From: Clostridia bacterium
GTDB lineage: Bacteria > Bacillota > Clostridia > Oscillospirales > Acutalibacteraceae
Direction: 5' to 3'
Length of the DNA: 64,000 bases
Assembly (NCBI GenBank): GCA_017466365.1
Contig: JAFTUG010000011.1
Coordinates: 1-64,000 of the forward strand
The position numbers were made by a program, and so were the translations under genes. This document shows positions 1 to 64,000 of the stretch, in pieces. Below the pieces are notes generated by a model that saw only the letters and a list, made by a program, of their open reading frames with translations, did no database searches and was not told the DNA's origin. Position 1 is the stretch's first letter; the number at the start of each line of letters is the position of its first letter.

Positions 1-87
1 CAAACTCCTTCAGGCGTACCGCCAGCTCCCTCTTGAGGGAGCCCAAACAATCAGCAACAGTAATGCAGAAAGCTTATTGTTATAATC

Positions 88-132
88 GCCTCCACTTCAG
101 GGGAGGTGCCGAGCTGTTGCGAGGCGGAGGGG
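88..132 (+). repeat. GC-rich hairpin-forming intergenic repeat, copy 1
   Basis: A 45-bp imperfect palindrome of the form GCCTCC-x-GGGGAGG followed by a TTGCGAGGCGGAGGGG tail. Related sequences occur in opposite orientation at 30995-31044 and 60448-60503, always outside genes. A second small hairpin (GCTCCCTCTTGAGGGAGC, 25-42) lies just upstream. Such elements are common between genes in gut Clostridia; the function is unknown. No gene is visible in 1-185. Confidence 0.5.
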
Positions 133-185
133 TTTAATCAGCTTTTGCGGAGCAACAAAAATAACGGCGGGAGCAAGCCCAAAAA

Positions 186-590
186 CTACTTATCCCTTTT
201 GGGAATTGATACTGTTCAGACCATTTACCATTACTGTCTTGCCTTCTACCAACCCCCTCCGGGGAATTGATACAGTTTGAGCAGGTCAATAGCCTTATCA
301 ACATCCTCAATTTCTACCAAATCCCCTCCGGGGAATTGATACGTTTTTCACCTCCCTTATTAGGCAATGTGATTCTACCAAATCCCCTCCGGGGAATTGA
401 TACGAGATTATTGTTTTATAACCAGGTGTAGGTAACCACCTAATCCCCTCCGGGGAATTGATACTTTGACCGAAGCTGCGATACCGGTTTCCACGAATTC
501 CTACCTAATCCCCTCCGGGGAATTGATACAAGAACTTATTGGCGTTTGCCTCAATTGTTTCCTCTACCTAACCCCCTCCGGGGAATTGAC
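186..590 (+). CRISPR. Short CRISPR array, seven repeats
   Basis: Seven copies of a roughly 29-bp repeat end near 212, 273, 342, 403, 464, 529 and 590. The conserved part is CCCCTCCGGGGAATTGATAC: a CCCC/GGGG stem followed by an ATTGATAC-like 8-nt handle, as in type I/III repeats cut by Cas6. The handle implies crRNA transcription on the plus strand. The six spacers are 32-40 nt and all different. The first repeat (186-212) is shortened and its stem reads TCCCTTTTGGGA; the last (564-590) loses the final ATAC, so both ends are eroded. Repeats 2 and 7 also differ by single bases in the C run. A cas6 gene follows at 734; no other cas gene is visible to the right. Confidence 0.95.
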
Positions 591-678
591 CTGGAAGAAA
601 AACAGCACACAAAGTTAGTAATAGCTCCTGCTAATCCTCTGCAAAAGCTGAACTGCAACACCATTAAGCTAAAAAAAC

Positions 679-712
679 AAGTCCTTGTTCTTTTAAATCA
701 GAACAAGGACTT
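679..712. terminator. Strong hairpin between CRISPR array and cas6
   Basis: Perfect 13-bp inverted repeat AAGTCCTTGTTCT / AGAACAAGGACTT with an 8-nt loop, 21 bp before the cas6 start. On the minus strand the stem is followed by a long T run, so it could be a terminator there. On the plus strand it has only a short T tract and might end or attenuate array transcription ahead of cas6. Confidence 0.55.
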
Positions 713-733
713 TGCACCAATGAAGGTGATAAA

Positions 734-1456
734 ATGCAACTGCACATAACATTAAAAAGCGAAAAAATCGTTTTGCCCATTGCATATAAATACTTTGTTC
801 AAAGCATGATTTATAACGCAATGGAAAACAATGCTGCTTTTTCACGTTTTCTTCACGACGGCGGATACATAAACGAAGACAGAATCTTTAAGCTTTTCAC
901 CTTTTCGCCTTTGCGCGGAAATTATTCGGTAAAAGATAAAAAAATCACTTTCTCCGATAGGGTTTCATTGGAAATCAGGTCAGTTGAGCCTGCCGTAATT
1001 CAGCCTTTAATTTGTTCGTTTAAAAAAGGCAGCAAAGTCAACATAGGGCGCAACATTCTGACTGTTGAAAAATGCATTTTAAAAGATAAAATCATTTTTC
1101 AGCCTTGTGTGAAGATCAAAACGGTTTCGCCCGTAACGGCTTATGTTACCCGTGATTATACAAACCGTATTTATTTCTCTCCCGATGACGGTGATTTCAA
1201 TCAGCTTGTTGTTAACAATGCCAAGCGCAAATGGTTAAGTGCAGGCAAAAAAGAGGAGCAGTTTGATTTATCACTCAAACGGATTGACGAAATTCCTCTG
1301 AAGAAAGAAGTAACCGCGTTTAAAATGTCGCATATTACGGCATGGCACGGCGGTTTTATTCTTGAGGGAAATCCCGAGGTGATAAATTTTCTCTATAACA
1401 CCGGTCTGGGCTCAAAAAATTCACAAGGCTTCGGTATGTTTGAGCTTCTCGAATAA
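734..1456 (+). CDS. cas6: CRISPR endoribonuclease Cas6
   Basis: Predicted to cut the CRISPR transcript within each repeat and release crRNAs carrying an 8-nt 5' handle. At 240 aa it has normal Cas6 length. Visible signatures are the early FLHDGG...FKLFTFSPL block (His41 and Lys53 are candidate catalytic residues) and the C-terminal glycine-rich RAMP loop GLGSKNSQGFG before FELLE. It starts at ATG 734, preceded by a GAAGGTGAT ribosome site. It lies directly downstream of the array, whose repeat has a compatible stem and handle. No interference or adaptation gene follows; the next gene is an unrelated vWA protein. The system is therefore either completed to the left of the window or a stand-alone Cas6/array remnant. 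Confidence 0.93.
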   Translation: MQLHITLKSEKIVLPIAYKYFVQSMIYNAMENNAAFSRFLHDGGYINEDRIFKLFTFSPLRGNYSVKDKKITFSDRVSLEIRSVEPAVIQPLICSFKKGSKVNIGRNILTVEKCILKDKIIFQPCVKIKTVSPVTAYVTRDYTNRIYFSPDDGDFNQLVVNNAKRKWLSAGKKEEQFDLSLKRIDEIPLKKEVTAFKMSHITAWHGGFILEGNPEVINFLYNTGLGSKNSQGFGMFELLE

Positions 1457-1482
1457 TTCCGAAACAGAATAAATAACAAAAC

Positions 1483-1522
1483 AAGCCATACAGGTTGACT
1501 TAACATCAGCTTGTATGGCTTT
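1483..1522 (+). terminator. Terminator after cas6
   Basis: Inverted repeat AAGCCATACA / TGTATGGCTT with an intervening 19-nt loop, 26 bp after the cas6 stop, followed by a short T-rich stretch. Confidence 0.6.
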
Positions 1523-1593
1523 AACTGTCAGGTTGTCTTTATAAACAAACAAAATTTGAAAAAACACGAAGCCTGTCTTTTATTGAATGTTTG

Positions 1594-1622
1594 TTGACTT
1601 TTTAGTATTATTATGGTATATA
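1594..1622 (+). promoter_or_regulatory. Sigma-A-type promoter of the vWA/tubulin operon
   Basis: TTGACT (1594-1599), a 17-bp spacer and TATATA (1617-1622), about 50 bp before the start of the vWA gene, whose ribosome site AGAGGAG lies just upstream of 1672. Confidence 0.6.
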
Positions 1623-1671
1623 TTTTTATATATGCTTTAATAAGAGTGTATTGTAAAGAGGAGTTGTAACT

Positions 1672-3819
1672 ATGTTGGAGAAAATCATCAAAAAGACCGC
1701 ATCTGTTTTTCTTGCTTTTTTAATGACAATTACATCACTCTTATCTTTTTCGATTGCGGCAAGTGCGGCATCCGTATATGTGAGACCCAGAAAGTCTGTT
1801 TATTTGGTTATGGATGATTCGGGAAGCATGAATGACTACGGCAGAGAGAATGACGCCAATTATGCACTTCAAACATTTCTTGCCACCCTTGACAAAGACG
1901 ATGAAGTAAACCTTTATTTTTTAAATAAGAAAAAAGTTTACGGAGAAACCGATATTTCAAATAAAAGCAACAGTTTTATTGAGGAAATACGTTCAAATTA
2001 TCCCGACTCTCGCGGAGGAACTCCTTTTGACGCAGTAGAAGATGCGGCAAAGGACTTGCAGAAGGCTGTTAAGGAGGATTCCGAACGAGAATACTGGTTG
2101 GTTGTTATAACCGACGGCGGCTTTGATTCTGCACATAACGCTCAAAACTATCTTGATACTTTTTCAAACACTCAATTAAAAAACGGATATTATCCGAATT
2201 TTCTGTATGTCGGTGTCGGAGGCGGTGAAACCCTTACTGTTCCCGAGGGTGCCGAAAACAGATTTTTCCTTGATTCGGATACCAACATAATAAACGCCAT
2301 GGAAAATGCTATATTGCATATCACCAACAGGCAGGTAATCGTTGCGGAAGATTCATCGGCGGACTCTTTAGAATTCGATCTTCCGTATCCCGCAAGAAAC
2401 ATAGTTATTCTTGCACAAAACCAAAAAACCAAAATTGTTTCCGCAAATTCCGCTTCTGATTTAAAGCTGGATGAAATTTATGAGGTTCAATATCCGGTAA
2501 CCAATTCGGATTTGCAAAATACAACCGTATGCTACATTACGGAAAAGAGTGGTTCCAGCATATCGGCAGGACATATCGAGTTAACATTTGACACTTCAAT
2601 TTCCGCAAACGATGCAATCATAATGGTTGAACCCGCAATCGGAATCAGCGCAAAATATTTTGACGAGGGCGGTATGGAAATTAATCCCCAAGATATGCGA
2701 AAAGGGCAAACTCTCACAGTTGAAATGTCTGTATGCGATTCTGAAACCAACGCCCCGATTCCGACTACGGATTTGTTCGGCGATATAAAACAATACATCA
2801 GCGTTAACGGAACGACTTATGACGGAAAAAAGGTAACGTTCACTGTTCCTGACACAGAAATAAACATTGAAATGGTTGCCGAATTTTCCGACGGCTTGGT
2901 ACTTGATATTTATAGTGAATACGAAAATCTGGAAGAAGTCAGAACTCTCTCTCTTTTTGTTTCCGATTCAGGAAAATTTAAAGCGGATGAAGAAAACATT
3001 GATTCTGCTGAAGGAATTGTTGTAACTCCGCTCATTAACGGCACCAAGCTTTCTGAAGAAGATTTCAAGGCTTCAAAGCTTAATATTAAGGATGAAAATA
3101 TTTTTCATCATAATATTGATGTTGACAAGGATTATGACACTTGCACCTACATAATACATCCGAAGGCCGGTATCGGAAAACTGTTCACTCCCAATGAAGA
3201 GCAGATTTATGAGATTGAGTTTTCAACCGGCGAAGGAGAAACATTAACAGACGTAATCGGTGTAACCGTTAATGTAAAAATCAATTGGGTGGATATAGGC
3301 ATACGTATTCTTATCACACTTTTAGTTCTTTATCTTATCTTTGTTGAGCTTACAAGAAAGAGATTCCCCGCCGGTGCATATGTGAAGTATTTTGCGGTTA
3401 ATTCCGACGGTTCTCCCGCAAACTATCTTACTGACAGAATTTTTCTGAACCGCCCTTCATGGGAAAAGCTGAAAAACGGAAGTTATCTGCCGATACCGTT
3501 TTGCAAATACAAGGTCAAAGGCATTTGTTCCTGCGATGATATTACTATTGTTGCATCAGGCAATTCCTCATTTGCGGTTGAAGGCGTAAAAGATATAGAA
3601 AAAGAAGACGATTACGGATACAGAACAGAGACTACAACCTATGTTCAAATCGATAAGGACGGAAATGAACTGGCATTTAAAGCACCCATCAAAGACAGAT
3701 CAGAAACAACAATGCTTATGATACCTTTCGGTCGATATATCAGAAAGCATGATATGAAAAAATGTATCCGTCTTTCAACTCGCAAATATGACAAAGAAAC
3801 AAATCATCACGAAGTTTAA
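1672..3819 (+). CDS. Secreted, membrane-anchored von Willebrand factor A protein
   Basis: A 715-aa protein with an N-terminal signal peptide (hydrophobic residues 10-33, AASA-A cleavage region). A vWA domain follows, with a complete metal-ion-dependent adhesion site: DxSxS at 48-52 (DDSGS), Thr117 in GGTPFD and Asp148 in ITDGG. A long extracytoplasmic beta-rich region precedes one transmembrane helix near residues 540-562, then RKR and a cytoplasmic tail of about 150 aa. It likely binds a ligand or partner outside the membrane through bound metal. It is the first gene of a plus-strand operon; the tubulin-like gene follows after 33 bp. vWA proteins accompany FtsZl-1 tubulin homologues in a predicted membrane-remodelling system (Makarova and Koonin), which supports a shared role. 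The ligand is unknown. Confidence 0.85.
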   Translation: MLEKIIKKTASVFLAFLMTITSLLSFSIAASAASVYVRPRKSVYLVMDDSGSMNDYGRENDANYALQTFLATLDKDDEVNLYFLNKKKVYGETDISNKSNSFIEEIRSNYPDSRGGTPFDAVEDAAKDLQKAVKEDSEREYWLVVITDGGFDSAHNAQNYLDTFSNTQLKNGYYPNFLYVGVGGGETLTVPEGAENRFFLDSDTNIINAMENAILHITNRQVIVAEDSSADSLEFDLPYPARNIVILAQNQKTKIVSANSASDLKLDEIYEVQYPVTNSDLQNTTVCYITEKSGSSISAGHIELTFDTSISANDAIIMVEPAIGISAKYFDEGGMEINPQDMRKGQTLTVEMSVCDSETNAPIPTTDLFGDIKQYISVNGTTYDGKKVTFTVPDTEINIEMVAEFSDGLVLDIYSEYENLEEVRTLSLFVSDSGKFKADEENIDSAEGIVVTPLINGTKLSEEDFKASKLNIKDENIFHHNIDVDKDYDTCTYIIHPKAGIGKLFTPNEEQIYEIEFSTGEGETLTDVIGVTVNVKINWVDIGIRILITLLVLYLIFVELTRKRFPAGAYVKYFAVNSDGSPANYLTDRIFLNRPSWEKLKNGSYLPIPFCKYKVKGICSCDDITIVASGNSSFAVEGVKDIEKEDDYGYRTETTTYVQIDKDGNELAFKAPIKDRSETTMLMIPFGRYIRKHDMKKCIRLSTRKYDKETNHHEV

Positions 3820-3852
3820 GAAAAGAAAACATACAAACTATGGAGGTTGACT

Positions 3853-6800
3853 ATGAGTAATCAGGATAATGCTTTTTTAGGTGCCCGTCAGGTGCTTTTG
3901 GTAGGTCTCGGAGGAGTCGGAGGCAGAATTGTAAACACAATTATGAGAGATATGCCGAAGGAGAGACTGCCCTATACCCAGGCAATAGCAATAGATACGG
4001 ATATAAACGACATGAACGATCTCACATATGTTCCGCGAGATAATAAGATTGTTCTCGCAAGCTCACCCGGAAGCGGAAAAGCCATAACAATCGGTCAGTA
4101 TATCCAGAAGAATCCCGGCGCAAAGGACTGGTTTATCACCGAAGGAAACGCATTCCAGACTTTGATGGGTCAATCAACCAAACAGGGTGCAAAGCAGATT
4201 CGTATGGTTTCAAGGCTTGCACTTTCTGCTACCGCAAAATATTATAATCTCGAAAACAGAATAACCCGAATCATCAGTAAGCTCAACAGCAGCGACGGAA
4301 CCGTAAACAGAGACAGCCTTCTCGTTATGGTTGTTTGCTCTGTTTCGGGCGGTACCGGTGCAGGCACCGTGCTTCAGGTTCCGATGTTCCTTGAGGATAT
4401 TATCACAAAGTATTTTGATGCAAGTGCAGTAAGTATGCAGTGCGCAATGCTTCTTCCCAATCTCTTCAACCAAACTCAGGCTAACGGCAACTATTTCAAA
4501 GGTCAAGTTAACGGATACGCAGTTATGAGAGAGCTTCAAAGCCTCAACAACGGCAAGCTTCACAGGTTTGAATACATGAAGGATTACACAGAAGTTAACG
4601 GTGAAGACAGCAGAAACAAAGCTCCCTATAACTTTGTTCTTCTTTTTGATAATGCAACAAGTTCAGGTGCTACAATCAACGGCTCAACAGATAACACACA
4701 TATTCCCAACATCGCTTCTTGTCTTGCCGAATATATTTACGGACCCGCTTCTCACAAATGCACAAGCCAGCTTGACAATACTCTTGCTACCGTTTATTCA
4801 AGCGGCGGCACGGCAATTTATCGTGCCGTCGGCAAATCCTCACTTGTATATCCCGATAACATCTACAAGCAGTACGCCGTTTCAAACTGGATTCTCAGCT
4901 CCGTTTCAGATGAATGGTTAAGTCCCGATGCCGCAACAAACAAGAGATATCTCGAAGCGGTAAAGAAAAGCAGAGATGAGGGAAAGAAAAAGCCTGACAA
5001 AAACACATTTAAGCACACGAAATATTGTGAAATTATCAATGACGTAAATACTTGCAAAGGAACGTTTTTCACCGAAATCCGTTCACAGCTTGTAAATAAT
5101 ATCAACGGACAAACCAAGCATATAGCCGATATTTTCACAAAAAACATTACCGATAAGCTTGATGATCTTTTAATGAACGATCCGGAATACAGCAATAACT
5201 TTGATAACCTTGCAGAAGCCATTAAGCAAAACAAATCCAAAAATACTCATACGGATGCTTTTAAAAGACTTGAGAGAAGTTTTAATGATTTCGAGACGCT
5301 TTCCGGTAATTTTGTTGACAGCGTATTTTGTCCCTCCAATGCTCTTACAAAAGCCTTTTTAAACAAAGAAACCGACAATGTTTGCCTATATCCTTTTGTA
5401 AGAACAAGAAATCTTCATCCCATGGCATTCAGGGTATTCCTTTATCAGCTTGAAAGAATCTTTAAGAACTACTCTGAAAAAGCAGTTAAGAAGGTAGAAA
5501 ATGAAGATATTCTGTCCCTTATAAATCAGGCATCCTCTAAAAACAGAAATCAGACAGTTGAACAGCAGCTTGATACCAAAAGCGGCGAATACAAGCAAAA
5601 GCTTTACAAAAATGTTTTCTCTCAAATGCTTGTCCATGTCAGAGAATTAATTATTGAAATTGAAGCTTTCTTTGATGACCTTAACATCCTGAAAACCAAA
5701 TTTGAAGGTGTAAGCGCAAGCTGCTTAAGAAGCATCAACAGCTTTGATAACGAAACTCGCACAATAGTCGGAAGCCGTGAGGGCATGATTGCTTGCTGGA
5801 ACGACATAAAATCCCAAATCCATGAAGGTGATGCAGAGGGTGAGGACGTTGTTGACAATGATATCTCCGTTAAAATAGACGAATTGATTTATACGAGCTA
5901 TTATAAATGGATCGCTGCACCCGGTAATCAATCCAAAAACGATGAAGGAACAGATGTTTTCAGACCCAGAACCGATTACACAAAGATTGTAAGCGAGCAT
6001 CTCATTTCAAGCTTTTACAAGAAGATTAACGAGCAGCACAGCAAATCTTTCCCTGCAGATATTCTTAAGGCATCAATTTTTGATGCTTATGTAACCCGTG
6101 CATATCGCGAAAGAGCTGCAGCTAATCCCAAGTTTAATCCTGACAGCTTTGCGTTCTCTGTAGCTGATGCTGAGCTTGAGTTTGAGTCCGATACCGACAC
6201 TCCGACACTTGCTGCAGAATATCTCAACAGAAAGCTTTTGAACATTGTTAAGAAAGCCGAACCTTTGAGCGGCCCCCTCTATGCAAAAAATGCTGATGAG
6301 GACTATTTCGCAAGAGATCTCTATTTCAACAAAGATATTCTTAAGAAAGAAACAGAAATTGATCCTTATTCAGAAACAGGAACCAGAGAGGTTCTCAAAA
6401 CAGCAGAGTTTATCCCCGGTGTTAGCACATCTTCAGTAGATACTTTTACAGTTCAGTCTGACCCCGTTGAAAACATCAGCAAACATCAGATTTCATGCTT
6501 CAGCTATACCGGCGGTCTTGAGTTGAGTGACTTTGAAAACATGCAGGATCCCGTTTCCGGAACCTATGACCCCACCGACGGACGTTGCTATTATAATGCG
6601 TACCGCAATTATATCAATGCCGTGATGAACACCACAAAGCACAACATTACTCCGCACCTTCACAAGGAATGGCACCTTGCAGGTCGTCTTGATGATATTT
6701 CCGACAGCCATACAGATTCTGTAAATGCAAATGCGGCAAAAGCCTTTGTTTACGGCTTCTTGCTGAAAAACATGATCAGAATTGTTGACAACGGATATGT

Positions 6801-7521
6801 TAATATCGGAATTGCAAATGAACCCATATTTACCGATATGCCGGGCGCACTTAACGGTGTAATTGAGTTCAGACCGTTTACAAATGTTGAGCATGCCAAT
6901 TTTTCACCAACCAAAAATCAGACAAACAGAATCCTTTATGAGATATTCCAGTATCTCCGCAACATGCCTGAATTAAGAACAAGAATTATTAAGCTCGGAA
7001 ACAAGCTTATCGAAGAAGCAAAAGCAAATAAAAAGGGCTCCGTATTCTCATACAGCATACAGCCTGAAGAATGTGCAAAATGCGATGTGTATGAAACGAT
7101 AATAGATGTTCTTGACGGCTTCTATCAGCATGCAAGATTTTCCGAGCTTCACGATGAAATGAAAAATGACATCAAAGCTCTCGGAAACATGTTCGGCACA
7201 TTGTGTGACGTTACAATCGATGTTTGTGCAGCAATATATGCTTCACCCAAAGACAGACTTAAGGCATATCAGTATTTTGTTGATAAACTTTATGATATAG
7301 CCATATGTGACGGAGACGATAATAAAATTTCCGATGATGCCGATAAAGAAGCCTTGCAGATTTCTGACACTTCAGTTGAGGCTGCCATGTTTGAAGCCAT
7401 GTTCAACGAAGAAACGATCGAAACGGAAAATTCCGATTCAAGCAAACCGTTCGCAAAAGGCGGAGATTTCGACAGAAATGCCATGAACAGCAGAATGGAA
7501 GCTTACCTTAATAAAAATTAA
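3853..7521 (+). CDS. Large tubulin/FtsZ-like GTPase (Tubulin_2, FtsZl-1 type)
   Basis: A 1222-aa protein whose N-terminal third shows the tubulin/FtsZ nucleotide fold: GLGGVGG at 18-24 and the tubulin signature GGTGAGT at 166-172 inside a VCSVSGGTGAGT segment. The remaining roughly 800 residues are family-specific, mostly helical and polar, with no transmembrane segment. It probably binds GTP and may polymerise beneath the membrane. ATG 3853 is preferred over the upstream TTG 3847 because GGAGG (3842-3846) sits 6 bp before it. It is the second gene of the operon after the vWA gene; the two-TM protein follows after 15 bp. The assignment to the Tubulin_2/FtsZl-1 family rests on motif and context; its activity has not been shown. 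Confidence 0.85.
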   Translation: MSNQDNAFLGARQVLLVGLGGVGGRIVNTIMRDMPKERLPYTQAIAIDTDINDMNDLTYVPRDNKIVLASSPGSGKAITIGQYIQKNPGAKDWFITEGNAFQTLMGQSTKQGAKQIRMVSRLALSATAKYYNLENRITRIISKLNSSDGTVNRDSLLVMVVCSVSGGTGAGTVLQVPMFLEDIITKYFDASAVSMQCAMLLPNLFNQTQANGNYFKGQVNGYAVMRELQSLNNGKLHRFEYMKDYTEVNGEDSRNKAPYNFVLLFDNATSSGATINGSTDNTHIPNIASCLAEYIYGPASHKCTSQLDNTLATVYSSGGTAIYRAVGKSSLVYPDNIYKQYAVSNWILSSVSDEWLSPDAATNKRYLEAVKKSRDEGKKKPDKNTFKHTKYCEIINDVNTCKGTFFTEIRSQLVNNINGQTKHIADIFTKNITDKLDDLLMNDPEYSNNFDNLAEAIKQNKSKNTHTDAFKRLERSFNDFETLSGNFVDSVFCPSNALTKAFLNKETDNVCLYPFVRTRNLHPMAFRVFLYQLERIFKNYSEKAVKKVENEDILSLINQASSKNRNQTVEQQLDTKSGEYKQKLYKNVFSQMLVHVRELIIEIEAFFDDLNILKTKFEGVSASCLRSINSFDNETRTIVGSREGMIACWNDIKSQIHEGDAEGEDVVDNDISVKIDELIYTSYYKWIAAPGNQSKNDEGTDVFRPRTDYTKIVSEHLISSFYKKINEQHSKSFPADILKASIFDAYVTRAYRERAAANPKFNPDSFAFSVADAELEFESDTDTPTLAAEYLNRKLLNIVKKAEPLSGPLYAKNADEDYFARDLYFNKDILKKETEIDPYSETGTREVLKTAEFIPGVSTSSVDTFTVQSDPVENISKHQISCFSYTGGLELSDFENMQDPVSGTYDPTDGRCYYNAYRNYINAVMNTTKHNITPHLHKEWHLAGRLDDISDSHTDSVNANAAKAFVYGFLLKNMIRIVDNGYVNIGIANEPIFTDMPGALNGVIEFRPFTNVEHANFSPTKNQTNRILYEIFQYLRNMPELRTRIIKLGNKLIEEAKANKKGSVFSYSIQPEECAKCDVYETIIDVLDGFYQHARFSELHDEMKNDIKALGNMFGTLCDVTIDVCAAIYASPKDRLKAYQYFVDKLYDIAICDGDDNKISDDADKEALQISDTSVEAAMFEAMFNEETIETENSDSSKPFAKGGDFDRNAMNSRMEAYLNKN

Positions 7522-7536
7522 AAGGGATGTATTTTT

Positions 7537-9162
7537 ATGGAATATAGGGCTGTTGCAGTTGTTGACGGAACTTTTTTCAAAGAACTGATTGAATACAAAA
7601 GCATCATGGAGCAGCTTGACGATCGTTTCAAAGAAATTCAATTTATACATAAAGATAACCTCGAGCAAGCAAAAGGGAGCGGAGAATTCCTCTCCGCTCC
7701 TCTTGCTTTTTTTCTGTACGGTTCTTTAGAAAAATCAGAATTCAACAACGCCTTGGAGTTCGCCAAAAACTTCAAAAAGGAATATGAGGTTAACAACTGC
7801 ATTGTTGTTTTTCCTGCTCCTGCCGATAATGTATATACCGAAGAAATAATAAATACAGAGGATATCAGCTTTGAAAGGTTTGATTTCGTTCAGACTATTC
7901 ACCTGATACATGAGAGCTACTCACCCGATGAAGAAATTGCACTTAAACTGCTTTCTCTTATCAGCGGGTTTATTTCCGCATGCCCTGATGAAAATAACAT
8001 AGCCTTCGGCAGAAGCTATATAACGGCAAAAATCGAATTGAATTATGATAATTATATTGCATCCGTCATTCTTTCTTTTGGAGCAATTAAAGATGAAGTT
8101 GATTCTATCAATGAAGAAATACGTGAAATCAACGAAAAATTAGATTCAATCAAAAGCATGAAGAAAAAGAAGTATGAGTGCAAATTTTCATCCTCGGAAT
8201 TATCATACAAGCCCACCGATGCCAAAGAAGTCCCCAAAAAGCCCGAACAGATGTTAGACTTCTGCAAACAGCTTTCTTCAAAAGCATCAAAAGACTATGA
8301 GGCATTTTCCGAACAATCTGACTCCGATGTTGTGAAAGCTCAACACACACTGTCTGATACGTTCTCACTGTATTTTACCAAGGAAAGAATCGATCCCAAC
8401 ATAGTTACCGAATCAGATTTTGCGAATGACGAAGTAATTCCGGAACCCCCTCATACGGTAGAGAGAACAACCGAAGTTTCTGTTCCGGGTTCATCTATGT
8501 TCAGCCGGCTCATACCGCTTTACCGCAGTGCGTGCGAAAATCCCGAAGCAACCGCAAAAGAAAAACTTCGTGTTTTTTTGATTGCGCTCGGAGCAATCCT
8601 GCCCGCTGCAGGCATATGTTTAATACACTTGGTAAAATCATTAAGTGCATCATTATCGATAAGACAATATATAATTGCAATTTTAATTCTGATTGCGGTC
8701 ATCTGTGTTTCCTTTTTAATTTCAATCTTAATTGAATATCTGCATAAAAACAAATTAAGAAATTACATGAAAAAAGCAGCTCAAAGACATGCTCTTTTTT
8801 GCGAGGATTCATCAAAATCTGTCACGGCGATAAGAAAATATATTAACAAATATGTTACCGTTGCAATTAACAGCTTTATGAAAACCAAACGGCTGGATTT
8901 CTATTCTTCTCAAATTGTTGAATTAAAGAAAAGAAAATCGGAGCTTTCTCAAAAAGCCGATAAAATCAGACAAAGTGAAACAGTGTTTGAAAAGTCCAAA
9001 AAAGAAGATTTTTCGGACAAAGACAAATACAATGATGCTTCTGATTTATTATCTTATGTATCTGCACACAGAAATACACTCAACACATCCAACGTGCCGG
9101 CACCTGCAATTGAAAACAGCATCTGGATTGAGTCTGTTTCATTTGAAATTGTTGTTTCATAA
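7537..9162 (+). CDS. Two-TM coiled-coil protein of the tubulin-like cluster
   Basis: A 541-aa protein of unrecognised family. Residues 1-165 look like a compact globular alpha/beta domain. A charged coiled-coil stretch around 185-215 is rich in Glu, Ile and Lys. Two hydrophobic helices at about 345-370 and 380-405 form a membrane hairpin, followed by a second basic, coiled-coil-prone tail with KxxxL/E patterns to about 500. Both soluble parts would then face the cytoplasm, where they could tether the tubulin-like GTPase to the membrane (inference). It starts at ATG 7537 after AAAGGGA, 15 bp behind the tubulin-like gene and 38 bp before the zincin gene. No catalytic motif is visible. Confidence 0.65.
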   Translation: MEYRAVAVVDGTFFKELIEYKSIMEQLDDRFKEIQFIHKDNLEQAKGSGEFLSAPLAFFLYGSLEKSEFNNALEFAKNFKKEYEVNNCIVVFPAPADNVYTEEIINTEDISFERFDFVQTIHLIHESYSPDEEIALKLLSLISGFISACPDENNIAFGRSYITAKIELNYDNYIASVILSFGAIKDEVDSINEEIREINEKLDSIKSMKKKKYECKFSSSELSYKPTDAKEVPKKPEQMLDFCKQLSSKASKDYEAFSEQSDSDVVKAQHTLSDTFSLYFTKERIDPNIVTESDFANDEVIPEPPHTVERTTEVSVPGSSMFSRLIPLYRSACENPEATAKEKLRVFLIALGAILPAAGICLIHLVKSLSASLSIRQYIIAILILIAVICVSFLISILIEYLHKNKLRNYMKKAAQRHALFCEDSSKSVTAIRKYINKYVTVAINSFMKTKRLDFYSSQIVELKKRKSELSQKADKIRQSETVFEKSKKEDFSDKDKYNDASDLLSYVSAHRNTLNTSNVPAPAIENSIWIESVSFEIVVS

Positions 9163-9200
9163 AATTTCAAGTTTAATTATAAATAGTCGGAGGTGGCAAT

Positions 9201-12200
9201 ATGGAGCCGATATATATGCTCGCACCCTTAATTACGTTAAGCTTCTTGTTAGGAGAAAAATCAAAAAAAAGCTATGAGAATATTTATTCTGCTTTGGTTT
9301 CTGTAATTGCGTGCGGTGTTTGTTCCGTTTCGTGCATAGTCGCAGAATTAATTGGCTTTTATAATCCCGTATTTAATATGGTTATCGGTGTTTTACCCTC
9401 TCTTGCGGCTATCATATGCAAACTTGTAATCCGTAAAATTTCAAAATCTGACGGCTATTTTATTCCTTACAGATATACCAACGGCAAGCTTGTAAAGCTT
9501 TTGGAAATATTTTATGAAAGACATTACACAGTCTTTTTCTTGAAAAATAAATATGTTTTTGTCAGAAACATGCTGCTGATTGCCGGCGTATTAGGTTTTC
9601 TGTTTGGTGTTTGGCAAACAATAAATACCAACCAAACACCAAGCTCATTTCCTGTTGCACTCTGTTCGTTAATTACTGCATTTTTTGAGATTGCATTTTT
9701 CCTTTGCGGCAAAACTCGGCTTGCAAAAGCAGAAGAAAATTACAAGATTATATCAAAACGTGACAATGCAAGAGATTACATGAAAGCCGGATATGAGTTT
9801 CCTGACGATTACGAGTATTTATTCAGAAAGGTTAATGCAACCGAAAAACCCCATTTGCTTTATTCTACCATACATAACTATGCAGAAAGCCAGGATGGCA
9901 CAGAATCCATTAAACTCTATGATTTTGAAGAAAAACGATATACCAACTTTATTGATTATGAGCAAAACGATATCTTAAATGAATTTCTTAAATCCAACGG
10001 ACTTAAAGTAAATAACCTTTATGTCCAAGTTTTTACATTGCTTAATAAAGGAAACAATGTATTAATGAAAGCTTCCTCATACACGGACTTTGACCCGTAT
10101 TTGGCGGCTTTAATTAAGATAAAATCAGCGGAAACATATAAAACCATAGTTGTTGTTGATTCTAACGATTCAGGAAACGGCTTTATAAATCGTTACCGCA
10201 GAATTTTTAAAGAATATTTCGGAATTTCCGCTATTCCGGTCATAAGAAAATTCAAAGATGCAATCGCTGTTGATTACGATCAAGAAATTCCCAAAACATC
10301 CAAGTCAGGCGGAATAGATACTCTTTTCGGCGATATTTTTAATGAGGAAACTGAAAACATAATCGGTTCTGACAAGGTAAAAACAGATGTTATAGTTGTT
10401 ACTCCTGAAGATATACTCGACAGTGAGAACACCGATGCTTTGCGAAAATTTGCATCCGACATTAATTTTATAATCTATTATGATTTCAGCGAATGTGTTC
10501 ACGAAGAAACACTAATGTGCAAGATTGTTCATTCCGTGCTTGATTCAAATGACAAAATAAGCACGCTTTACATGACAGACGGCTTTTTTGATTTTAAGCA
10601 AGCTATTAATAATTTCTTTTCCGTCAGACCTTTTTATGAGGTTATAGTACCGAGAAAATATCCGCAAAAAAGCTACTGTACTGTTTGGAAATATGAATAT
10701 GCCGGCGAAATACAAGAAAGAGCTATCACAAATCCGTCCGTGGATTTCGGGATGCACCCCGTTCTGGCTGTTTACGGAATGAATCACCTGAACAACAATT
10801 GTATGCTTATAGCCGATGAAAACGACATATATGCAGAAACCTTTTCGGAGTTCGGGTCGCTATCCTCAACCATATCTAAAGTTGATTGTTTTGTAGGCTG
10901 GAAAGATTTGATAGACGGAAATTACGTTTATTGCAGTGTAACAGACAGATATAATAATATACCGCATACATATCTTGCCTTAAGGGGCTTGGGTATTCAG
11001 AGTGAATATATAAATATTATATCAAAGCCATATCTTTTGCGCGAATATCTTGCATATTTTTCAAAGTTCTTTTCTATGGAGCCGGATGCTTTAACTTCTT
11101 TTTCGGCAGCAATGATAAACACCTCCCGTGCTCTTGCATTGGAATGTATTGTAAAATGCTTTTTAGTAGGCTGCACCGAAAGTCAGATAAAGAACTATGC
11201 CGTAAAATTGCGTCTTGACCACACTAAAAGGTTAGAGCTGTTGCTTAAAGATATTCTGAATGAAACAGGACTTATTGATACCGAAATCGAGTTGAATACA
11301 GAATATCACAACGGTCTTTATTTTGTCAGCAAAGAAATATATGATGAGATAATCGACAAAACGGAATTTGTAAAAAAAGTATACTTTTCTGTTAACAATC
11401 AGCAAATTGTTCGTTATCAAAAAGATTTCAGATATCTTGTGCCGAGGCAAAAAATAGTTCTTGACGGGAAAAAATATACCGTTCTTAAAATAAACGGTAA
11501 CCATATTGAACTGAGCGATTCCCAGGCAAGAGAAGCTGTCTACTCAACAAGAATTATAAGATCTTGTCATGCATACAAAGCAAAAAAGCAAAGCACGGTG
11601 CAATACATTTCTCACAACAACAGCTCTTCCATGCAAATGACAAATATCATTTGTGACCTTGATGTTAACATACACGGAAGAATATCCTTCAAAGATTCCT
11701 ATTCGTTTGATGAATCAAAGCAAACGAACAACTATATGTATACCAAGGCATCATCTGTTTTTGTCAGAAAATATAAAGATGCAAACATATTGCGAGTCAA
11801 GTTCAAATTCCCGGAAGATATTACAAGCGAAAACCGTAATTCAATGGCACATACAATGGCGCTTCTGATAAATGAAATGCTGCCGACCTTTTTCCCCCGT
11901 CATTCAGAGCGCATCGTTCTGGCTTGTTCAGGTTGGAATGGTGAAATTCCTCTTGAAGCAGAAAAAGTCAATCTTGATTATATAGTTTCACTCTTCAAAT
12001 CCGACGATGAAGAGGCATGCTGTGATGACGAATTCTGCATATACATGTTTGAGGATTCTGAAATTGAAACGGGAGTTGTGAATGTTTTCTGGCAGGATGA
12101 AGAAATCAGGTATATGTTTAAAATTTTAGAGGACTACCTTTATTTCCTCGAAGTTGTTGACAGAGACACCAAAAACCGTATTTTCGGAGAAAACACGGAA

Positions 12201-13238
12201 AGACCTCTTCACGAGCTCAGAAAAGCATTGCTTCACCTTGTTGACCATCCTCTGGAAAACGGAATGACCGAATATGCAAACTCGATTCGCAGAACCCGAG
12301 ATACTTTCAATGAGAAAAGACTTATTAATACATATGCTATGGTCTGCGATTTTTGTGGAAAGCCGATAAAAAATAACGGCTCCAATAACAGCTATAAATT
12401 CTATCATTATGCCGGAAAACAAAGCTGTCCGCAATGCGCCTCAACAGCGGTTACAACCGAAGATATCGGTCAGGTAGCTTTGTGTGAAAGCATTGTAAAA
12501 GAATGGATTTCCGATTCCTACGGTGCAGCAATAACAGGTCCCTCATTTAACTCGCTTGAAGATGCCGAGTTCATTAATAAGCAAGCTAACCCCGATGAAT
12601 ATTATGCAACCACTGATGACAGGGATTACGGAACCATTGCTTATACTTCATTATGCAGCACCCAAGCTGATGTAAGCTTATTCCCGGACGAGGAGCTTAT
12701 GCTCCGTGTTGTAAGCGGAACCTCCGGAGAGAGAGCGTTGAGCAAATCATCTGATTGCGAAGACAGCGTACGCAGCGGCTATTTTACCGATAATGCCAAT
12801 GTTATATTGATTGAAAACGGTTTGCCCAGATTCCGCCACGAATCTGTACAGGCGCACGAGCTTACACATCAATGGCAATATGAAAAGCTCAGTACGGAGC
12901 TTGTTTATGCTGAACCGTGCCCTCTGACAATCCGTAATGACTTTGGTCAAAACGAAGATTTAACCCAATTCAAATTAGAAGGTCAATCTTCTTGGGTTGA
13001 ATGGTGTTATTTAAGAAAACACGGTCATTTTAAAGAAGCTGCAAAGCTTAAACGCTCGTTAATGAACAGCAACAACGTTTACGGCGTAGGTTTTCGTTGG
13101 TTCAGAAATCTTATTCGCATCGGAGGCACAGATAAATACAGCAGAATAAGACGGAGTTTTTCATTTAAACTTAAACGCTTAAAGTATCAAATTTTAAAAA
13201 ATCCGTACGGATTAATGATGCTGTATTTCGGAGAATAA
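9201..13238 (+). CDS. Giant membrane protein: degenerate helicase-like core, zinc ribbon and C-terminal zincin
   Basis: A 1345-aa protein. The N-terminal 170 residues contain about four hydrophobic segments. Residues 280-480 resemble an SF2 helicase/ATPase lobe, but the P-loop position (GNNVLMKASS, 284-293) lacks GKT and the DExH position reads YYDFSEC (near 425-432), so it looks catalytically dead. Four cysteines (C1049, C1052, C1076, C1079) form a probable LIM-like zinc site. The C-terminus holds a zincin: HELTH at 1219-1223 and a third-ligand candidate Glu1260 in EGQSSWVEW, an order resembling DA1-family peptidases (zinc finger plus zincin). It could process or unfold a substrate at the membrane (inference). 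It is the last gene of the plus operon, starting at ATG 9201 after GGAGGT, and ends at the shared terminator. Confidence 0.7.
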   Translation: MEPIYMLAPLITLSFLLGEKSKKSYENIYSALVSVIACGVCSVSCIVAELIGFYNPVFNMVIGVLPSLAAIICKLVIRKISKSDGYFIPYRYTNGKLVKLLEIFYERHYTVFFLKNKYVFVRNMLLIAGVLGFLFGVWQTINTNQTPSSFPVALCSLITAFFEIAFFLCGKTRLAKAEENYKIISKRDNARDYMKAGYEFPDDYEYLFRKVNATEKPHLLYSTIHNYAESQDGTESIKLYDFEEKRYTNFIDYEQNDILNEFLKSNGLKVNNLYVQVFTLLNKGNNVLMKASSYTDFDPYLAALIKIKSAETYKTIVVVDSNDSGNGFINRYRRIFKEYFGISAIPVIRKFKDAIAVDYDQEIPKTSKSGGIDTLFGDIFNEETENIIGSDKVKTDVIVVTPEDILDSENTDALRKFASDINFIIYYDFSECVHEETLMCKIVHSVLDSNDKISTLYMTDGFFDFKQAINNFFSVRPFYEVIVPRKYPQKSYCTVWKYEYAGEIQERAITNPSVDFGMHPVLAVYGMNHLNNNCMLIADENDIYAETFSEFGSLSSTISKVDCFVGWKDLIDGNYVYCSVTDRYNNIPHTYLALRGLGIQSEYINIISKPYLLREYLAYFSKFFSMEPDALTSFSAAMINTSRALALECIVKCFLVGCTESQIKNYAVKLRLDHTKRLELLLKDILNETGLIDTEIELNTEYHNGLYFVSKEIYDEIIDKTEFVKKVYFSVNNQQIVRYQKDFRYLVPRQKIVLDGKKYTVLKINGNHIELSDSQAREAVYSTRIIRSCHAYKAKKQSTVQYISHNNSSSMQMTNIICDLDVNIHGRISFKDSYSFDESKQTNNYMYTKASSVFVRKYKDANILRVKFKFPEDITSENRNSMAHTMALLINEMLPTFFPRHSERIVLACSGWNGEIPLEAEKVNLDYIVSLFKSDDEEACCDDEFCIYMFEDSEIETGVVNVFWQDEEIRYMFKILEDYLYFLEVVDRDTKNRIFGENTERPLHELRKALLHLVDHPLENGMTEYANSIRRTRDTFNEKRLINTYAMVCDFCGKPIKNNGSNNSYKFYHYAGKQSCPQCASTAVTTEDIGQVALCESIVKEWISDSYGAAITGPSFNSLEDAEFINKQANPDEYYATTDDRDYGTIAYTSLCSTQADVSLFPDEELMLRVVSGTSGERALSKSSDCEDSVRSGYFTDNANVILIENGLPRFRHESVQAHELTHQWQYEKLSTELVYAEPCPLTIRNDFGQNEDLTQFKLEGQSSWVEWCYLRKHGHFKEAAKLKRSLMNSNNVYGVGFRWFRNLIRIGGTDKYSRIRRSFSFKLKRLKYQILKNPYGLMMLYFGE

Positions 13239-13252
13239 TTCCTATATGCAAC

Positions 13253-13284
13253 AAAAAGCACCTTGAAATTCAAGGTGCTTTTTT
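13253..13284. terminator. Bidirectional terminator between convergent operons
   Basis: Stem AAAAAGCACCTTGA / TCAAGGTGCTTTTT with a tiny loop. It serves both the plus-strand vWA-to-zincin operon (ends 13238) and the minus-strand M48-to-immunity operon (ends 13301), separating the two halves of the cluster. Confidence 0.85.
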
Positions 13285-13300
13285 CTGTGTGATTCATACA

Positions 13301-13696
13301 TTATTTTGATGAATTGGTAATAACATATTCCAGCAATGAATCAGAATGCTCCGTAAGCGTTCCTTTGTGGAAAATATAAACCTTACCGGAAGCCTCCTGC
13401 ACGGCAAGAGCTCCATCAAAATGCAAATCCTCAAGAACATAATATTTATCAGGAAGCATAAAACGCTCCCTTGCTTCTTTTGTTGTTTTAACAACATCAA
13501 GCCATTTAACATTTATAATGCTTGTAAGCTCAACGTTTTTTGCAGATACCTGACCAAAGTTCATCAAACAAAGCTTATAATCATTAGCAAAGAAAAGGTC
13601 AAGTTCAAATTCTGCTTTTTCGATTTGAGCTTCCGTTACCGGTTCGCCGGCACTGAAGGTATTAACCTTTTTTAAAGACTCCAAGAAATTGTTCAT
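13301..13696 (-). CDS. SUKH/SMI1-KNR4 family immunity protein
   Basis: A 131-aa cytoplasmic protein with the SMI1/KNR4 pattern: an N-terminal AEFELDLFFANDYKLCL segment with FG in NFGQVS, an ELTSI strand, WLDVV, YYVLEDLHFDGALAVQ, and a short C-terminal helix (SLLEYVI). SUKH proteins neutralise a variety of toxic nucleases in polymorphic-toxin systems. Its ATG overlaps the stop of the upstream LHH-nuclease gene by one base (TAATG), the tight coupling expected of a toxin and its antidote. It is the last gene of the minus-strand operon. The family call is secure; that it specifically protects against the neighbouring LHH protein is inferred from position. Confidence 0.85.
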   Translation of the reverse strand: MNNFLESLKKVNTFSAGEPVTEAQIEKAEFELDLFFANDYKLCLMNFGQVSAKNVELTSIINVKWLDVVKTTKEARERFMLPDKYYVLEDLHFDGALAVQEASGKVYIFHKGTLTEHSDSLLEYVITNSSK

Positions 13697-14307
13697 TAGT
13701 AATCACCATCCTCAATATATTCAAGAGCCGCGCCTCGATCTATCCAATAATCGCTTCTTTCCTTGTTGAAATCATCACGGTCTATTTCACTGGTTTTTGT
13801 CTTATCATGCAAAACATTGTCGTTTCCCACGCCTCGGTGTTCATCTCTTGTCAGCTCTGCCAAAGGAGAATCTTCCTTTTGACCTATGTGGTGAAGCTCA
13901 ATAATATCGCCGTCTTCCGTCATTGGGCTTAATCCTTCAGCCATTCTTTGAGCATTATCACGTCCTTTGTGATCGCATACTCCATGCAATTCGATATCAC
14001 TTCTGACAAGCGCATGTTTAGGTGGGTCTCCGTAAACCTCCTCATGCAGATTTGCATTTTTATATACATCAAGTTCTTCTTTTGAGGAAACATAATTATT
14101 TATTTCATCGCTATACGGACTGTTTTCTTTTATATCGCCAACTGAATTCTCCCCATCGCTTTTGCTGTTATCAAGATTGCTCTCGACATCATCCACTCTT
14201 TCCTGATATTCGGTTTCTTCCTCCGGAGAGTAATTATCGCTTTCGATGTTAGTCTCCGTGCTTTCATTTACTTCCGAGGTTTCGGAAGTTGAAATTTCAC
14301 TACTCAT
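13696..14307 (-). CDS. LHH-type HNH/EndoVII nuclease toxin with acidic N-terminus
   Basis: A 203-aa protein. Residues 1-75 are a low-complexity, Ser/Thr/Glu-rich acidic segment with no signal peptide and no visible WXG/LXG or T6SS adaptor. Residues 115-195 form the LHH nuclease: NAQRMAEGLSPM, then IIELHH (His139, His140), EHRG (His157), NVLHD (His167) and YWIDRG. This matches the HNH/Endo VII toxin family named for its conserved Leu-His-His, which cleaves nucleic acid. Full polymorphic toxins carry a large trafficking domain; here only the short acidic leader is present, so export would depend on an unfamiliar signal. AGGAGG precedes ATG 14307. It lies 39 bp after the Ig-like gene and overlaps the SUKH immunity gene. 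This is the most likely cargo of the cluster. Confidence 0.83.
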   Translation of the reverse strand: MSSEISTSETSEVNESTETNIESDNYSPEEETEYQERVDDVESNLDNSKSDGENSVGDIKENSPYSDEINNYVSSKEELDVYKNANLHEEVYGDPPKHALVRSDIELHGVCDHKGRDNAQRMAEGLSPMTEDGDIIELHHIGQKEDSPLAELTRDEHRGVGNDNVLHDKTKTSEIDRDDFNKERSDYWIDRGAALEYIEDGDY

Positions 14308-14346
14308 TTTATCCTCCTGATTTTATTCTTTTATGTTTATCCGGGA

Positions 14347-16170
14347 TTAAACAGCAATTGATATGCAATATATTAAAGCAGCAATTGCCGAAATACATAT
14401 AATAACAGACGGAGCCAAGCTTGTTGTTTTGGTGTTGCCTATTATGCTTTGCTCAAACTCTTTATTTTTATTATCAACAAAAACAGATAACAGACCGAAA
14501 ACAGCCGCCGCCAAGCCGCTCAAAATGCCGTAAGGAATTTCAATGAAAGATAAAATCAATGTTAAGATAATAATAAACACTGCAATCGCTTTAAAGGGAT
14601 TGCTTTTTTTATATAATGTGCTTATAACCTCAACATCGGTTCCGGCTTTGACTTTGCCGTCTGCAGAACAGAACTCAACAGAAGCTTTTCCAAGATGTTC
14701 CGTGCTGATAGTATGTCCGTCATATTTTATAACGTCTCCGTTTTGAACAATATTCCAGTATACATTCGTATCAAAAGCATTATTGGGAACAGCAGTAACC
14801 TCAAACGGAATTTTCTGTCCGATAGTTGCTTTTATACAGTTGCCATATACTGACGGAACCTTAAGCTCCGAAACTTTGGGTTTTACCGTAATCTCAACAC
14901 ATTCGCTGACGCTTTCTGCTTTAAGATATATACGGCATATACCGGAAGATATCGCCTTTACCTGACCGTCTTGAGAAACCGTTGCAATTCCTGAATCTGA
15001 TGATATCCACTCAAGAGAATGAACATTATCTGCATTTTCGGGATACACGGCAGCATTTAACCAAACCGAGCCTTCCTCTTCAAGAATATATGCATTACTG
15101 TCAAATGTTATCTTGTTAATCCTGTTTCTCTTTATAACGGTAACGCTTTTTCTTAAGATAGGAACTATGTCTCCAACCTGATAAACTTCAACTGTTGCTT
15201 CTCCGCTGTTTATTCCGACCAATCTGTCAGGAAATGCCTGAACCACCTTTTCGTTAAGCGACTTCACATATATATCGGACGCAAAAGCTCCTTCAGGTAT
15301 GGTTCGTATTCTTACAGGTGTGCTGCTGCCGGACTCCAACACGCTCTCAAAATCCGCCAAAACAACGGCTTCAACAGTTGTGACCGCTTCATACACGGCA
15401 TAATTGCAGCTCTTAAGCTGATCTGCAAGTTTAGAGACCGTCGGCTTAATCAAAAGATAATCTATTATCTCTCGGAAATATCCAATAAGCTCATCAAGCG
15501 TCATCTCCAAAACAAGCAAATCCTTTTTGACCTGTATTGTTCTGAATCCTTCCGCCATAACAATTATCATGCTTCTTTTTCCGACAAAAGAATTAGTTCT
15601 TAAAAATGCATCGGCATTTTTAAAGCTGTCAAATATGAATATGCCGGTTTTGGCTGCCGAAACATCACCTGACAGCTCTGCCTTCACGGTACAAAGATTC
15701 TGATAATTCTCAAAAGCCAAGAATTCTCTTTCGTATGAAACCGAATCGTTTGACATCACAAGGGCATTCACAAAGCTCTCCTGCATACAAGCATTTTCAA
15801 AAAACACAGATAACAGAAGCTCTTTATCATAATGGATTTCGTGCTTTATGAGGGCTTCCGAAAGAATCTTACACCTGCTTGAAACAGGAATATTATTTTT
15901 AAAATCCTCGTGTAACAAACTTTTGCAATCCGGACAATTACCGTCAACAAAAGATTTCAGAACGGCAGCTTCAAACTTATCTGAAACAAAAGTTAAAGAG
16001 AAGCTGTCATTAAGCTCATCTGATATGCCCTGACACATTTTACAGCACCAAAAATCAAATGGCTCTAAAAGATAATTCGTTATTGAGCTGTAAGGAGAAA
16101 ATGCCTCTCCGTCAACAAGTATTTTGCTTTTGCGTTGGTAAGGATTATAAGTCAAAACAACATCATTCAT
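14347..16170 (-). CDS. Ig-like (Big_2) protein with N-terminal cysteine motifs and three C-terminal TM segments
   Basis: A 607-aa protein. Near residues 40-90 are paired cysteines (CCKMC and NCPDC) that could hold zinc. A mixed alpha/beta region follows to about 260, then a run of beta-rich Ig-like domains; the clearest is a Big_2-type repeat (YPENADNVHSLEWISSD...GIATVSQDGQVKAISSG). The last 90 residues contain three hydrophobic helices. There is no signal peptide, so orientation of the Ig-like part is uncertain. ATG 16170 with AGGTGGG just upstream is preferred over a TTG at 16191 that overlaps the ATPase stop. It sits between the HerA-like ATPase (17 bp upstream) and the toxin gene. It is probably a structural membrane component; function unknown. 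Confidence 0.65.
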   Translation of the reverse strand: MNDVVLTYNPYQRKSKILVDGEAFSPYSSITNYLLEPFDFWCCKMCQGISDELNDSFSLTFVSDKFEAAVLKSFVDGNCPDCKSLLHEDFKNNIPVSSRCKILSEALIKHEIHYDKELLLSVFFENACMQESFVNALVMSNDSVSYEREFLAFENYQNLCTVKAELSGDVSAAKTGIFIFDSFKNADAFLRTNSFVGKRSMIIVMAEGFRTIQVKKDLLVLEMTLDELIGYFREIIDYLLIKPTVSKLADQLKSCNYAVYEAVTTVEAVVLADFESVLESGSSTPVRIRTIPEGAFASDIYVKSLNEKVVQAFPDRLVGINSGEATVEVYQVGDIVPILRKSVTVIKRNRINKITFDSNAYILEEEGSVWLNAAVYPENADNVHSLEWISSDSGIATVSQDGQVKAISSGICRIYLKAESVSECVEITVKPKVSELKVPSVYGNCIKATIGQKIPFEVTAVPNNAFDTNVYWNIVQNGDVIKYDGHTISTEHLGKASVEFCSADGKVKAGTDVEVISTLYKKSNPFKAIAVFIIILTLILSFIEIPYGILSGLAAAVFGLLSVFVDNKNKEFEQSIIGNTKTTSLAPSVIICISAIAALIYCISIAV

Positions 16171-16187
16171 ATTTGACCCACCTGTAA

Positions 16188-19100
16188 TCAATTGAATATC
16201 GTTTCAAAGACTGCCAAGTATCTGTCATCATTTCTGAAATCTTTCATTAAACAGAACAACAAATACTTTATGGTCTTTATTTTTGTTTGTTCGTTATCAA
16301 AAACAACGAAGCTGTCCAAAGCCGCAAAAAATGTTTCATACCATTTTTTGATGGACTTGGTCGGCAGAGCTTTTAAATCTGTTTTGAGAAGCTTAACTCC
16401 TTCAAAATCGCAAGGGATAGCCTTCGCCATGCCTCCGCAGTTTATAATGCTTGTCAGCACCTTTGCAAAATCATATTTATTTGCAGACTCTATCTTTCCG
16501 AAGAAGCTGATCAAAAGCTCATTGATTTCGCTTTTTTTAAGAGAAGGAAGTTCAGAAGCCAAAACAATTTCGGTTAAAGAATCCGGACAGTATGCACCAC
16601 TTTCCTTTTGTTTGAAAAGCTCTGTCACAAGCTTACCGTTAAGGATGGCAAGCGATTTTTTATCAACCTTCTGAATTTCGCCCTTAATTTTAGGGCAGTA
16701 CGGTACAGCAGTAAGAACCGATTCTAACCAATCGTTTTGCCATACAACCGCCTTTCCCTTGGGGAGCTTTGAAATTTCTTTGATTTGATTGTCGTTTAAG
16801 CACAGCGCTCTGCCCACTATATCGCAATCCGTGGCTTCCGGCAATCTCATTATTATTTTTGTGTTTGTGTTTTTTATTGCAGAAATATCAACCGATGTAG
16901 GCGACTGATCAATTATTATAAAACCTTCGCCGTAAGTACGCATTTCCGCTATGGAGTTGCAAATCATTTCAACTGATTTTCCCGCAAGATTCGATGATTC
17001 CTGCGATTGGTCATGTGAAACTCGCTTGAGCAAATTATGCGCCTCTTCAAGCACTGTTACATGTTTTAAAGGAGCATTTTCCTCTTCTGCGGTTGACATG
17101 CGGTATTCATTCAATTTTAAAACAAGAATACCCATAATTAATGATTTTGTTTCCGAAGAACCTACTCTGCTGATATCCACTATGGTGTTCTCATCAAAAA
17201 GAACTCGGTCCGCAATATCGAAAGCATCGGAAAAAACCTGCCCTGTTATTCCCACAGTCAATGATTTAATTCTTGTTGCCAAAGATCCGATATAATCGCC
17301 TTTTGTATCTGCAGAATAAGACGATTTATTAATTATTTCAGGAAGAACATCCAACACATCTTCAAAAGTCGGGAACTTATTTCTTCCGTTATCAAAATGT
17401 ATCGAGCTTGTCAAATCCCAGCCGCATCTCTCATATGCTCTTTCAACGGAATCCTTCAGTATTGCCGGCATAGCGGCATAAAGAGGCCAACATGCGTTAA
17501 ATATTTCTATCAGCCTGTCGATATGTTCGAGAACATGGATGTTTTCGTGGAACTTGAACGGATTGATTTTAAGCATGCGGTAATAATCAGGGTTTGTTGT
17601 GAAAATATTGATATTTTCCATTCCGCCCAAATCCTTTTTGTACTCACCTTTTGCAGGTTCAATAACGAGGAACTTAATTCCTTTATCCGCCAGTTGAGTC
17701 AAAATCTGATATGCTGTATTTGACTTGCCCGAACCGGTCGAACCGGAAATAAAGCAATGAGACGTTAACGAATTAACATCCAGATCAACCGTGGTTTTTT
17801 CTTCCTGCCCCATATGATAGATATTGCCCAGGCAGATATGAGGGCTGTCATTGCAGCTGCCATCGGTTGAAATAACATTACGTCCGAATTCAGCCATTTT
17901 TAAAGAAGTAACTCCCGTAACAGAACGTCTCGGCAATCCCAGAAGAACAGGCAGTTCACTTCCGCTTATCAACGATGCGGGGGTAACCTGCTGAACGCTG
18001 TATTCCGGGAAAATATTAACCTCTATTTGGGGATGAATACAATAACCGATATATTCCAGCAACCTTCTTGTATTCGCTTGGTTGGAAGAATCCCAAATAT
18101 TAACAAAAGAATTTTCCAACGAAGATTTCTGACCTGACATCAAAGCCTTATACGAATTTGCTGCAACAACCGCTGTTTGTATGTCTTCGGAAATAAAATA
18201 TCCTGCACACTCCCACATTCCGTACGCTTCGCATTCCTTGATTCTTTCCAAATGACCGTCGATTTGACTCATAAGGTTTTTTATGGATTTGTTTTCATGG
18301 TTCAAGGTAAGATTTCTGGAATCACCTTTTGTTATCGTTTCGCTCTGATTGCTGCCTTGGGAGCTGCCTTCGCTTGTGCCTTCAGAAACCGCATTCGCCC
18401 ATGCATTGCTTGAACTGTATCCTGTGCTTGAGCTTGTAGAGCGGCTTTTGTTTGTATTAAAGAAACCGAAGCCGAAGCCGTGTCCGTGAGAAACAGATGA
18501 TGATTCCGAAGTGTTTTTGCTTCGGGTCAATGTGACAGAATTTGAAACACTTCTGTTGATAGTATCGGAAAAGCTTTTGAATGTTCCGTCAGAAACGGCT
18601 TTGCTGTCATTTTTGCCATATGATAAGGAAACACCCGAAAGAGGCGATAAGGTTGAATAAAGCTCTTCCAAGCCGCGTTTTCTCTCCTCCAAAGCAGGCT
18701 TGCTTAAAGGAGTTGCCAAAATAACGGCGGTATATGTACTTCCCTTCATTGTGTCTATAAACTTTTCAATTCCCTGAACAAAGTTTTCTTTCTCTTCATC
18801 TCTTGTTGACGGAATTACCGAAACACCGGCAACGTTTTTTGAAGAGGAGCAATCCGTGTTCAAAAGTGTATCCGAGAAAAGCTTTTCAATACGGTTATTT
18901 CTCAATGCGGTAACATCGCTTCCCGGGAAATTACCCATCAAGCCTTTTTCCAGAATAACTCCTGCGGTGGCAACATTGTAACGGGAATAAACTCCGAGAT
19001 AAAATTCGATTTTTTCGGAATTGCTGTCTATAATCAGCACTGCCGTGCTGCCCAAATCCTGCAAAGCACTGTAAACGCTTATAAGCTTATCGTTTATATC

Positions 19101-19316
19101 TTCATCTTCGTTAAATACAAACTTATTTACTTTGAATAAACGTATATTTTGATGCTTTTTTAATTCATCAGGCATCGGAACAACAGGAAAGCCGCTTAAA
19201 CCGATAAGATAATTGCGGTTTACAAACACATCGGCAAAAGACAAACCCTTTTCAATTTCAGGATTGTAATTGTGAAGCGAATCCGTATCATTTTTAGCTG
19301 TAATAGTATATGGCAT
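16188..19316 (-). CDS. HerA/FtsK-superfamily DUF87-type ATPase
   Basis: A 1042-aa protein. The N-terminal half is variable and includes a striking Ser/Gly/Thr/Asn-rich low-complexity stretch around residues 255-340. The ATPase core begins after FISGSTGSGKSN, the Walker A (about 525-533). VIEPAKGEYKKD follows, as in HerA and conjugation-type motors; Walker B is HVTVLEEAH (about 751-760) and a further strand reads GFIIIDQSPTSVD. Such hexameric motors move DNA or protein through membrane pores. ATG 19316 is chosen because AGAGGT precedes it; the longer reading upstream lacks a ribosome site. It lies 22 bp after the M48 protease. No helicase partner (NurA) is present, which argues against a DNA-repair HerA and for a secretion or remodelling motor (inference). 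Confidence 0.85.
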   Translation of the reverse strand: MPYTITAKNDTDSLHNYNPEIEKGLSFADVFVNRNYLIGLSGFPVVPMPDELKKHQNIRLFKVNKFVFNEDEDINDKLISVYSALQDLGSTAVLIIDSNSEKIEFYLGVYSRYNVATAGVILEKGLMGNFPGSDVTALRNNRIEKLFSDTLLNTDCSSSKNVAGVSVIPSTRDEEKENFVQGIEKFIDTMKGSTYTAVILATPLSKPALEERKRGLEELYSTLSPLSGVSLSYGKNDSKAVSDGTFKSFSDTINRSVSNSVTLTRSKNTSESSSVSHGHGFGFGFFNTNKSRSTSSSTGYSSSNAWANAVSEGTSEGSSQGSNQSETITKGDSRNLTLNHENKSIKNLMSQIDGHLERIKECEAYGMWECAGYFISEDIQTAVVAANSYKALMSGQKSSLENSFVNIWDSSNQANTRRLLEYIGYCIHPQIEVNIFPEYSVQQVTPASLISGSELPVLLGLPRRSVTGVTSLKMAEFGRNVISTDGSCNDSPHICLGNIYHMGQEEKTTVDLDVNSLTSHCFISGSTGSGKSNTAYQILTQLADKGIKFLVIEPAKGEYKKDLGGMENINIFTTNPDYYRMLKINPFKFHENIHVLEHIDRLIEIFNACWPLYAAMPAILKDSVERAYERCGWDLTSSIHFDNGRNKFPTFEDVLDVLPEIINKSSYSADTKGDYIGSLATRIKSLTVGITGQVFSDAFDIADRVLFDENTIVDISRVGSSETKSLIMGILVLKLNEYRMSTAEEENAPLKHVTVLEEAHNLLKRVSHDQSQESSNLAGKSVEMICNSIAEMRTYGEGFIIIDQSPTSVDISAIKNTNTKIIMRLPEATDCDIVGRALCLNDNQIKEISKLPKGKAVVWQNDWLESVLTAVPYCPKIKGEIQKVDKKSLAILNGKLVTELFKQKESGAYCPDSLTEIVLASELPSLKKSEINELLISFFGKIESANKYDFAKVLTSIINCGGMAKAIPCDFEGVKLLKTDLKALPTKSIKKWYETFFAALDSFVVFDNEQTKIKTIKYLLFCLMKDFRNDDRYLAVFETIFN

Positions 19317-19338
19317 ATTTTTACCTCTGAATTTAAAT

Positions 19339-20241
19339 TCAATATTGGGAATACGACTGAAGCTTTTCAATTCTTAACGATGTTTTGGGATGAGATGAAT
19401 TCAAAGCTGCCCACAAGCCCTTTGAATCTGAACCGCCAAGCTTTCCGAGAACATTGGCGAGCTGATTTCCAAAGCCTAAATTATATGCATATTCATCTGC
19501 AAGGAATTCGTTTTCTCTTGATGAAGCCATGCAAATAAGAACACCTATCTTTGTCCATAACCATATGCATGCCGAAAGCACCGTATCAATAAAAATTCTC
19601 TTTATGAATGCGGTAAGTATTGCGCCCCAGCCTCTTTTTGTGAAAATACCGGCAATGATGGCGGTAATAAAAGAGAAAAAGTCAACCACTCTTTGCCAAA
19701 TCCAGAACAATCCCGTTACAATCAAATTGCCTGTAGCAACAAACAGAATGATATCGGTATCTTTATGAGCAAGGTGACCGAATTCATGGGCAAGAGCTCC
19801 TTTGATTTCTTCATCAGAAAAAGCAAGGAAACCTTTTGTTATACATACTGTTTGTCTTCCCGTAGCAAAAGCATTGGGGCTTTCATCATCGCTCAAGAAA
19901 AACTGAATGTTATCGTTCAGACTCGGGGTTGCTTCCTTTGCTCTTGAGTAAACCTCATTGAATAAAGGCTCAAGCCTGTTTAAAAGAGCGGGATCTTTTA
20001 TTTTTTTGCAGTGCTGCTGAAGTCTGAGAAGATATTCCCCTACAGGCGACAATGCAATAACAACCGACAGAAGATATAAAGCAAAGCCCGCAAGGCAGCC
20101 TACCCATAAATCAACGCTGCCGCTGTATTCCGCATACATTCCGCCTATAAAAGTAAGTAAAGCCGCATTAAGTATTATCCAAATCAGCACTCCGATATTG
20201 CTCTTTTTGGTAATGTTTTTTAAGAAATCCAATAAATACAT
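19339..20241 (-). CDS. M48 family membrane zinc metalloprotease (HtpX-like)
   Basis: A 300-aa protein with two N-terminal TM helices (about 15-37 and 45-66). The zinc site is ALAHEFGHLAH (His152, Glu153, His156) with third ligand Glu245 in SRENEFLADE. Two further hydrophobic segments lie between the ligands, as in HtpX. The upstream block SPNAFATG is also typical of the family. It would cleave membrane or membrane-associated proteins at the cytoplasmic face. It is the first gene of the minus operon that continues to the HerA ATPase, Ig-like protein, toxin and immunity genes, so it may mature a component of that machine rather than act in general quality control (inference). A palindrome-overlapped promoter lies upstream. 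Confidence 0.88.
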   Translation of the reverse strand: MYLLDFLKNITKKSNIGVLIWIILNAALLTFIGGMYAEYSGSVDLWVGCLAGFALYLLSVVIALSPVGEYLLRLQQHCKKIKDPALLNRLEPLFNEVYSRAKEATPSLNDNIQFFLSDDESPNAFATGRQTVCITKGFLAFSDEEIKGALAHEFGHLAHKDTDIILFVATGNLIVTGLFWIWQRVVDFFSFITAIIAGIFTKRGWGAILTAFIKRIFIDTVLSACIWLWTKIGVLICMASSRENEFLADEYAYNLGFGNQLANVLGKLGGSDSKGLWAALNSSHPKTSLRIEKLQSYSQY

Positions 20242-20294
20242 AATTTTCTCCTCAATTCTTCTTTGATATATTTATTTCATCTGCTTGACATATG

Positions 20295-20361
20295 ATAATA
20301 TAAGTATATCGCAGGGTAGAATTATACTTATATTATATATAGAAAAAAATTATTCTGTCAA
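20295..20361 (-). promoter_or_regulatory. Promoter and 14-bp palindromic operator of the M48/HerA/toxin operon
   Basis: On the minus strand TTGACA (20361-20356), an 18-bp spacer and TATAAT (20337-20332) form a consensus promoter. A perfect 14-bp inverted repeat (20295-20308 and 20323-20336, arms ATAATATAAGTATA and its complement, 14-bp spacer) covers the -10 box and start region, consistent with repressor control. Confidence 0.65.
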
Positions 20362-20387
20362 CGAGTTATTGCACAAGCTCCCCTTCG

Positions 20388-21032
20388 TTACGCAGTGCAC
20401 TTATAACTCATCAGCAGGTCCGCAAAGGGGTTATATTTGGCAATCGGCGGTTGTTGATTTGAGTAATACGGATTAAGGGTCAATTCTGACTCTCGCATCA
20501 TCTTTGCAAAAAGGAGTCCGGTATTATGTGCATCAACAAGTGCATCATGCGCGCCTTCATCATAATCAATTCCCGCAATAATCAATGCTTCCGAAAGGCT
20601 GTATGTTTTGGGTGATGCCATCTTTTCGCTGAAGGTTACCTGACAGTCAATACAGTTTTCAAAAAGACCGTCGATTTCGGGGGTTCTGATTCCCTTGGAG
20701 TCGGTTTCCTTTTTGATTTGAAATTCATCGTTTTCGCTCCAGGTTACAACAAGAGAGCCTTCGGGAATCCATGAAAACAGCATATTCAGCGCATCATTGA
20801 GCTTTGGTGCCGAGGCGGTTTCTCTTTTGGAAATACCGGTTAAAGCCTGTATGAACGAATCGATAACACCGTATTCGGGATAAACATAGCTCTTGAAGCT
20901 GTCAACGATTTCAAGCGAACCGTCAAGCAGCACCGCCCCTATCTCGATAATTTCGTTTTTGCAACGGTAGCGTTCCCGCTTGAGCTTCGGAACTCGGCAC
21001 ATTTCCAGGTCGATTACAACATAATTGCTCAT
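20388..21032 (-). CDS. DEDDh-type 3'-5' exonuclease
   Basis: A 214-aa protein with the DnaQ-like exonuclease fold: Exo I VVIDLEM (Asp8, Glu10), an Exo II region with Asp in WSENDEF, and Exo III HDALVDAHNT with the catalytic His and Asp of the DEDDh subclass. It removes nucleotides from 3' ends of DNA or RNA using two metal ions; resemblance to KapD/eri-type proteins makes RNA a possible substrate. It starts at ATG 21032 after AGGAGAAG and follows a 59-aa ORF by 13 bp on the same strand, so the two are probably co-transcribed. It has no obvious link to the secretion-like cluster beside it. Confidence 0.85.
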   Translation of the reverse strand: MSNYVVIDLEMCRVPKLKRERYRCKNEIIEIGAVLLDGSLEIVDSFKSYVYPEYGVIDSFIQALTGISKRETASAPKLNDALNMLFSWIPEGSLVVTWSENDEFQIKKETDSKGIRTPEIDGLFENCIDCQVTFSEKMASPKTYSLSEALIIAGIDYDEGAHDALVDAHNTGLLFAKMMRESELTLNPYYSNQQPPIAKYNPFADLLMSYKCTA

Positions 21033-21045
21033 AAACTTCTCCTGA

Positions 21046-21225
21046 TTAATCGTTATTATACTCCTTGAAGATAACGCTGTATTTTTTGTTATCTTTATTT
21101 TCGGAATTGTTGTAGGTTTGATTTATACGGATTGCCGCTTCAATCCCGAGCTGCTTTGCATATTCGGGATTTTTTTCAATTTTTTCAATAAGCCTTACGG
21201 CCAATATTCTTTGTTTTGGTGTCAT
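21046..21225 (-). CDS. Small conserved-looking protein, 59 aa
   Basis: An open frame of 59 codons from ATG 21225, beginning MTPKQRILAVRLIEKIEKN and continuing with PEYAKQLGIEAA. It is amphipathic and helical with a polar tail (NNSENKDNKK). It sits 13 bp upstream of the exonuclease gene on the same strand, which supports it being real. Small proteins of this appearance occur widely in Clostridia but have no assigned function; none is claimed here. The ribosome site is weak. Confidence 0.6.
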   Translation of the reverse strand: MTPKQRILAVRLIEKIEKNPEYAKQLGIEAAIRINQTYNNSENKDNKKYSVIFKEYNND

Positions 21226-21348
21226 TTAAAACACACCCTTGCTGCTTTACTTTGATTATATAATACTTTATGGGAACAGCAAAAGTGAACGGCATTATGT
21301 GAAAAAAAGCAGGTCTGTTTCTGCACTTTATGCAAAAACAAGACCAAG

Positions 21349-21388
21349 CAGGCACAGACAGCCGCTTCAGAGCGATTGCCTGTGCCTG
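21349..21388 (-). terminator. Probable terminator of the CHAP gene
   Basis: Inverted repeat CAGGCACAG / CTGTGCCTG enclosing a second small stem; on the minus strand a T-rich stretch follows a few bases later. Confidence 0.5.
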
Positions 21389-21417
21389 TGTTACCGACCG
21401 GATTAATCGGAATAAGA

Positions 21418-22467
21418 CTATATAATGTAGATATAACCCATAAATCTGTATCCGGTAAGGTAATTCGAGCTGTTGCTGTTTATGGTTCTGGTATTGAAGT
21501 TTGTACCTCTCCAATGTGATTCCGAGATAAGAACGGTACCGTTGCTGTTGATTTTCTCAACCACCGCAACATGGCCTGTGCTTGTTCCGTTCTTGCTCCA
21601 GCAGGCAATTGCGCCCAATCTCGGAGTTGAACCGTATGAGTAATAACCGTTGTTCTTGTTGTAATTATACCATGCACCTGCGCTGTTGGTGCAAAGGTTG
21701 GGCTTCTTGCCTGTTATCTCGTATGCACGTCCGTATGCATAAGCCGTGCAGTTAGGCATGCCGTATCCGCTGCTGTAGAAGATATTCTTGCTTGAATAGT
21801 AATAACCGTTTGATTTGGAGGGTGCGGATGTTCTGGGAGAATAGCTTGTGTTTGAGGTTGCCGCTTGGGTTGTTGTTGTCTTATTAAGGCAGTATTTGTT
21901 GTAATCGGACTTATTGCACCACGCAATTCTGTAGGCACCGTTAGAGGTGGGATACATTATCTGATACTTGCTTTCCTTTGTTGCGATAAGGTAAACCGTA
22001 TCATTCTTATCTACATAATAGCTGCCCGAGAGAGCTGTGTTGCTGCGGATTGAGCAATAGAATCTGCCCGAGGACTTCTTTGCGGCATGGTTTCCGTTGT
22101 TGCTTGTTAAGGCAGAAAGGGGTATGTATGCTTTAACTCTGCCGTTTGAGGTCGGATAACTTACATATGCGTAATATACTTTCTTGCTGTTCTGACCTAC
22201 GCTGTAAACATAGATTTCATCGCTTCTGTTATCAATATAGGATGATGAGGACTTGCCGTAGGTTGCTGTGCCGCGTGAGGTGAGGTTCTTGTTTGTGTAA
22301 GGGATGGTTGTTCCTGATGAAGAGATGGTGTAGGTCTTTGCGTAAGTTGAGGAGGATGCCAGCTTATTGAATGCCGTTACTTTTGCTGCGCTTGCCGATG
22401 CCGTAAACAGCATCATTGAGCTGAGGACCGTTAAGATTACCATGAGGATTGAGATTGCCTTTTTCAT
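21418..22467 (-). CDS. Secreted CHAP-domain cell-wall amidase
   Basis: A 349-aa protein with an N-terminal signal peptide (MKKAIS... to ASASAAK). Residues 30-195 hold SH3-like, Ser/Tyr/Thr-rich wall-binding sequence with two YPTSNG segments. A Ser/Thr linker leads to a C-terminal CHAP domain with catalytic Cys in MPNCTAYAYGRA, His in GHVAVVE and a downstream SESHW. CHAP enzymes hydrolyse peptidoglycan amide or peptide bonds, so this is a likely wall-remodelling autolysin. It is monocistronic, with ribosome site AAGGAGAAA before ATG 22467 and its own terminator. The GHV and NCTAYA blocks make the call firm; exact bond specificity cannot be read from sequence. Confidence 0.88.
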   Translation of the reverse strand: MKKAISILMVILTVLSSMMLFTASASAAKVTAFNKLASSSTYAKTYTISSSGTTIPYTNKNLTSRGTATYGKSSSSYIDNRSDEIYVYSVGQNSKKVYYAYVSYPTSNGRVKAYIPLSALTSNNGNHAAKKSSGRFYCSIRSNTALSGSYYVDKNDTVYLIATKESKYQIMYPTSNGAYRIAWCNKSDYNKYCLNKTTTTQAATSNTSYSPRTSAPSKSNGYYYSSKNIFYSSGYGMPNCTAYAYGRAYEITGKKPNLCTNSAGAWYNYNKNNGYYSYGSTPRLGAIACWSKNGTSTGHVAVVEKINSNGTVLISESHWRGTNFNTRTINSNSSNYLTGYRFMGYIYII

Positions 22468-22724
22468 ACTGTTTCTCCTTAAAAAATTTTATTAAAAATC
22501 AAACAGGACTGTTGCTTTCCCGTTTCAATTTTTTCTGTTTGAATAATAAAACAGATGTCTTTGGCTTTTTTCGCAAAAAACCGAAATTTCCAAAAACACC
22601 TTTCAGTAAAAGGCGGTGTTAAGTTGTGAGAATATAATATCGCATTCCGGCAAAAGACTCCACAGCACTTTGTGTAATGTTTTTTCGGAATTTTTTACAC
22701 AAAGTGAAAAATCATCAAAAATAA

Positions 22725-22761
22725 ATAACGGTGCCCGATTGTTAAACACGAACACCGTTAT
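22725..22761 (-). terminator. Terminator of the XRE regulator gene
   Basis: Stem ATAACGGTG / CACCGTTAT just after the stop at 22765, followed on the minus strand by a T-rich tract. Confidence 0.6.
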
Positions 22762-22764
22762 AAA

Positions 22765-23265
22765 TTATCTGCCTTTTATTTCGTTGTATTTTTTCAGGTT
22801 TATTTTTTCTTCAGCCAGCATCTGTTCTACCCATAGCTGAAGAGTTTCAACCGTTATTGAAATATGTTCAAGCTCATTCTGAATAAAAACAAAGTCTTTA
22901 ATCTCATCGTCATCAATTATGCCATCCACGGTTATTTCAACCATGCGCTCCTGACGTTTTTTGAGTGAGTTAAGCGAAGCAAGCATCTCAAGCACAATCT
23001 GCGCCAAATCCTTCACTTTTATCTCGGGAACATATTTCTGCCCGATAGTACATTCGTTGGAGCAATAATAATTACAAAGCGAAGGTTCACCGTAAATTTC
23101 GGAAAGAAGCATAACCTCTTCGGGAACAATCGGAAACTTATCATTCTCGATTCTTTCAAGGCGCTCCGGCTGAATGGGGTTATTTATAAGCGACGCCCTG
23201 TTGCAAACTTCATCTCTTGTTAATCCATGCTTTTTTCTGATTTCTTTATAAATATTACCGGACAT
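22765..23265 (-). CDS. XRE-family helix-turn-helix regulator
   Basis: A 166-aa protein. Residues 3-60 form a Cro/CI-type HTH (IYKEIRKKHGLTRDEVCNRA..., then PERLERIENDKFPIVPEEVMLLSEIY). A Cys-containing linker (CNYYCSNEC) and a C-terminal coiled-coil region (about 80-160), probably for dimerisation, follow. It likely binds a DNA operator; the target is unknown. It stands alone between the CHAP gene and the V-ATPase operon, each side separated by a terminator. The ribosome site GAAGGAA precedes ATG 23265. Confidence 0.8.
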   Translation of the reverse strand: MSGNIYKEIRKKHGLTRDEVCNRASLINNPIQPERLERIENDKFPIVPEEVMLLSEIYGEPSLCNYYCSNECTIGQKYVPEIKVKDLAQIVLEMLASLNSLKKRQERMVEITVDGIIDDDEIKDFVFIQNELEHISITVETLQLWVEQMLAEEKINLKKYNEIKGR

Positions 23266-23374
23266 ATTCCTTCTCCTCGCTGTATAATCTCTCGCAAATC
23301 CGTTATTTTATATTATAGCATATTAAATATGATTAATAAAGTAAAAAATATAATTAATACAAATTTGAATAAAC

Positions 23375-23409
23375 AAAGACTGCACAGGCTTGATTTCTGT
23401 GCAGTCTTT
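23375..23409 (-). terminator. Terminator of the V-ATPase operon
   Basis: Perfect 13-bp inverted repeat AAAGACTGCACAG / CTGTGCAGTCTTT, 28 bp after the last V-ATPase gene. Confidence 0.8.
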
Positions 23410-23437
23410 CGATTCATAAAGCAAATTAAGAGCGGGA

Positions 23438-23863
23438 TTATCCGAGGGCTACCATGCTGAAAACGAGTGCGAACAAAGCAACTGTTTCGCAAAGACCTAC
23501 AACGGTGATGTACTGCGAGAAGCCCTTTCCGGTTTCGGCAAGAGCATCTGCGCCTGCGGCACCTGCCTTGCCCTGAAAAACAGCCGAAAGAGCCATGGCA
23601 AGACCCGAAGCGATGCCGAGACCTATAAGAAATGCAGGGTCAGCGGTTGATGCCTTCATCTGCTGCATAAGAAGGAAGCCGTAAATGGTCTGTGTAAGAG
23701 GCGCACCTGCAAAAACTGTAAGAATAAACGGTGCAGCCTTATTGTTCATATAGCACTTTTTCCATGCACCGATTGATGCCTGTCCCGCAATGCCGATGCC
23801 GATGGCAGAGCCGATTGCGGCAATGCCCATAGTTAACGCTGTTCCCAATAATCCTAAATTCAT
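23438..23863 (-). CDS. ntpK: V-type ATPase proteolipid subunit K
   Basis: A 141-aa, four-TM duplicated hairpin that forms the membrane rotor ring. Small-residue helices (GSAIGIGIAG and GIASGLAMALSA) are typical. The ion-binding Glu lies in the last helix (GLCETVALF). PLTQTIYG in helix 2 keeps the Thr-Gln pair, and Gln in AVFQGKAG is also present. These positions bind Na+ in the Enterococcus hirae rotor, so Na+ coupling is plausible (inference). It is the last gene of the seven-gene operon, 12 bp after subunit I. Confidence 0.93.
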   Translation of the reverse strand: MNLGLLGTALTMGIAAIGSAIGIGIAGQASIGAWKKCYMNNKAAPFILTVFAGAPLTQTIYGFLLMQQMKASTADPAFLIGLGIASGLAMALSAVFQGKAGAAGADALAETGKGFSQYITVVGLCETVALFALVFSMVALG

Positions 23864-23875
23864 AATGATTCTCCT

Positions 23876-25798
23876 TTAATCAATTTGTTCATTAAACGGT
23901 TTAAATTTATGTCCGCTCCAGGACATATCCAGATGCGATGAAAATTCCAGAGTGTTAAGTCTGATTCCGTGAACAATAACGGACAGAACATTCAGTATCA
24001 TGTTAAGTCCGTGACCGAACACCAGAAGGAAAATTGCAATTATCATAAACAGGAAATTGCCGAGCAGAGGCCCTGCCAGCTCGTTTACGGTTGCGGATAT
24101 TGCGGCGCCTGCAAGACCTACCGCCCAAAGGCGTATATACGAAACTATATCCGAAAATACGTTTACCACGCCGAGCAGAACCGAAACGATATTTTTAAGG
24201 CTTGAAAGCACGGATTTTACAACGCTTCCTTCATAGTTTGAGAATATAAAGCTCAAGCAGAAGCCGATTCCGATAAGAGCAAGCGAAACCGTGCCCACGG
24301 GAATACCGCCGATTACAAGCCCGAAGCTGAAAACCTCGGCATTTACAACAAGGCTTAACACCAGATAATAGATGCCGAAAAGCTGTAAAATCGAGCCGAT
24401 ATCGCCGAGTATTTTTATTGATTTTCTGTTTCTCAAAGCACCCTTTATATGCGCCACGGTCAGCTGGATAAGAGCCAGCGTAAAGCAGAATATCTGCAAA
24501 TTCTGCGCCGTGGTGAGTCCGTATTCACCGCCGGTCCAGAACGGATACCAAATCTTATCGCCGTAAACATTTGAAATTACGGGTATCGATAAGCTCTTGA
24601 GCCACTCCGGAAGCTGTTCGGGGGTGAGACCGAACCATGTGCAGGTAACCGTACCCCAAAGTATTGTCGAAAGCCCGAAAAGACCGACAAGCAGGAAAGC
24701 GGGTGAAACCGGCTTTTTGGAGACGAGCGATTTTACAATCGGTATGGCGGCTGCCGCACAAATCAGCAAGCCGTATCCGCCGTCCCCGAAAATAATTCCG
24801 AAGAATATGAGTATAAACCCTAAAAACCAACCCGAAATATCGTATTCAAAATATCCCGGAACAGTTCCCAAAAAGTCGGTCAGCGGGTAAATAAGGCTTA
24901 CAAGCTTGTTGTTTTTGAGCTTGGTCGGTACATTATCCTCCTCGCAGGGGTCCTCGGCAAGAAGTCCCCATGAGTTGGCTTTGGCGGTCTGCTTTAATCT
25001 GTCAAGATTTTCCGCCTCAATGTAGCCCGTGAAATATGCAACGGAAACATTTCTTTTTTCATCGGACGATAAAAGCTCATCCGCCATGCCCGTGGCATAA
25101 ACCTCAAACTCAATTTCTTTTTCAATGGCTTTAACGGCTTTTTTCATGCCGCCGACACAGCCTGCATATGAAGATATCTTTTCTTCTGTTGTTTTAATCT
25201 GACTGTTAAGCTCGGCGATTTTTTGCTCCGTTTCCGAGGTTGAAATCTGCGGCAGCTCCAATCTGAAGCCGCTCAAGGAGTCCAAAATCTCGTTTTCGCC
25301 TTCCGCTCCCGATTTAATTATCAGAAATTTAACGGAGGACTTATTTGTATCCAGCCTTACGGTTTTAACATTCTCGCCCAAAGCCTCGTATTCGGCTTTC
25401 GGCATCTCATAAAGCAGGATGTCAATGCCTTTTTCTGACAAATCGCTGATTTTTCGGGGGTCGATATCGCCCCAGCTTTTCAGTCTGTCAAGCTCTGCAA
25501 TAAGAGCGGTTTTTTCTGCCTGACACGCCTTTTTTTCATCCTCGAGAGAGACGATTTCCTTTGCCGCAGACAGGGCATCGGAAACGGTTAACTCCTTAAC
25601 CTCGGATTTTTTGCTTTTTCCCGTAATAAAAACGGCGCTTTCAAGCAGGGAAATCTGTTCTTTAAGCTCTTCGAGCCTTTCGCCCGAGCCCTCGGTTATT
25701 TCGATATGAATAATTCCCAGTTTGCGGAGCTTTTTGAGGGTTTCCTGTTTTTTATCTCCCGTGATTACGAGAGAAACTTTTTTCATAGGCACAATCAT
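23876..25798 (-). CDS. ntpI: V-type ATPase membrane subunit I (a-type stator)
   Basis: A 640-aa protein. The N-terminal half is cytoplasmic and coiled-coil rich (stalk contact). The C-terminal half has about seven TM helices, including the conserved SYIRLWAVGLAGAAIS segment whose Arg faces the rotor Glu, and GHGLNMILNVLSVIVHGIRLNTLEF near the end. It supplies the ion path between stator and rotor. It starts at ATG 25798 with a 4-bp ATGA overlap with subunit D, indicating coupled translation. Size is normal for bacterial and archaeal V/A-ATPases. Confidence 0.95.
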   Translation of the reverse strand: MIVPMKKVSLVITGDKKQETLKKLRKLGIIHIEITEGSGERLEELKEQISLLESAVFITGKSKKSEVKELTVSDALSAAKEIVSLEDEKKACQAEKTALIAELDRLKSWGDIDPRKISDLSEKGIDILLYEMPKAEYEALGENVKTVRLDTNKSSVKFLIIKSGAEGENEILDSLSGFRLELPQISTSETEQKIAELNSQIKTTEEKISSYAGCVGGMKKAVKAIEKEIEFEVYATGMADELLSSDEKRNVSVAYFTGYIEAENLDRLKQTAKANSWGLLAEDPCEEDNVPTKLKNNKLVSLIYPLTDFLGTVPGYFEYDISGWFLGFILIFFGIIFGDGGYGLLICAAAAIPIVKSLVSKKPVSPAFLLVGLFGLSTILWGTVTCTWFGLTPEQLPEWLKSLSIPVISNVYGDKIWYPFWTGGEYGLTTAQNLQIFCFTLALIQLTVAHIKGALRNRKSIKILGDIGSILQLFGIYYLVLSLVVNAEVFSFGLVIGGIPVGTVSLALIGIGFCLSFIFSNYEGSVVKSVLSSLKNIVSVLLGVVNVFSDIVSYIRLWAVGLAGAAISATVNELAGPLLGNFLFMIIAIFLLVFGHGLNMILNVLSVIVHGIRLNTLEFSSHLDMSWSGHKFKPFNEQID

Positions 25799-26427
25799 AA
25801 CGAATAAACCTCCCTTTCGGAAGACTCTGCGTTGCGAAGGGCAATTTTGCGTTTTGAAATTTTTGAACGCACTACGGCGCTGACCTGCTGGTCCGCCATA
25901 TAAATTGATATTTTTTTGATATTCTCTTCTGTTTCGGGGATTTTAACCTTTTCAAACAGGTTAACTCTTTGAGAGGTTGCAAGAAGCTCCGACTCCAAAA
26001 GTCTGACCTGCTCATCCAACACTTCCGCTTCCAAATCAAGCGACATCGCCTTTTCCATATGGTTTGCGGCTATATCCACCCAGAGAGGTGTTTCGTATAA
26101 ATCATAATCTCCTCGGGAAAAATCCGCCCCTTCAAAGGTGGGGATTGCAACGCCCGCAATGTTTCCTTCGCCTTTGCGGATATTGCTCACGGTGATTATT
26201 CCTTCGGGGAAGGCTTCGCTTTCGCTGAAAACGGCAATCCATGAATCAAAGCCTTTTTCAAGCTCTTCTCTTTCTTTTCTTACCGCCTTCGCCTTGGCTT
26301 CAATGGTGCGGATTTCCGCCTGAAGCTGCTGCTTTTTAAGTGTCAGAGTAGGCAAATATCTCCGGTACATTTTGAGAGCATCCTTTTGTACCTTTAACTC
26401 ATTTTTGGTTAATTTGATTTTTGCCAA
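25795..26427 (-). CDS. ntpD: V-type ATPase central-stalk subunit D
   Basis: A 210-aa, almost wholly helical protein with an N-terminal and C-terminal coiled-coil pair (LTKNELKVQKDALKMYRRYLPTLTLKKQQL at the start) that forms the rotating shaft inside the A3B3 head. It lies 14 bp after subunit B and overlaps subunit I by four bases. The C-terminal helix ends at about residue 200, slightly longer than minimal subunit D proteins. Confidence 0.92.
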   Translation of the reverse strand: MAKIKLTKNELKVQKDALKMYRRYLPTLTLKKQQLQAEIRTIEAKAKAVRKEREELEKGFDSWIAVFSESEAFPEGIITVSNIRKGEGNIAGVAIPTFEGADFSRGDYDLYETPLWVDIAANHMEKAMSLDLEAEVLDEQVRLLESELLATSQRVNLFEKVKIPETEENIKKISIYMADQQVSAVVRSKISKRKIALRNAESSEREVYSL

Positions 26428-26441
26428 AATAACAGTCCCCC

Positions 26442-27737
26442 TTACTTAACAGGCCAAAATTCGTCGGTAAGGTCTGACTTTATTCCGGTTTCGTCTTTTT
26501 CAAAGCAATCGGCTAAAATTTCCCAGCCCGAATTGAGAGCCTCTTCAAGCGAGAGATTAACCGATAAATCCATGAGCCTGTTTTCAAAAAGCCTGCCGTA
26601 TTTCAGCAGCTTTTCATCCCAGCGGCTCATTGCAAAGCCCATGTTTTTCTTTTCCAATGTTTCTTTATAAGAAGAATACATGCGAATCATTGCATCCATG
26701 AGAGCACGGTGGTCTTTACGGGTTTTGCCGTTTACGTTTTGCTTAAGTCGTGAAAGCGAGCCGAAGGGTTCGATTCGTCCGCCTTTAAGATAATACTGAC
26801 CTTCCGTAATATAACCCGTATTATCGGGAACGGGGTGTGTTACGTCGTCACCGGGCATTGTTGTAACGGCAAGAACGGTAACGGAGCCGGAATCCGCAAA
26901 GTCAACAGCCTTTTCGTAACGTGAAGCAAGCTGCGAATAAAGGTCGCCGGGGTAGCCTCGGTTGGAAGGAACCTGCTCCTGAGTAATGGCAATCTCCTTC
27001 ATGGCATCGGCAAAGTTGGTCATATCGGTAAGAAGCACCAATACATCCTTATTCTGCAAAGCAAACTGCTCCGCAACAGCCAGAGCCATATCGGGAATCA
27101 TCATGCATTCAACGGTGGGGTCGGATGCGGTATGAATAAACATAACCGTTTTGCTCAATGCCCCGCCCTTTGAAAGCTCATCTTTAAAATAAAGAAAATC
27201 GTCATATTTAAGACCCATGCCGCCCAGAACGATTACATCCGCCTCTGCCTGCATGGCAATACGGGCAAGAAGCTGGTTATAAGGCTCGCCCGAAATCGAG
27301 AAAATCGGCAGCTTCTGCGAAACAACCAAGGTGTTGAACATATCAATCATGGGGATATTTGTTCTCATCATTCGGTTGGCAAGAATGCGTCGTGTGGGGT
27401 TGACGGAAGGGCCGCCGATGGGCTTCATGTTTTCGGTAAGCATCGGCCCTTTATCTCTCGGCTCGCCCGAGCCGTTAAAGATTCTGCCGAGCAAATCCTC
27501 GCTGAAGGATACACGCATTTCTCTGCCCAAAAAACGAACCTCGTCGCCCGTGGAAACGCCCTGACCGCCTGCAAAAACCTGAAGCGAAACAATATCGCCC
27601 TCAATCTTGTTGACCTGTGCAAGCGATTTTCCGAAACGTGTGTTTATCTGTGCCAGCTCATTGTAGCGGACACCTGTTGCCTTTACAGTGATAACGTTTC
27701 CGGTGATGGATTCAATTCGGTTAAATACTTTGTTCAT
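26442..27737 (-). CDS. ntpB: V-type ATPase subunit B
   Basis: A 431-aa non-catalytic nucleotide-binding subunit alternating with subunit A in the head. Recognisable blocks are [39 protein letters not shown], the degenerate P-loop region [14 protein letters not shown], and [15 protein letters not shown] plus [24 protein letters not shown] 27737 is preferred over a GTG six bases earlier that overlaps the subunit A stop. It lies two bases after subunit A. Confidence 0.95.
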
Positions 27738-27739
27738 TC

Positions 27740-29509
27740 TCACTCACCGTCCTTTAACAAAAGCTCTGCCTCGCCGCCGATTTTTCCGCCGTGCTCATTA
27801 TAAAGCGCATCGATTTCCGCCTCAACGTTTTTAAAAGCATCGCTTTCAAATTCTGTATAATTCCAGTCTATAAATTTTTGACGCATGCGGTTAAAGAAGC
27901 CTCTCGCTTCGTCCTTATCGCTTACAGCATATTCGCTGCCCAAAACATATATCAGCTTATCGGTAACATAACGCTGACGTGCTGTGCCGCAGTTTGCATC
28001 AACCAAATCAAAAGAGTTTTGCTGAAGATAAACCGCATCGAGCATTTCCGATTTAAGATAAACCACATAGTCGGAAAGGCTTGTGCCCTCCTCGCCGACA
28101 ACCTTCATCATCGAACCGATTTCAACACCGTGATGAAGAATGTTCATGCAGAACGAGCATTTTTTGCTGTTCGTAACGGTCTCGTATTTAGACCATGAAA
28201 TCAGCGGGTCGATTGCAGGATATTTTCTTGCATCGGAGCGTTCACGGGAAAGACCGTGGAATGCACCTACAACCTTCAGGGTTGCCTGCGTTACGGGCTC
28301 TTCAAAGTTACCGCCTGCAGGAGAAACGGTGCCGCCGATTGTAACGGAGCCTGTGCTTCCGTCAGGCAAGCGGACATAACCGGCTCTTTCATAAAAAGCG
28401 GCAATATATGATTCAAGATATGCGGGGAATGCCTCTTCACCCGGAATTTCTTCAAGTCTGCCCGACATTTCACGAAGAGCCTGCGCCCAACGTGAGGTTG
28501 AGTCGGCAAGAAGCAAAACATTAAGCCCCATTTGACGGTAATACTCCGCAAGAGTTACCGAGGTATAAACCGATGCTTCTCGTGAGGCAACAGGCATTGA
28601 TGAGGTGTTGCAGATGATGATTGTGCGTTCCATAAGCGAACGTCCCGTTTTCGGGTCTGTAAGCTCGGGGAATTCAGTCAGAGTTTCAACAACCTCGCCT
28701 GCACGTTCACCGCAGGCTGCGATAATAACAATATCAACATCGGCATATTTTGAGGTGGTATGCTGCAAAACGGTTTTGCCCGCGCCGAAGGGTCCGGGAG
28801 TGCAGTAGGTTCCGCCCTTTGCAACGGGGAAGAAGGAGTCGATAAGACGCACCTTTGTTTCCATTGTTTCAACGGGTGCAAGCCTTTCGCTGTAGCAATT
28901 TACGGCTCTTTTAACGGGCCACTTGAATGACATGGAAACGGGAATTTCCCTGCCTCTTTCGTCAGCTAAAACCGCAACTGTTTCGTTTACGGTGTATTCG
29001 CCTTTTTCTGCGATTGATTTCAGGATGTAATTTCCGAGCAGATAAAAGGGAATGAAAATTTTATGAGTGAACGGTCCTTCGGGAACTGTTCCGATATATT
29101 CGCCTGCACGCAAGGTATCGCCGATTTTTGCGGTGGGTGTAAACTCCCATTTTTTCTCCGCATTGAGTCCGTCTGCATAAACGCCTCGCTCCAAAAACCA
29201 GCCTGCCTGCTCTGCCAATACGGGCAGCGGATTCTGAAGTCCGTCATAAACCTGACCGAGCAAGCCGGGACCGAGCTGTGCCGACAGCATATCGCCCGTG
29301 AACTCAACTTCATCGCCGCATTTTATGCCGCCCGTCATTTCGTAGACCTGAATCTGCGCAATGTTTCCTCGGATGCGGATAACCTCGCTCTTAAGCGCCG
29401 TATCATCTACTTTAACATAACATATTTCATTCATGGAAACATTGCCTTCAAATTCAACAGACACCAAGTTTCCGTTAATGCTTACAACCTTGCCTTTATT
29501 TTCGGTCAT
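27740..29509 (-). CDS. ntpA: V-type ATPase catalytic subunit A
   Basis: A 589-aa catalytic subunit that couples ATP hydrolysis or synthesis to rotation. The Walker A reads [12 protein letters not shown], followed by the V-type block [18 protein letters not shown] and [26 protein letters not shown]. The roughly 80-residue non-homologous insertion typical of subunit A ([12 protein letters not shown] region) is present. Its ATG overlaps the DUF2764 stop as ATGA. Confidence 0.97.
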
Positions 29510-30063
29510 TGTATAACCTCCGATCTGTCTCCGTTCATAATGGAGTTATAAATATTTCTGTATGCGGCTTTTCCCGTCTCCGCATCAAACTGTCTTATCC
29601 GCAAAATCAGCTTCAATTTAAGCCCGTAATAAAACACAAATTCATCCGAAAAGCTATCCATTGGTCGGAGTGTTTCCAAAAACTCCAAACGGTATTGATT
29701 GAGAAGCTTTTCCGCCTCCAGAGGGCTTTGGGCTTCCGCCGCCGTGCTTGCCGCCTTTATCAGCCCGACGGGCAGGGGTTCATTCCCCGTATCAAACGGC
29801 TTTTTCATTTTTTCCGCACGCACTTTGGCAAGTGCGAGCCTTAAACCGCGCTCGTTTTTATTCCATGCTTCAATCAGAGCAGAGCTTGATTTTTCATGGT
29901 CTCTCGGCGGTATAAGCGATAATTTGCTCAATTCCTTCTGTGCCTTTTTTCCTAAAAAATGATTACACAATTCCAGAAAACGTTCCTCCGTAACGGGCAG
30001 AGGAGTGTTTTCGCCTATTCCGTCCAAAGAAGGCAATTGCGATATCAGATAATATTCAGCCAT
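29506..30063 (-). CDS. DUF2764 family V-ATPase-associated protein
   Basis: A 185-aa helical protein starting MAEYYLISQLPSLDG, the hallmark beginning of the DUF2764 family. That family is found between subunits E and A in V-ATPase operons of Bacteroidetes, spirochaetes, chlamydiae and some Clostridia. No separate subunit C or F gene is present, so it may take the place of a C-like connector between stalk and membrane rotor (inference). It lies two bases after subunit E and overlaps subunit A by four bases, consistent with fixed stoichiometric expression. Confidence 0.82.
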   Translation of the reverse strand: MAEYYLISQLPSLDGIGENTPLPVTEERFLELCNHFLGKKAQKELSKLSLIPPRDHEKSSSALIEAWNKNERGLRLALAKVRAEKMKKPFDTGNEPLPVGLIKAASTAAEAQSPLEAEKLLNQYRLEFLETLRPMDSFSDEFVFYYGLKLKLILRIRQFDAETGKAAYRNIYNSIMNGDRSEVIQ

Positions 30064-30065
30064 AA

Positions 30066-30674
30066 TTATTCAGCCTCTTTCAAAAGCTCCGTAACCTTGG
30101 GGCTCAAATAGTTTGAAAGCATATCCGTAACAGCCTCTGCGGAGAAATCGTAATAAGCTGCACCGTTATTTGCGGCAATTCGGAAGCCGCCGTCAAAATT
30201 ATCGTTTGCTTTAAGAGTAACGCCCTTTGAGAGCTTCTCTTTAAGCGCTGCAAGTGCGGTTTCTTCAAGCGATTTCAAATCGTTACCGTTCAAAATCACC
30301 GCTATATCCTCTGCATCAGGCTTGGCTGCCCAGCCCTCAACAACCTTTATGATAAGCTGTGCCAACGCATCCGACGAATAAACCGCATTAACGCCTTCGC
30401 CTGCAATGGCTTTAAGCTCTCTCGCAACACTTTCTCTGAAAGAAATAAGCAGATTGCGGCCAGCCTGACGTATGGCATCCTCGCTCGACTTCACCATTCT
30501 TTCATTTTCGTTTTTGGCATTAAGCAGGATTTTATCTGCCTGCGCCTGTGCATCCGAAATAATTTTTTCCGCCTGTGCTTTCGCAGCATCAACTATGGAT
30601 TTTGCCTCGGTTTCCGCCGCATCTACGCCGTCCTTCTTAATCTGGTCGATAAGCTCCTGTAACTGTATTTCCAT
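30066..30674 (-). CDS. ntpE: V-type ATPase peripheral-stalk subunit E
   Basis: A 202-aa protein. The N-terminal 85 residues form an Ala/Lys/Glu coiled coil (VDAAKAQAEKIISDAQAQADK) that makes the stator stalk; the C-terminal domain binds the head. It is the first gene of the operon, with AGGAGAAG before ATG 30674. The partner coiled-coil subunit G/H is not encoded in the operon; subunit E may pair with another protein or itself. Confidence 0.88.
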   Translation of the reverse strand: MEIQLQELIDQIKKDGVDAAETEAKSIVDAAKAQAEKIISDAQAQADKILLNAKNENERMVKSSEDAIRQAGRNLLISFRESVARELKAIAGEGVNAVYSSDALAQLIIKVVEGWAAKPDAEDIAVILNGNDLKSLEETALAALKEKLSKGVTLKANDNFDGGFRIAANNGAAYYDFSAEAVTDMLSNYLSPKVTELLKEAE

Positions 30675-30868
30675 AACACTTCTCCTTTTAAGAATTGTTT
30701 CTGTTTATATTGTTTTAAAATTTCTTTAATTATAAATTATGTCACATATTATTAAAAATTTCAATAGTTTGAAAGTGATTTTTTTACCCTCATAAGGAAA
30801 AAAGTGTTACGGTAAATGCTTATATTTTAATTTGTTACAAAAAAATGCCGTATAGCTACAGATACGGT

Positions 30869-30953
30869 GCAGGGCAGGATTACCTCACCCCGCCGTATCG
30901 GTGAAACACCGATAATTTCAAAAATGCTTCGGCGGCTTGGGTCAAGCCGCCCT
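30869..30953 (+). repeat. 85-bp direct repeat, left copy flanking the LRR gene
   Basis: Matches 34969-35053 in 84 of 85 positions (single A/G change in GTGAAACACC). Contains two hairpins: ATCGGTG-AAA-CACCGAT and GGCGGCTTG-GGT-CAAGCCGCC. The copies bracket the LRR gene, and each lies in an intergenic region. Confidence 0.9.
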
Positions 30954-30994
30954 ACGGTTACAAATTTCATATGTTCGCTGCGCAAAAACGAATA

Positions 30995-31044
30995 ACCTCT
31001 CCGTCATTTTCTTGCGAAAATGCCGCCTCCCCCGAGTGGGAGGC
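30995..31044 (-). repeat. GC-rich hairpin-forming intergenic repeat, copy 2
   Basis: ACCTCTCCGTC, a TTGCGAAAA block and GCCTCCCCCGAGTGGGAGGC, related to the element at 88-132 in reverse orientation and to 60448-60503. It lies in the 643-bp gap between the V-ATPase operon and the LRR gene, which otherwise holds the 85-bp repeat and the structured element at 31156. Confidence 0.5.
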
Positions 31045-31155
31045 AATTCACCGCCCTGCGATTTTCCGAAATGCATTTGTTGCATTGGATTATATCAGAA
31101 TATTTCTCCATTAATAATTATTGAAAAATGATAAATAAGGTGATATACTATTCGT

Positions 31156-31246
31156 GCGACATAGTTTAATATTCCCCAGAACAGGCATACTTTTGGTAAA
31201 AACGTATGCCTTGATGTCATATCCTGTTTTGGGTAAACTGTGTCGC
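31156..31246 (+). other. 91-nt nested inverted repeat in the LRR gene leader
   Basis: Three stems nest about one axis: outer GCGACATAGTTTA (31156-31168) with TAAACTGTGTCGC (31234-31246, one G-U); middle CCCCAGAACAGG with CCTGTTTTGGG; inner AGGCATAC with GTATGCCT. It could be a structured leader RNA or a small mobile palindrome. It lies 71 bp upstream of the LRR start and is followed by a terminator-like hairpin. Confidence 0.6.
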
Positions 31247-31270
31247 AACAGAAGTCAGGCTGCGTTTTTC

Positions 31271-31298
31271 GTGCGTAGCTTCGGCTGCGCACTTTTTG
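31271..31298 (+). terminator. Terminator-like hairpin just before the LRR gene
   Basis: GTGCGTAGC-TTCG-GCTGCGCAC followed by TTTTT: a stable tetraloop stem and U run, only 20 bp before the start codon at 31318. Its position suggests attenuation of the LRR gene, or termination of a short leader RNA made from the 91-nt palindrome upstream. Confidence 0.55.
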
Positions 31299-31317
31299 AT
31301 TTGTGGAGGTTATGTTG

Positions 31318-34300
31318 ATGAGAAAGGCATTTAAAAAGGCAATTGCGGTTTTGCTTGTTACCGTAATGGTTTTCGGTGCAGCACCGCTTGCAGGATTTGT
31401 GGGTCTTGACCTGCCAGAATTTGGCGGGTTAAAAAAGATTACAGATTCTGTATCGAATTTCTTGGATAGTTTTAAAACCAAAGCGGAAGCGTCAACGGAA
31501 TACACAAGCGGTTATTATACATATACCATTGATGAAAAAGGATACGTTACTATTGTTAAATGCCAAGAATCGGTTATAGGCAATATCACTCTTCCATCTA
31601 CTATTGATAACTATCCTGTAACAACTATCGGTAATTCTGCATTCAGTTATTGCTACAAACTCACAAGCATAAAAATATCCAATGGTATAACAAGCATTGA
31701 TCATTCAGCTTTCTACCGTTGCACTAGTCTTACAACTATAGAAATACCCGATAGCGTAACCAACATAGGCGATGGTGCTTTCTCGGATTGTACTAGTCTT
31801 ACAAGCATAGTAATCCCTAATTGTGTAACAAGCATAGGCAAATCAACATTCAATGGTTGCACCAATGCTAGATATATAGAAATCCCAGATAGTATAATAA
31901 GTATTGGAGATTCAGCATTTAGAAATTGTAGCAACCTTGCAAATATAAGGATTCCTGATAATGTAACAACCATAGGTGATTATGTATTCGCTGGTTGCAC
32001 TAGTCTTACAACTATAGAAATACCCGATAGCGTAACCAACATAGGCGATGGTGCATTCGCTGGTTGCGCTAATATCAATTATATTGAAATTCCCGAGAGT
32101 GTTGTATGCATAGGTAACCATGCGTTTCAAGGCTGTGACAGTTTAAAAAATGTAACCATTCCAAGTAGCGTAACAAGTATAGGTGAAGGCTCATTTAGAT
32201 CATGTAGCAACCTTGTGGGTATAAATGTTGACTTTAAAAACACACAATACTCAAGCGACGAATATGGGATTCTTTTTAACAAAAACAAAACAGAATTGCT
32301 TCAGTATCCTAATGGCAACACCAAAACAAGCTATGTAATGCCCGATAGTGTAACCATCATAGATGATTATGCATTTCTCGATTGTTCAAATCTTACAACC
32401 ATAAAAATATCTAATAGTGTTACAAGTATAGGCGAGGGGGCGTTTGACGGTTGCTCCAAAATTAAGAATATAACAATCCCTAATGGTGTAACAAGTATAG
32501 ATTTTGGTACATTTAGAAACTGCAACAACCTCACTAGCATAATATTGCATAATGGTATAATAAGAATATCTATGTATGCATTCTTTTCTTGTGATAATCT
32601 TACAAATATAGAAATCCCTAACAATATTACCTCGATTGGTTACTGTGCGTTTGGTCGTTGCTACAATCTTAAAGATGTTTATTTTACTGGAACAGAAGAA
32701 AAATGGAGTGAAATATCAATAGATTCAAATAACGACCCCCTTCTTAATGCCAAGATTCATTTTAACAGTATTTTAAAGGATAACCAAACCGAGGTAACTG
32801 GGTTATCTTTTTGTTGCAACAAAATCCAAATGACCGACAGTGCAATGCTTATAGAGGCGACAGTATATCCCGAAACTGCCGAAAACAAAGAGATTATTTG
32901 GTCATCAAGTAATCCCAATGTAGCAATTTTTCAAAATGATTCAATCGGTGTTTTAACCGCCATTGGAGACGGTTATACGGTTGTAACCGCCACAACGGTT
33001 GACGGCGGTTATTCAGATTTCTGCATTGTTTTCGTCGGCGATGAAACAATGGTTGTTTCAAGCAATGACGGTAATTCAATTGCCGAAGGTAAAACGCATG
33101 AGTTTATGGTTTCGCTTATAGATTTAGACAGCCTTGAACTGACAGATTCAGGACAAATCAGCTTTACCAAACCGTCGTCCGAAACAAACGGCAATATTAA
33201 TTTTGTTGTTGAAAATAATTCTGTAGCAAAAATCAGTTCAATAGAAAATACAGATAATATCATAAAGTTGAAAATTCAAGGTGTTTCTTCGGGTACTACT
33301 TATGTTACAATGACAAACAGTAAAACTCACGAAGAAAAATATTTACCGATTTATGTGTATGACGGAGAAAATACATTCTATGCAGATTCAGTTCCGAAAT
33401 ATATTGATATTTATGGTGAAACAAAAAACTTTAATCACAACGGACTTAAAATTTATGATTATGAGTACACGGAGAACGGAGACGGATCAACTGATGTAAG
33501 CTTCAATGTATACAGCAGCAACACTAACTGTGGTTCTGTTGAAGTTTATGATTCAGAGGGTAATCTTAAAAGCAGTTATATGATTGAGCCGTTTCATGGA
33601 GGCGATCCCACGGGATTTTGGGACAATCTCGAATTAATGGGACAAACTGTTGTTGTTTTAGTCAATTTGGATCTTTATAACGACACCAATCCGGTTTGTT
33701 CAACCAAAACTTCAATTTCCGCCACCATTCCGAAAGACGGCTACATAAAAATAACAAATGATATTTCGGATTCCGATGTCTGTCTTCTTTACAATATCGT
33801 TACTCTTGCAATCAAATGTATTGATTTTCAAAAAACTGAAATAGATTTAGCAAGTGATGTACCGAAAGTGGCAGAAGAAGCGAGTAAAAAATTAATCAAT
33901 GAGATTTTAGGTGCTTCCGGAAAAACAATAAAAGGAATTTTGAATAAAATAATTAAAAAGCTTGATATTCCCAATGCAACTTTAAACACAAAAGATATTT
34001 TGGAACTTATTCAAACTTTGTTTGATAACCTAAATATTGATTTTGGAGAGATTTTCTTAGAGTCAATTGAAAAGGTTTGCGTTGAAAAACTTGCCGATAT
34101 ATTGATAGAGCGTTTAGGTGTTTACGGAAAAACAGTTAAAGGTCTTTTCGCTTTTAACGAAGGCTTGCAAATTTACAATTTGGGAGAAGCTTGTCACGCG
34201 TCAACCTTCTCCGGGTCGGCATATATTTACGGTGAACAAAGCGATACAGATAAAAAAGTTTCAAACGGAATAATCTATGAAGGCGATATAGATACGGAAA

Positions 34301-34962
34301 CTATATTTAGAACATATGCAATTGCCTATGGTGACATTTATGTTGAAATGTCAACACTTTATGGTGCGGAAGATGTCGAATTTTACGATATTTCTCTTGT
34401 GAAAGACGGTGATACTGTTCAGCCTTCAGAGAAATCATCGGTTTATATTAAAATTCCTGAAGATTGGCAGGGCGATAAAATTAAAGTTTATCGTGTTACA
34501 ATGGATGGTGCTCAAATTGAATATGAAGATATGAACGCACACAGAGAAGATGGTTATATGGTTTTTGAAACAGATCATTTCAGTTATTATGCTTTAATTA
34601 ATGTGTTTGAGATGATTTCATCAATCCGTACCCCCTCAACAACAACCATCAGCTACGGCGACAGCATTATTCTTCATGCAGACTTGAGTGAAGATTTGCC
34701 GACCGGTTGGCATATCGACTGGTCTGTATCAAACGGTAACTTTGATTTTGAAGTGAGCAACAATGGCGCAGAATGCAAAATCACTCCGTCATCAAGCGGC
34801 GACACAATATTCACCGTAACGGTATATGATGCAAACAACAAGGTTGTCAGCGAAGATACGCAGGAAATGACCTCAAAAGCAGGCTTCTTTGATAAGATTA
34901 TCGCTTTCTTCAAGAAGCTTTTCGGTCTGACAAAAACCATTCCCGAGGTTTTTAAGTTTTAA
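31318..34962 (+). CDS. BspA-like leucine-rich repeat (LRR_5) surface protein
   Basis: A 1214-aa protein. ATG 31318 is chosen because GGAGG (31305-31309) is 8 bp upstream; ATG 31312 is too close. A basic N-terminus and hydrophobic stretch (MRKAFKKAIAVLLVTVMVFG) form the export signal. Roughly residues 80-460 are 23-residue LRR_5 units with the pattern TSIGxxAFxxCxxLTxIxIPxxV. A Big_2-like domain follows around 490-565. The rest is a large mixed region, then an Ig-like C-terminal domain and a short basic, hydrophobic end (FFDKIIAFFKKLFGL). Such proteins mediate adhesion or wall interactions. A 61-bp internal duplication shows recent repeat copying. No LPxTG sorting signal is seen. Confidence 0.88.
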   Translation: MRKAFKKAIAVLLVTVMVFGAAPLAGFVGLDLPEFGGLKKITDSVSNFLDSFKTKAEASTEYTSGYYTYTIDEKGYVTIVKCQESVIGNITLPSTIDNYPVTTIGNSAFSYCYKLTSIKISNGITSIDHSAFYRCTSLTTIEIPDSVTNIGDGAFSDCTSLTSIVIPNCVTSIGKSTFNGCTNARYIEIPDSIISIGDSAFRNCSNLANIRIPDNVTTIGDYVFAGCTSLTTIEIPDSVTNIGDGAFAGCANINYIEIPESVVCIGNHAFQGCDSLKNVTIPSSVTSIGEGSFRSCSNLVGINVDFKNTQYSSDEYGILFNKNKTELLQYPNGNTKTSYVMPDSVTIIDDYAFLDCSNLTTIKISNSVTSIGEGAFDGCSKIKNITIPNGVTSIDFGTFRNCNNLTSIILHNGIIRISMYAFFSCDNLTNIEIPNNITSIGYCAFGRCYNLKDVYFTGTEEKWSEISIDSNNDPLLNAKIHFNSILKDNQTEVTGLSFCCNKIQMTDSAMLIEATVYPETAENKEIIWSSSNPNVAIFQNDSIGVLTAIGDGYTVVTATTVDGGYSDFCIVFVGDETMVVSSNDGNSIAEGKTHEFMVSLIDLDSLELTDSGQISFTKPSSETNGNINFVVENNSVAKISSIENTDNIIKLKIQGVSSGTTYVTMTNSKTHEEKYLPIYVYDGENTFYADSVPKYIDIYGETKNFNHNGLKIYDYEYTENGDGSTDVSFNVYSSNTNCGSVEVYDSEGNLKSSYMIEPFHGGDPTGFWDNLELMGQTVVVLVNLDLYNDTNPVCSTKTSISATIPKDGYIKITNDISDSDVCLLYNIVTLAIKCIDFQKTEIDLASDVPKVAEEASKKLINEILGASGKTIKGILNKIIKKLDIPNATLNTKDILELIQTLFDNLNIDFGEIFLESIEKVCVEKLADILIERLGVYGKTVKGLFAFNEGLQIYNLGEACHASTFSGSAYIYGEQSDTDKKVSNGIIYEGDIDTETIFRTYAIAYGDIYVEMSTLYGAEDVEFYDISLVKDGDTVQPSEKSSVYIKIPEDWQGDKIKVYRVTMDGAQIEYEDMNAHREDGYMVFETDHFSYYALINVFEMISSIRTPSTTTISYGDSIILHADLSEDLPTGWHIDWSVSNGNFDFEVSNNGAECKITPSSSGDTIFTVTVYDANNKVVSEDTQEMTSKAGFFDKIIAFFKKLFGLTKTIPEVFKF
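31718..32054 (+). repeat. Identical 61-bp internal duplication within the LRR gene
   Basis: 31718-31778 and 31994-32054 are identical over 61 bp at an offset of 276 bp, exactly four 23-codon LRR units. Neighbouring repeats share only the protein pattern, so these two copies point to recent recombination or gene conversion in the array. Confidence 0.85.
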
Positions 34963-34968
34963 TTATGC

Positions 34969-35053
34969 GCAGGGCAGGATTACCTCACCCCGCCGTATCG
35001 GTGGAACACCGATAATTTCAAAAATGCTTCGGCGGCTTGGGTCAAGCCGCCCT
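34969..35053 (+). repeat. 85-bp direct repeat, right copy flanking the LRR gene
   Basis: Second copy of the element at 30869-30953, beginning 6 bp after the LRR stop. Its last hairpin (GGCGGCTTG / CAAGCCGCC) is followed by a T run here, so this copy can act as the LRR gene's terminator. Confidence 0.9.
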
Positions 35054-35090
35054 GTTTTTTCTTCATTTTTAACTTTTGAGTAAAATTTTA

Positions 35091-35124
35091 GGGTTCTGCA
35101 GGATATTAATTCCTGTAGAACCCC
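35091..35124. terminator. Terminator between the LRR gene and recombinase/spoVT
   Basis: Stem GGGTTCTGCAGGA / TCCTGTAGAACCC with one G-U pair and a short loop; it can serve both convergent transcripts. Confidence 0.65.
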
Positions 35125-35174
35125 TTGTTATATATTGTTTTACGCGGTCTGCGCTTTTTTTACAGCCCCTGTTT

Positions 35175-35627
35175 TCATTCTTCCATTTGTTTGCCGAGAA
35201 ACGATGCCGCAATCTGTGCAAGCTTTGTTTCCGTCTGCGTGGGGCATGAGCCGTTTTCGTTGAGAAGCATAACGAGTGAGCCCGAAATGTCGCCGCCGCC
35301 GATAATCGGAAAAATCACGGCTGCCTCTTTGTCAACGCCCTCAATCGGACGGATACGCTCGCTGTCAACACAGCAGACATAATTCTCGCGCCTCTCCATG
35401 ATGCTTTCAAGGCTCTGGCTGATTCTGCGGTCAAGCACCTCTTTTTTGGATATGCCTGCGCATGCGATAACGCTGTCACGGTCGGTGATGATAACCGCAA
35501 GACCCGTGCCTCTTGCAAGCACATCGGCATATTGAGCCGTAATCGAGGAAAGCTCGCCGATGGGTGAATATTTCTTGAATATAACCTCTCCGTCCGAATC
35601 CGTATAAATCTCCAACGGGTCGCCTTC
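35175..35627 (-). pseudogene. spoVT: 3' part of spoVT, separated from its start by the element
   Basis: The C-terminal 150 codons of spoVT: from EGDPLEIYTDSDGEVI through FKKYSPIGELSS, a GAF-like sensor domain, to the stop at 35175. The AbrB-type DNA-binding N-terminus is missing here and lies at 57311-57411. Joined at the shared 14-bp core the gene encodes 179 aa, the size of Bacillus SpoVT, a sporulation regulator active under sigma-G. In the present arrangement this piece is translated as the tail of the serine recombinase. Confidence 0.9.
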
Positions 35628-37391
35628 ACATACAACATTGACACCGAAAGCCTTGTCCGTCCGGTGATTAGCCTTCTGGACTATTGTGGCTTTTGAGATA
35701 CTCTCGGTGTCCCACTTAAAATTTACGACAGTACCTCTGTATCCTGCTTCTTCAAGCTGTTCTTTGGTAAGTGTTCCCGCCTTAAGCAGCATAGCAATAT
35801 CTGACTTGAGCTGTATTTCAATGGCAGGCTCTTTTTTGTCATAAACAAAGATTTTTTCAATAATCAGCGATAAATCGCCTTTATCAAGAGTCTCCTTTGC
35901 AAGCAAAGCACGGAATATATCGAGTGCCGTTTTTGCGATTCGGTTAACCTCTATGGTTGTGTTTCTGCGTTCAACCGTGAGAGAAATTTGCTTTTCCAAG
36001 CCTTCGATTTTCTGCAACAGTTCTTCTTCGATTTCTTCATAGGTTTCTTCGATAATATCACGGTTGGAATCATCACATTTCATAAGCTCACGGATTTTCT
36101 GTTTTTGTGTAGCCTTGAAGCTTTCTCTTGTTTTCGCCAAATCAACCTCTAAATCCGCAATTGTTGAATCAGATGTGTTCATCATTTGAGGCTCGTCTTT
36201 AATTGCTTTTTCAAGCTCTGCTATCATAATATCTGCATTCATCATAACTCGCTCGATATATTTTTTAAGCATTGTGTCGAGCAAATCAATACGGACGTGA
36301 TGTGAGGTGCACCCCTTTAAGCCTCTCTTATGATAAGTTCCGCAGGTGTAAGCAGGTGCCAAATCTGGTCTGCTCATTGAAAACATCGGACTTCCGCAGT
36401 CACCGCAGAAAAGAAAGCCCGAATAGGTTGTATCGTATTTCTTGATACCCCTGTAATTCGATTTTGTTCTTGATTTCAACTGCTGTTGAGCTTTCATAAA
36501 AGCCTTAACTTCTATGATTGCCTTGTGATGATTTTCAAAAACAATGTGTTCTTCATTGTCTAATTTCTTTTCGGGCCCGTTAATTTTAGTCCGTGTGTAT
36601 TTACGCTGGCGAAGAGTTCCAATATAAAAATCGTTCTGCAAAATTCCGCTGACCGTAGGTATAGCCCAAATCGGACTTGCCTTGATTTTAACTTCTTTTT
36701 TGCCCTTACTTTTTGCCGCTTCCGCTTCCTTGCGTTCTTTCTCAATCATTCGTGGTGTGGGAATGTTTTGCTCTGTAAGATAATTTGCAATTTTCTTGTA
36801 TCCCCAGCCGTTATTGTAAAGCTCGAATATCTTCCGAACAACCTCGGCAGCCTTTTCGTCAATCTCAAACACCATATTCTTTGTGTCAACAAAGTAGTAG
36901 CCGTAAGGCACGGCACAAACCCAGTTTGCACCGTTTTGACGGAGTTCAACAACTCGCTTTACCTTTTTTGAAGCATCGGTAACAGGCATTTCATTAAGCA
37001 AAAACCGAACCTGAATATTATTCCAGTCATCGTATGTCGGGTAGTCAATACTGTCGCCGATTGATATGATTCTGACTCCGGCATCCCTCAAATCTTCAAG
37101 TTCAACAAGACCTCTGCTGTTTCGGCGAGAAAAACGAGAGAAATCCTTGATAATCAGAATCTGATAGTGCCCGCTCATCAAAAGAGGTCGCATCTGCTGA
37201 TAGCTTTCTCTCTGCTCAAAAGTGTAACCGCTTCGGTCACGGTCCTCATAGTAATCAACCTGAGCATCGGGAAATGTTTGTTTAATATATGCTTTTATAA
37301 TTTTTCTTTGGTTTTCAATCGACGTATTATCTCTGTCTTTTTCCGTATCAACAGAAATTCGCATATACGCCGCTATTCTTTTCTTGCTCAT
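35175..37391 (-). CDS. Large serine recombinase fused in frame to the SpoVT C-terminal domain
   Basis: A 738-aa reading frame. Residues 1-150 are the resolvase/invertase catalytic domain (YMRISVD with nucleophile Ser13; DFSRFSR). A recombinase domain, a zinc ribbon (FCGDCGSPM ... CGTYHKRGLKGC) and a long coiled coil (about 410-490) follow, as in TnpX/phiC31-type integrases. From residue 589 on (EGDPLEIYTDSDG...) the sequence is SpoVT, not recombinase. The join falls exactly in the 14-bp core (35614-35627). After excision the enzyme would instead end with the 23-residue tail now encoded at 57238-57310. It should catalyse integration and excision of the 21.7-kb element. Ribosome site GGTGGTAAT precedes ATG 37391. 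Confidence 0.92.
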   Translation of the reverse strand: MSKKRIAAYMRISVDTEKDRDNTSIENQRKIIKAYIKQTFPDAQVDYYEDRDRSGYTFEQRESYQQMRPLLMSGHYQILIIKDFSRFSRRNSRGLVELEDLRDAGVRIISIGDSIDYPTYDDWNNIQVRFLLNEMPVTDASKKVKRVVELRQNGANWVCAVPYGYYFVDTKNMVFEIDEKAAEVVRKIFELYNNGWGYKKIANYLTEQNIPTPRMIEKERKEAEAAKSKGKKEVKIKASPIWAIPTVSGILQNDFYIGTLRQRKYTRTKINGPEKKLDNEEHIVFENHHKAIIEVKAFMKAQQQLKSRTKSNYRGIKKYDTTYSGFLFCGDCGSPMFSMSRPDLAPAYTCGTYHKRGLKGCTSHHVRIDLLDTMLKKYIERVMMNADIMIAELEKAIKDEPQMMNTSDSTIADLEVDLAKTRESFKATQKQKIRELMKCDDSNRDIIEETYEEIEEELLQKIEGLEKQISLTVERRNTTIEVNRIAKTALDIFRALLAKETLDKGDLSLIIEKIFVYDKKEPAIEIQLKSDIAMLLKAGTLTKEQLEEAGYRGTVVNFKWDTESISKATIVQKANHRTDKAFGVNVVCEGDPLEIYTDSDGEVIFKKYSPIGELSSITAQYADVLARGTGLAVIITDRDSVIACAGISKKEVLDRRISQSLESIMERRENYVCCVDSERIRPIEGVDKEAAVIFPIIGGGDISGSLVMLLNENGSCPTQTETKLAQIAASFLGKQMEE
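35614..35627. other. Attachment site core, left end
   Basis: AACGGGTCGCCTTC, identical to 57311-57324. On the minus strand it encodes EGDPL of SpoVT and lies inside the recombinase reading frame. Flanking bases differ at the two ends, so 14 bp is the full shared core. Confidence 0.88.
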
Positions 37392-37550
37392 CCAAATATT
37401 ACCACCAATGTTATATTAAATATTTTTATCACTCAATGAACAACATTGTAACATAATAATTTTGCTTTTTCAACTGAGTTTGATAATTTTTTTGCTTTTG
37501 AATGTTACATGTATGTAGGCAGAATGATTTCTGCCTATACAGAGCCGCAC

Positions 37551-37799
37551 TCATCGTGCATCTCTGTCACGTTCTCTTAAATTCTTTTTTGCGAGAACCA
37601 TTTTGTTGTGTACGAGAAGCTCCTTTGTGTTTTCAACAAGACTCTCCTTGCCTGAAACAAAAACACAAACCACATAGCCTTTGTTTTTCCATTCTCTGTA
37701 TTGCGGTCTGAGAGATTCATAGAACTCCTCATTGTTTCGCTCCTCTTGAGATAACCAAAAATAAGCTATCTTTGTTTTGTCGCATACATCCAAAAGCAA
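37551..37799 (-). CDS. Small mobile-element protein, 82 aa
   Basis: A charged, cytoplasmic protein (VCDKTKIAYFWLSQEERNNE ..., ending KKNLRERDRDAR) located between the recombinase and the relaxase. It has no ATG start; TTG 37799, 7 bp after GGAGG, is the likely start. The position suggests a mobilisation accessory or excision-related role, but no motif confirms this. Function unknown. Confidence 0.6.
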   Translation of the reverse strand: MLLDVCDKTKIAYFWLSQEERNNEEFYESLRPQYREWKNKGYVVCVFVSGKESLVENTKELLVHNKMVLAKKNLRERDRDAR

Positions 37800-37868
37800 A
37801 TTTTATCCTCCTTTCCTTACATATTTTTCCTCATACTTAAGGTTGCTATACGATTCTGAAATCTTTTC

Positions 37869-39050
37869 TTATCGGACATCTTTGTCCTTGTCTTTGTGGA
37901 TAGTGCGTTTCGGCTTTCTGAACCGTGCCGTACGCTGTTCGTAATCGACTCGTCTTGCCTCATTAATCATATCGATGATACGTTCATCGCCGAAGATTTT
38001 GCGAAGCAGACGGAAGTCCTGAACTTCGTGCGTGAGCTTTTCGTTTTCACTCTGAAGCTCGCTGTTCGCCTTAACATATTTGTCACTGTCAACTACTCGG
38101 TAATTAAAACGAGCAGTCATTCCGTCAAGTCTTTCCTTCATCTCAAAGCAACGCTTCACGGCTGTCTTTGCAATCGCAAGGAGCTTTTTTATCAGCGGCT
38201 CTACGAACTTTGTCTTGTAAGTTTTTGCTGACATCAGCGGTGGCGGCTCGGGCAGTTGGAACTCTTCTTCGTTGTAAAACTGATTTGTGATTTCTTCCAT
38301 CTCATTTTCAAACTCCATCAGGTTTGAAACTCTTGCATTGAGTTCATCAACCTTTATGTTCAGCTCTTCGGATTCCTTCGTGAGCTTCTCAACTTCTTCA
38401 GCTCGCATCTTCTTTTTATAATCGTAATCAGATAAATGTTTTTCGCTCGTGCCTTTATGTTCCCACTCAATGCCGTACTTTTGCATCACGGCTGCAAGCT
38501 CTTTCTTCTCGGCAAGTACCCAAAGACTCCATTCGGATTCGTGCTTTGAGTTGCCGATGAAGCCTTGATTGGCGAGTGCCTGCTTGAGCGAAACTCTTGT
38601 ATCCATTCCTCGTTTGCTTCCTGTCGTGAACGGAACAAAATCAATGTGAAGGTGCGGCGTTGATTCATCCATGTGAAGATGAGCAGAGAAAACTTTCAGA
38701 TACGGATTGCGTTCTTGAAACGACTGAAAATATTCGTCGAGTATTCTCTCGGCAAGTTCACCGTTCTCATCTTTCGCACTCATACCTTCCCGGTCACCAA
38801 TCTGTAAAATGATTTCGTGAAAAGTTTTTTCCTGCTTACCCGTGCGGATTTTCTCATAGTAATTTTCGATTTTTCTGTCGGCACGTTTCTGTTTTGCGTT
38901 GTATCTTTTCTGTGCTTCATCGAAAAGCTGATGATACACATCGGTTATTTTTTCATTGCAGTATTCAATGTTTCTGTGAGTTCTTTCGGGGTCTGTGTTC
39001 TTCGCATTGAACACTCTGCTGTTGTGATTGACCGAGCCTTTACCTACCAT
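37869..39050 (-). CDS. MobV/Pre-type plasmid mobilisation relaxase
   Basis: A 393-aa protein. MobV relaxase motifs are visible: an N-terminal SVNHNSRVFNAKNTDPERTHRNIEYC segment, and the metal-binding HLHMDESTPHLHIDFVP block with three histidines. A basic coiled coil (about 215-260) and helical tail follow. MobV enzymes nick the origin of transfer and pilot the strand into the recipient using a host element's secretion channel. The gene lies just downstream of the palindrome cluster at 39139-39390, a plausible oriT. Catalytic residues upstream of the His motif are less certain. Confidence 0.88.
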   Translation of the reverse strand: MVGKGSVNHNSRVFNAKNTDPERTHRNIEYCNEKITDVYHQLFDEAQKRYNAKQKRADRKIENYYEKIRTGKQEKTFHEIILQIGDREGMSAKDENGELAERILDEYFQSFQERNPYLKVFSAHLHMDESTPHLHIDFVPFTTGSKRGMDTRVSLKQALANQGFIGNSKHESEWSLWVLAEKKELAAVMQKYGIEWEHKGTSEKHLSDYDYKKKMRAEEVEKLTKESEELNIKVDELNARVSNLMEFENEMEEITNQFYNEEEFQLPEPPPLMSAKTYKTKFVEPLIKKLLAIAKTAVKRCFEMKERLDGMTARFNYRVVDSDKYVKANSELQSENEKLTHEVQDFRLLRKIFGDERIIDMINEARRVDYEQRTARFRKPKRTIHKDKDKDVR

Positions 39051-39138
39051 TGCACTTATCGTTCTTTTAATTCAATCAACTCCTTTAAAATATAAAAGCT
39101 ACAAACTTTAAAAAAGGTTTTGTTCAACAAAATGCTAT

Positions 39139-39390
39139 GTCGCGTCAGCGACTGCGGTAACACCGCAAAATACAAGCAAAGCGCAGTATTTTATTTTGTT
39201 ACTTTTGTCAAAAGTAACGCAAAAGCACTTTTGACACACTTTGTATATCAAAAGATGCTGTTGCGCCCCTGACGTGGGCCGTCCCCCTTTGTCACTTCGT
39301 GACATTTCCCCCACACTGTGGGGGAATCTTCCCCGAGGGGCATAGGCTTACTGCGGTAAGCCCTCAAGACGGTACATTCTGACCGTCTTG
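39139..39390. other. Cluster of eight short palindromes between mobV and repA: candidate oriT/origin
   Basis: The 370-bp gap 39051-39420 contains no gene. It holds inverted repeats at 39139-39152 (GTCGC/GCGAC), 39153-39167 (TGCGGT/ACCGCA), 39198-39218 (GTTACTTTT/AAAAGTAAC), 39291-39303 (GTCAC/GTGAC), 39306-39326 (TTCCCCCA/TGGGGGAA), 39331-39340 (CCCC/GGGG), 39346-39361 (GCTTAC/GTAAGC) and 39365-39390 (CAAGACGGT/ACCGTCTTG). This density, immediately upstream of the relaxase gene, is typical of a transfer or replication origin. Confidence 0.55.
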
Positions 39391-39420
39391 CGTGACGATG
39401 GTGACGACCGTGACGGTCTT

Positions 39421-40449
39421 TTACACGCCCGCTAAATCATCGTCACCATCGACACGATCGTCACGCAGAAGATGAAAACTTAACTTTCTTCCTGCGTGAC
39501 TTCGACTGCTGCTGTATGAAATGTTGTAGTCATTCAGCAGTCGAGAAGCGTTGACATTCAGCTTCATAGAGAGTGTGTTAGGCTTCAGGTCAACGCCGAG
39601 AAGTGCAACAAACTCCGATGCACTTCCTTCCCAGTCGGGATTGTCGGCTGTGATTTTTTCTGCAACCTTTTCAAGAAGCGGGTCAGGTTTTTCTTTCCAA
39701 AGTTCCGCTTCCATTTCTTCAAGTTCCCACACCAACTGTTCTTCGTTTCGTATTAAATGAAAAAGCAAATCGGGTTGGTCTCTGCCTGAAACATCGAGCG
39801 TTGCTTTGTTGCTTGTGCGTTTTTCTTTTTGAAGAATCAATGCACCATCTGCCGCACCGAACAATCCGTTGGTGCCTGAAATCATATCGTACTTGTCATC
39901 TGCTTTCAGTTTTCGTGTGTGATGAACAACCAAGATGCAAACACCGTGCTTGTCCGAAAGATTTTTAAGACGAGTGATAACCTTGTAATCATTCGCATAG
40001 GTGCTGTCGCTTTCTTCCTCACGGATTTTTTGCAGAGTGTCAATCATAACGAGAGTGGTGTCGGGATGCTCGTCAAGGAATAACTGTATCTGTTCTTCAA
40101 GACCGTTTGTGAGTTTACCTGCCGAAACGGAGAAGTGCAGAAGGTCGGTTGTTTCGGTTCCGAACATACGGTACATTCTTTCCTGAAGTCTGCGGTAAGT
40201 ATCTTCAAGAGCGAGGTACAAGACCTTTCCTTTTCTTGTCGGCAAGTCCCAAAGCGGTGTGCCTGTGCTTACGTGATAGGCAAGCTGTGTTACGAAAAAA
40301 CTTTTACCAATCTTCGGTGAGCCTGCAAAAAGATATGTTCCCGGATAAAGCAAATCCTTGATGACCGCTGCGTTTGTGCAGTAAACATTTTCAAAAAGTT
40401 CCTGCATTGTTATCGTGTCAAGCGGTGCGATTTTATTTTTGTCTGCCAT
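39421..40449 (-). CDS. RepA-like hexameric helicase (AAA_25 ATPase)
   Basis: A 342-aa RecA-fold ATPase. Walker A is AGSPKIGKSFF (near residues 43-53); Walker B is TTLVMIDTLQK, followed by VVHHTRK and a SGTNGLFGAADGALIL segment, as in RSF1010 RepA and related plasmid helicases. The C-terminal 80 residues (KPDPLLEKVAEKITADNPDW ...) resemble a winged-helix domain. It likely unwinds DNA at the element's origin, letting it replicate while excised. AGGAGG precedes ATG 40449. The 3' end carries GTGACG-type repeats that form inverted pairs with the neighbouring gap. Confidence 0.83.
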   Translation of the reverse strand: MADKNKIAPLDTITMQELFENVYCTNAAVIKDLLYPGTYLFAGSPKIGKSFFVTQLAYHVSTGTPLWDLPTRKGKVLYLALEDTYRRLQERMYRMFGTETTDLLHFSVSAGKLTNGLEEQIQLFLDEHPDTTLVMIDTLQKIREEESDSTYANDYKVITRLKNLSDKHGVCILVVHHTRKLKADDKYDMISGTNGLFGAADGALILQKEKRTSNKATLDVSGRDQPDLLFHLIRNEEQLVWELEEMEAELWKEKPDPLLEKVAEKITADNPDWEGSASEFVALLGVDLKPNTLSMKLNVNASRLLNDYNISYSSSRSHAGRKLSFHLLRDDRVDGDDDLAGV

Positions 40450-40542
40450 CGGTTTCCTCCTTTCTTTTAGAATTGTTTTTCTTTTCGGCGGGTACTAAAT
40501 CATAGACATCAACTCCTTAATTTTTAATGAAGGGCAAAAACA

Positions 40543-40800
40543 CCTTTCACTTATTTGAACAAACACCCCCGAAAAGGACACCCAGATTTGGCTGTTTTCG
40601 GAAAAGTTCATAAAGAATTAAAAAAAGCCCTTCATTATGTATGAACTGGGAGAGGTCAAATTGTAGGGTGTTTTGCAAAAAAATTAAAATAGCCTTCACT
40701 TATTCCCACTGGGAGAAAGCATTTGCACACCCAAATTCTGAATTGTTTACAAAGAGTTTAAAAAGTCCTCTCATTATGTTTGCACTGGGAGAAGCCAAAT
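40543..40800 (+). repeat. Iteron-like direct repeats upstream of repA
   Basis: Within the gene-free stretch 40450-41323, three related units of about 34 bp start at 40629, 40693 and 40767. Their shared core is CCTTCAxTTATGT...ACTGGGAGA followed by AAAT; a partial copy (CCTTTCACTTATTTGAAC) starts at 40543. Spacing is 64-86 bp. An inverted pair TAATGAAGGGC / GCCCTTCATTA (near 40525 and 40627) surrounds the first copies. Position upstream of repA suggests a replication origin or control region. Confidence 0.55.
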
Positions 40801-40987
40801 TCGGCATCATTTTTGAAAAGTTTTTAAAAAATTTTTTCGTGACGGCAAGAGTGCCGCCACAATTTCAATAATCATTCCGTGTTATCTGTAGGATGACGGC
40901 AGAATTGCCGTCGCTTTTCCAACCTCGTCACTTGTTTGGAATTAGAAGATACTTTTGTACACCCTAATTTCAAAAAAATTTCAGACA

Positions 40988-41024
40988 ATAAAAAATGCCC
41001 TCCCGAAATCGGGAAGGCAAAAAA
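40988..41024 (-). terminator. Terminator
   Basis: Stem GCCCTCCCGA / TCGGGAAGGC with a tiny loop; on the minus strand a T run follows directly. It separates cargo genes to the right from the repA control region. The remaining gap to 41268 shows no gene. Confidence 0.65.
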
Positions 41025-41268
41025 GTTTTATTTTATTAAGACCCCGTGTGTTTAGTTAATTCTTATCGCTCTAAACCGTTAAGAATTAACTTTTGTTAAA
41101 CGGATTTTGTTTGTATGATGGTTAGAGTGTTTAGAAAAACTGAAAAGTAAAAGTGCAATTCCTAACGGTTTATATCGTATTTTCTATTAAAAATCATATA
41201 GATTAAATACATTACTTACAGATTTATCATAATTAAGACTTCTTTATCGAGAACTTTTGTAAAAAAAT

Positions 41269-41300
41269 AAAAGACGATACACTGAGGTGCAACGTCTTTT
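41269..41300 (-). terminator. Terminator of the receiver-TIR gene pair
   Basis: Outer stem AAAAGACG / CGTCTTTT, 24 bp after the stop of the 62-aa gene; T run on the minus strand. Confidence 0.55.
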
Positions 41301-41323
41301 ATCTGAGTAACTTGAAATAAGAG

Positions 41324-41512
41324 TTAGTTTAAATCTTTTAACTTATCTTTAATTAATGCAATGAAATTACGCCTTTGAGTATCATTTTTGATACATTCTG
41401 CACTCGATAAGGCTTGATTCAACAACTCTCTTTTTCTGTTTTTGTTTGAAACAGAATCAGCAGCTTCTATCAATGTTTCAACATTTGAAACTGAACCATC
41501 CTCCCATGCCAT
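41324..41512 (-). CDS. Small acidic helical protein, 62 aa, paired with the receiver-TIR gene
   Basis: Starts MAWEDGSVSNVETLIEAAD with GGAGGTG ahead of ATG 41512; a longer reading from 41578 lacks a ribosome site. It is predicted helical (KNRKRELLNQALSSAECIKN, ending LIKDKLKDLN). It lies 43 bp after the receiver-TIR gene on the same strand, so it is probably co-expressed, perhaps as a regulator or inhibitor. No family was recognised. Confidence 0.55.
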   Translation of the reverse strand: MAWEDGSVSNVETLIEAADSVSNKNRKRELLNQALSSAECIKNDTQRRNFIALIKDKLKDLN

Positions 41513-41555
41513 AGTTTCACCTCCTTTGTAGTTTATATATGTTAAATACCAAGTA

Positions 41556-42467
41556 TTATATATTGAATTCAAATCCAATCTTTTTTAAATTATGAAATAG
41601 ATCTTCGTTCCACTTTTTATCTTTATCATATTTTATATAGAAAATTCCGCCTACATCAGAAGGGAACTCAAAACCATCATGTTCTTCATATAAAACAATA
41701 ACTTTATTTTCACCTAAAAATCCAGCAAAAAATCCCATTTCAAATATCACATTTTGGCGAGCACGATATTGTTTCTTTTTTGAATTGTTTGAAAGCACAA
41801 CGTCATCAGCAGACAACAAAATTATTGCACATTCTACAGCGTTTGCACAGTCAACTAATGCATCAAATATAGTTTGTAAACCACCAGAAGAATTTTCTAG
41901 GAGATCTATCGATTTCAATCCTAGCTTGCTTACATATTTTTCTACAGAAGTTCGCATAACTTCATTGTGCCCATATACAATAAAAACATTATTATAAATT
42001 CTCTTTTTACCGGTATCAAAATAATTTTTAATATGACGGGCTATGTCAATTTCTGATGTTTGTTTTTTACAAAAATATTCTATGTCTGCATTATTAAATA
42101 TTGTTCTTAAATTCATAATTTTTAAATTTGAAAGAACAAACACTTTTGCTTCAGGATTATGCTTAATTGCCTCCTTGTACATGTCAGGTCCATAATATTC
42201 AGATTGTGCCAACGACCAAAGAACATCATAATTTGTTTTAGTTGTTGCACCATCTCTTATACAAACATCCAAAATTATAATATCATATGTATTACAGCGC
42301 AATTTTTCCATACATATTTCTGGTGTTATACCAACATCTATATCTACACAATAATCTATATTATGGTAATTCAGTTTACTGATTTCTGGATACAAACGAT
42401 CCACATAATGAGTATTATCATCGCAGATTAATATTTTATATTTAATTTTATTACTATTTTTTAGCAT
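41556..42467 (-). CDS. Response-regulator receiver fused to TIR-like (PF10137-type) effector domain
   Basis: A 303-aa protein. Residues 8-145 form a receiver domain with the acidic pair Asp16-Asp17, phosphoacceptor Asp67 (IIILDV), Ser113 (FVLSN) and Lys134, so it looks phosphorylatable. Residues 160-285 match the TIR-like predicted nucleotide-binding family: VFIVYGHNEVM (162-171), CAIILLSADDV, ARQNVIFEMGFFAG (236-249, candidate catalytic Glu243) and FPSDVGGIFYI. TIR-like domains of this type serve as NAD-degrading effectors in bacterial immunity. A receiver in place of a nucleotide-sensing domain is unusual. No kinase gene is adjacent. It probably acts in the cytosol in stress or phage response (inference). 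Confidence 0.8.
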   Translation of the reverse strand: MLKNSNKIKYKILICDDNTHYVDRLYPEISKLNYHNIDYCVDIDVGITPEICMEKLRCNTYDIIILDVCIRDGATTKTNYDVLWSLAQSEYYGPDMYKEAIKHNPEAKVFVLSNLKIMNLRTIFNNADIEYFCKKQTSEIDIARHIKNYFDTGKKRIYNNVFIVYGHNEVMRTSVEKYVSKLGLKSIDLLENSSGGLQTIFDALVDCANAVECAIILLSADDVVLSNNSKKKQYRARQNVIFEMGFFAGFLGENKVIVLYEEHDGFEFPSDVGGIFYIKYDKDKKWNEDLFHNLKKIGFEFNI

Positions 42468-42656
42468 ATTTTGCTCCCATCATATTTTATTGATATTATG
42501 TAACTGTGCCAATATGTAAATATAATACGTGAACTTTATTTTTACAAATAAAATTACTACTATACACAATAAGGATATCGCAATTTACTTTTATATCAAG
42601 GCCACTTGTAAAAACGTTACTTTTTTCGACAAAAATGCTGTTTTTCTAAAACGAAA

Positions 42657-42688
42657 CCTGCATCTTTGCTGTTATGCAAAAATGCGGG
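42657..42688 (-). terminator. Terminator of the GNAT/VOC operon
   Basis: Imperfect stem CCTGCATCTTTGC / GCAAAAATGCGGG, 10 bp after the GNAT stop. The rest of 42468-42656 shows only AT-rich promoter-like sequence for the receiver-TIR gene. Confidence 0.55.
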
Positions 42689-42697
42689 TTGTTCTAA

Positions 42698-43168
42698 TTA
42701 TTCAATTATCTTTTTTAACAGTAAATCATATTTATAACTGTCACCTTGGTAAGTTTCTTTTATTCGAGCGATTAGGTGAACGAAACCGTGCTTTTTGTAC
42801 ATATATCTTGCTCGGGGATTATCATCTTCAACACCTACGGTGAGTTCGTGATAACCGTTATTTGTAAGTTCATTAATTACAGTTTTCAGAAGATATGAGC
42901 CTAAGCCTTTACCTTGATAATCTTTATGAATTCTGAATGCAAACAGATATGCTCGCTTCCCTTTTTCAGCGAAGTCTTTATCTTCGTTATCATATTTAAT
43001 ATGAAGCTCACCAATTAATTTGTCATTATCAAATAGAGCAAAAATATCAATGACCCCGTTTTCGATGTTACGAGTGTTTTCATTAATCATATCGTCAATA
43101 TCTTTGTAGCTAAAAAGCTGTGTTAGAATTGGGAGTTCGGTTGTTTTTAGTTTTCTAACAATATTCAT
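42698..43168 (-). CDS. GNAT family N-acetyltransferase
   Basis: A 156-aa protein. The acetyl-CoA-binding motif A is present: AFRIHKDYQGKGLGSYLLKTVIN (QxxGxG), followed by ELTVGVEDDNPRARYMYKKHGFV (motif B). The acceptor substrate is unknown; GNATs modify small amines, antibiotics or protein N-termini. It follows the VOC gene with no gap and ends a three-gene GNAT-VOC-GNAT operon, cargo of the mobile element. Confidence 0.88.
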   Translation of the reverse strand: MNIVRKLKTTELPILTQLFSYKDIDDMINENTRNIENGVIDIFALFDNDKLIGELHIKYDNEDKDFAEKGKRAYLFAFRIHKDYQGKGLGSYLLKTVINELTNNGYHELTVGVEDDNPRARYMYKKHGFVHLIARIKETYQGDSYKYDLLLKKIIE

Positions 43169-43522
43169 TTATTTGCCTTCCTGTAAGAACAGAATTTTAT
43201 TTCCGTCGGGATCTTCAAGTTCAATTTTTACTCCGCCCCAAGCGGTTGTAATGGGAGGATTAATATTTATTCCTTTTGCCGACAATTCCTCATAAGTTTT
43301 CTGTAAATCATCAACTCTGAAAACATTTGTTACAAATCCTGCGGTGCATTTTCCCCATTTTGCATCCCATACACAAATATAACCTTCAGTTTCATTGCCA
43401 AGACGCCAACCGTCATAACATCCGTTTATTGCAAAAACAGGAGCACCGATTGCTTCATAAAAATCATATAACGCTTGAGGGTCTTTGGAGTTGATATTTA
43501 CACATTCAAATTTTGTAATCAT
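43169..43522 (-). CDS. VOC/glyoxalase-like metalloprotein
   Basis: A 117-aa single-domain vicinal-oxygen-chelate protein with paired beta-alpha-beta-beta-beta units: FECVNINSKDPQALYDFYEAIGAP at the start and GGVKIELEDPDGNKILFLQEG at the end. Metal-ligand positions are only partly conserved (Glu in IELEDPDGN). Relatives include glyoxalases and fosfomycin or bleomycin resistance proteins. It lies between two GNAT genes with two-base or no spacing. Exact reaction unknown. Confidence 0.85.
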   Translation of the reverse strand: MITKFECVNINSKDPQALYDFYEAIGAPVFAINGCYDGWRLGNETEGYICVWDAKWGKCTAGFVTNVFRVDDLQKTYEELSAKGININPPITTAWGGVKIELEDPDGNKILFLQEGK

Positions 43523-43524
43523 TA

Positions 43525-43980
43525 TTATACCTCATATATCATTTCAATAACATTCAAATTATCTTTTTTATATCTTCGACTCTCTTTAAATCCAACCGAT
43601 TTATAGCATTTGATTGCTCTTTCGTTTTCTTCACGGACACGAAGGAGTATTTTGTTTGTGTGCATATTTTGTAAATCAGTTTTGATTATTTGTTCAATCG
43701 CTGCTTTACCGATGCCATTGTTTCTGTAAAGCTCATCTGCTATGAAAACGCCTAAAACAGCGAAATCGTCGTTGGCATTCTTCTCTAACCAAATTGCACC
43801 GATATATTTTTCGTCTGCTTTTATATGATACCAACGCAAAACTTCTACACTTTCTGACGGATAAATCCTTGATTGATATTGCTTCAAATCAGTTTCAAAT
43901 GCTTTTTCATATTCGCTGTAATACGACAAATTTTTATTGCAAACTTGTTCAAGATGCAAATTCATATAACCACTTTTCAT
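43525..43980 (-). CDS. GNAT family N-acetyltransferase
   Basis: A 151-aa protein with the GNAT core: DFAVLGVFIADELYRNNGIGKAAIEQII (motif A, NNGIGKA) and KILLRVREENERAIKCYKSVGF (motif B). It transfers an acetyl group from acetyl-CoA to an unidentified amine. It is the first gene of the three-gene operon; GAGGTTTT precedes ATG 43980. Confidence 0.88.
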   Translation of the reverse strand: MKSGYMNLHLEQVCNKNLSYYSEYEKAFETDLKQYQSRIYPSESVEVLRWYHIKADEKYIGAIWLEKNANDDFAVLGVFIADELYRNNGIGKAAIEQIIKTDLQNMHTNKILLRVREENERAIKCYKSVGFKESRRYKKDNLNVIEMIYEV

Positions 43981-44038
43981 CTTAAAACCTCACAACCGAA
44001 GCTATTAGCCAAAATCAACTTTTGGTTAGATTTGGACA

Positions 44039-45229
44039 TTAATCTGACAACCAATCTGCTATATCGACAATTTTTACACCCTCGTACTGATATTCATCGT
44101 GTCGGGTGCGTGCAATGACCATTTTGGGATAAGCGTCATTAATTTTAAGAAGCGGTGAAACTTCTCTTTCAAAAGTCTTTTCGTCACTGATATTATCCGA
44201 AACCTGAATATAGATTTTTTCGTTGCGTTTAATTGCTACAAAGTCTATTTCTTTTTTGTAAAGCACACCGACATAAACTTCATATCCTCTGCGAAGAAGC
44301 TCCATTGCGACGATGTTTTCGAGAATTCTGCCATAATCCATATTCTTTGTGCCGAGCTTTGCATAACGGAAAGTGTGGTCGCTCAGATAATATTTATCGT
44401 TGGTAGAAAGATACTTTTTGCCTTTGATGTCATATCTGCGGACTTTGTAGAAGGCAAATGCGTTGCAGAGATACTGCATATATGAGCCGACTGTTGTGTG
44501 GTGTATCTTTTCCATTGCAACACTTAATGTGCTTGTAATATTTCTTGCAGAGGACAGATTTGAAATATTATCCATAAGGAAGTCAACTATTCTGTCCATC
44601 AGTTGAGTGTTGCGGATTTTATATTTTTTGCGAATATCACGGACAATCAAAGTATCAAAAACCTCGGCAATGTAGTCATACTTCGCCTCTTGGTCTTTGT
44701 AGAGATACGAGCCTGCCATACCGCCTTCAAGCATAAATTTATCAAATGCGGCATATTTGTCGGTGTGGTTGAAATACTGCAGATACTCTTTAAATGAGAA
44801 CGGATAAACTTTGATTTCAAATGTTCTGCCAGTGAAGAGAGTTGCAAGGTCGGAACTCAGAAGAAAAGCATTTGAACCTGTGATATAAATATCGTATTTT
44901 TCGGTTGCATGCAGACCGTTTATGGCTTTTTCAAAATCGTTGCACATCTGAACTTCATCAATAAAAACGAAATTTTCCTTGCCTTTAACATACTGTGAAT
45001 TGATGTAGTCATACAACGGACGATCTTCAAGCAGGTGTTCATATTCCGGCAGGTTAAAATTGATGTGAATTATATTGTTGTTCGGGATGTTTTCTTCAAT
45101 GTATTCTTTAAAAGCATCGAGCAGCTTTGACTTGCCGCAACGACGCACACCGGTAATAACTTTAATATCGGGTGTTCCGATAACATTAATCATCTTATCT
45201 AAATACTGTTTTCTTTCTATCAGTTTCAT
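44039..45229 (-). CDS. AAA_14/DUF4143 ATP-binding protein
   Basis: A 396-aa protein with Walker A ITGVRRCGKSKLL (Gly27-Ser34), Walker B NFVFIDEVQM, a DIYITGSNAFLLSS sensor segment, and the C-terminal DUF4143 domain ending in a nuclease-like IDFVAIKRNEKIYIQVS strand. The family is abundant in gut bacteria and mobile DNA and often duplicated; the function is unsettled (possible defence or partner-specific ATPase). AGGTGAAA precedes ATG 45229. Monocistronic and divergent from the DeoR gene. Confidence 0.88.
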   Translation of the reverse strand: MKLIERKQYLDKMINVIGTPDIKVITGVRRCGKSKLLDAFKEYIEENIPNNNIIHINFNLPEYEHLLEDRPLYDYINSQYVKGKENFVFIDEVQMCNDFEKAINGLHATEKYDIYITGSNAFLLSSDLATLFTGRTFEIKVYPFSFKEYLQYFNHTDKYAAFDKFMLEGGMAGSYLYKDQEAKYDYIAEVFDTLIVRDIRKKYKIRNTQLMDRIVDFLMDNISNLSSARNITSTLSVAMEKIHHTTVGSYMQYLCNAFAFYKVRRYDIKGKKYLSTNDKYYLSDHTFRYAKLGTKNMDYGRILENIVAMELLRRGYEVYVGVLYKKEIDFVAIKRNEKIYIQVSDNISDEKTFEREVSPLLKINDAYPKMVIARTRHDEYQYEGVKIVDIADWLSD

Positions 45230-45379
45230 AGATTTTCACCTCTGAATGTATTATAACACGCAAATTATCCAAAATCAATATAAATTCATTTTTGGCTAAT
45301 AGACATCAATTTAAACAAATGATATTTCTTCAACGTTTTCCTCTTATTCACGAATATTCAAATATTTTCACGATTTTGC

Positions 45380-45446
45380 TTGACAAGCGTTAACGGTTGT
45401 GCTATTTTATACTTGTGGCTACGGCAATACTGTTAATAACCGTTAA
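45380..45446 (+). promoter_or_regulatory. DeoR-gene promoter with paired operator half sites
   Basis: TTGACA (45380-45385), 17 bp, TATTTT (45403-45408). A perfect 9-bp inverted pair TTAACGGTT (45390-45398) and AACCGTTAA (45438-45446) surrounds the -10 and start region, consistent with autoregulation by the DeoR-type protein encoded directly downstream. Confidence 0.6.
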
Positions 45447-45463
45447 TGAAAGGGGCCAAAATC

Positions 45464-46234
45464 ATGTTTATTGAAGAAAGACATCAGGAAATTCTCAAAA
45501 TCTTATCAGAAAAAGGCAGGATATCAAATTCAGAAATCCAGGAAACATTTCAAATCAGCTATGACTCGGCAAAAAGAGATTTAAGACTTCTTGAAGAACA
45601 GGGACTTTTAAAAAGAACTCACGGCGGTGCTATACCCGCAAGACAGATTGGCGGAAATGTAATCAGAAATCTTTCTCCCGATGAGCGTGTTGTTGAAGTT
45701 AAGGAAAACTATCTTGCGATAGCAAAAGAAGCTGTAAAAACAATTGAAGAAAATGACGTTGTTTATATCACCAATGCAAGTGTAGGCTATCTTATGGCAC
45801 AAAATATCGGGACAGTAAATTGTACTGTTGTTACAAACTCAATTGCAATTGCCGAAGAACTTCGCAAAAAGGAAAATATAACAGTTATTCTTGCAGGCGG
45901 CGAAATGCAGGCAAACGGTTGTTTCTATGACAGTTTTGCATTATCCATAATCAACAGACTTCGTTTTGATAAGTGCTTTGTTACTTCTGCTTGCGTTTCG
46001 GCAAAGTTCGGTCTTTCAATTCAGAAGTCAAGAAGCGTTGAGCTGACAAACGCTATCATTAACAATTCAAAAACGGTTTACGGTTTATATCCTGTTGAGA
46101 AAATCGGTTTCGATTCTGTAATCAGCATTTGTCCCGCAAGCAAACTGAATTATATTATCACCGACAGCGATTCTTCGGAAGATGATTTAATGCAGTTTGA
46201 AGAACTTGGAGTTAAAATTAAAATAGCAGAATAA
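45464..46234 (+). CDS. DeoR-family transcriptional regulator
   Basis: A 256-aa protein. Residues 1-55 are the DeoR winged HTH (ERHQEILKILSEKGRISNSE ... SAKRDLRLLEEQGLLKRTHGGAI). The rest is the sugar-phosphate-isomerase-like sensor domain (DVVYITNASVGYLMAQNI, VVTNSIAIAEELRKKENITVILAGG, YGLYPVEKIGFDSVISI). It is expected to repress genes until a phosphorylated sugar binds, but no sugar gene is adjacent. ATG 45464 is chosen because AAAGGGG lies 8 bp upstream; ATG 45446 overlaps the operator. Confidence 0.87.
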   Translation: MFIEERHQEILKILSEKGRISNSEIQETFQISYDSAKRDLRLLEEQGLLKRTHGGAIPARQIGGNVIRNLSPDERVVEVKENYLAIAKEAVKTIEENDVVYITNASVGYLMAQNIGTVNCTVVTNSIAIAEELRKKENITVILAGGEMQANGCFYDSFALSIINRLRFDKCFVTSACVSAKFGLSIQKSRSVELTNAIINNSKTVYGLYPVEKIGFDSVISICPASKLNYIITDSDSSEDDLMQFEELGVKIKIAE

Positions 46235-46246
46235 ACTATCACACAG

Positions 46247-46290
46247 AAAAAGCCATATAAGTTGATTTCGTGTCAACATATATGGCTTTT
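46247..46290. terminator. Bidirectional terminator between deoR-type and Nudix genes
   Basis: Stem AAAAGCCATATA / ATATATGGCTTTT with an inner GTTGA/TCAAC pair. Confidence 0.75.
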
Positions 46291-46295
46291 AATTA

Positions 46296-46742
46296 TTATT
46301 TGCGTTTTTCTGAAACAAATCTTTCAATATATCCGATTTGAGTAGGCATTATGTTTTTCGGAAGATTATCTAAATCAAAGAATTTCAATTCCGTGCTTTC
46401 TTTATCGGGTTTTAAATCACAATAAAATTCGTTGATTTCATAAACAACATCTGTGTAATAAACTTCATCCTTGTTGGGATAAACCATATGAACGTTTGCT
46501 TTTATATCAAATAATCTGGGATTAGCAATATCAAGGTTTGTTTCTTCTTTGATTTCTCTTTTAAGCGCATCTTCCAAAGATTCGCCAAGCTCAATGGCAC
46601 CGCCGGGAGTACACCACTCACCTGTATCTGTTCTTTTTTCAAGAAGCAAGCCTTTTTCTTCATTATAAAGAATACCCATTGCTGCAACTGCCATAATTGG
46701 TGCGTGACCTACAAATTTTCTCATTTCGCTGATGTAACTCAT
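46296..46742 (-). CDS. Nudix hydrolase
   Basis: A 148-aa protein with a full Nudix box: GGAIELGESLEDALKREIKEETNLDI (Gx5Ex7REUxEExGU pattern with Asn at the usual Gly). It hydrolyses a nucleoside diphosphate linked to another moiety; the substrate cannot be read from sequence. AAAGGAGAAA precedes ATG 46742. Element cargo between the DeoR and LytTR genes. Confidence 0.9.
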   Translation of the reverse strand: MSYISEMRKFVGHAPIMAVAAMGILYNEEKGLLLEKRTDTGEWCTPGGAIELGESLEDALKREIKEETNLDIANPRLFDIKANVHMVYPNKDEVYYTDVVYEINEFYCDLKPDKESTELKFFDLDNLPKNIMPTQIGYIERFVSEKRK

Positions 46743-46817
46743 ACAATTTCTCCTTTCGGAATTTATATGGAAACATCATTATATTCTTTATTTATGAACT
46801 TTTCAATCACAATGAAA

Positions 46818-47321
46818 TTATCTTTCTCCGAATCTTAAGAAAGCTTTTTTGAAAGCACCTATTTTGCGCGAAGAGGTGTAAACCGAATATTCTATGTCTC
46901 TGTATTGTACCTTTACCCATTCTCTTGTAACCTCATCGACATAATTGAGATTAACAATAAAGCTGTGATGCGGTTGAGCAAAAGTTTTAAGGTCAAGAAT
47001 ACCTTTCCAATGGTCAAGGTGATAGTTGGTTTCAACTTTTTTGTCAGTCAGATACAGCACAGATTTTCTGTCTTCAATTGCTATATAAAGAATCTCGTGC
47101 GGATAAATTCTGCATACATCTTTATTGCTTGTTTGCACAATAATACCCGAATTGCAACAATGTTTTTTACAAGCATCTTCTTCACCGCTTAAATCAATGC
47201 AAAATCTGTCACAGGCGCAACACTCGAGCAGGTTATACTCAATATTATTTTGCTCCATAAATTCAATCAGCTTAGCTTTGGTTGTTTCCTTTTCTGCTAC
47301 TTTACATACTAACGAATCCAT
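46818..47321 (-). CDS. LytTR-type DNA-binding regulator with cysteine-rich N-terminus
   Basis: A 167-aa protein. Residues 70-165 form a LytTR domain (IYPHEILYIAIEDRKSVLYL ... FAQPHHSFIVNLNYVDEVTREWV). Ahead of it is a cysteine-rich stretch (ECCACDRFC ... ACKKHCCNSG) that could bind metal or sense redox state (inference). There is no receiver domain, so it is not a conventional response regulator. ATG 47321 is preferred, with GAGGAAGG just upstream. The regulated genes are not evident. Confidence 0.82.
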   Translation of the reverse strand: MDSLVCKVAEKETTKAKLIEFMEQNNIEYNLLECCACDRFCIDLSGEEDACKKHCCNSGIIVQTSNKDVCRIYPHEILYIAIEDRKSVLYLTDKKVETNYHLDHWKGILDLKTFAQPHHSFIVNLNYVDEVTREWVKVQYRDIEYSVYTSSRKIGAFKKAFLRFGER

Positions 47322-48088
47322 AAAAATACCTTCCTCATTCATAATACAGAAATGAACTTCTATATATAAATGACGAAAATCACAAAATGTTACGGAAAAA
47401 ACTTTGATTTTTCAATCTTTCTCTGTTTTCAACAAATATAGAGTTCTGTAATTGTGCATAATTGTAAAGCAAATAATGCTTGAACGGGTAAAGATAACTA
47501 AAAACCATTATATATTACTGATTATAAGATGTATTGTTTGTTAAAATTCAGAATATGTGTTGGAACATAAATCAATAAAAAGCCGTGAAGAAATTGCTTT
47601 TGACAATAACTCACGGCATAAAGATTTGTATATTAAATCTAAGTCAAAGATCTTTTAATATATATGATGCTTTTTAGAGTCTAACAAAAATCAACAGTTG
47701 AATTTTATATCATTTTTTCGTGTGTTATTACCGTACTGAAGAGTCTGACTGTGACGATTTTGATTACAGAGTTAAATCTATGCTTAAATAACAAAAAGGA
47801 AAAATCTTTATAGATATTACCGCTAGCCATATACTTTACATTAACAGCAACTGAAAATTACAGACAATTATTGTAGAATATGAGGTAAGTTGCTTGAGTG
47901 TAGTATAAGAGCTAAAAGCCATTTTGAAACATTATCCTCAACGAAATTTCGGCCCAGAAGATGTAAGGTTAAAAACACAGAATGAGATAAGAGATGCACT
48001 TTGAGATTTAAAATAACAACACAAAGCCAACTCGAACTTATCTAAAAGATATTTAATAATACCAAAATTTAAGATATATAGTATAACT
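47322..48088. other. 767-bp gene-poor region with one minus-strand terminator
   Basis: AT-rich sequence with no credible ORF on either strand. A hairpin GCCGTGA/TCACGGC (47582-47617), with a T run on the minus strand at 47576-47581, could end the four-gene operon to the right as a long 3' UTR. Nothing else was recognised. Confidence 0.5.
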
Positions 48089-50578
48089 TTACTTTAATTT
48101 ATTATATAATTCAACAAGTTTTTTATATTCTTCTTTTACCTTATCATTAAACTCATAATATTGGGATTGTGAATCATTTAATGGCTGTTCGAGAATTATC
48201 TCAAGATTTTTTAAAAACTCATCGGTTAAAGGGTTAATATCTTTTCTACTTTCAATTAATCGTCTCATTGTTACCAAATCAATTCTTCGAAGAAAAAAAT
48301 GCCCTAATTCATCACTGTTAAAATGTCTTTCAAATGCTTTTAAAGTGCCTGTCCATTCACATGTTTCATTATCTTTAAACGGTAACTCGTTTCCGACAAT
48401 AGAATCAGAATAATAAGCCAAATGGTATCCACGATTTGCATCATCATAACAAAGATCACTTGTTAATAAGTTATAGAACTCTTCTTCTTTGGACAGGTTA
48501 CCCATTTTTATTGCACCAAAATATAAAGATAGAAGAACAGAAATGTGGTCTTCAGATTTAAACGCTATATCAATACACTGTTGTCTTTGAGGGGAATCCA
48601 ATCTTGCAATATGGTATATTGCATGCACTCGTAATAAAACCTCGTTTAAATCAGTCTTATTTAAGTTTTTTATGTATTGTTCATAAAGTGCAGAAAAGAT
48701 TTGTTCTCTTTCTGTCTGACTACATTCTAACCATATTCCTCTAAAATATCTATTAATTTCGGGTCGCATTACCATTTTTAAGAATTCTGGATATGGATCA
48801 TCTTTATTTATACAAGCATTTATTAAAACTTTTGCAACTAAATACTCCATAAATTGTTCATGAAAAGTACCTATTATATAATCATTATTACAATCAAACA
48901 AGGTGCTAAACCACGAGGTGTTTATATGATTCTTAAAATGTGAAAAACGTTTTTCTAAATAACATATTAAGTCATCAAATTTTAACCCTAAAGGTTCACC
49001 GCTAACTTTGTGACAATATAAAAACCAAGCAGCGTATGCCCAAATATCTACAATCATCGATATTTCGGCACCACCCAAATTTATTTTTGTTCTTTCTCTT
49101 GTTGCTAGTTCGTTTATCCAATTTTTAAACAATTCCGTTCCGGTAATTTTGGAAACAGTTTTTTGAGGTTGATCAACATACCATAAAAACATAGTGATCA
49201 AAAGAGGGCTATCCAATACTTGTTGTAAATCGTTATTTTTATCAATTGAATTTAAAATTTCAGATTTACTTTTCGTATCCATTTTTCTTTTATTAAAATA
49301 GTTGTCAATATACTTTTTTGCTGTGTCAAAATTCCAGTTTTTTATACGGACTCGTATCCCAAATTTATCTGAAAAAGAAGGGTCTCTAAGATAACGATTG
49401 GCAAATTGATATCTACAAGTTAATAAAAGCGGGCGAGTAAAGACATCTGACTTTCTAATTCTATCTAAATCTTCAATACTTAATTTTTCAGCCATTTCAT
49501 CAAAACCATCACAATAGAAGCGTGTTCGGATCTGACTCAAATCAAGATATGGATATGGTAGATGTTTCAACTTCGTATCCATAGTTGCTGCTAACTCTTC
49601 ATTAATGACTTGTTCAAGTTCAAAATGATAATCATTACCCTTGTTGCGTAATGTCAACAATATAGGTATATCATATGTTGGATTAGATAAATATTTTTCA
49701 ACATGTTCTATAAAACATTTTGCCAATACTGTAGTTTTGCCATAACCTGCCTCTCCATAAACTAACACTGATTGGTCAGAACATATTGCATTGTGAATAT
49801 CTTCACTAAGTAAGGATTTCTCCGAACCAAGATTGCCCGATTCAAGTTCGTGTGGAGGTTCAATATAATAATTAGATTTAAAAACATCTCCTAACGACAT
49901 ACCAAATGCTGTTGATGTATGTTTATTTAATAATGTATTGCACTGACTTTTGACAATCCGTTCGATTAAATTTCTTGAATAGCCTTTAAGTTTTCCAACA
50001 ACACATTCGATAAGTTCATCAATGTTATTAAAAGTATCCATCCAGTTACTAACTCTGTGTGTGTCATAAATATGCTGCATACTTTCAATAAAATTTATAG
50101 TTTCAACTTTATCTACATAGGTACAATTATATACATTTTTATCAAATTCTTCTTTCAGTTTTTTTAATTTTGCTTTTGTTGGTTTTGAAGACAGCTTTTT
50201 CCTTTCGACGAATTTATTAAACTGTTTTTTATAGTTGTGCCTTTCATCCCAGGCATCTTCTTTCACAAATGTAAAAATGGGGATTCCTTCATCAATAGCG
50301 GTCAGACATTCCTTTTGGGTTATTGATTCATTACCTTCCGCATTATAATAAACTCCACCACTTCGCTTGTTTATTATTAATATTGCTATGTCGGCTCTTT
50401 TAAGTGCCACCAAACATGCATCGTGAGAATGCATGTTTGCTTCAACCGGGAATTCTGGTTGTTCAAAAGCAGATACCACGATATCTTTACTTTGTAATTC
50501 GTTAACAACAGCATTGCGATACTCTTCTAAATCATAAGAAGTTGATAATACGCTTATTGTCCAAGGACGTAACTCCAT
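48089..50578 (-). CDS. DUF4062-NACHT STAND NTPase (probable defence protein)
   Basis: An 829-aa protein. Residues 5-110 match DUF4062, a TIR-like domain (WTISVLSTSYDLEEYRNAVVNEL; ADIAILIINKRSGGVY; ITQKECLTAIDEGIPIFTFV). Residues 270-450 are a NACHT ATPase: Walker A GEAGYGKT at 275-282, Walker B RFYCDGFDE (354-361), and LLLTCRYQF sensor. The C-terminal 350 residues are helical, likely the sensor region. STAND proteins of this build recognise phage components and then activate an N-terminal effector, causing cell death. It is the last gene of a four-gene operon, 9 bp after the methyltransferase. The role is inferred from architecture and location in a mobile element. Confidence 0.85.
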   Translation of the reverse strand: MELRPWTISVLSTSYDLEEYRNAVVNELQSKDIVVSAFEQPEFPVEANMHSHDACLVALKRADIAILIINKRSGGVYYNAEGNESITQKECLTAIDEGIPIFTFVKEDAWDERHNYKKQFNKFVERKKLSSKPTKAKLKKLKEEFDKNVYNCTYVDKVETINFIESMQHIYDTHRVSNWMDTFNNIDELIECVVGKLKGYSRNLIERIVKSQCNTLLNKHTSTAFGMSLGDVFKSNYYIEPPHELESGNLGSEKSLLSEDIHNAICSDQSVLVYGEAGYGKTTVLAKCFIEHVEKYLSNPTYDIPILLTLRNKGNDYHFELEQVINEELAATMDTKLKHLPYPYLDLSQIRTRFYCDGFDEMAEKLSIEDLDRIRKSDVFTRPLLLTCRYQFANRYLRDPSFSDKFGIRVRIKNWNFDTAKKYIDNYFNKRKMDTKSKSEILNSIDKNNDLQQVLDSPLLITMFLWYVDQPQKTVSKITGTELFKNWINELATRERTKINLGGAEISMIVDIWAYAAWFLYCHKVSGEPLGLKFDDLICYLEKRFSHFKNHINTSWFSTLFDCNNDYIIGTFHEQFMEYLVAKVLINACINKDDPYPEFLKMVMRPEINRYFRGIWLECSQTEREQIFSALYEQYIKNLNKTDLNEVLLRVHAIYHIARLDSPQRQQCIDIAFKSEDHISVLLSLYFGAIKMGNLSKEEEFYNLLTSDLCYDDANRGYHLAYYSDSIVGNELPFKDNETCEWTGTLKAFERHFNSDELGHFFLRRIDLVTMRRLIESRKDINPLTDEFLKNLEIILEQPLNDSQSQYYEFNDKVKEEYKKLVELYNKLK

Positions 50579-50587
50579 CTTTTTCTC

Positions 50588-51805
50588 CTATACTTTTTGA
50601 AAAATAATAATATCTTCTTTATCGACTCCACCAATAGGGATTTCTCTATTAACAATGTTTCTTCGCTGGTGAAATACTTTTTCAAATCCATATGTGTGTT
50701 GAATCATCTCACATAAATCTAAAATTATGTCATAGTTAGCTGTAATTTTCGATTTTCCTTGTCCCATAACAAGACAAAAATATCCTTTTTGTTTAAGTAT
50801 TCTCTTGATGTGGTTAAAAACTAAACCTAAGTCTTGATAGAATTTTGGTACAATCAACTCAGACTTGCCGTTTCTTTTTGCTCTGGGCCCAATCTCATCT
50901 TTTACAGTGTTCGAAAATGTTTCTTCATTTGGAAAAAACAAATTTGTCAATCGCATAGTTTTAATATAATCCTGTGAACAGAGATACGGTGGTGATGTAA
51001 CAATTAAATCGATACTTTTATCATCAATCCAATCAAGATTACGTGCATCACCATTTTTTACTATAGTTTTTTGCAATAATTCGGTGATATCAACATTTGA
51101 ATTAACCAAGTTAAATTGTATTAAAAAATCTTCGGCAGATAAAAATATTTGTTCAAGTTTTTCTATATATAAGTTTATAGCATTTTTGTAAACTTTATTT
51201 TTAGGTTTACAATTATCAGTTACATATGTAAAATGTCCCGGTTGAGAACTAGCTGTTTTTAAAATTGATGTAACCGCTAATTTTCTAATCAAATTTATAC
51301 TATTATTCAAACAATCCGATTGCTCTAATTTTATAAAGTTGATTATACTAAGTATTTCAGTTAAAGTGTCAATATGATACCAGTCAAGAACATCTTTATT
51401 AATACCACTTGATTTGATAAATTTTTCTATATTGGTCTTATCTATATTTTTTTCTTTCAACTTTTTCAACTCAACTTCTAAGTCAAAAGATTTTGAGCTA
51501 GTATTAAAGTGTTTTATGGAAGCGAGCATAGACTGTACCATATCAACAGCGAAAGAATTTAAATCATTATATATAGGTGTTCGATTTAATTTTAGCGACT
51601 CAACAAGAGTTGTTCCGCTTCCTCCAAAAGGATCAAACACAACATCACCAGGTTTAGTTAATGACGCAATTAAAAACTTAGGTATTGCTGGAACAAACAT
51701 CGCAGGATACCACGGTATAGAATTTAAATCATAAGGATAACGTGCTCTACTGTAGTCTGAAAAATCCCAATTAACTTCTTGTAATTTTTTTATTATATCG
51801 GTCAT
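50588..51805 (-). CDS. DNA methyltransferase (SPPY type, probably N4-cytosine)
   Basis: A 405-aa protein. The AdoMet-binding motif FDPFGGSGTT lies at 57-66, and the catalytic TSPPY follows at 270-274, with about 200 residues between that include a possible target-recognition region. SPPY rather than DPPY favours N4-cytosine methylation. KILKQKGYFCLVMGQ and IIIFQKV complete the fold. It overlaps the HD-protein gene by four bases and precedes the NACHT gene by 9 bp. No restriction endonuclease gene is visible, so self-marking for the adjacent defence-like genes is a possible purpose (inference). Confidence 0.87.
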   Translation of the reverse strand: MTDIIKKLQEVNWDFSDYSRARYPYDLNSIPWYPAMFVPAIPKFLIASLTKPGDVVFDPFGGSGTTLVESLKLNRTPIYNDLNSFAVDMVQSMLASIKHFNTSSKSFDLEVELKKLKEKNIDKTNIEKFIKSSGINKDVLDWYHIDTLTEILSIINFIKLEQSDCLNNSINLIRKLAVTSILKTASSQPGHFTYVTDNCKPKNKVYKNAINLYIEKLEQIFLSAEDFLIQFNLVNSNVDITELLQKTIVKNGDARNLDWIDDKSIDLIVTSPPYLCSQDYIKTMRLTNLFFPNEETFSNTVKDEIGPRAKRNGKSELIVPKFYQDLGLVFNHIKRILKQKGYFCLVMGQGKSKITANYDIILDLCEMIQHTYGFEKVFHQRRNIVNREIPIGGVDKEDIIIFQKV

Positions 51806-53190
51806 TTTTTTCCCTTTCCATATAACGAAATATCATAATTGTCAAACACTTGGTCTTTTAATCGTTTCACAAGAATGTCTAAGTCTTTTTGCTTAAAAGA
51901 AACTATTCTTCTAACAGAGCTTCCGTCCGGTCCGGTAACATCTTTATGATTTGAGTTATGTAATGGAGTAAATAGTCCCAATAAAGCCCCTTCTACATCT
52001 TTGAAATTTGGTTCGTCTATTGATGTCATTGTTCCAAACAATAAAGATTTAGAATAAATGGGTCTTTTCCGTTTATCTGGATAGAAATTAGCCACAACAA
52101 CATTTGTAACCAAATCTTTAATTTTTTCATCCGTATCTTTTAGACCTAAAACTTCTTTAAAACAATCACTTGCTACATCTTCAATGATAGGAATATTGGC
52201 ATTAATATACTTGGAAACACCATTTCCTTTTATATACAAGATACCTATGCAATGAAATGGCTTGCACAATTGAACACGTTGCATAATCTGCCTACAAAGC
52301 GGATTTTTTAGCAAACAGTTATACAATATACTGGAATCTGTTAATTTCCAAGAATCCTTATTAAGACGTTGCTTTGAATCACTATCACTTAACAATAAGG
52401 AAAGTGATTTTTTTATCATCGTTTGATAAGCAAAGTCATCTATACTCTCAAAAATAGCAGTATATTGTTCATCTCTGATTTGTTGCCAACGACGGATTTC
52501 ATTTATAAAAAATCCACTATGACAAATTTCATTGTCATCATTGAAAACGAACGATTGGGCCAATTGGATTGCTAATTTTGTATCTTTTGAATCTATTATG
52601 CCCATGGCAGAAGATGCTCGAATAACATTGTCAATATTATCTAAATCCATTCCATTTCCATTTAATAATGGTGACAATACTTCTTCTTTTTTACCTACAA
52701 TGATATCTGCAATTCTATATAAACTTTGTAAATTCAGTCCGGATTTTCTTCCAAGTTTGCTGTGACATACACTACGCAATTTAGTAGTTGACCCCAAAAA
52801 CACTTGTTCCAAGTTTCCTTCGAATGAACCATTTGTTCCATTTATAATTTGACGTAAATTTTCTTCATGATCAAAATTAAATTGTATTTGCAGTACTTCT
52901 TCCATTGCGTGTGCAAATGGGGGGGTTCCTACATCATGATACAGACAAGCAATCATTAGCTCTATTGTGTCTTTTTCGGATAATTCAAGAGATTTAGCAC
53001 ACAAACCAGCCAAGTAACAAACACCCAAAGAATGTTCATATCTAGAAGCGTTGGCGAAAGCGGGAAAAGATACAAATTGATTATTAGCCATACGAACATC
53101 TCGTAATCTAAGTAAACCTGGACAATTCAATAATTCATAAATTATAGGTGGAAAACTTAACTCGCCATATAATCTATCATAATATTTCAT
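51802..53190 (-). CDS. SAMHD1/dGTPase-like HD-domain phosphohydrolase
   Basis: A 462-aa protein. The HD site is visible: LRDVRMANN then SRYEHSLGVCYLAG (Arg50, His53), CLYHDVGTPPFAHAMEEVL (His85, Asp86) and the following FDHEENL. A distal acidic segment GMDLDNIDNVIRAS fits the last metal ligand. The order and spacing match SAMHD1-type dNTP triphosphohydrolases, which strip triphosphate from dNTPs; related enzymes defend bacteria by depleting dNTP pools. The C-terminal 200 residues are unassigned. It overlaps the methyltransferase start by ATGA and follows the radical SAM gene by 7 bp. Confidence 0.85.
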   Translation of the reverse strand: MKYYDRLYGELSFPPIIYELLNCPGLLRLRDVRMANNQFVSFPAFANASRYEHSLGVCYLAGLCAKSLELSEKDTIELMIACLYHDVGTPPFAHAMEEVLQIQFNFDHEENLRQIINGTNGSFEGNLEQVFLGSTTKLRSVCHSKLGRKSGLNLQSLYRIADIIVGKKEEVLSPLLNGNGMDLDNIDNVIRASSAMGIIDSKDTKLAIQLAQSFVFNDDNEICHSGFFINEIRRWQQIRDEQYTAIFESIDDFAYQTMIKKSLSLLLSDSDSKQRLNKDSWKLTDSSILYNCLLKNPLCRQIMQRVQLCKPFHCIGILYIKGNGVSKYINANIPIIEDVASDCFKEVLGLKDTDEKIKDLVTNVVVANFYPDKRKRPIYSKSLLFGTMTSIDEPNFKDVEGALLGLFTPLHNSNHKDVTGPDGSSVRRIVSFKQKDLDILVKRLKDQVFDNYDISLYGKGKK

Positions 53191-53197
53191 ATTACCA

Positions 53198-54628
53198 CTA
53201 CTCCTTTAAATTAAAGCGGTCAACAATCATTTGTTGACTAGCATATGGTGTGTTTTTATAGAATTCTTGATATGCAAAATCGACTAACTCAAGTAGTTTA
53301 GTTTTATTCAAAATTGCTGTTTCGTATACTATTTCACCCCAAGGCAGATCATCTTCAAGTATATACGAAACCCAATCTTTTTCGTTTTCAAACACCATAT
53401 CATATATTGGGGTTCCTGGATATACAAACAACGGATTATAATGTGCAAAATCCAATTGCAAATCCTTTGTTTGTTCTATTAAATCAAAAATGTCTTCGAC
53501 TGTTTCATTTTCTCCGCCTAAAATGAATGTTGCTGAAATTGAAATGTTTGAAAAGCATTTAATGCGTTTAATTTGATTCGAAAGTTTTGGCCAACAATTT
53601 TTCTTTCCTAAAAAAGATAATCCTTTGCTTGAAATTTTTTCTATGCCTAAACTTATTTGACGGCATCCTGATCTATTTAATGCTATTATACTATCATCGG
53701 TAAGTTTACAAAAAACATCTGGACGCATTTCTATCTGCCAAGTTAAATGTATATTCCTTTTGCTCAGTGATTTACAAAACGCCAAAACATCTATATTAAC
53801 AGTTTGGGGATTATAAAAAAAGCAGTCATCGTAAAAAACAATATCATCAACACCAAATTCCTCGTTTAATTTTTGCATTTCATCTATTATATTTCTAATA
53901 TCACGTCTTCTATAACTAATATTATTGTATTTTAGATTTCCAGAAACACAATAATTGCAAGAATATGGACACCCTCTAGATGCAATCATAGCAGCTTGTA
54001 GTTTTTTTCCCTTCGATCTCCTAATAGAGAACCTGTTGTTGCGATCAAAACTTCTGTACGGAAAAGCAATGTTATTTATATCTTCAATATAATTAACGTA
54101 TGAATATCCTTCATAAGATACAAATTTACTGTCTGATATTTTTTTTCCTTCTTTTATTGTTTGCACTGCATCAACAACAGCTTTTTCCCCGTCACCTTTA
54201 ATAATATACTTTATTCCTAATTCCTCATGAAAAAACCATTCTTGGTTTTCTATAGAAGCTAATGGTCCTCCAGCAAATATTGGAACATTTGGGAAAAGGT
54301 TATTGCAAACATCAGATATTATTTTTAACGCACGCACTTGAGTTGTTATGCATGGACCAATTCCAATGACAGAAGGATTATACTTTAATAATGACTTTTT
54401 TAATTCATTTGAAAGCTTTTCTAAGTCGGATTTAAAAAAAGTTTCAATAAATTCTGTACAGTTTATTACTTCCCATGAATAACCTGCCAAGTCTAATTCC
54501 GATATGATATACCCTAATCCTAAAGGAAAAAAAGCTCCACCACCATTTCTTATATGAAATGGTGGGATTATTAATAAAATATCGACATTTGTTTTTACTT
54601 CTAACATACTATTAGCACAATCGATCAT
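53198..54628 (-). CDS. B12-binding-type radical SAM protein
   Basis: A 476-aa protein. Residues 15-165 resemble the cobalamin-binding Rossmann domain of BchE-like enzymes (VDILLIIPPF ... FFPLGLGYIISEL ... VPIFAGGP), without the classical DxHxxG motif. The radical SAM core follows with RGCPYSCNYC (cluster ligands Cys220, Cys224, Cys227), DDIVFYDDCFF, and RQISLGIEKISSKGL. It would cleave AdoMet to make a radical and methylate or rearrange a carbon centre. First gene of the four-gene operon. Its substrate is unknown; a nucleotide or DNA base is conceivable given its neighbours (inference). Confidence 0.85.
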   Translation of the reverse strand: MIDCANSMLEVKTNVDILLIIPPFHIRNGGGAFFPLGLGYIISELDLAGYSWEVINCTEFIETFFKSDLEKLSNELKKSLLKYNPSVIGIGPCITTQVRALKIISDVCNNLFPNVPIFAGGPLASIENQEWFFHEELGIKYIIKGDGEKAVVDAVQTIKEGKKISDSKFVSYEGYSYVNYIEDINNIAFPYRSFDRNNRFSIRRSKGKKLQAAMIASRGCPYSCNYCVSGNLKYNNISYRRRDIRNIIDEMQKLNEEFGVDDIVFYDDCFFYNPQTVNIDVLAFCKSLSKRNIHLTWQIEMRPDVFCKLTDDSIIALNRSGCRQISLGIEKISSKGLSFLGKKNCWPKLSNQIKRIKCFSNISISATFILGGENETVEDIFDLIEQTKDLQLDFAHYNPLFVYPGTPIYDMVFENEKDWVSYILEDDLPWGEIVYETAILNKTKLLELVDFAYQEFYKNTPYASQQMIVDRFNLKE

Positions 54629-55069
54629 TTTTAATCCCTCATTTGACTGAAATATAAATTGGCTAAAATCTCTTGTAAAATTAGAAAATAATTACTGAAG
54701 TCAACGATGAATAATATCATGCAATAACTATTTCAAGAAGAACTACATTTGATTTTAAAGAATACTCTTATAAACATTCAAAATACAGAAAAATATTCAA
54801 CCCTTAAAAAGTTTTGCTAACACAGAAAGTAACAATATTTCCTCAGCTATACTCTATATAAAGGCTACAATATCTGTATTGATTATATTATCGAAAACAA
54901 ATATACCAATATATAGTTATACATATACAAAATAGCTAAAAGTTCATTTTGTTTCAATTCACTTTGCAAAAACGCTCGTTTTTTCTACAAAAACGCATAT
55001 TCTTGACAAAAATATTACTTGTATTGCAATGCAAATTCCTTAACAATATTTAATCTATTACGACAATTA
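54629..55069. other. AT-rich upstream region of the radical SAM operon
   Basis: About 440 bp with no ORF. It should hold the minus-strand promoter of the four-gene operon and the plus-strand promoter of the decayed TetR gene. A TTGACA at about 54,994 lacks a well-spaced -10. Nothing else recognised. Confidence 0.4.
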
Positions 55070-55086
55070 ACATACTAACGGTATGT
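55070..55086 (+). promoter_or_regulatory. Palindromic operator before the TetR remnant
   Basis: ACATAC-TAACG-GTATGT, directly upstream of AAGGAGG (55087-55093). The position fits an autoregulatory site of the decayed TetR-type gene. Confidence 0.5.
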
Positions 55087-55096
55087 AAGGAGGATT

Positions 55097-55535
55097 ATTG
55101 CAAGGAATAAAACACCCCGAAGAAACATAAAGCTAATTCTTAATACGGATCAAAAGCTGTTCCTTGAAAAAGGTTACCAACACGAAACAAGTTAAAAAAA
55201 TCATTAATAATTTAGGCTATCTTATAAAAGTTGCTGTTTATCATCATTTCACGTCAAAAAAGAATATTTTTAACGCTGTTACTGCAAGACTTTTTGAGTA
55301 AAACTCTTTGGCTCACAAGTGGATAAATATAGATGAGGGCACATCTCTCAATGGTTCTCAAAAGTTCAAAGCTATGCTTTATAAATCTTTTGTTGACAAA
55401 TAGGAACAAAATTTCAGAAGTATGGGCATTCATCTTCAAAATATGTCGAATATGTTGAGAAACTTGCTTTTATGGTCAGTGAATGATATTAAAAAACCAG
55501 TTTGTGAAAAAAATAAATTTCCAAACCAGATATGA
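55097..55535 (+). pseudogene. Decayed TetR/AcrR-family regulator
   Basis: TetR features are spread over shifted frames. First frame: RRNIKLILNTDQKLFLEKGYQ, then a stop. Next frame: KKIINNLGYLIKVAVYHHFTS with KKNIFNAV (helix-turn-helix with the YHHF hallmark), then a stop. Later segments LAHKWINIDEGTSLN and GIHLQNMSNMLRNLLLWSVNDI match the usual C-terminal ligand domain. At least one frameshift and several stops, and a missing ATG after a good ribosome site, show it is inactive. Confidence 0.75.
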
Positions 55536-55540
55536 TAAAC

Positions 55541-55577
55541 GAAACAAAGTCACTCTTTTACAGGGTGACTTTGTTTC
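55541..55577. terminator. Bidirectional terminator
   Basis: Stem GAAACAAAGTCAC / GTGACTTTGTTTC between the TetR remnant and the XRE-TPR gene. Confidence 0.75.
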
Positions 55578-55589
55578 GTATAGAATTTA

Positions 55590-56683
55590 TTATTCAAGAC
55601 TTGAAAGTATTTCTTTAAATTCATCAGATTCCTTGAAATCTTCTGACAATGGATATTTTTCAGTTAAAAGTTCTTTTATCTGCATTTTAGCAACATAAGT
55701 AGTACCCATAGTGTGCTTATCAAATTTGTTGCCTTCAAACATTACTGAGTGCATAGTTGTTATTCTGTCCATATTATCAAATTTGATAGCAAGGTCGCAC
55801 ATTTTTCTAAAGCTTTCAAGAGCATTAACATTATCACCAAGTTTGAAGTATCTTACGCCTAAATGTCCGTAATTATAAATTACTGTTCGCCACATTTTGC
55901 CGTAATGACCATCATCGTACACAAAATTCAAAAAGTCGAGTTCTGTTTTGAAAGCCGAAAGCACCCATTCGTCAGAGAAGTTTCTGTCATAAAAAAAGCC
56001 GTTGTAATGAAAATAATGAGAATAAACTGTATTGAGCAACAAGAATTGTTCTTCAAGAGTGTTCATTATTATCTCATCGCCATTCGGATAGTTTTCAGGA
56101 TAATAAAAACAGAACATTTCCTGTCCGTCTCTCATTCTAGGCATTTCTTTTATGATTTTTTCACAGTCCTCAAATGTTATGCCGCTTCCTTCCTTTTCTG
56201 AAAGACCCTTATAGAGTTCGGCAATATGTCTTTTGGCAGAAATACGTATTTTGTCATTGTTGCAGTTCTGTTTGATATTTCGTATATTGCAATTATTTTT
56301 GCAACATTTTCGGGCGTGTTTTCTTTAAAATGAACAAGGCAAGTCATATATCTCAAAAGAATACGAAAATCATTAGGAAATGTTTCTTTAAGTCTGTTTA
56401 TTATTTCCAGCTTTAATTCTTTATCTCTGATATTATCATAAGCTTCAAGTTCTTTGGTGATTTCTGCTTCATCCTCAGCTCTATTAACGCCGAGCAACTC
56501 ATCAACACTTACCTTAAAGAATCCTGCAATTTCAGGAAGTATTGTTATATCGGGATAACTTTCTCCACGCTCCCAATTACTAACACTTTGTGAAGTAACA
56601 CCTAAAAACTCTGAAAGAGTTTCTTGCGTAAGCCCTTTTTCAAGTCTCAATCTTTTGATATTTTCACTTAAATAAATAGTCAT
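55590..56683 (-). pseudogene. Frameshifted XRE regulator with TPR-like C-terminal domain
   Basis: Two adjoining frames read as one protein. The first (from ATG 56683, GAGGTGAT upstream) encodes an HTH (NIKRLRLEKGLTQETLSEFL, then GVTSQSVSNWERGESYPD) and part of a helical domain. The second, from about 56265 to 55590, continues it (KRHIAELYKGLSEKEGSGIT, then MPRMRDGQEMFCFYYPENYP, and GVRYFKLGDNVNALESF). The reading frame shifts by one near 56220-56270, where the first frame degenerates into RVFQKRKEAA. An intact gene would encode about 360 aa. Either a real inactivation or a sequence error. Confidence 0.75.
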
Positions 56684-56811
56684 ATTCTTATCACCTCTGA
56701 TTGGATTTGTTGACCGGTCTGTATATATAATAACGTACCAGACCGTTAAAAACAATAAATCATCCTTTGTATGGTACTCAAGAGTTGCTTGGAAAAATCA
56801 ACTATAAGCAT

Positions 56812-56839
56812 AGAAGGTGTACCCAAAGATACACCTTCT
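56812..56839. terminator. Hairpin downstream of tnpV
   Basis: Perfect 10-bp stem AGAAGGTGTA / TACACCTTCT; weak T tail. Confidence 0.45.
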
Positions 56840-56844
56840 ACATT

Positions 56845-57213
56845 TCATCTGTATATTAGTTCATTACATACCATTTCTCTTGCTCGCGCCTGAATATTCC
56901 TCATTCGTTGCACCCACTCCATTTGCTTTTCTTCTTTAAGCTGTTCTGTTATGCTCTCATTGGCTTTCATCTGTTCTACCGGCCGAGAGAACATATCGGA
57001 TGCCTGTTCATCTATCTCTGCAAGATGAGTCCACAATGTGCCTTCCATGAACATAATATTAAACTGTACTCGTTTATGTTTCATAAGATAATCTTTGCTT
57101 TTCAGTCCCCACACACCGAGCGGTTTGCTTGCTTCGGCGGGTAATGCGATATTCGGGATTTTGTAATCGCCTACTTTGCGGTAAGTGATGTTTGTTTTTT
57201 CTTGCTGTGTCAT
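56845..57213 (-). CDS. tnpV: TnpV-family transposon protein
   Basis: A 122-aa protein with the TnpV pattern: ITYRKVGDYKIPNIALP, KPLGVWGLKSKDYLMKHKRV, and a helical tail (MRNIQARAREMVCNELIYR). TnpV proteins accompany large-serine-recombinase elements such as Tn4451 relatives; their role is unknown. It is the gene nearest the right end of the element, 98 bp from the attachment core, with GGAGGT before ATG 57213. Confidence 0.85.
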   Translation of the reverse strand: MTQQEKTNITYRKVGDYKIPNIALPAEASKPLGVWGLKSKDYLMKHKRVQFNIMFMEGTLWTHLAEIDEQASDMFSRPVEQMKANESITEQLKEEKQMEWVQRMRNIQARAREMVCNELIYR

Positions 57214-57237
57214 AGTTTTTGACCTCCGTATAATTTA

Positions 57238-57411
57238 TTATTCCTTACAACGCTTATAGAATTTAAGCATTGCATAACAGAATCTTTCACACGGTGTCAA
57301 TGATATATGTAACGGGTCGCCTTCGCGGATACGCATGGTGCGGCGGATTTCTTTGGGGATAACGACCCTGCCGAGGTCATCAATTCTTCTGACAATACCT
57401 GTGGCTTTCAT
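57238..57411 (-). pseudogene. spoVT: 5' part of spoVT running into element DNA
   Basis: From ATG 57411 (GGAGAAAG upstream) the first 34 codons are the AbrB/SpoVT DNA-binding domain: MKATGIVRRIDDLGRVVIPK, EIRRTMRIR and EGDPL. At the core (57311-57324) it leaves spoVT and continues for 23 element-encoded residues (HISLTPCERF ... KRCKE) to a stop at 57238. The 57-aa product could still fold as an AbrB domain without its GAF sensor. Those 23 codons would become the recombinase C-terminus in the excised circle. Confidence 0.9.
57311..57324. other. Attachment site core, right end
   Basis: AACGGGTCGCCTTC, identical to 35614-35627. Host spoVT sequence lies to the right, element sequence to the left. 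Confidence 0.88.
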
Positions 57412-57572
57412 ATAATATCTTTCTCCTTTTTCAGACAAATCTTGATGTTATTATTTGTGAAACAAGGAGATTTATACTGTGTGAATTTGCTTTTTAATAT
57501 GGATATAAATAATTGCAAAAAATATTTTTAAGGATATTATCTATTAAAAATATGCTTACGTTACGTTGATTA

Positions 57573-60122
57573 TTAGCCATAACAGAAACCATATTCCACA
57601 GTTACTCCGTTTTTATAGGTAATCAACACTCGTTCGTCCGGTATCAAAACAGTCTTTGAGTCATTTGCCGCTATTTCTAACGGACAAACTTGAAGAAGTT
57701 GAGACGAAGGCTCAATCTGCTGATATGACACAGTAACACCATTTAATCTTTTGCATTTAAAATCTGTTATGGTTATTCTTGCAATTTCAGCCAAAGGTTT
57801 ACATGAGACGAAAGTCAACCTAAACTCATATTCTTTTTTCGTTTGTGAATCTATGCAACGCAAAAATCTGCCTTCATCTTGTGAAATTACCCAAAGAGTT
57901 CTTTTATCAAAATGCGACTCATCTAACAACTTGTTATTCCACATAAATCTTCTGAATCGCCAAAGATCCTCTGTGTAATATTCCGGATATTCGCTGCAAA
58001 GAGTTTCGTAAATACTGTATGCCGACTGAAAATATTCATCATCTGCATTGCCAAGTTCAAAATATAGTTCTGCAAGCAACTGTCTTGCATTTCTTGCAGG
58101 AACTCTTTTGCTATATTCTTCAGCCACTGCCAGCAATTGTTTATATTCTTTTATACTGCTGTTAATGACATTAAGTTTTTTAAGTTTGACAGATGAAAGC
58201 AAAAACAATCTTAAACACCTAAAATCATCTTCGTAAAATTCTCTTGCTTTGCCACTTATATCGGACGCATATTGATACGCATTTTTCGCTTTTTCTTTAT
58301 TGTTTTGCTTTTGAAACAATACACCCAATCTGTAAAAACAATGCGCTTTAACAACAACCTCTTCCAATGAATTTTGATAATCCGGTTGTATATATTGACC
58401 TGATAAATCCGAGTAAATTTGTATAGCTTCTTCTCTCAAAGACGCATGTTTTTCATATTCTGATGCAATCTTGATTTTGCAATTATTTATATAAACTTGC
58501 ACTTTTTGATCAGAATAAATCTCATCGCACTGTTCAAAATAACGCAAAGCAATTTTAAAATTGTTAATGATATATCTGTGGTCATAAAACGGATAACCGG
58601 AATAAATATTACCCAAATGATAATGTAAGCAGCCGCAAGTAAAATTGCTTAACAGGCCTTTTTTGTCAGCCAACATTTGGCTTAATATCTTGTTTGCTTT
58701 TTCATAGCACTCTTTAGATTGAATAATATCGTTTCGTTTAGCGAATAATTTGCCCAGTAATATATAGGAACGAATGTAATACTCAATTCGATCTTCATCA
58801 AAAAAAGAGCCATATCCGTCATTGCTCCTACATAACTTTATTACTCTCCAACAGGTATTGCGACCACTCTTTAATAAATTCGCCTCTATTTCCATCTCAG
58901 CAAGACATAATTCTTCCGAAAGATATTCCAATAAGTCAGACGAAGACTCTTGCATTTTTTTCTTCAGATATTCGGTGAATCTTTTTTGATGGGTTATAGC
59001 AACGTTGATATCTTTTCCGGTTCCAATACCGATACTGTATATGTTCACCAACATTTTCATAGCTTCTTTCAATTTTGCGTCTGCAGAACTTTCAATTAGC
59101 CGTAACCCTTCTTCGACATTAATTTCAACATCAATTCCTGTTAAATATGCCAATCCAATCAAAAAGTCATGTTCCGGAGTGTTGTTTGCAGTAATTGCCA
59201 TACGCGAGACAGCATCCAACAAGCGCACACGAAATTCAGAATCGCTTGCGTTCACATAGTTCTTTACGTCAATTGCAGACAATGCTTCTTTATCCGTATC
59301 CTCCATTTCAACTGCAAAGATATCGATGCCTTTTTCTTTATTTTTCTTTCTTGCCAATGGAAGCTCGGTAGAAATTACATAGTTATCCCGTTCTTCGCCG
59401 TTTTCGTCAACAACCTTTTCAAGAAGTTGCGGCGTAACAAGCAAAGCAAAGAGTTTGCAATCATTCAATATCTTTTCAATATTTTTTTTAAAGCTTTCAC
59501 CGGGAATTAAAAACTCATCAAACCAAATCGCAATGTCGCGGCACTCGGGATTACTGTGGATAAGTCTCATCAGTTCATTTGCGTATTTGCGGTCTTTTTT
59601 ACGGTAACTTAAAAATATGTAAGCATCAAAAGCCGCACGAACCCGCTTTGCGAGTTTGTCGCTGATAAGTACCGACTCCAGATATTTTTTAAGCTTTTCT
59701 TCATAAGAGATTTCTGTAAAATCCGTACTGTATGGATTAAGATATTGCAATTCACCGAATTTATCGGGTTTAGAATAGAACTCATCAATATCCGATTCCA
59801 TCATAATAGGTAAAACGGGAATATGCTTTTTAAGAGCATAAGGAATATCTTCATCCATTGCACGATTAGGTGTAGTTAAAAGTTTGAATGTAACGGGAAT
59901 TACAAACAAGTTATTACGGCCGAGGTCAAATTCTTTTTTATCTTCAGCAATGGTTTCGGTCATATCTTCAGTGTAGTAGATCGCACAATCGCGGGTTTTG
60001 AAAATATCCTCGCAAACCTTTTTAAAATATTTCTCAAAATCCTCCGGATGGCAAGTAAAATATACCCTCGGCTTTTTTTCGATATCAACCTTGTTTTTGG
60101 ATTCCACTTTAAAAACAGCCAT
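57573..60122 (-). CDS. Tandem-TIR protein with TPR/Sel1-like helical repeats
   Basis: An 849-aa protein. The N-terminal TIR-like domain (PRVYFTCHPEDFEKYFKKVCE ... IPYALKKHIPVLPIMME) is followed by a second, clearer TIR domain at about 165-300 (DAYIFLSYRKKDRKYANELM; IAIWFDEFLIPGE; CKLFALLVTPQLL). Then come Sel1-like repeats (LIGLAYLTGIDVEINVEEGL) and TPR-type helices up to about 730, and a beta-rich C-terminal domain of about 100 aa. TIR domains may act as NAD hydrolases or as scaffolds. ATG 60122 is chosen for its GGAGAAAAG site. It lies outside the mobile element, in host DNA next to another TIR gene. Confidence 0.8.
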   Translation of the reverse strand: MAVFKVESKNKVDIEKKPRVYFTCHPEDFEKYFKKVCEDIFKTRDCAIYYTEDMTETIAEDKKEFDLGRNNLFVIPVTFKLLTTPNRAMDEDIPYALKKHIPVLPIMMESDIDEFYSKPDKFGELQYLNPYSTDFTEISYEEKLKKYLESVLISDKLAKRVRAAFDAYIFLSYRKKDRKYANELMRLIHSNPECRDIAIWFDEFLIPGESFKKNIEKILNDCKLFALLVTPQLLEKVVDENGEERDNYVISTELPLARKKNKEKGIDIFAVEMEDTDKEALSAIDVKNYVNASDSEFRVRLLDAVSRMAITANNTPEHDFLIGLAYLTGIDVEINVEEGLRLIESSADAKLKEAMKMLVNIYSIGIGTGKDINVAITHQKRFTEYLKKKMQESSSDLLEYLSEELCLAEMEIEANLLKSGRNTCWRVIKLCRSNDGYGSFFDEDRIEYYIRSYILLGKLFAKRNDIIQSKECYEKANKILSQMLADKKGLLSNFTCGCLHYHLGNIYSGYPFYDHRYIINNFKIALRYFEQCDEIYSDQKVQVYINNCKIKIASEYEKHASLREEAIQIYSDLSGQYIQPDYQNSLEEVVVKAHCFYRLGVLFQKQNNKEKAKNAYQYASDISGKAREFYEDDFRCLRLFLLSSVKLKKLNVINSSIKEYKQLLAVAEEYSKRVPARNARQLLAELYFELGNADDEYFQSAYSIYETLCSEYPEYYTEDLWRFRRFMWNNKLLDESHFDKRTLWVISQDEGRFLRCIDSQTKKEYEFRLTFVSCKPLAEIARITITDFKCKRLNGVTVSYQQIEPSSQLLQVCPLEIAANDSKTVLIPDERVLITYKNGVTVEYGFCYG

Positions 60123-60447
60123 AATCTTTTCTCCAAAAATATTTTTTAAACTATAACGCATTAATTCAACATTTTTCGCAAATTAATTATATCATGGAAG
60201 AAATTCTATTACAACACTCAAAAGGGGCTGTAAAAAACAGCCCTGTTTTATTTGACTATCGAATTTAACAAATGATAAAAGAATTCTGCTGATTAGGCTT
60301 CCTCTGAAAGGTTCGGATTTTGCATAGCAACTGAAGGAGAAAACGATTTTGCATAAATCGTTTAAGCCGGGTGTTGTTTGACCTCAAAAATATGGTCGCC
60401 TTGCATTCCTTGGAGTGTCGGCAATACTTCCTGTTTCTTCACCTCAG

Positions 60448-60503
60448 CCCCTCTCTCCGTCTTTTGCTTCGCAAAATCCACCTCCCTCGTCAGAAGGAGG
60501 CAA
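60448..60503 (-). repeat. GC-rich hairpin-forming intergenic repeat, copy 3
   Basis: GCCCCTCTCTCCGTC, a TTTTGCTTCGCAAAA hairpin and CCTCC-x-GGAGG, the same layout and orientation as 30995-31044. Confidence 0.5.
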
Positions 60504-60750
60504 ATGGGGAATCTGCATTTGATTTAGCTTTTCTCTTTATATCTTCTCTTTTTTCAGACAAAGCTTGATGTTTTAAGGCTGATGCAAGCAGGCACAAACA
60601 AAGCGGGCGAAAATACATCAAAGACGTAAAATTCATCGGCAATATTGTTCATAAAATTATTTATGTAATTCCTTTGAATCGGCTCTTCTCGAGCTGACAA
60701 CCACTCCGTAAGTCGGGTGGGGAATAATTGAACGGGTAACAATTAACCGA

Positions 60751-60796
60751 AAAACGGCTGTCTCACGAAGCATTTCTTTCGTAAAACAACCGTTTT
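60751..60796 (-). terminator. Terminator of the TIR-TM gene
   Basis: Outer stem AAAACGG / CCGTTTT with an inner ACGAAG/TTTCGT pair; T run on the minus strand. Confidence 0.6.
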
Positions 60797-60866
60797 ATTC
60801 AATAATCGCCTTGTTTCAAAATCAATCTCTTGTTCCGTTTAAGCGGAGCAGAAAAACAGTTTGCGA

Positions 60867-62603
60867 TTAATCGGCGCTGTCCCAGGTTTTGCATCCGATA
60901 TCTATGCTGTCAACCTTTTCTGTAGCGATATTAACCGATACACCTATGCTGAAATCTCTCGGCTCATATTCATAATAATCATATTGATAGCTTTCAAAGC
61001 CTTTAAAATACGAAAAATCATCTGTTATGGCATTTTTTACATCATTATAATCGGAGCCGATGGTAATTTCTCCGGGAATGACGATTTTAATGTTATCTGT
61101 ATCATAAATATTAACTTTGGAAACAGCACAATTTTCAACTGTTGTCTGATATTCGGCAAAATTGGTTACATAGGCATAAATCTTTTTTCCGTTTTTGGAA
61201 ATTGCAATCTGGTCGGTACCGCCTGAAACAACAGGTCCCGACTGCTCAACAATCTTCCAGCCGTTTTCAACAAATACGCTGACGGGAGCGGGCAGCTTAT
61301 AAAGATCGCCTTCCATCATAAAGATTCCCGAATAAATATCATTTCCCAATGCCAACGGAGATTGATATGCAGAAAGATATTCGGGCGTTTCTTCATTTGT
61401 AACTGTTTTATCGTTTTCTGTGGCGATAAAATTACGAAGCTTTATTGCAGAGTATTTGCTCATGCTTTCATCGTTATAGCACAAAAACGAAACTCTGCTG
61501 TCAGAATCTCCGGCTGACTCATATTTGATTGAGGTATAGCCGTCTCCCTCATTATTATAAGCGGGTGTTCCGAATGCGGATAAAACTTCTTCCGCTGCGG
61601 ACCTGCAGGTAATTCCTTTGGCAATTGTAAACTGAATATCCGAGGTAAGGTCGCATTCAATTCCGCCAATCATGCATTCCTTTACCGCTTTGGCATTACC
61701 GCTGTAATTATAAACCTCTATGTAAGCTTTCTTTCCGTTTTTAACCATATGGAAGCTTTCGTAACTGTTTCCGCCGATAACGGTTTCATCGCTGTAACCC
61801 GAAGTAGATATTGTCCAGCCGTCATCAGCTAAAACGTTATATGCAAGCGGAAGCTTATATACTTTGCCTTCAAGCTCAAACGTAAAATCAAAAAGCTCAT
61901 CCGACATGGTTATGTTGACCGACTCGTTATCTGCTGCTTCGTTCATCTGACTTGAGCTTTGTGAACCTCCGCTCGGCTTATCGTCAGAATCTCCTCCGGC
62001 AACAAACGCAACAATCAAAATAACCAAGGCAATAACAGCTATTGCAGCGGGAATGATTATTTTATACGGTATTGATTTTTTATTTCCTTTTTCTTTTCCT
62101 TTTACTTTTTCATTTTCTTTTTCGTTTTCTTTTTCCAAAGAATTTGTATCTGAATAAGGCTTTGATTTTTTATCGTTTGTTTCTGCGTAATCATTCTCCG
62201 CAGATACACCAAAAGCCCTTAATCCGTTAATTACCTTTATCATGCCGGGCGATTTTTCATCAATATCACGCACGGGCACAATTTGACCCTCGCCGATATA
62301 ATATTTAAAGCCTGAATTTAAAACAACATCTTCAAGCTGCATGGTAATTACGGGCTTTTTATATGCAACCGCTCTTTCCACTTCTTTTTCAACATACTGC
62401 GAATTTTGGGAATCATTGGTCAGAACCAGAACAAAGCACGCACAATTTTCCAAAGCATCATTTATAACATGTGCATATTTGCTTCCTGCGGGTATATCAT
62501 AAGGCGCCATCCAGCAGTGAATTCCGTTTCTTTTAAAAATCGCTCTTATCTGGTCAGATTCGTTTTGATTTTTGGAGCTGTAGCTGATAAATGCATAACT
62601 CAT
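60867..62603 (-). CDS. TIR-domain single-pass membrane protein with duplicated extracellular domain
   Basis: A 578-aa protein. Residues 1-130 are a TIR domain (YAFISYSSKNQNESDQIRAIF; HCWMAPYDIPAGSKY; CFVLVLTNDSQNSQYVEKEVERAV). A Lys/Glu low-complexity linker (ENEKENEKVKGKEKGNKK) precedes one TM helix at 181-203 and a Gly/Ser linker. Two related extracellular domains follow, each starting with an EGxxYKLP segment and a xGW strand. The TIR faces the cytoplasm and the repeats outside, the layout of a signal-transducing receptor. This TIR class (toll/interleukin-type, TIR_2) often lacks known partners. The ligand is unknown. Confidence 0.83.
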   Translation of the reverse strand: MSYAFISYSSKNQNESDQIRAIFKRNGIHCWMAPYDIPAGSKYAHVINDALENCACFVLVLTNDSQNSQYVEKEVERAVAYKKPVITMQLEDVVLNSGFKYYIGEGQIVPVRDIDEKSPGMIKVINGLRAFGVSAENDYAETNDKKSKPYSDTNSLEKENEKENEKVKGKEKGNKKSIPYKIIIPAAIAVIALVILIVAFVAGGDSDDKPSGGSQSSSQMNEAADNESVNITMSDELFDFTFELEGKVYKLPLAYNVLADDGWTISTSGYSDETVIGGNSYESFHMVKNGKKAYIEVYNYSGNAKAVKECMIGGIECDLTSDIQFTIAKGITCRSAAEEVLSAFGTPAYNNEGDGYTSIKYESAGDSDSRVSFLCYNDESMSKYSAIKLRNFIATENDKTVTNEETPEYLSAYQSPLALGNDIYSGIFMMEGDLYKLPAPVSVFVENGWKIVEQSGPVVSGGTDQIAISKNGKKIYAYVTNFAEYQTTVENCAVSKVNIYDTDNIKIVIPGEITIGSDYNDVKNAITDDFSYFKGFESYQYDYYEYEPRDFSIGVSVNIATEKVDSIDIGCKTWDSAD

Positions 62604-62808
62604 TTTTCTACCCTTCTCTTCAACAATAATATCAGTTTATTCGACAGTATAATTATATTTTTTAATTAAATGCATGTCAAGAAGGTTTTAAGATTATGCA
62701 TGTATAATAAATGATTATTTTACATAAAACATTGTATAATTATTCTTAATTAGAAACATTGCACAAAAATCTCGGTATCGGTTTGTGAAATTTGTCAAGG
62801 AATAAGCC

Positions 62809-62837
62809 TTGACACCGTTTGCTTTCTTCTGTATAAT
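62809..62837 (+). promoter_or_regulatory. Near-consensus sigma-A promoter of the NlpC/P60 gene
   Basis: TTGACA (62809-62814), 17-bp spacer, TATAAT (62832-62837), both hexamers perfect; 40 bp before ATG 62878. Strong constitutive expression is expected. Confidence 0.88.
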
Positions 62838-62877
62838 GTTGAACTGTTGTGCGCCATACGCACTCACGGAGGTTTAT

Positions 62878-63519
62878 ATGAAGATTATACAGAAGCTTAC
62901 GGCAATGTTAATTATATCGGCAATTATCGCATGTGCTTTTTCCTTCGGCGCTCTCGGCGCTTCAAGCGTAAAAGGCAGCGAGGTTGCAAATTTTGCTCTC
63001 GGACTTGAGGGCTGCGGATATCAGTATTCCTGCAAGGGCCCCGAAAAATTCGACTGCTCGGGTCTTGTTTATTATGTACTCAATAATTTCGGCATCACCT
63101 TCGGCAACAGCACCTTGGAATATAACACCGCTGAAAAGGCAAAGGCTTTCGGCACGGTTATAAACAGCATTGAGGATGCCGAGGCGGGCGATATAGTTGT
63201 ATGGAAAAGCCACACGGCGGTTTATCTCGGCAACGGCGAATGCATAGCGGCGATGAATCCCCGAAAAGGCGTTGTTATCAATCAGGTTGAAAAGTTTATC
63301 GATAAGAACGGGGTTAAAAATCCCGAGCATTTCTTCATAAGACCCTTTGACTATGCGGAGGAAACAGCAGAGAATACCGCACCCGAAGCGGAAAATACTT
63401 CAGCGGAGTCTGCCGAAAACAAAAAGCTCGGCTTTACGGATAAAATCAGGCTCATGCTTGAAAGAATCGCAGAATTCATCAAAGCACCCTTCATGCCCGT
63501 TATCAACGCATTCAAATAA
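62878..63519 (+). CDS. Secreted NlpC/P60 peptidoglycan hydrolase
   Basis: A 213-aa protein. The signal peptide covers about 1-28 (MKIIQKLTAMLIISAII ... ALGAS). The NlpC/P60 domain shows catalytic Cys in KFDCSGLVYYVL, His in SHTAVYLGNGEC and a later polar residue near AAMNPRKG. It cleaves stem-peptide bonds in the wall (D-Glu to diamino acid in relatives). An acidic Ala/Glu linker (ENTAPEAENTSAES) leads to an amphipathic C-terminus. ATG 62878 with CGGAGGT is chosen over an upstream reading that would overlap the promoter. Confidence 0.9.
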   Translation: MKIIQKLTAMLIISAIIACAFSFGALGASSVKGSEVANFALGLEGCGYQYSCKGPEKFDCSGLVYYVLNNFGITFGNSTLEYNTAEKAKAFGTVINSIEDAEAGDIVVWKSHTAVYLGNGECIAAMNPRKGVVINQVEKFIDKNGVKNPEHFFIRPFDYAEETAENTAPEAENTSAESAENKKLGFTDKIRLMLERIAEFIKAPFMPVINAFK

Positions 63520-63524
63520 TTATC

Positions 63525-63562
63525 ATCGGTTTGTACGGAATTACGTGCAAGCCGATTTTTTA
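63525..63562 (+). terminator. Terminator of the NlpC/P60 gene
   Basis: Stem ATCGGTTTGTACG / CGTGCAAGCCGAT (one G-U) followed by TTTTTT. The remaining gap to 63832 is AT-rich upstream sequence of the kinase gene with no ORF. Confidence 0.85.
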
Positions 63563-63832
63563 TTCGGAGTTAAGGGTTAATGAAAAGCGCAGACTGATAA
63601 AACGTTCCCACCGAATAATCCGATTTGTTCATAAAATACAAACAAAATTATAAATAACACTTGTAATTCATATAGAAAATAATTATAATAATAGAGTAAA
63701 ATAGGGTAATAGTGTATAGTTATGCCCTTTTGCAAAAAATTGTTACCCTTTCGACACAGTTTCTTAACTAATTTGTATTCTCGGATAATTATAATCAAAA
63801 TGATGCATTGCATCTGAATTCAGGAGGAAGAA

Positions 63833-64000
63833 ATGGGCAAGAAATATGTTATTTCCTACGACATAGGAACAACAGGCGTTAAATCCTGTCTTTTTGAGAT
63901 TGATAAGAAGATTACTCTTATCAGCGCGGCAATGGAGGGCTATAAGCTCTACATCATGCCCGACGGCGGCGCAGAGCAGGACCCCGACGAATGGTGGGCT
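63833..64000 (+). CDS. FGGY-family carbohydrate kinase, 5' part only
   Basis: The first 56 codons of a gene cut by the window edge. YVISYDIGTTGVKSCLFEID is the N-terminal phosphate-binding loop of the FGGY kinases (xylulokinase, glycerol kinase and relatives); EQDPDEWWA is the typical next block. It would phosphorylate a sugar or polyol; which one cannot be told from this portion. AGGAGGAAG lies before ATG 63833. Confidence 0.88.
   Translation, partial: MGKKYVISYDIGTTGVKSCLFEIDKKITLISAAMEGYKLYIMPDGGAEQDPDEWWA

What the first reader, a model, noticed from the sequence alone, without database searches (positions are those of the whole stretch)
1594..20361. Convergent two-operon machine: tubulin-like GTPase, vWA, HerA motor, two zinc proteases and a toxin/immunity pair
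Seen: nine genes in two convergent operons sharing one terminator (13253-13284). Tubulin signature GGTGAGT, complete vWA MIDAS, HerA-type Walker A/B, HEFGH and HELTH zinc sites, LHH nuclease and SUKH immunity. Known: the FtsZl-1 family is found with vWA proteins in a predicted membrane-remodelling system with no experimental function. Inference: the GTPase and motor could build a membrane-associated device that exports or releases the LHH toxin, with the SUKH protein protecting the producer. I know of no described system with this set.
Basis: partly seen in the sequence, partly recalled or inferred. Interest (0 to 1): 0.88.

Follow-up and report, generated by a model that had tools for sequence, protein, structure and literature searches.

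The report
HerA motor with swappable toxin cassette
Two neighbouring gene clusters that looked like one machine are better read as two separate modules, one of which belongs to a widespread family, for which I found no description, that pairs a DNA-pump-like motor, often with dynamin-like membrane proteins, with interchangeable toxin and antidote genes.

Summary
The nine genes are real and the motifs check out. The one-machine reading is not supported. The plus-strand half (vWA, Tubulin_2, 541 aa, zincin) is a recurrent FtsZl-1-type operon; 19 of 21 such regions hold no match to the HerA family's toxin or immunity models. Tubulin and HerA meet in 3 of 345 genomes (Fisher p 0.12).

The minus-strand half is the interesting part. 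Its HerA belongs to a large family whose loci mostly read dynamin-like, dynamin-like, small tail-anchored protein, HerA, toxin, immunity. Of 80 loci, 72 have two same-strand genes right behind HerA. Toxin type changes at least 25 times on the HerA tree, no immunity cluster serves two toxin clusters in 72 pairs, and different toxins share N-termini (35 pairs; 0-3 against shuffled controls). The window holds a rarer variant: M48, HerA, a Big_2 protein with the dynamin partner's first domain but no GTPase, LHH nuclease, SUKH immunity.

Polymorphic toxin system: well supported. HerA as the toxin's exporter: plausible, not shown; intracellular defence is the main rival.

The parts
1672..3819 (+). 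vWA protein, 715 aa, TM-like window at residue 9 and at 535, MIDAS DDSGS (module 1)
3847..7521 (+). Tubulin_2 / FtsZl-1 GTPase, 1224 aa, GGTGAGT (module 1)
7537..9162 (+). 541-aa protein with two TM-like windows; sits where other loci have a larger gene, only marginal sequence similarity (module 1)
9201..13238 (+). 1345-aa membrane protein with four N-terminal TM-like windows and C-terminal HELTH zincin; homologous over 1088 columns to the last gene of other tubulin operons (module 1)
13253..13283 (.). hairpin terminator with U-rich tails on both strands, between the convergent operons
13301..13696 (-). SUKH-family immunity protein, 131 aa; matches the model of the immunity genes beside LHH toxins in 11 other HerA loci, 2.2e-30 (module 2)
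13696..14307 (-). LHH (HNH/EndoVII) nuclease toxin, 203 aa, acidic N-terminal half, no TM-like window (module 2)
14347..16191 (-). 614-aa adaptor: residues 7-76 match the first domain of the dynamin-like partner DLP2, no GTPase, Big_2 domain, three TM-like windows at the C-terminus (module 2)
16188..19370 (-). HerA/DUF87 ATPase with a Ser/Gly-rich low-complexity stretch, 1060 aa (module 2)
19339..20241 (-). M48 (HtpX-like) membrane metalloprotease, 300 aa, probably the first gene of the minus operon; no phmmer match (E 1e-4) in 98 other HerA loci
20332..20361 (-). consensus-perfect sigma-70-like promoter (TTGACA-18-TATAAT) of the minus operon

Best explanation
Two independent modules share a terminator. 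Module 1 (+) is an FtsZl-1/Tubulin_2 operon (vWA, tubulin, membrane protein, zincin). Module 2 (-) is a polymorphic toxin system built round a HerA-family ATPase. Shown by sequence, for the family: a conserved HerA followed in most loci by one interchangeable toxin gene and its matching immunity gene; toxins of different catalytic families carry related N-terminal stretches; a membrane-anchored or dynamin-like partner accompanies HerA. In the window's clade the dynamin-like partner is replaced by a Big_2 protein that keeps the partner's first domain. Inferred: the HerA hexamer sits at the membrane on this adaptor, recognises the N-terminal stretch of the toxin, and moves the toxin, held harmless by its immunity protein, out of the cell or into a neighbour, with dynamin-like GTPases (or, in the rarer clade, Hsp70/DnaJ or M48) doing the membrane or folding work. 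The LHH nuclease would cut nucleic acid in target cells lacking the SUKH protein.
For: 72 of 80 HerA loci have two same-strand genes, each within 300 bp of the one before, behind HerA. Of 66 first genes scanned (window plus 65 of 68 distinct), Pfam gives Colicin-DNase 32, WHH 32, LHH 11, Endonuclea_NS_2 6, GH-E 3, papain-like Gln_amidase 1. Of 64 second genes (window plus 63 of 66): SMI1_KNR4 29, SUKH_6 27, DUF6985 15, SUFU 2, YezG-like 2, Ank 1. No immunity cluster serves two toxin clusters in 72 pairs. 35 protein pairs (35 proteins, 8 cluster combinations, several near-copies) with different C-terminal clusters share N-termini at E<=0.01, best 8e-21 over 88 aa (NS_2 L112 vs LHH L113); against shuffled N-termini ten runs give 0-3 pairs. 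Toxin type needs at least 25 changes over 70 labelled tips of the HerA tree. DLP2 in 63 and p222 in 53 of 68 loci with at least 4.5 kb upstream, by models built from these same loci. The nine Big_2-type HerAs, window included, are one clade, SH-aLRT 100, quick tree without bootstrap. Annotated plasmids show the same operon: Lactococcus cremoris pF27B and E. coli pTW10590_133. The window's LHH and SUKH match the family's LHH and immunity models at 1.4e-42 and 2.2e-30.
Against: No export has been shown. The toxins have no known secretion domain and 1 of 75 has a TM-like window; in the gene lists, which I did not annotate fully, I saw no recurring cell-wall or outer-membrane part, although the operon occurs in monoderms and diderms. 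HerA's solved relatives bear HerA or helicase-type names, PADLOC's HerA models match it, and DLP1 resembles the Eleos dynamins LeoA/LeoBC (1.5e-8). Further toxin or immunity homologues beyond the pair are rare (4 of 80 loci). 8 of 80 loci lack the pair (three have one gene, five none; in L121 and L165 the contig stretch ends there). In the window's own clade a recognised toxin with immunity gene is clear only in the window and G197; G658 has a sub-threshold TNT domain, L195 a sub-threshold SUKH hit, L194/L196/L197 none by Pfam. The window's LHH N-terminus was not shown to be shared. M48 has no counterpart in other HerA loci.
Confidence: 0.55

Rival explanations
1. Intracellular defence: HerA, dynamin-like or Big_2 partner and nuclease form a complex that senses phage or plasmid entry and releases the nuclease inside the same cell; the SUKH-type protein is an antitoxin that keeps it silent until then.
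For: PADLOC HerA models match; anti-invader 'HerA/FtsK capture systems' are described in PMC10853773 (passages) and PMC12839542 (passages); the dynamin DLP1 is related to LeoA/LeoBC; no export signals; found on conjugative plasmids and beside tyrosine-integrase-like genes, by eye; same gene set in Gram-positive and Gram-negative hosts.
Against: Strict toxin/immunity pairing with families known from intercellular toxins and N-terminus/C-terminus modularity are what competition between kin selects for; known HerA defence effectors do not, as far as I recall, come with swapped immunity proteins. NCBIfam HerA_antiphage scores 45 bits against a cut-off of 800.
Confidence: 0.3
2. All nine genes form one machine in which the tubulin-like GTPase and the HerA motor together export the LHH toxin.
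For: Adjacency in the window and, with a different HerA subfamily, in G280; 2 of the 3 genomes with both genes have them near each other.
Against: 19 of 21 tubulin regions lack matches to the family's toxin/immunity models; 98 HerA loci lack Tubulin_2; co-occurrence 3 of 345, Fisher p 0.12; convergent orientation and a promoter-like site of its own for the minus run.
Confidence: 0.05
3. HerA moves DNA rather than protein, and the cassette is an addiction or element-competition device of a mobile element: the nuclease destroys rival or incoming elements and the immunity gene enforces retention.
For: HerA/FtsK motors classically pump DNA (recalled); CedD (DNA import) is among the nearest NCBIfam models, 2.2e-30, far below its cut-off; plasmid and integrase contexts.
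Against: Cargo includes toxins that do not target DNA: papain-like Gln_amidase, TNT in G280; I saw no relaxase or DNA-binding partner recur in the gene lists, not searched systematically.
Confidence: 0.1

Closest known systems
Polymorphic toxin systems (Zhang et al. 2012, PMC3482391; passages)
   Same: Interchangeable toxin domains (LHH, WHH, GH-E and others), SUKH immunity next door; in our family also SUFU, YezG-like and Ank.
   Different: The routes named in the passages seen (T2SS, T5SS, T6SS, T7SS, PVC, TcdB/TcaC) do not fit; HerA/FtsK appears there as the YueA-like ATPase of T7SS. 'dynamin' does not occur in the held part of the text (300,000 of 357,715 characters).
FtsZl-1/vWA system (Makarova and Koonin 2010, PMC2875224; abstract and one section)
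   Same: Module 1: Tubulin_2 protein next to a vWA protein with intact MIDAS, membrane proteins around it.
   Different: No P-loop GTPase, protein kinase or OmpA-type partner in the window's operon by Pfam; instead a membrane zincin.
GAP1-N2 tubulin systems (Kaur et al. 2020, PMC7159879; passages and one section)
   Same: Tubulin plus vWA with extracellular position.
   Different: The Firmicutes version has two tubulins, GAP1 and a GTPase; the window operon has one tubulin and none of the others.
HerA-based anti-phage systems and HerA/FtsK capture systems (PMC10853773, passages; PMC12839542, passages and part of the references; PADLOC models)
   Same: HerA-family ATPase with a nuclease.
   Different: Here the nuclease type swaps together with a cognate immunity protein; scores are far below the antiphage HerA cut-offs. 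PMC10853773 holds neither 'GTPase' nor 'immunity protein'.
Eleos / LeoA-LeoBC dynamins (PADLOC models; biology recalled)
   Same: Two neighbouring dynamin-like proteins in most relatives of module 2; DLP1 matches LeoA/LeoBC at about 1e-8.
   Different: DLP2 gets no PADLOC match; HerA, toxin and immunity are added; no DLP2-like match in the window's assembly.
Type VII secretion (EssC) and T4SS-mediated bacterial killing (recalled)
   Same: FtsK/HerA-superfamily ATPase could drive toxin export.
   Different: No WXG100/LXG domain among 66 toxins; a single DUF87 domain; VirB channel genes not searched for.

Membership tests
Polymorphic toxin systems | Variable C-terminal toxin domain joined to shared N-terminal part | tested here: met
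   met for the family: 35 cross-type N-terminal matches, best 8e-21, against 0-3 with shuffled N-termini; for the window's own LHH protein no shared N-terminus was shown
Polymorphic toxin systems | Cognate immunity gene directly downstream | tested here: met
   72 of 80 loci; no immunity cluster with two toxin clusters in 72 pairs; window LHH overlaps SUKH by one base
Polymorphic toxin systems | Toxin domain from a known polymorphic family | tested here: met
Polymorphic toxin systems | Recognised trafficking domain or signal (LXG/WXG, RHS, PAAR, signal peptide) | tested here: not met
   no such Pfam family among 66; 1 of 75 with a TM-like window. This limits the claim about the route, not about modularity
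Polymorphic toxin systems | Toxin acts on other cells | not testable with these tools
   needs a competition assay
FtsZl-1 (Tubulin_2) system | Tubulin_2 domain with tubulin GTP loop | tested here: met
   2.6e-39
FtsZl-1 (Tubulin_2) system | Adjacent vWA protein with MIDAS | tested here: met
   window VWA_2; 20 of 21 upstream genes, window included, hold DxSxS near the N-terminus
FtsZl-1 (Tubulin_2) system | Frequent (not universal) kinase, divergent GTPase or OmpA partner | tested here: not met
   no such Pfam match in the four genes
GAP1-N2 tubulin system | GAP1 and GTPase, two tubulins in Firmicutes | tested here: not met
   one Tubulin_2 in the assembly, which is 79.6% complete; no GTPase in the operon
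Anti-phage HerA (NF042943/NF042944) | Curated family score | tested here: not met
   45 and 27 bits against 800 and 850
NF033849 serine-rich protein | Curated family score 650 bits | tested here: not met
   113 bits in the window, 48-131 in five relatives: a relative, not a member
Eleos | LeoA and LeoBC dynamins | tested here: not met
   no DLP2-like match in the window's assembly, a search without positive control there; DLP1 of relatives matches weakly
Type VII secretion | WXG100/LXG substrates and EssC with several ATPase domains | tested here: not met
Type IV secretion | VirB channel components | not tested
   no search was made for them

The most novel reading that the evidence does not exclude
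The family is a dedicated, previously unrecognised protein-delivery machine: a HerA hexamer anchored by a small tail-anchored protein and aided by a pair of dynamin-like GTPases (or, in the window's clade, a Big_2 adaptor with Hsp70/DnaJ or M48) exports interchangeable toxins across both Gram-positive and Gram-negative envelopes, perhaps in membrane vesicles, by reading a short N-terminal tag.
Probability: 0.35. Interest if true: 0.9.

Novelty: new variant of a known kind. Interest (0 to 1): 0.7.

Why it matters
A compact operon with a motor, membrane GTPases and swappable toxin/immunity pairs, with 503 related stretches in GTDB genomes at a loose threshold (capped list, may include more distant HerAs) and copies on natural plasmids of Lactococcus and E. 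coli, would be either a new toxin delivery route or a new kind of toxin-armed defence. Either answer can be tested in a harmless dairy bacterium. It would also give a concrete function to bacterial dynamin pairs and to this serine-rich class of HerA ATPases, whose roles are, as far as I recall, unsettled. For the window itself the useful result is that the tubulin operon should be studied separately.

Tried and rejected
One-machine reading: rejected on co-occurrence and neighbourhood data, with the G280 proximity told above. Defence-system filing: PADLOC gave HerA and weak LeoA/LeoBC matches only. T7SS filing: no LXG/WXG among 66 toxins. Phage origin: 2 of 50,697 phage records match the window HerA at 1e-20, both without annotation and from human faeces, and 8 IMG/VR loci match the family, with tyrosine-integrase-like genes in L194 and L197 by eye; read as integrative elements. 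A search with the whole 614-aa protein gave matches in 71 of 345 genomes, mostly over its Big_2 part; its N-terminal domain gave 5 of 391, one of them a DLP2. A scan of viral contigs with the whole 614-aa protein found nothing. E. coli: the HerA gene is in 1 of 5426 genomes at blastn sensitivity; one search counts 1176 genomes, but of 40 rows shown (of 1277 records) 39 match only the last ~110 bases of the query, mostly annotated as IS256-type elements. M48 as a core part: no match in other HerA loci. The 541-aa gene is only a positional counterpart of the larger genes.

Limits of counts. Four of 25 tubulin regions (G152, G243, G089, G049) dropped out because my simple ORF picker chose opposite-strand frames there; counts are over 21 regions and 22 tubulin genes, and small genes could be hidden in the same way elsewhere. 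Absence of toxins there means absence of matches to models built from the HerA family's own toxins and immunity proteins. The 80 HerA loci are the best-scoring of 503 stretches, so biased to near relatives. At least five contigs stand in both the whole-genome and the genome contigs sets (equal contig lengths), so these sets were not added up, and one of them is counted twice in the 98 loci. C-terminal cluster 0 lumps several Colicin-DNase/WHH types, so 25 changes is a floor under that grouping. The five loci without DLP2: L168, L174, L179, L153, L183; by eye L168 has another GTPase there (printed for L168, L183, L153 only), L153 and L183 a DLP2-like N-terminus without GTPase.

Literature. Ten searches of open-access PMC were answered; in the capped listings shown I saw no paper on HerA, dynamin-like proteins and toxin/immunity pairs together. 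No preprint server and few subscription papers are held, so absence in print is not established. Papers opened: PMC2875224, PMC7159879, PMC3482391, PMC11868833 (outline and abstract), PMC12839542, PMC10853773, none read whole.

Full report
OBSERVATION. The finding describes nine genes in two convergent runs. All nine ORFs are present at the stated places, and Pfam supports vWA, Tubulin_2, HerA/DUF87, M48, Big_2, LHH and SUKH above curated cut-offs. The zincin of the 1345-aa protein is below cut-off, but HELTH stands in 9 of 17 genes at that position, window included. The terminator at 13253-13283 is a 14-pair hairpin with U-rich tails both ways. A consensus-perfect promoter lies upstream of M48 on the minus strand. 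The window starts at base 1 of contig C5 of a 2.06-Mb assembly estimated at 79.6% complete, so nothing further upstream of the plus run can be read.

TWO MODULES. The window's tubulin protein has relatives in 25 of 345 genomes of the order and its HerA in 17 of 345; three genomes have both (window, G136, G280), no significant excess (Fisher p 0.12; with only the nine genomes holding close HerAs, 2 of 9, p 0.13). In G136 they lie on different contigs. I read 25 tubulin regions; 21 gave a usable tubulin gene (22 genes). A same-strand gene of at least 500 aa precedes it in 21 of 22 cases (MIDAS-like DxSxS near the N-terminus in 20 of those 21), a 450-900-aa same-strand gene follows in 19, and one of at least 900 aa comes next in 17. 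The window's 1345-aa protein is homologous to those last genes over 1088 columns (hhalign probability 100), whereas the 541-aa protein is only a positional counterpart. Matches to the HerA family's toxin or immunity models occur in two of the 21 regions, the window and G280. Conversely none of 98 HerA loci contains Tubulin_2; the one weak hit is an FtsZ of 324 aa. Against a full separation: in G280 a HerA of another subfamily (30% identity), followed by LHH, SUKH and TNT genes, sits within 8 kb of a tubulin gene, next to a truncated second tubulin gene. Two near pairs out of three co-occurrences is, by rough estimate and in no call, more than random placement would give; I read it as both modules gathering in conflict islands, which was not tested.

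THE HERA FAMILY. By record title they are mostly Bacillota (Lachnospiraceae, Oscillospiraceae, Paenibacillus, Bacillus, Clostridium, lactic acid bacteria, Selenomonas, Veillonella), with Brachyspira, Treponema, Leptotrichia and one Bacteroidales bin. The usual order is dynamin-like ~450 aa, dynamin-like ~750-850 aa (Dynamin_N 5e-14 and 1e-18 in L112), a ~200-aa protein with a C-terminal TM-like segment (50 of 53 seed proteins), HerA, then two small genes. Of 68 loci with at least 4.5 kb upstream, 63 have DLP2, 53 two dynamin-like genes and 53 the small protein, by models built from these loci. 75 of 80 loci have a same-strand gene within 300 bp behind HerA and 72 a second one.

THE CASSETTE. 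The first small gene is a toxin of changing type: among 66 scanned, Colicin-DNase and WHH models match 32 each, LHH 11, Endonuclea_NS_2 6, GH-E 3, papain-like Gln_amidase 1. The second is an immunity-type protein: SMI1_KNR4 29, SUKH_6 27, SUKH_5 23 (overlapping), DUF6985 15, SUFU 2, YezG-like 2, Ank 1 of 64. No immunity cluster pairs with two toxin clusters in 72 pairs. Between toxins of different C-terminal cluster, 35 pairs share N-terminal sequence at E<=0.01, the best at 8e-21 over 88 residues; the pairs involve 35 proteins and are not independent; the same search against shuffled N-termini gave 0-3 pairs in ten runs. On a tree of 92 HerAs the toxin type changes at least 25 times over 70 labelled tips. 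These are hallmarks of polymorphic toxins. The toxins have no known secretion domain and only 1 of 75 has a TM-like window.

THE WINDOW'S VARIANT. The window HerA belongs to a clade of nine (SH-aLRT 100 on a quick tree) in which I saw no dynamin-like gene near HerA and a Big_2-type protein stands instead. Residues 7-76 of the window's 614-aa protein match positions 6-77 of the DLP2 model, six of seven other such loci tested match it too, L195 not, and a profile of these N-termini finds the start of a true DLP2 in G438. So it keeps the partner's first domain without the GTPase, and in the window it ends in TM-like segments; several relatives lack that end. The clade is rare: four of 391 genomes of the class, window included. 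Neighbours vary: Hsp70 and a TPR protein with a sub-threshold DnaJ match in G658, similar genes by eye in L194, L196, L197; WHH toxin with SUKH in G197; a transglutaminase-like gene in G589; LHH with SUKH and an M48 protease in the window. A 7-kb gut contig holds, by eye, integrase, HTH gene, HerA and the start of a protein like the 614-aa one. No Pfam match was found for the candidate cargo genes of L194, L196 and L197, so the toxin link is thinner in this clade than in the family. The window's own LHH and SUKH match the family's LHH pair models at 1.4e-42 and 2.2e-30.

NAMED EXAMPLES. The conjugative plasmid pF27B of Lactococcus cremoris F.2.7 carries dynamin, dynamin, two hypothetical genes, ATP-binding protein, HNH endonuclease, hypothetical. 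The IncI plasmid pTW10590_133 of E. coli carries dynamin, dynamin, hypothetical, ATP-binding protein, HNH/ENDO VII nuclease, SMI1/KNR4; it is the only match to this HerA gene in 5426 complete E. coli genomes at blastn sensitivity.

MECHANISM. Shown by sequence: conserved motor and membrane partners, exchangeable toxin, matching immunity. Inferred: HerA works at the membrane on a tail-anchored adaptor and handles the toxin through its N-terminal stretch. Two readings remain. Delivery to other cells explains immunity swapping and modular N-termini best. Intracellular defence fits the company HerA and dynamins keep elsewhere (HerA anti-phage models; LeoA/LeoBC; capture systems, passages), the lack of export signals, and the occurrence of the same operon in cells with quite different envelopes. 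I put delivery at a little over one half and defence at about one third.

KNOWN OR NEW. The toxin and immunity families are largely those of Zhang et al. 2012 (passages), where HerA/FtsK appears in the passages seen as the T7SS ATPase. Module 1 is of the FtsZl-1 kind without the GAP1-N2 parts of Kaur et al. 2020. HerA scores far below each NCBIfam cut-off listed, including the serine-rich NF033849 and the archaeal DNA-import motor CedD (CedD paper, abstract). Ten literature searches, with capped listings, showed no description of the combined system; most subscription papers and preprints could not be searched. I therefore call it a new variant of a known kind: a polymorphic toxin system with an unrecognised core machine.

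Noticed in passing
window 734-1456 (+): A cas6 gene (TIGR01877 1.8e-34, above cut-off) directly upstream of the vWA gene near the contig start; G272 has a cas6 homologue (3e-19) about 9 kb upstream of its vWA-tubulin operon. Possible recurring neighbourhood with CRISPR.
   Followed up: partly
L241 7553-10387; L194, L196, L197: In the window's HerA clade the HerA/Big_2 pair is followed by Hsp70 and a DnaJ-TPR-like protein (for L241, by eye in the others), a chaperone pair next to a toxin-handling motor.
   Followed up: partly
L195 11420-13433: Three small genes (327, 97, 215 aa) begin with a related stretch around GNFDG/DSFKE/GNFDE (by eye), as if a row of tagged cargo genes; the last is followed by a sub-threshold SUKH hit.
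   Followed up: partly
L236 7911-8711 (G317): A 266-aa protein with an HExxH motif and no Pfam match stands between HerA and the WHH toxin: perhaps a peptidase toxin or processing enzyme.
   Followed up: no
L153 6584-7810; L183 5255-7948: Proteins with a DLP2-like N-terminus (by eye) but no dynamin GTPase in the DLP2 position; suggests that this N-terminal domain, not the GTPase, is the essential adaptor.
   Followed up: no
G280 C3 245524-258002 (L093): Truncated second tubulin gene followed by a HerA, LHH, SUKH, TNT run and, further on, a TIR/LRR-like gene (by eye): possible insertion of a HerA cassette into a tubulin conflict locus.
   Followed up: partly
L185 (Bacteroidales MAG) 11326-13437: Zincin-like first cassette gene (HESRH, by eye; one search lists one SprT-like match without naming the member) followed by a second toxin/immunity pair: tandem cassettes.
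   Followed up: no
window 42000-58000: GC of 0.30-0.37 in every 2-kb step from 42 to 58 kb against 0.35-0.48 elsewhere, which may mark a foreign stretch.
   Followed up: no
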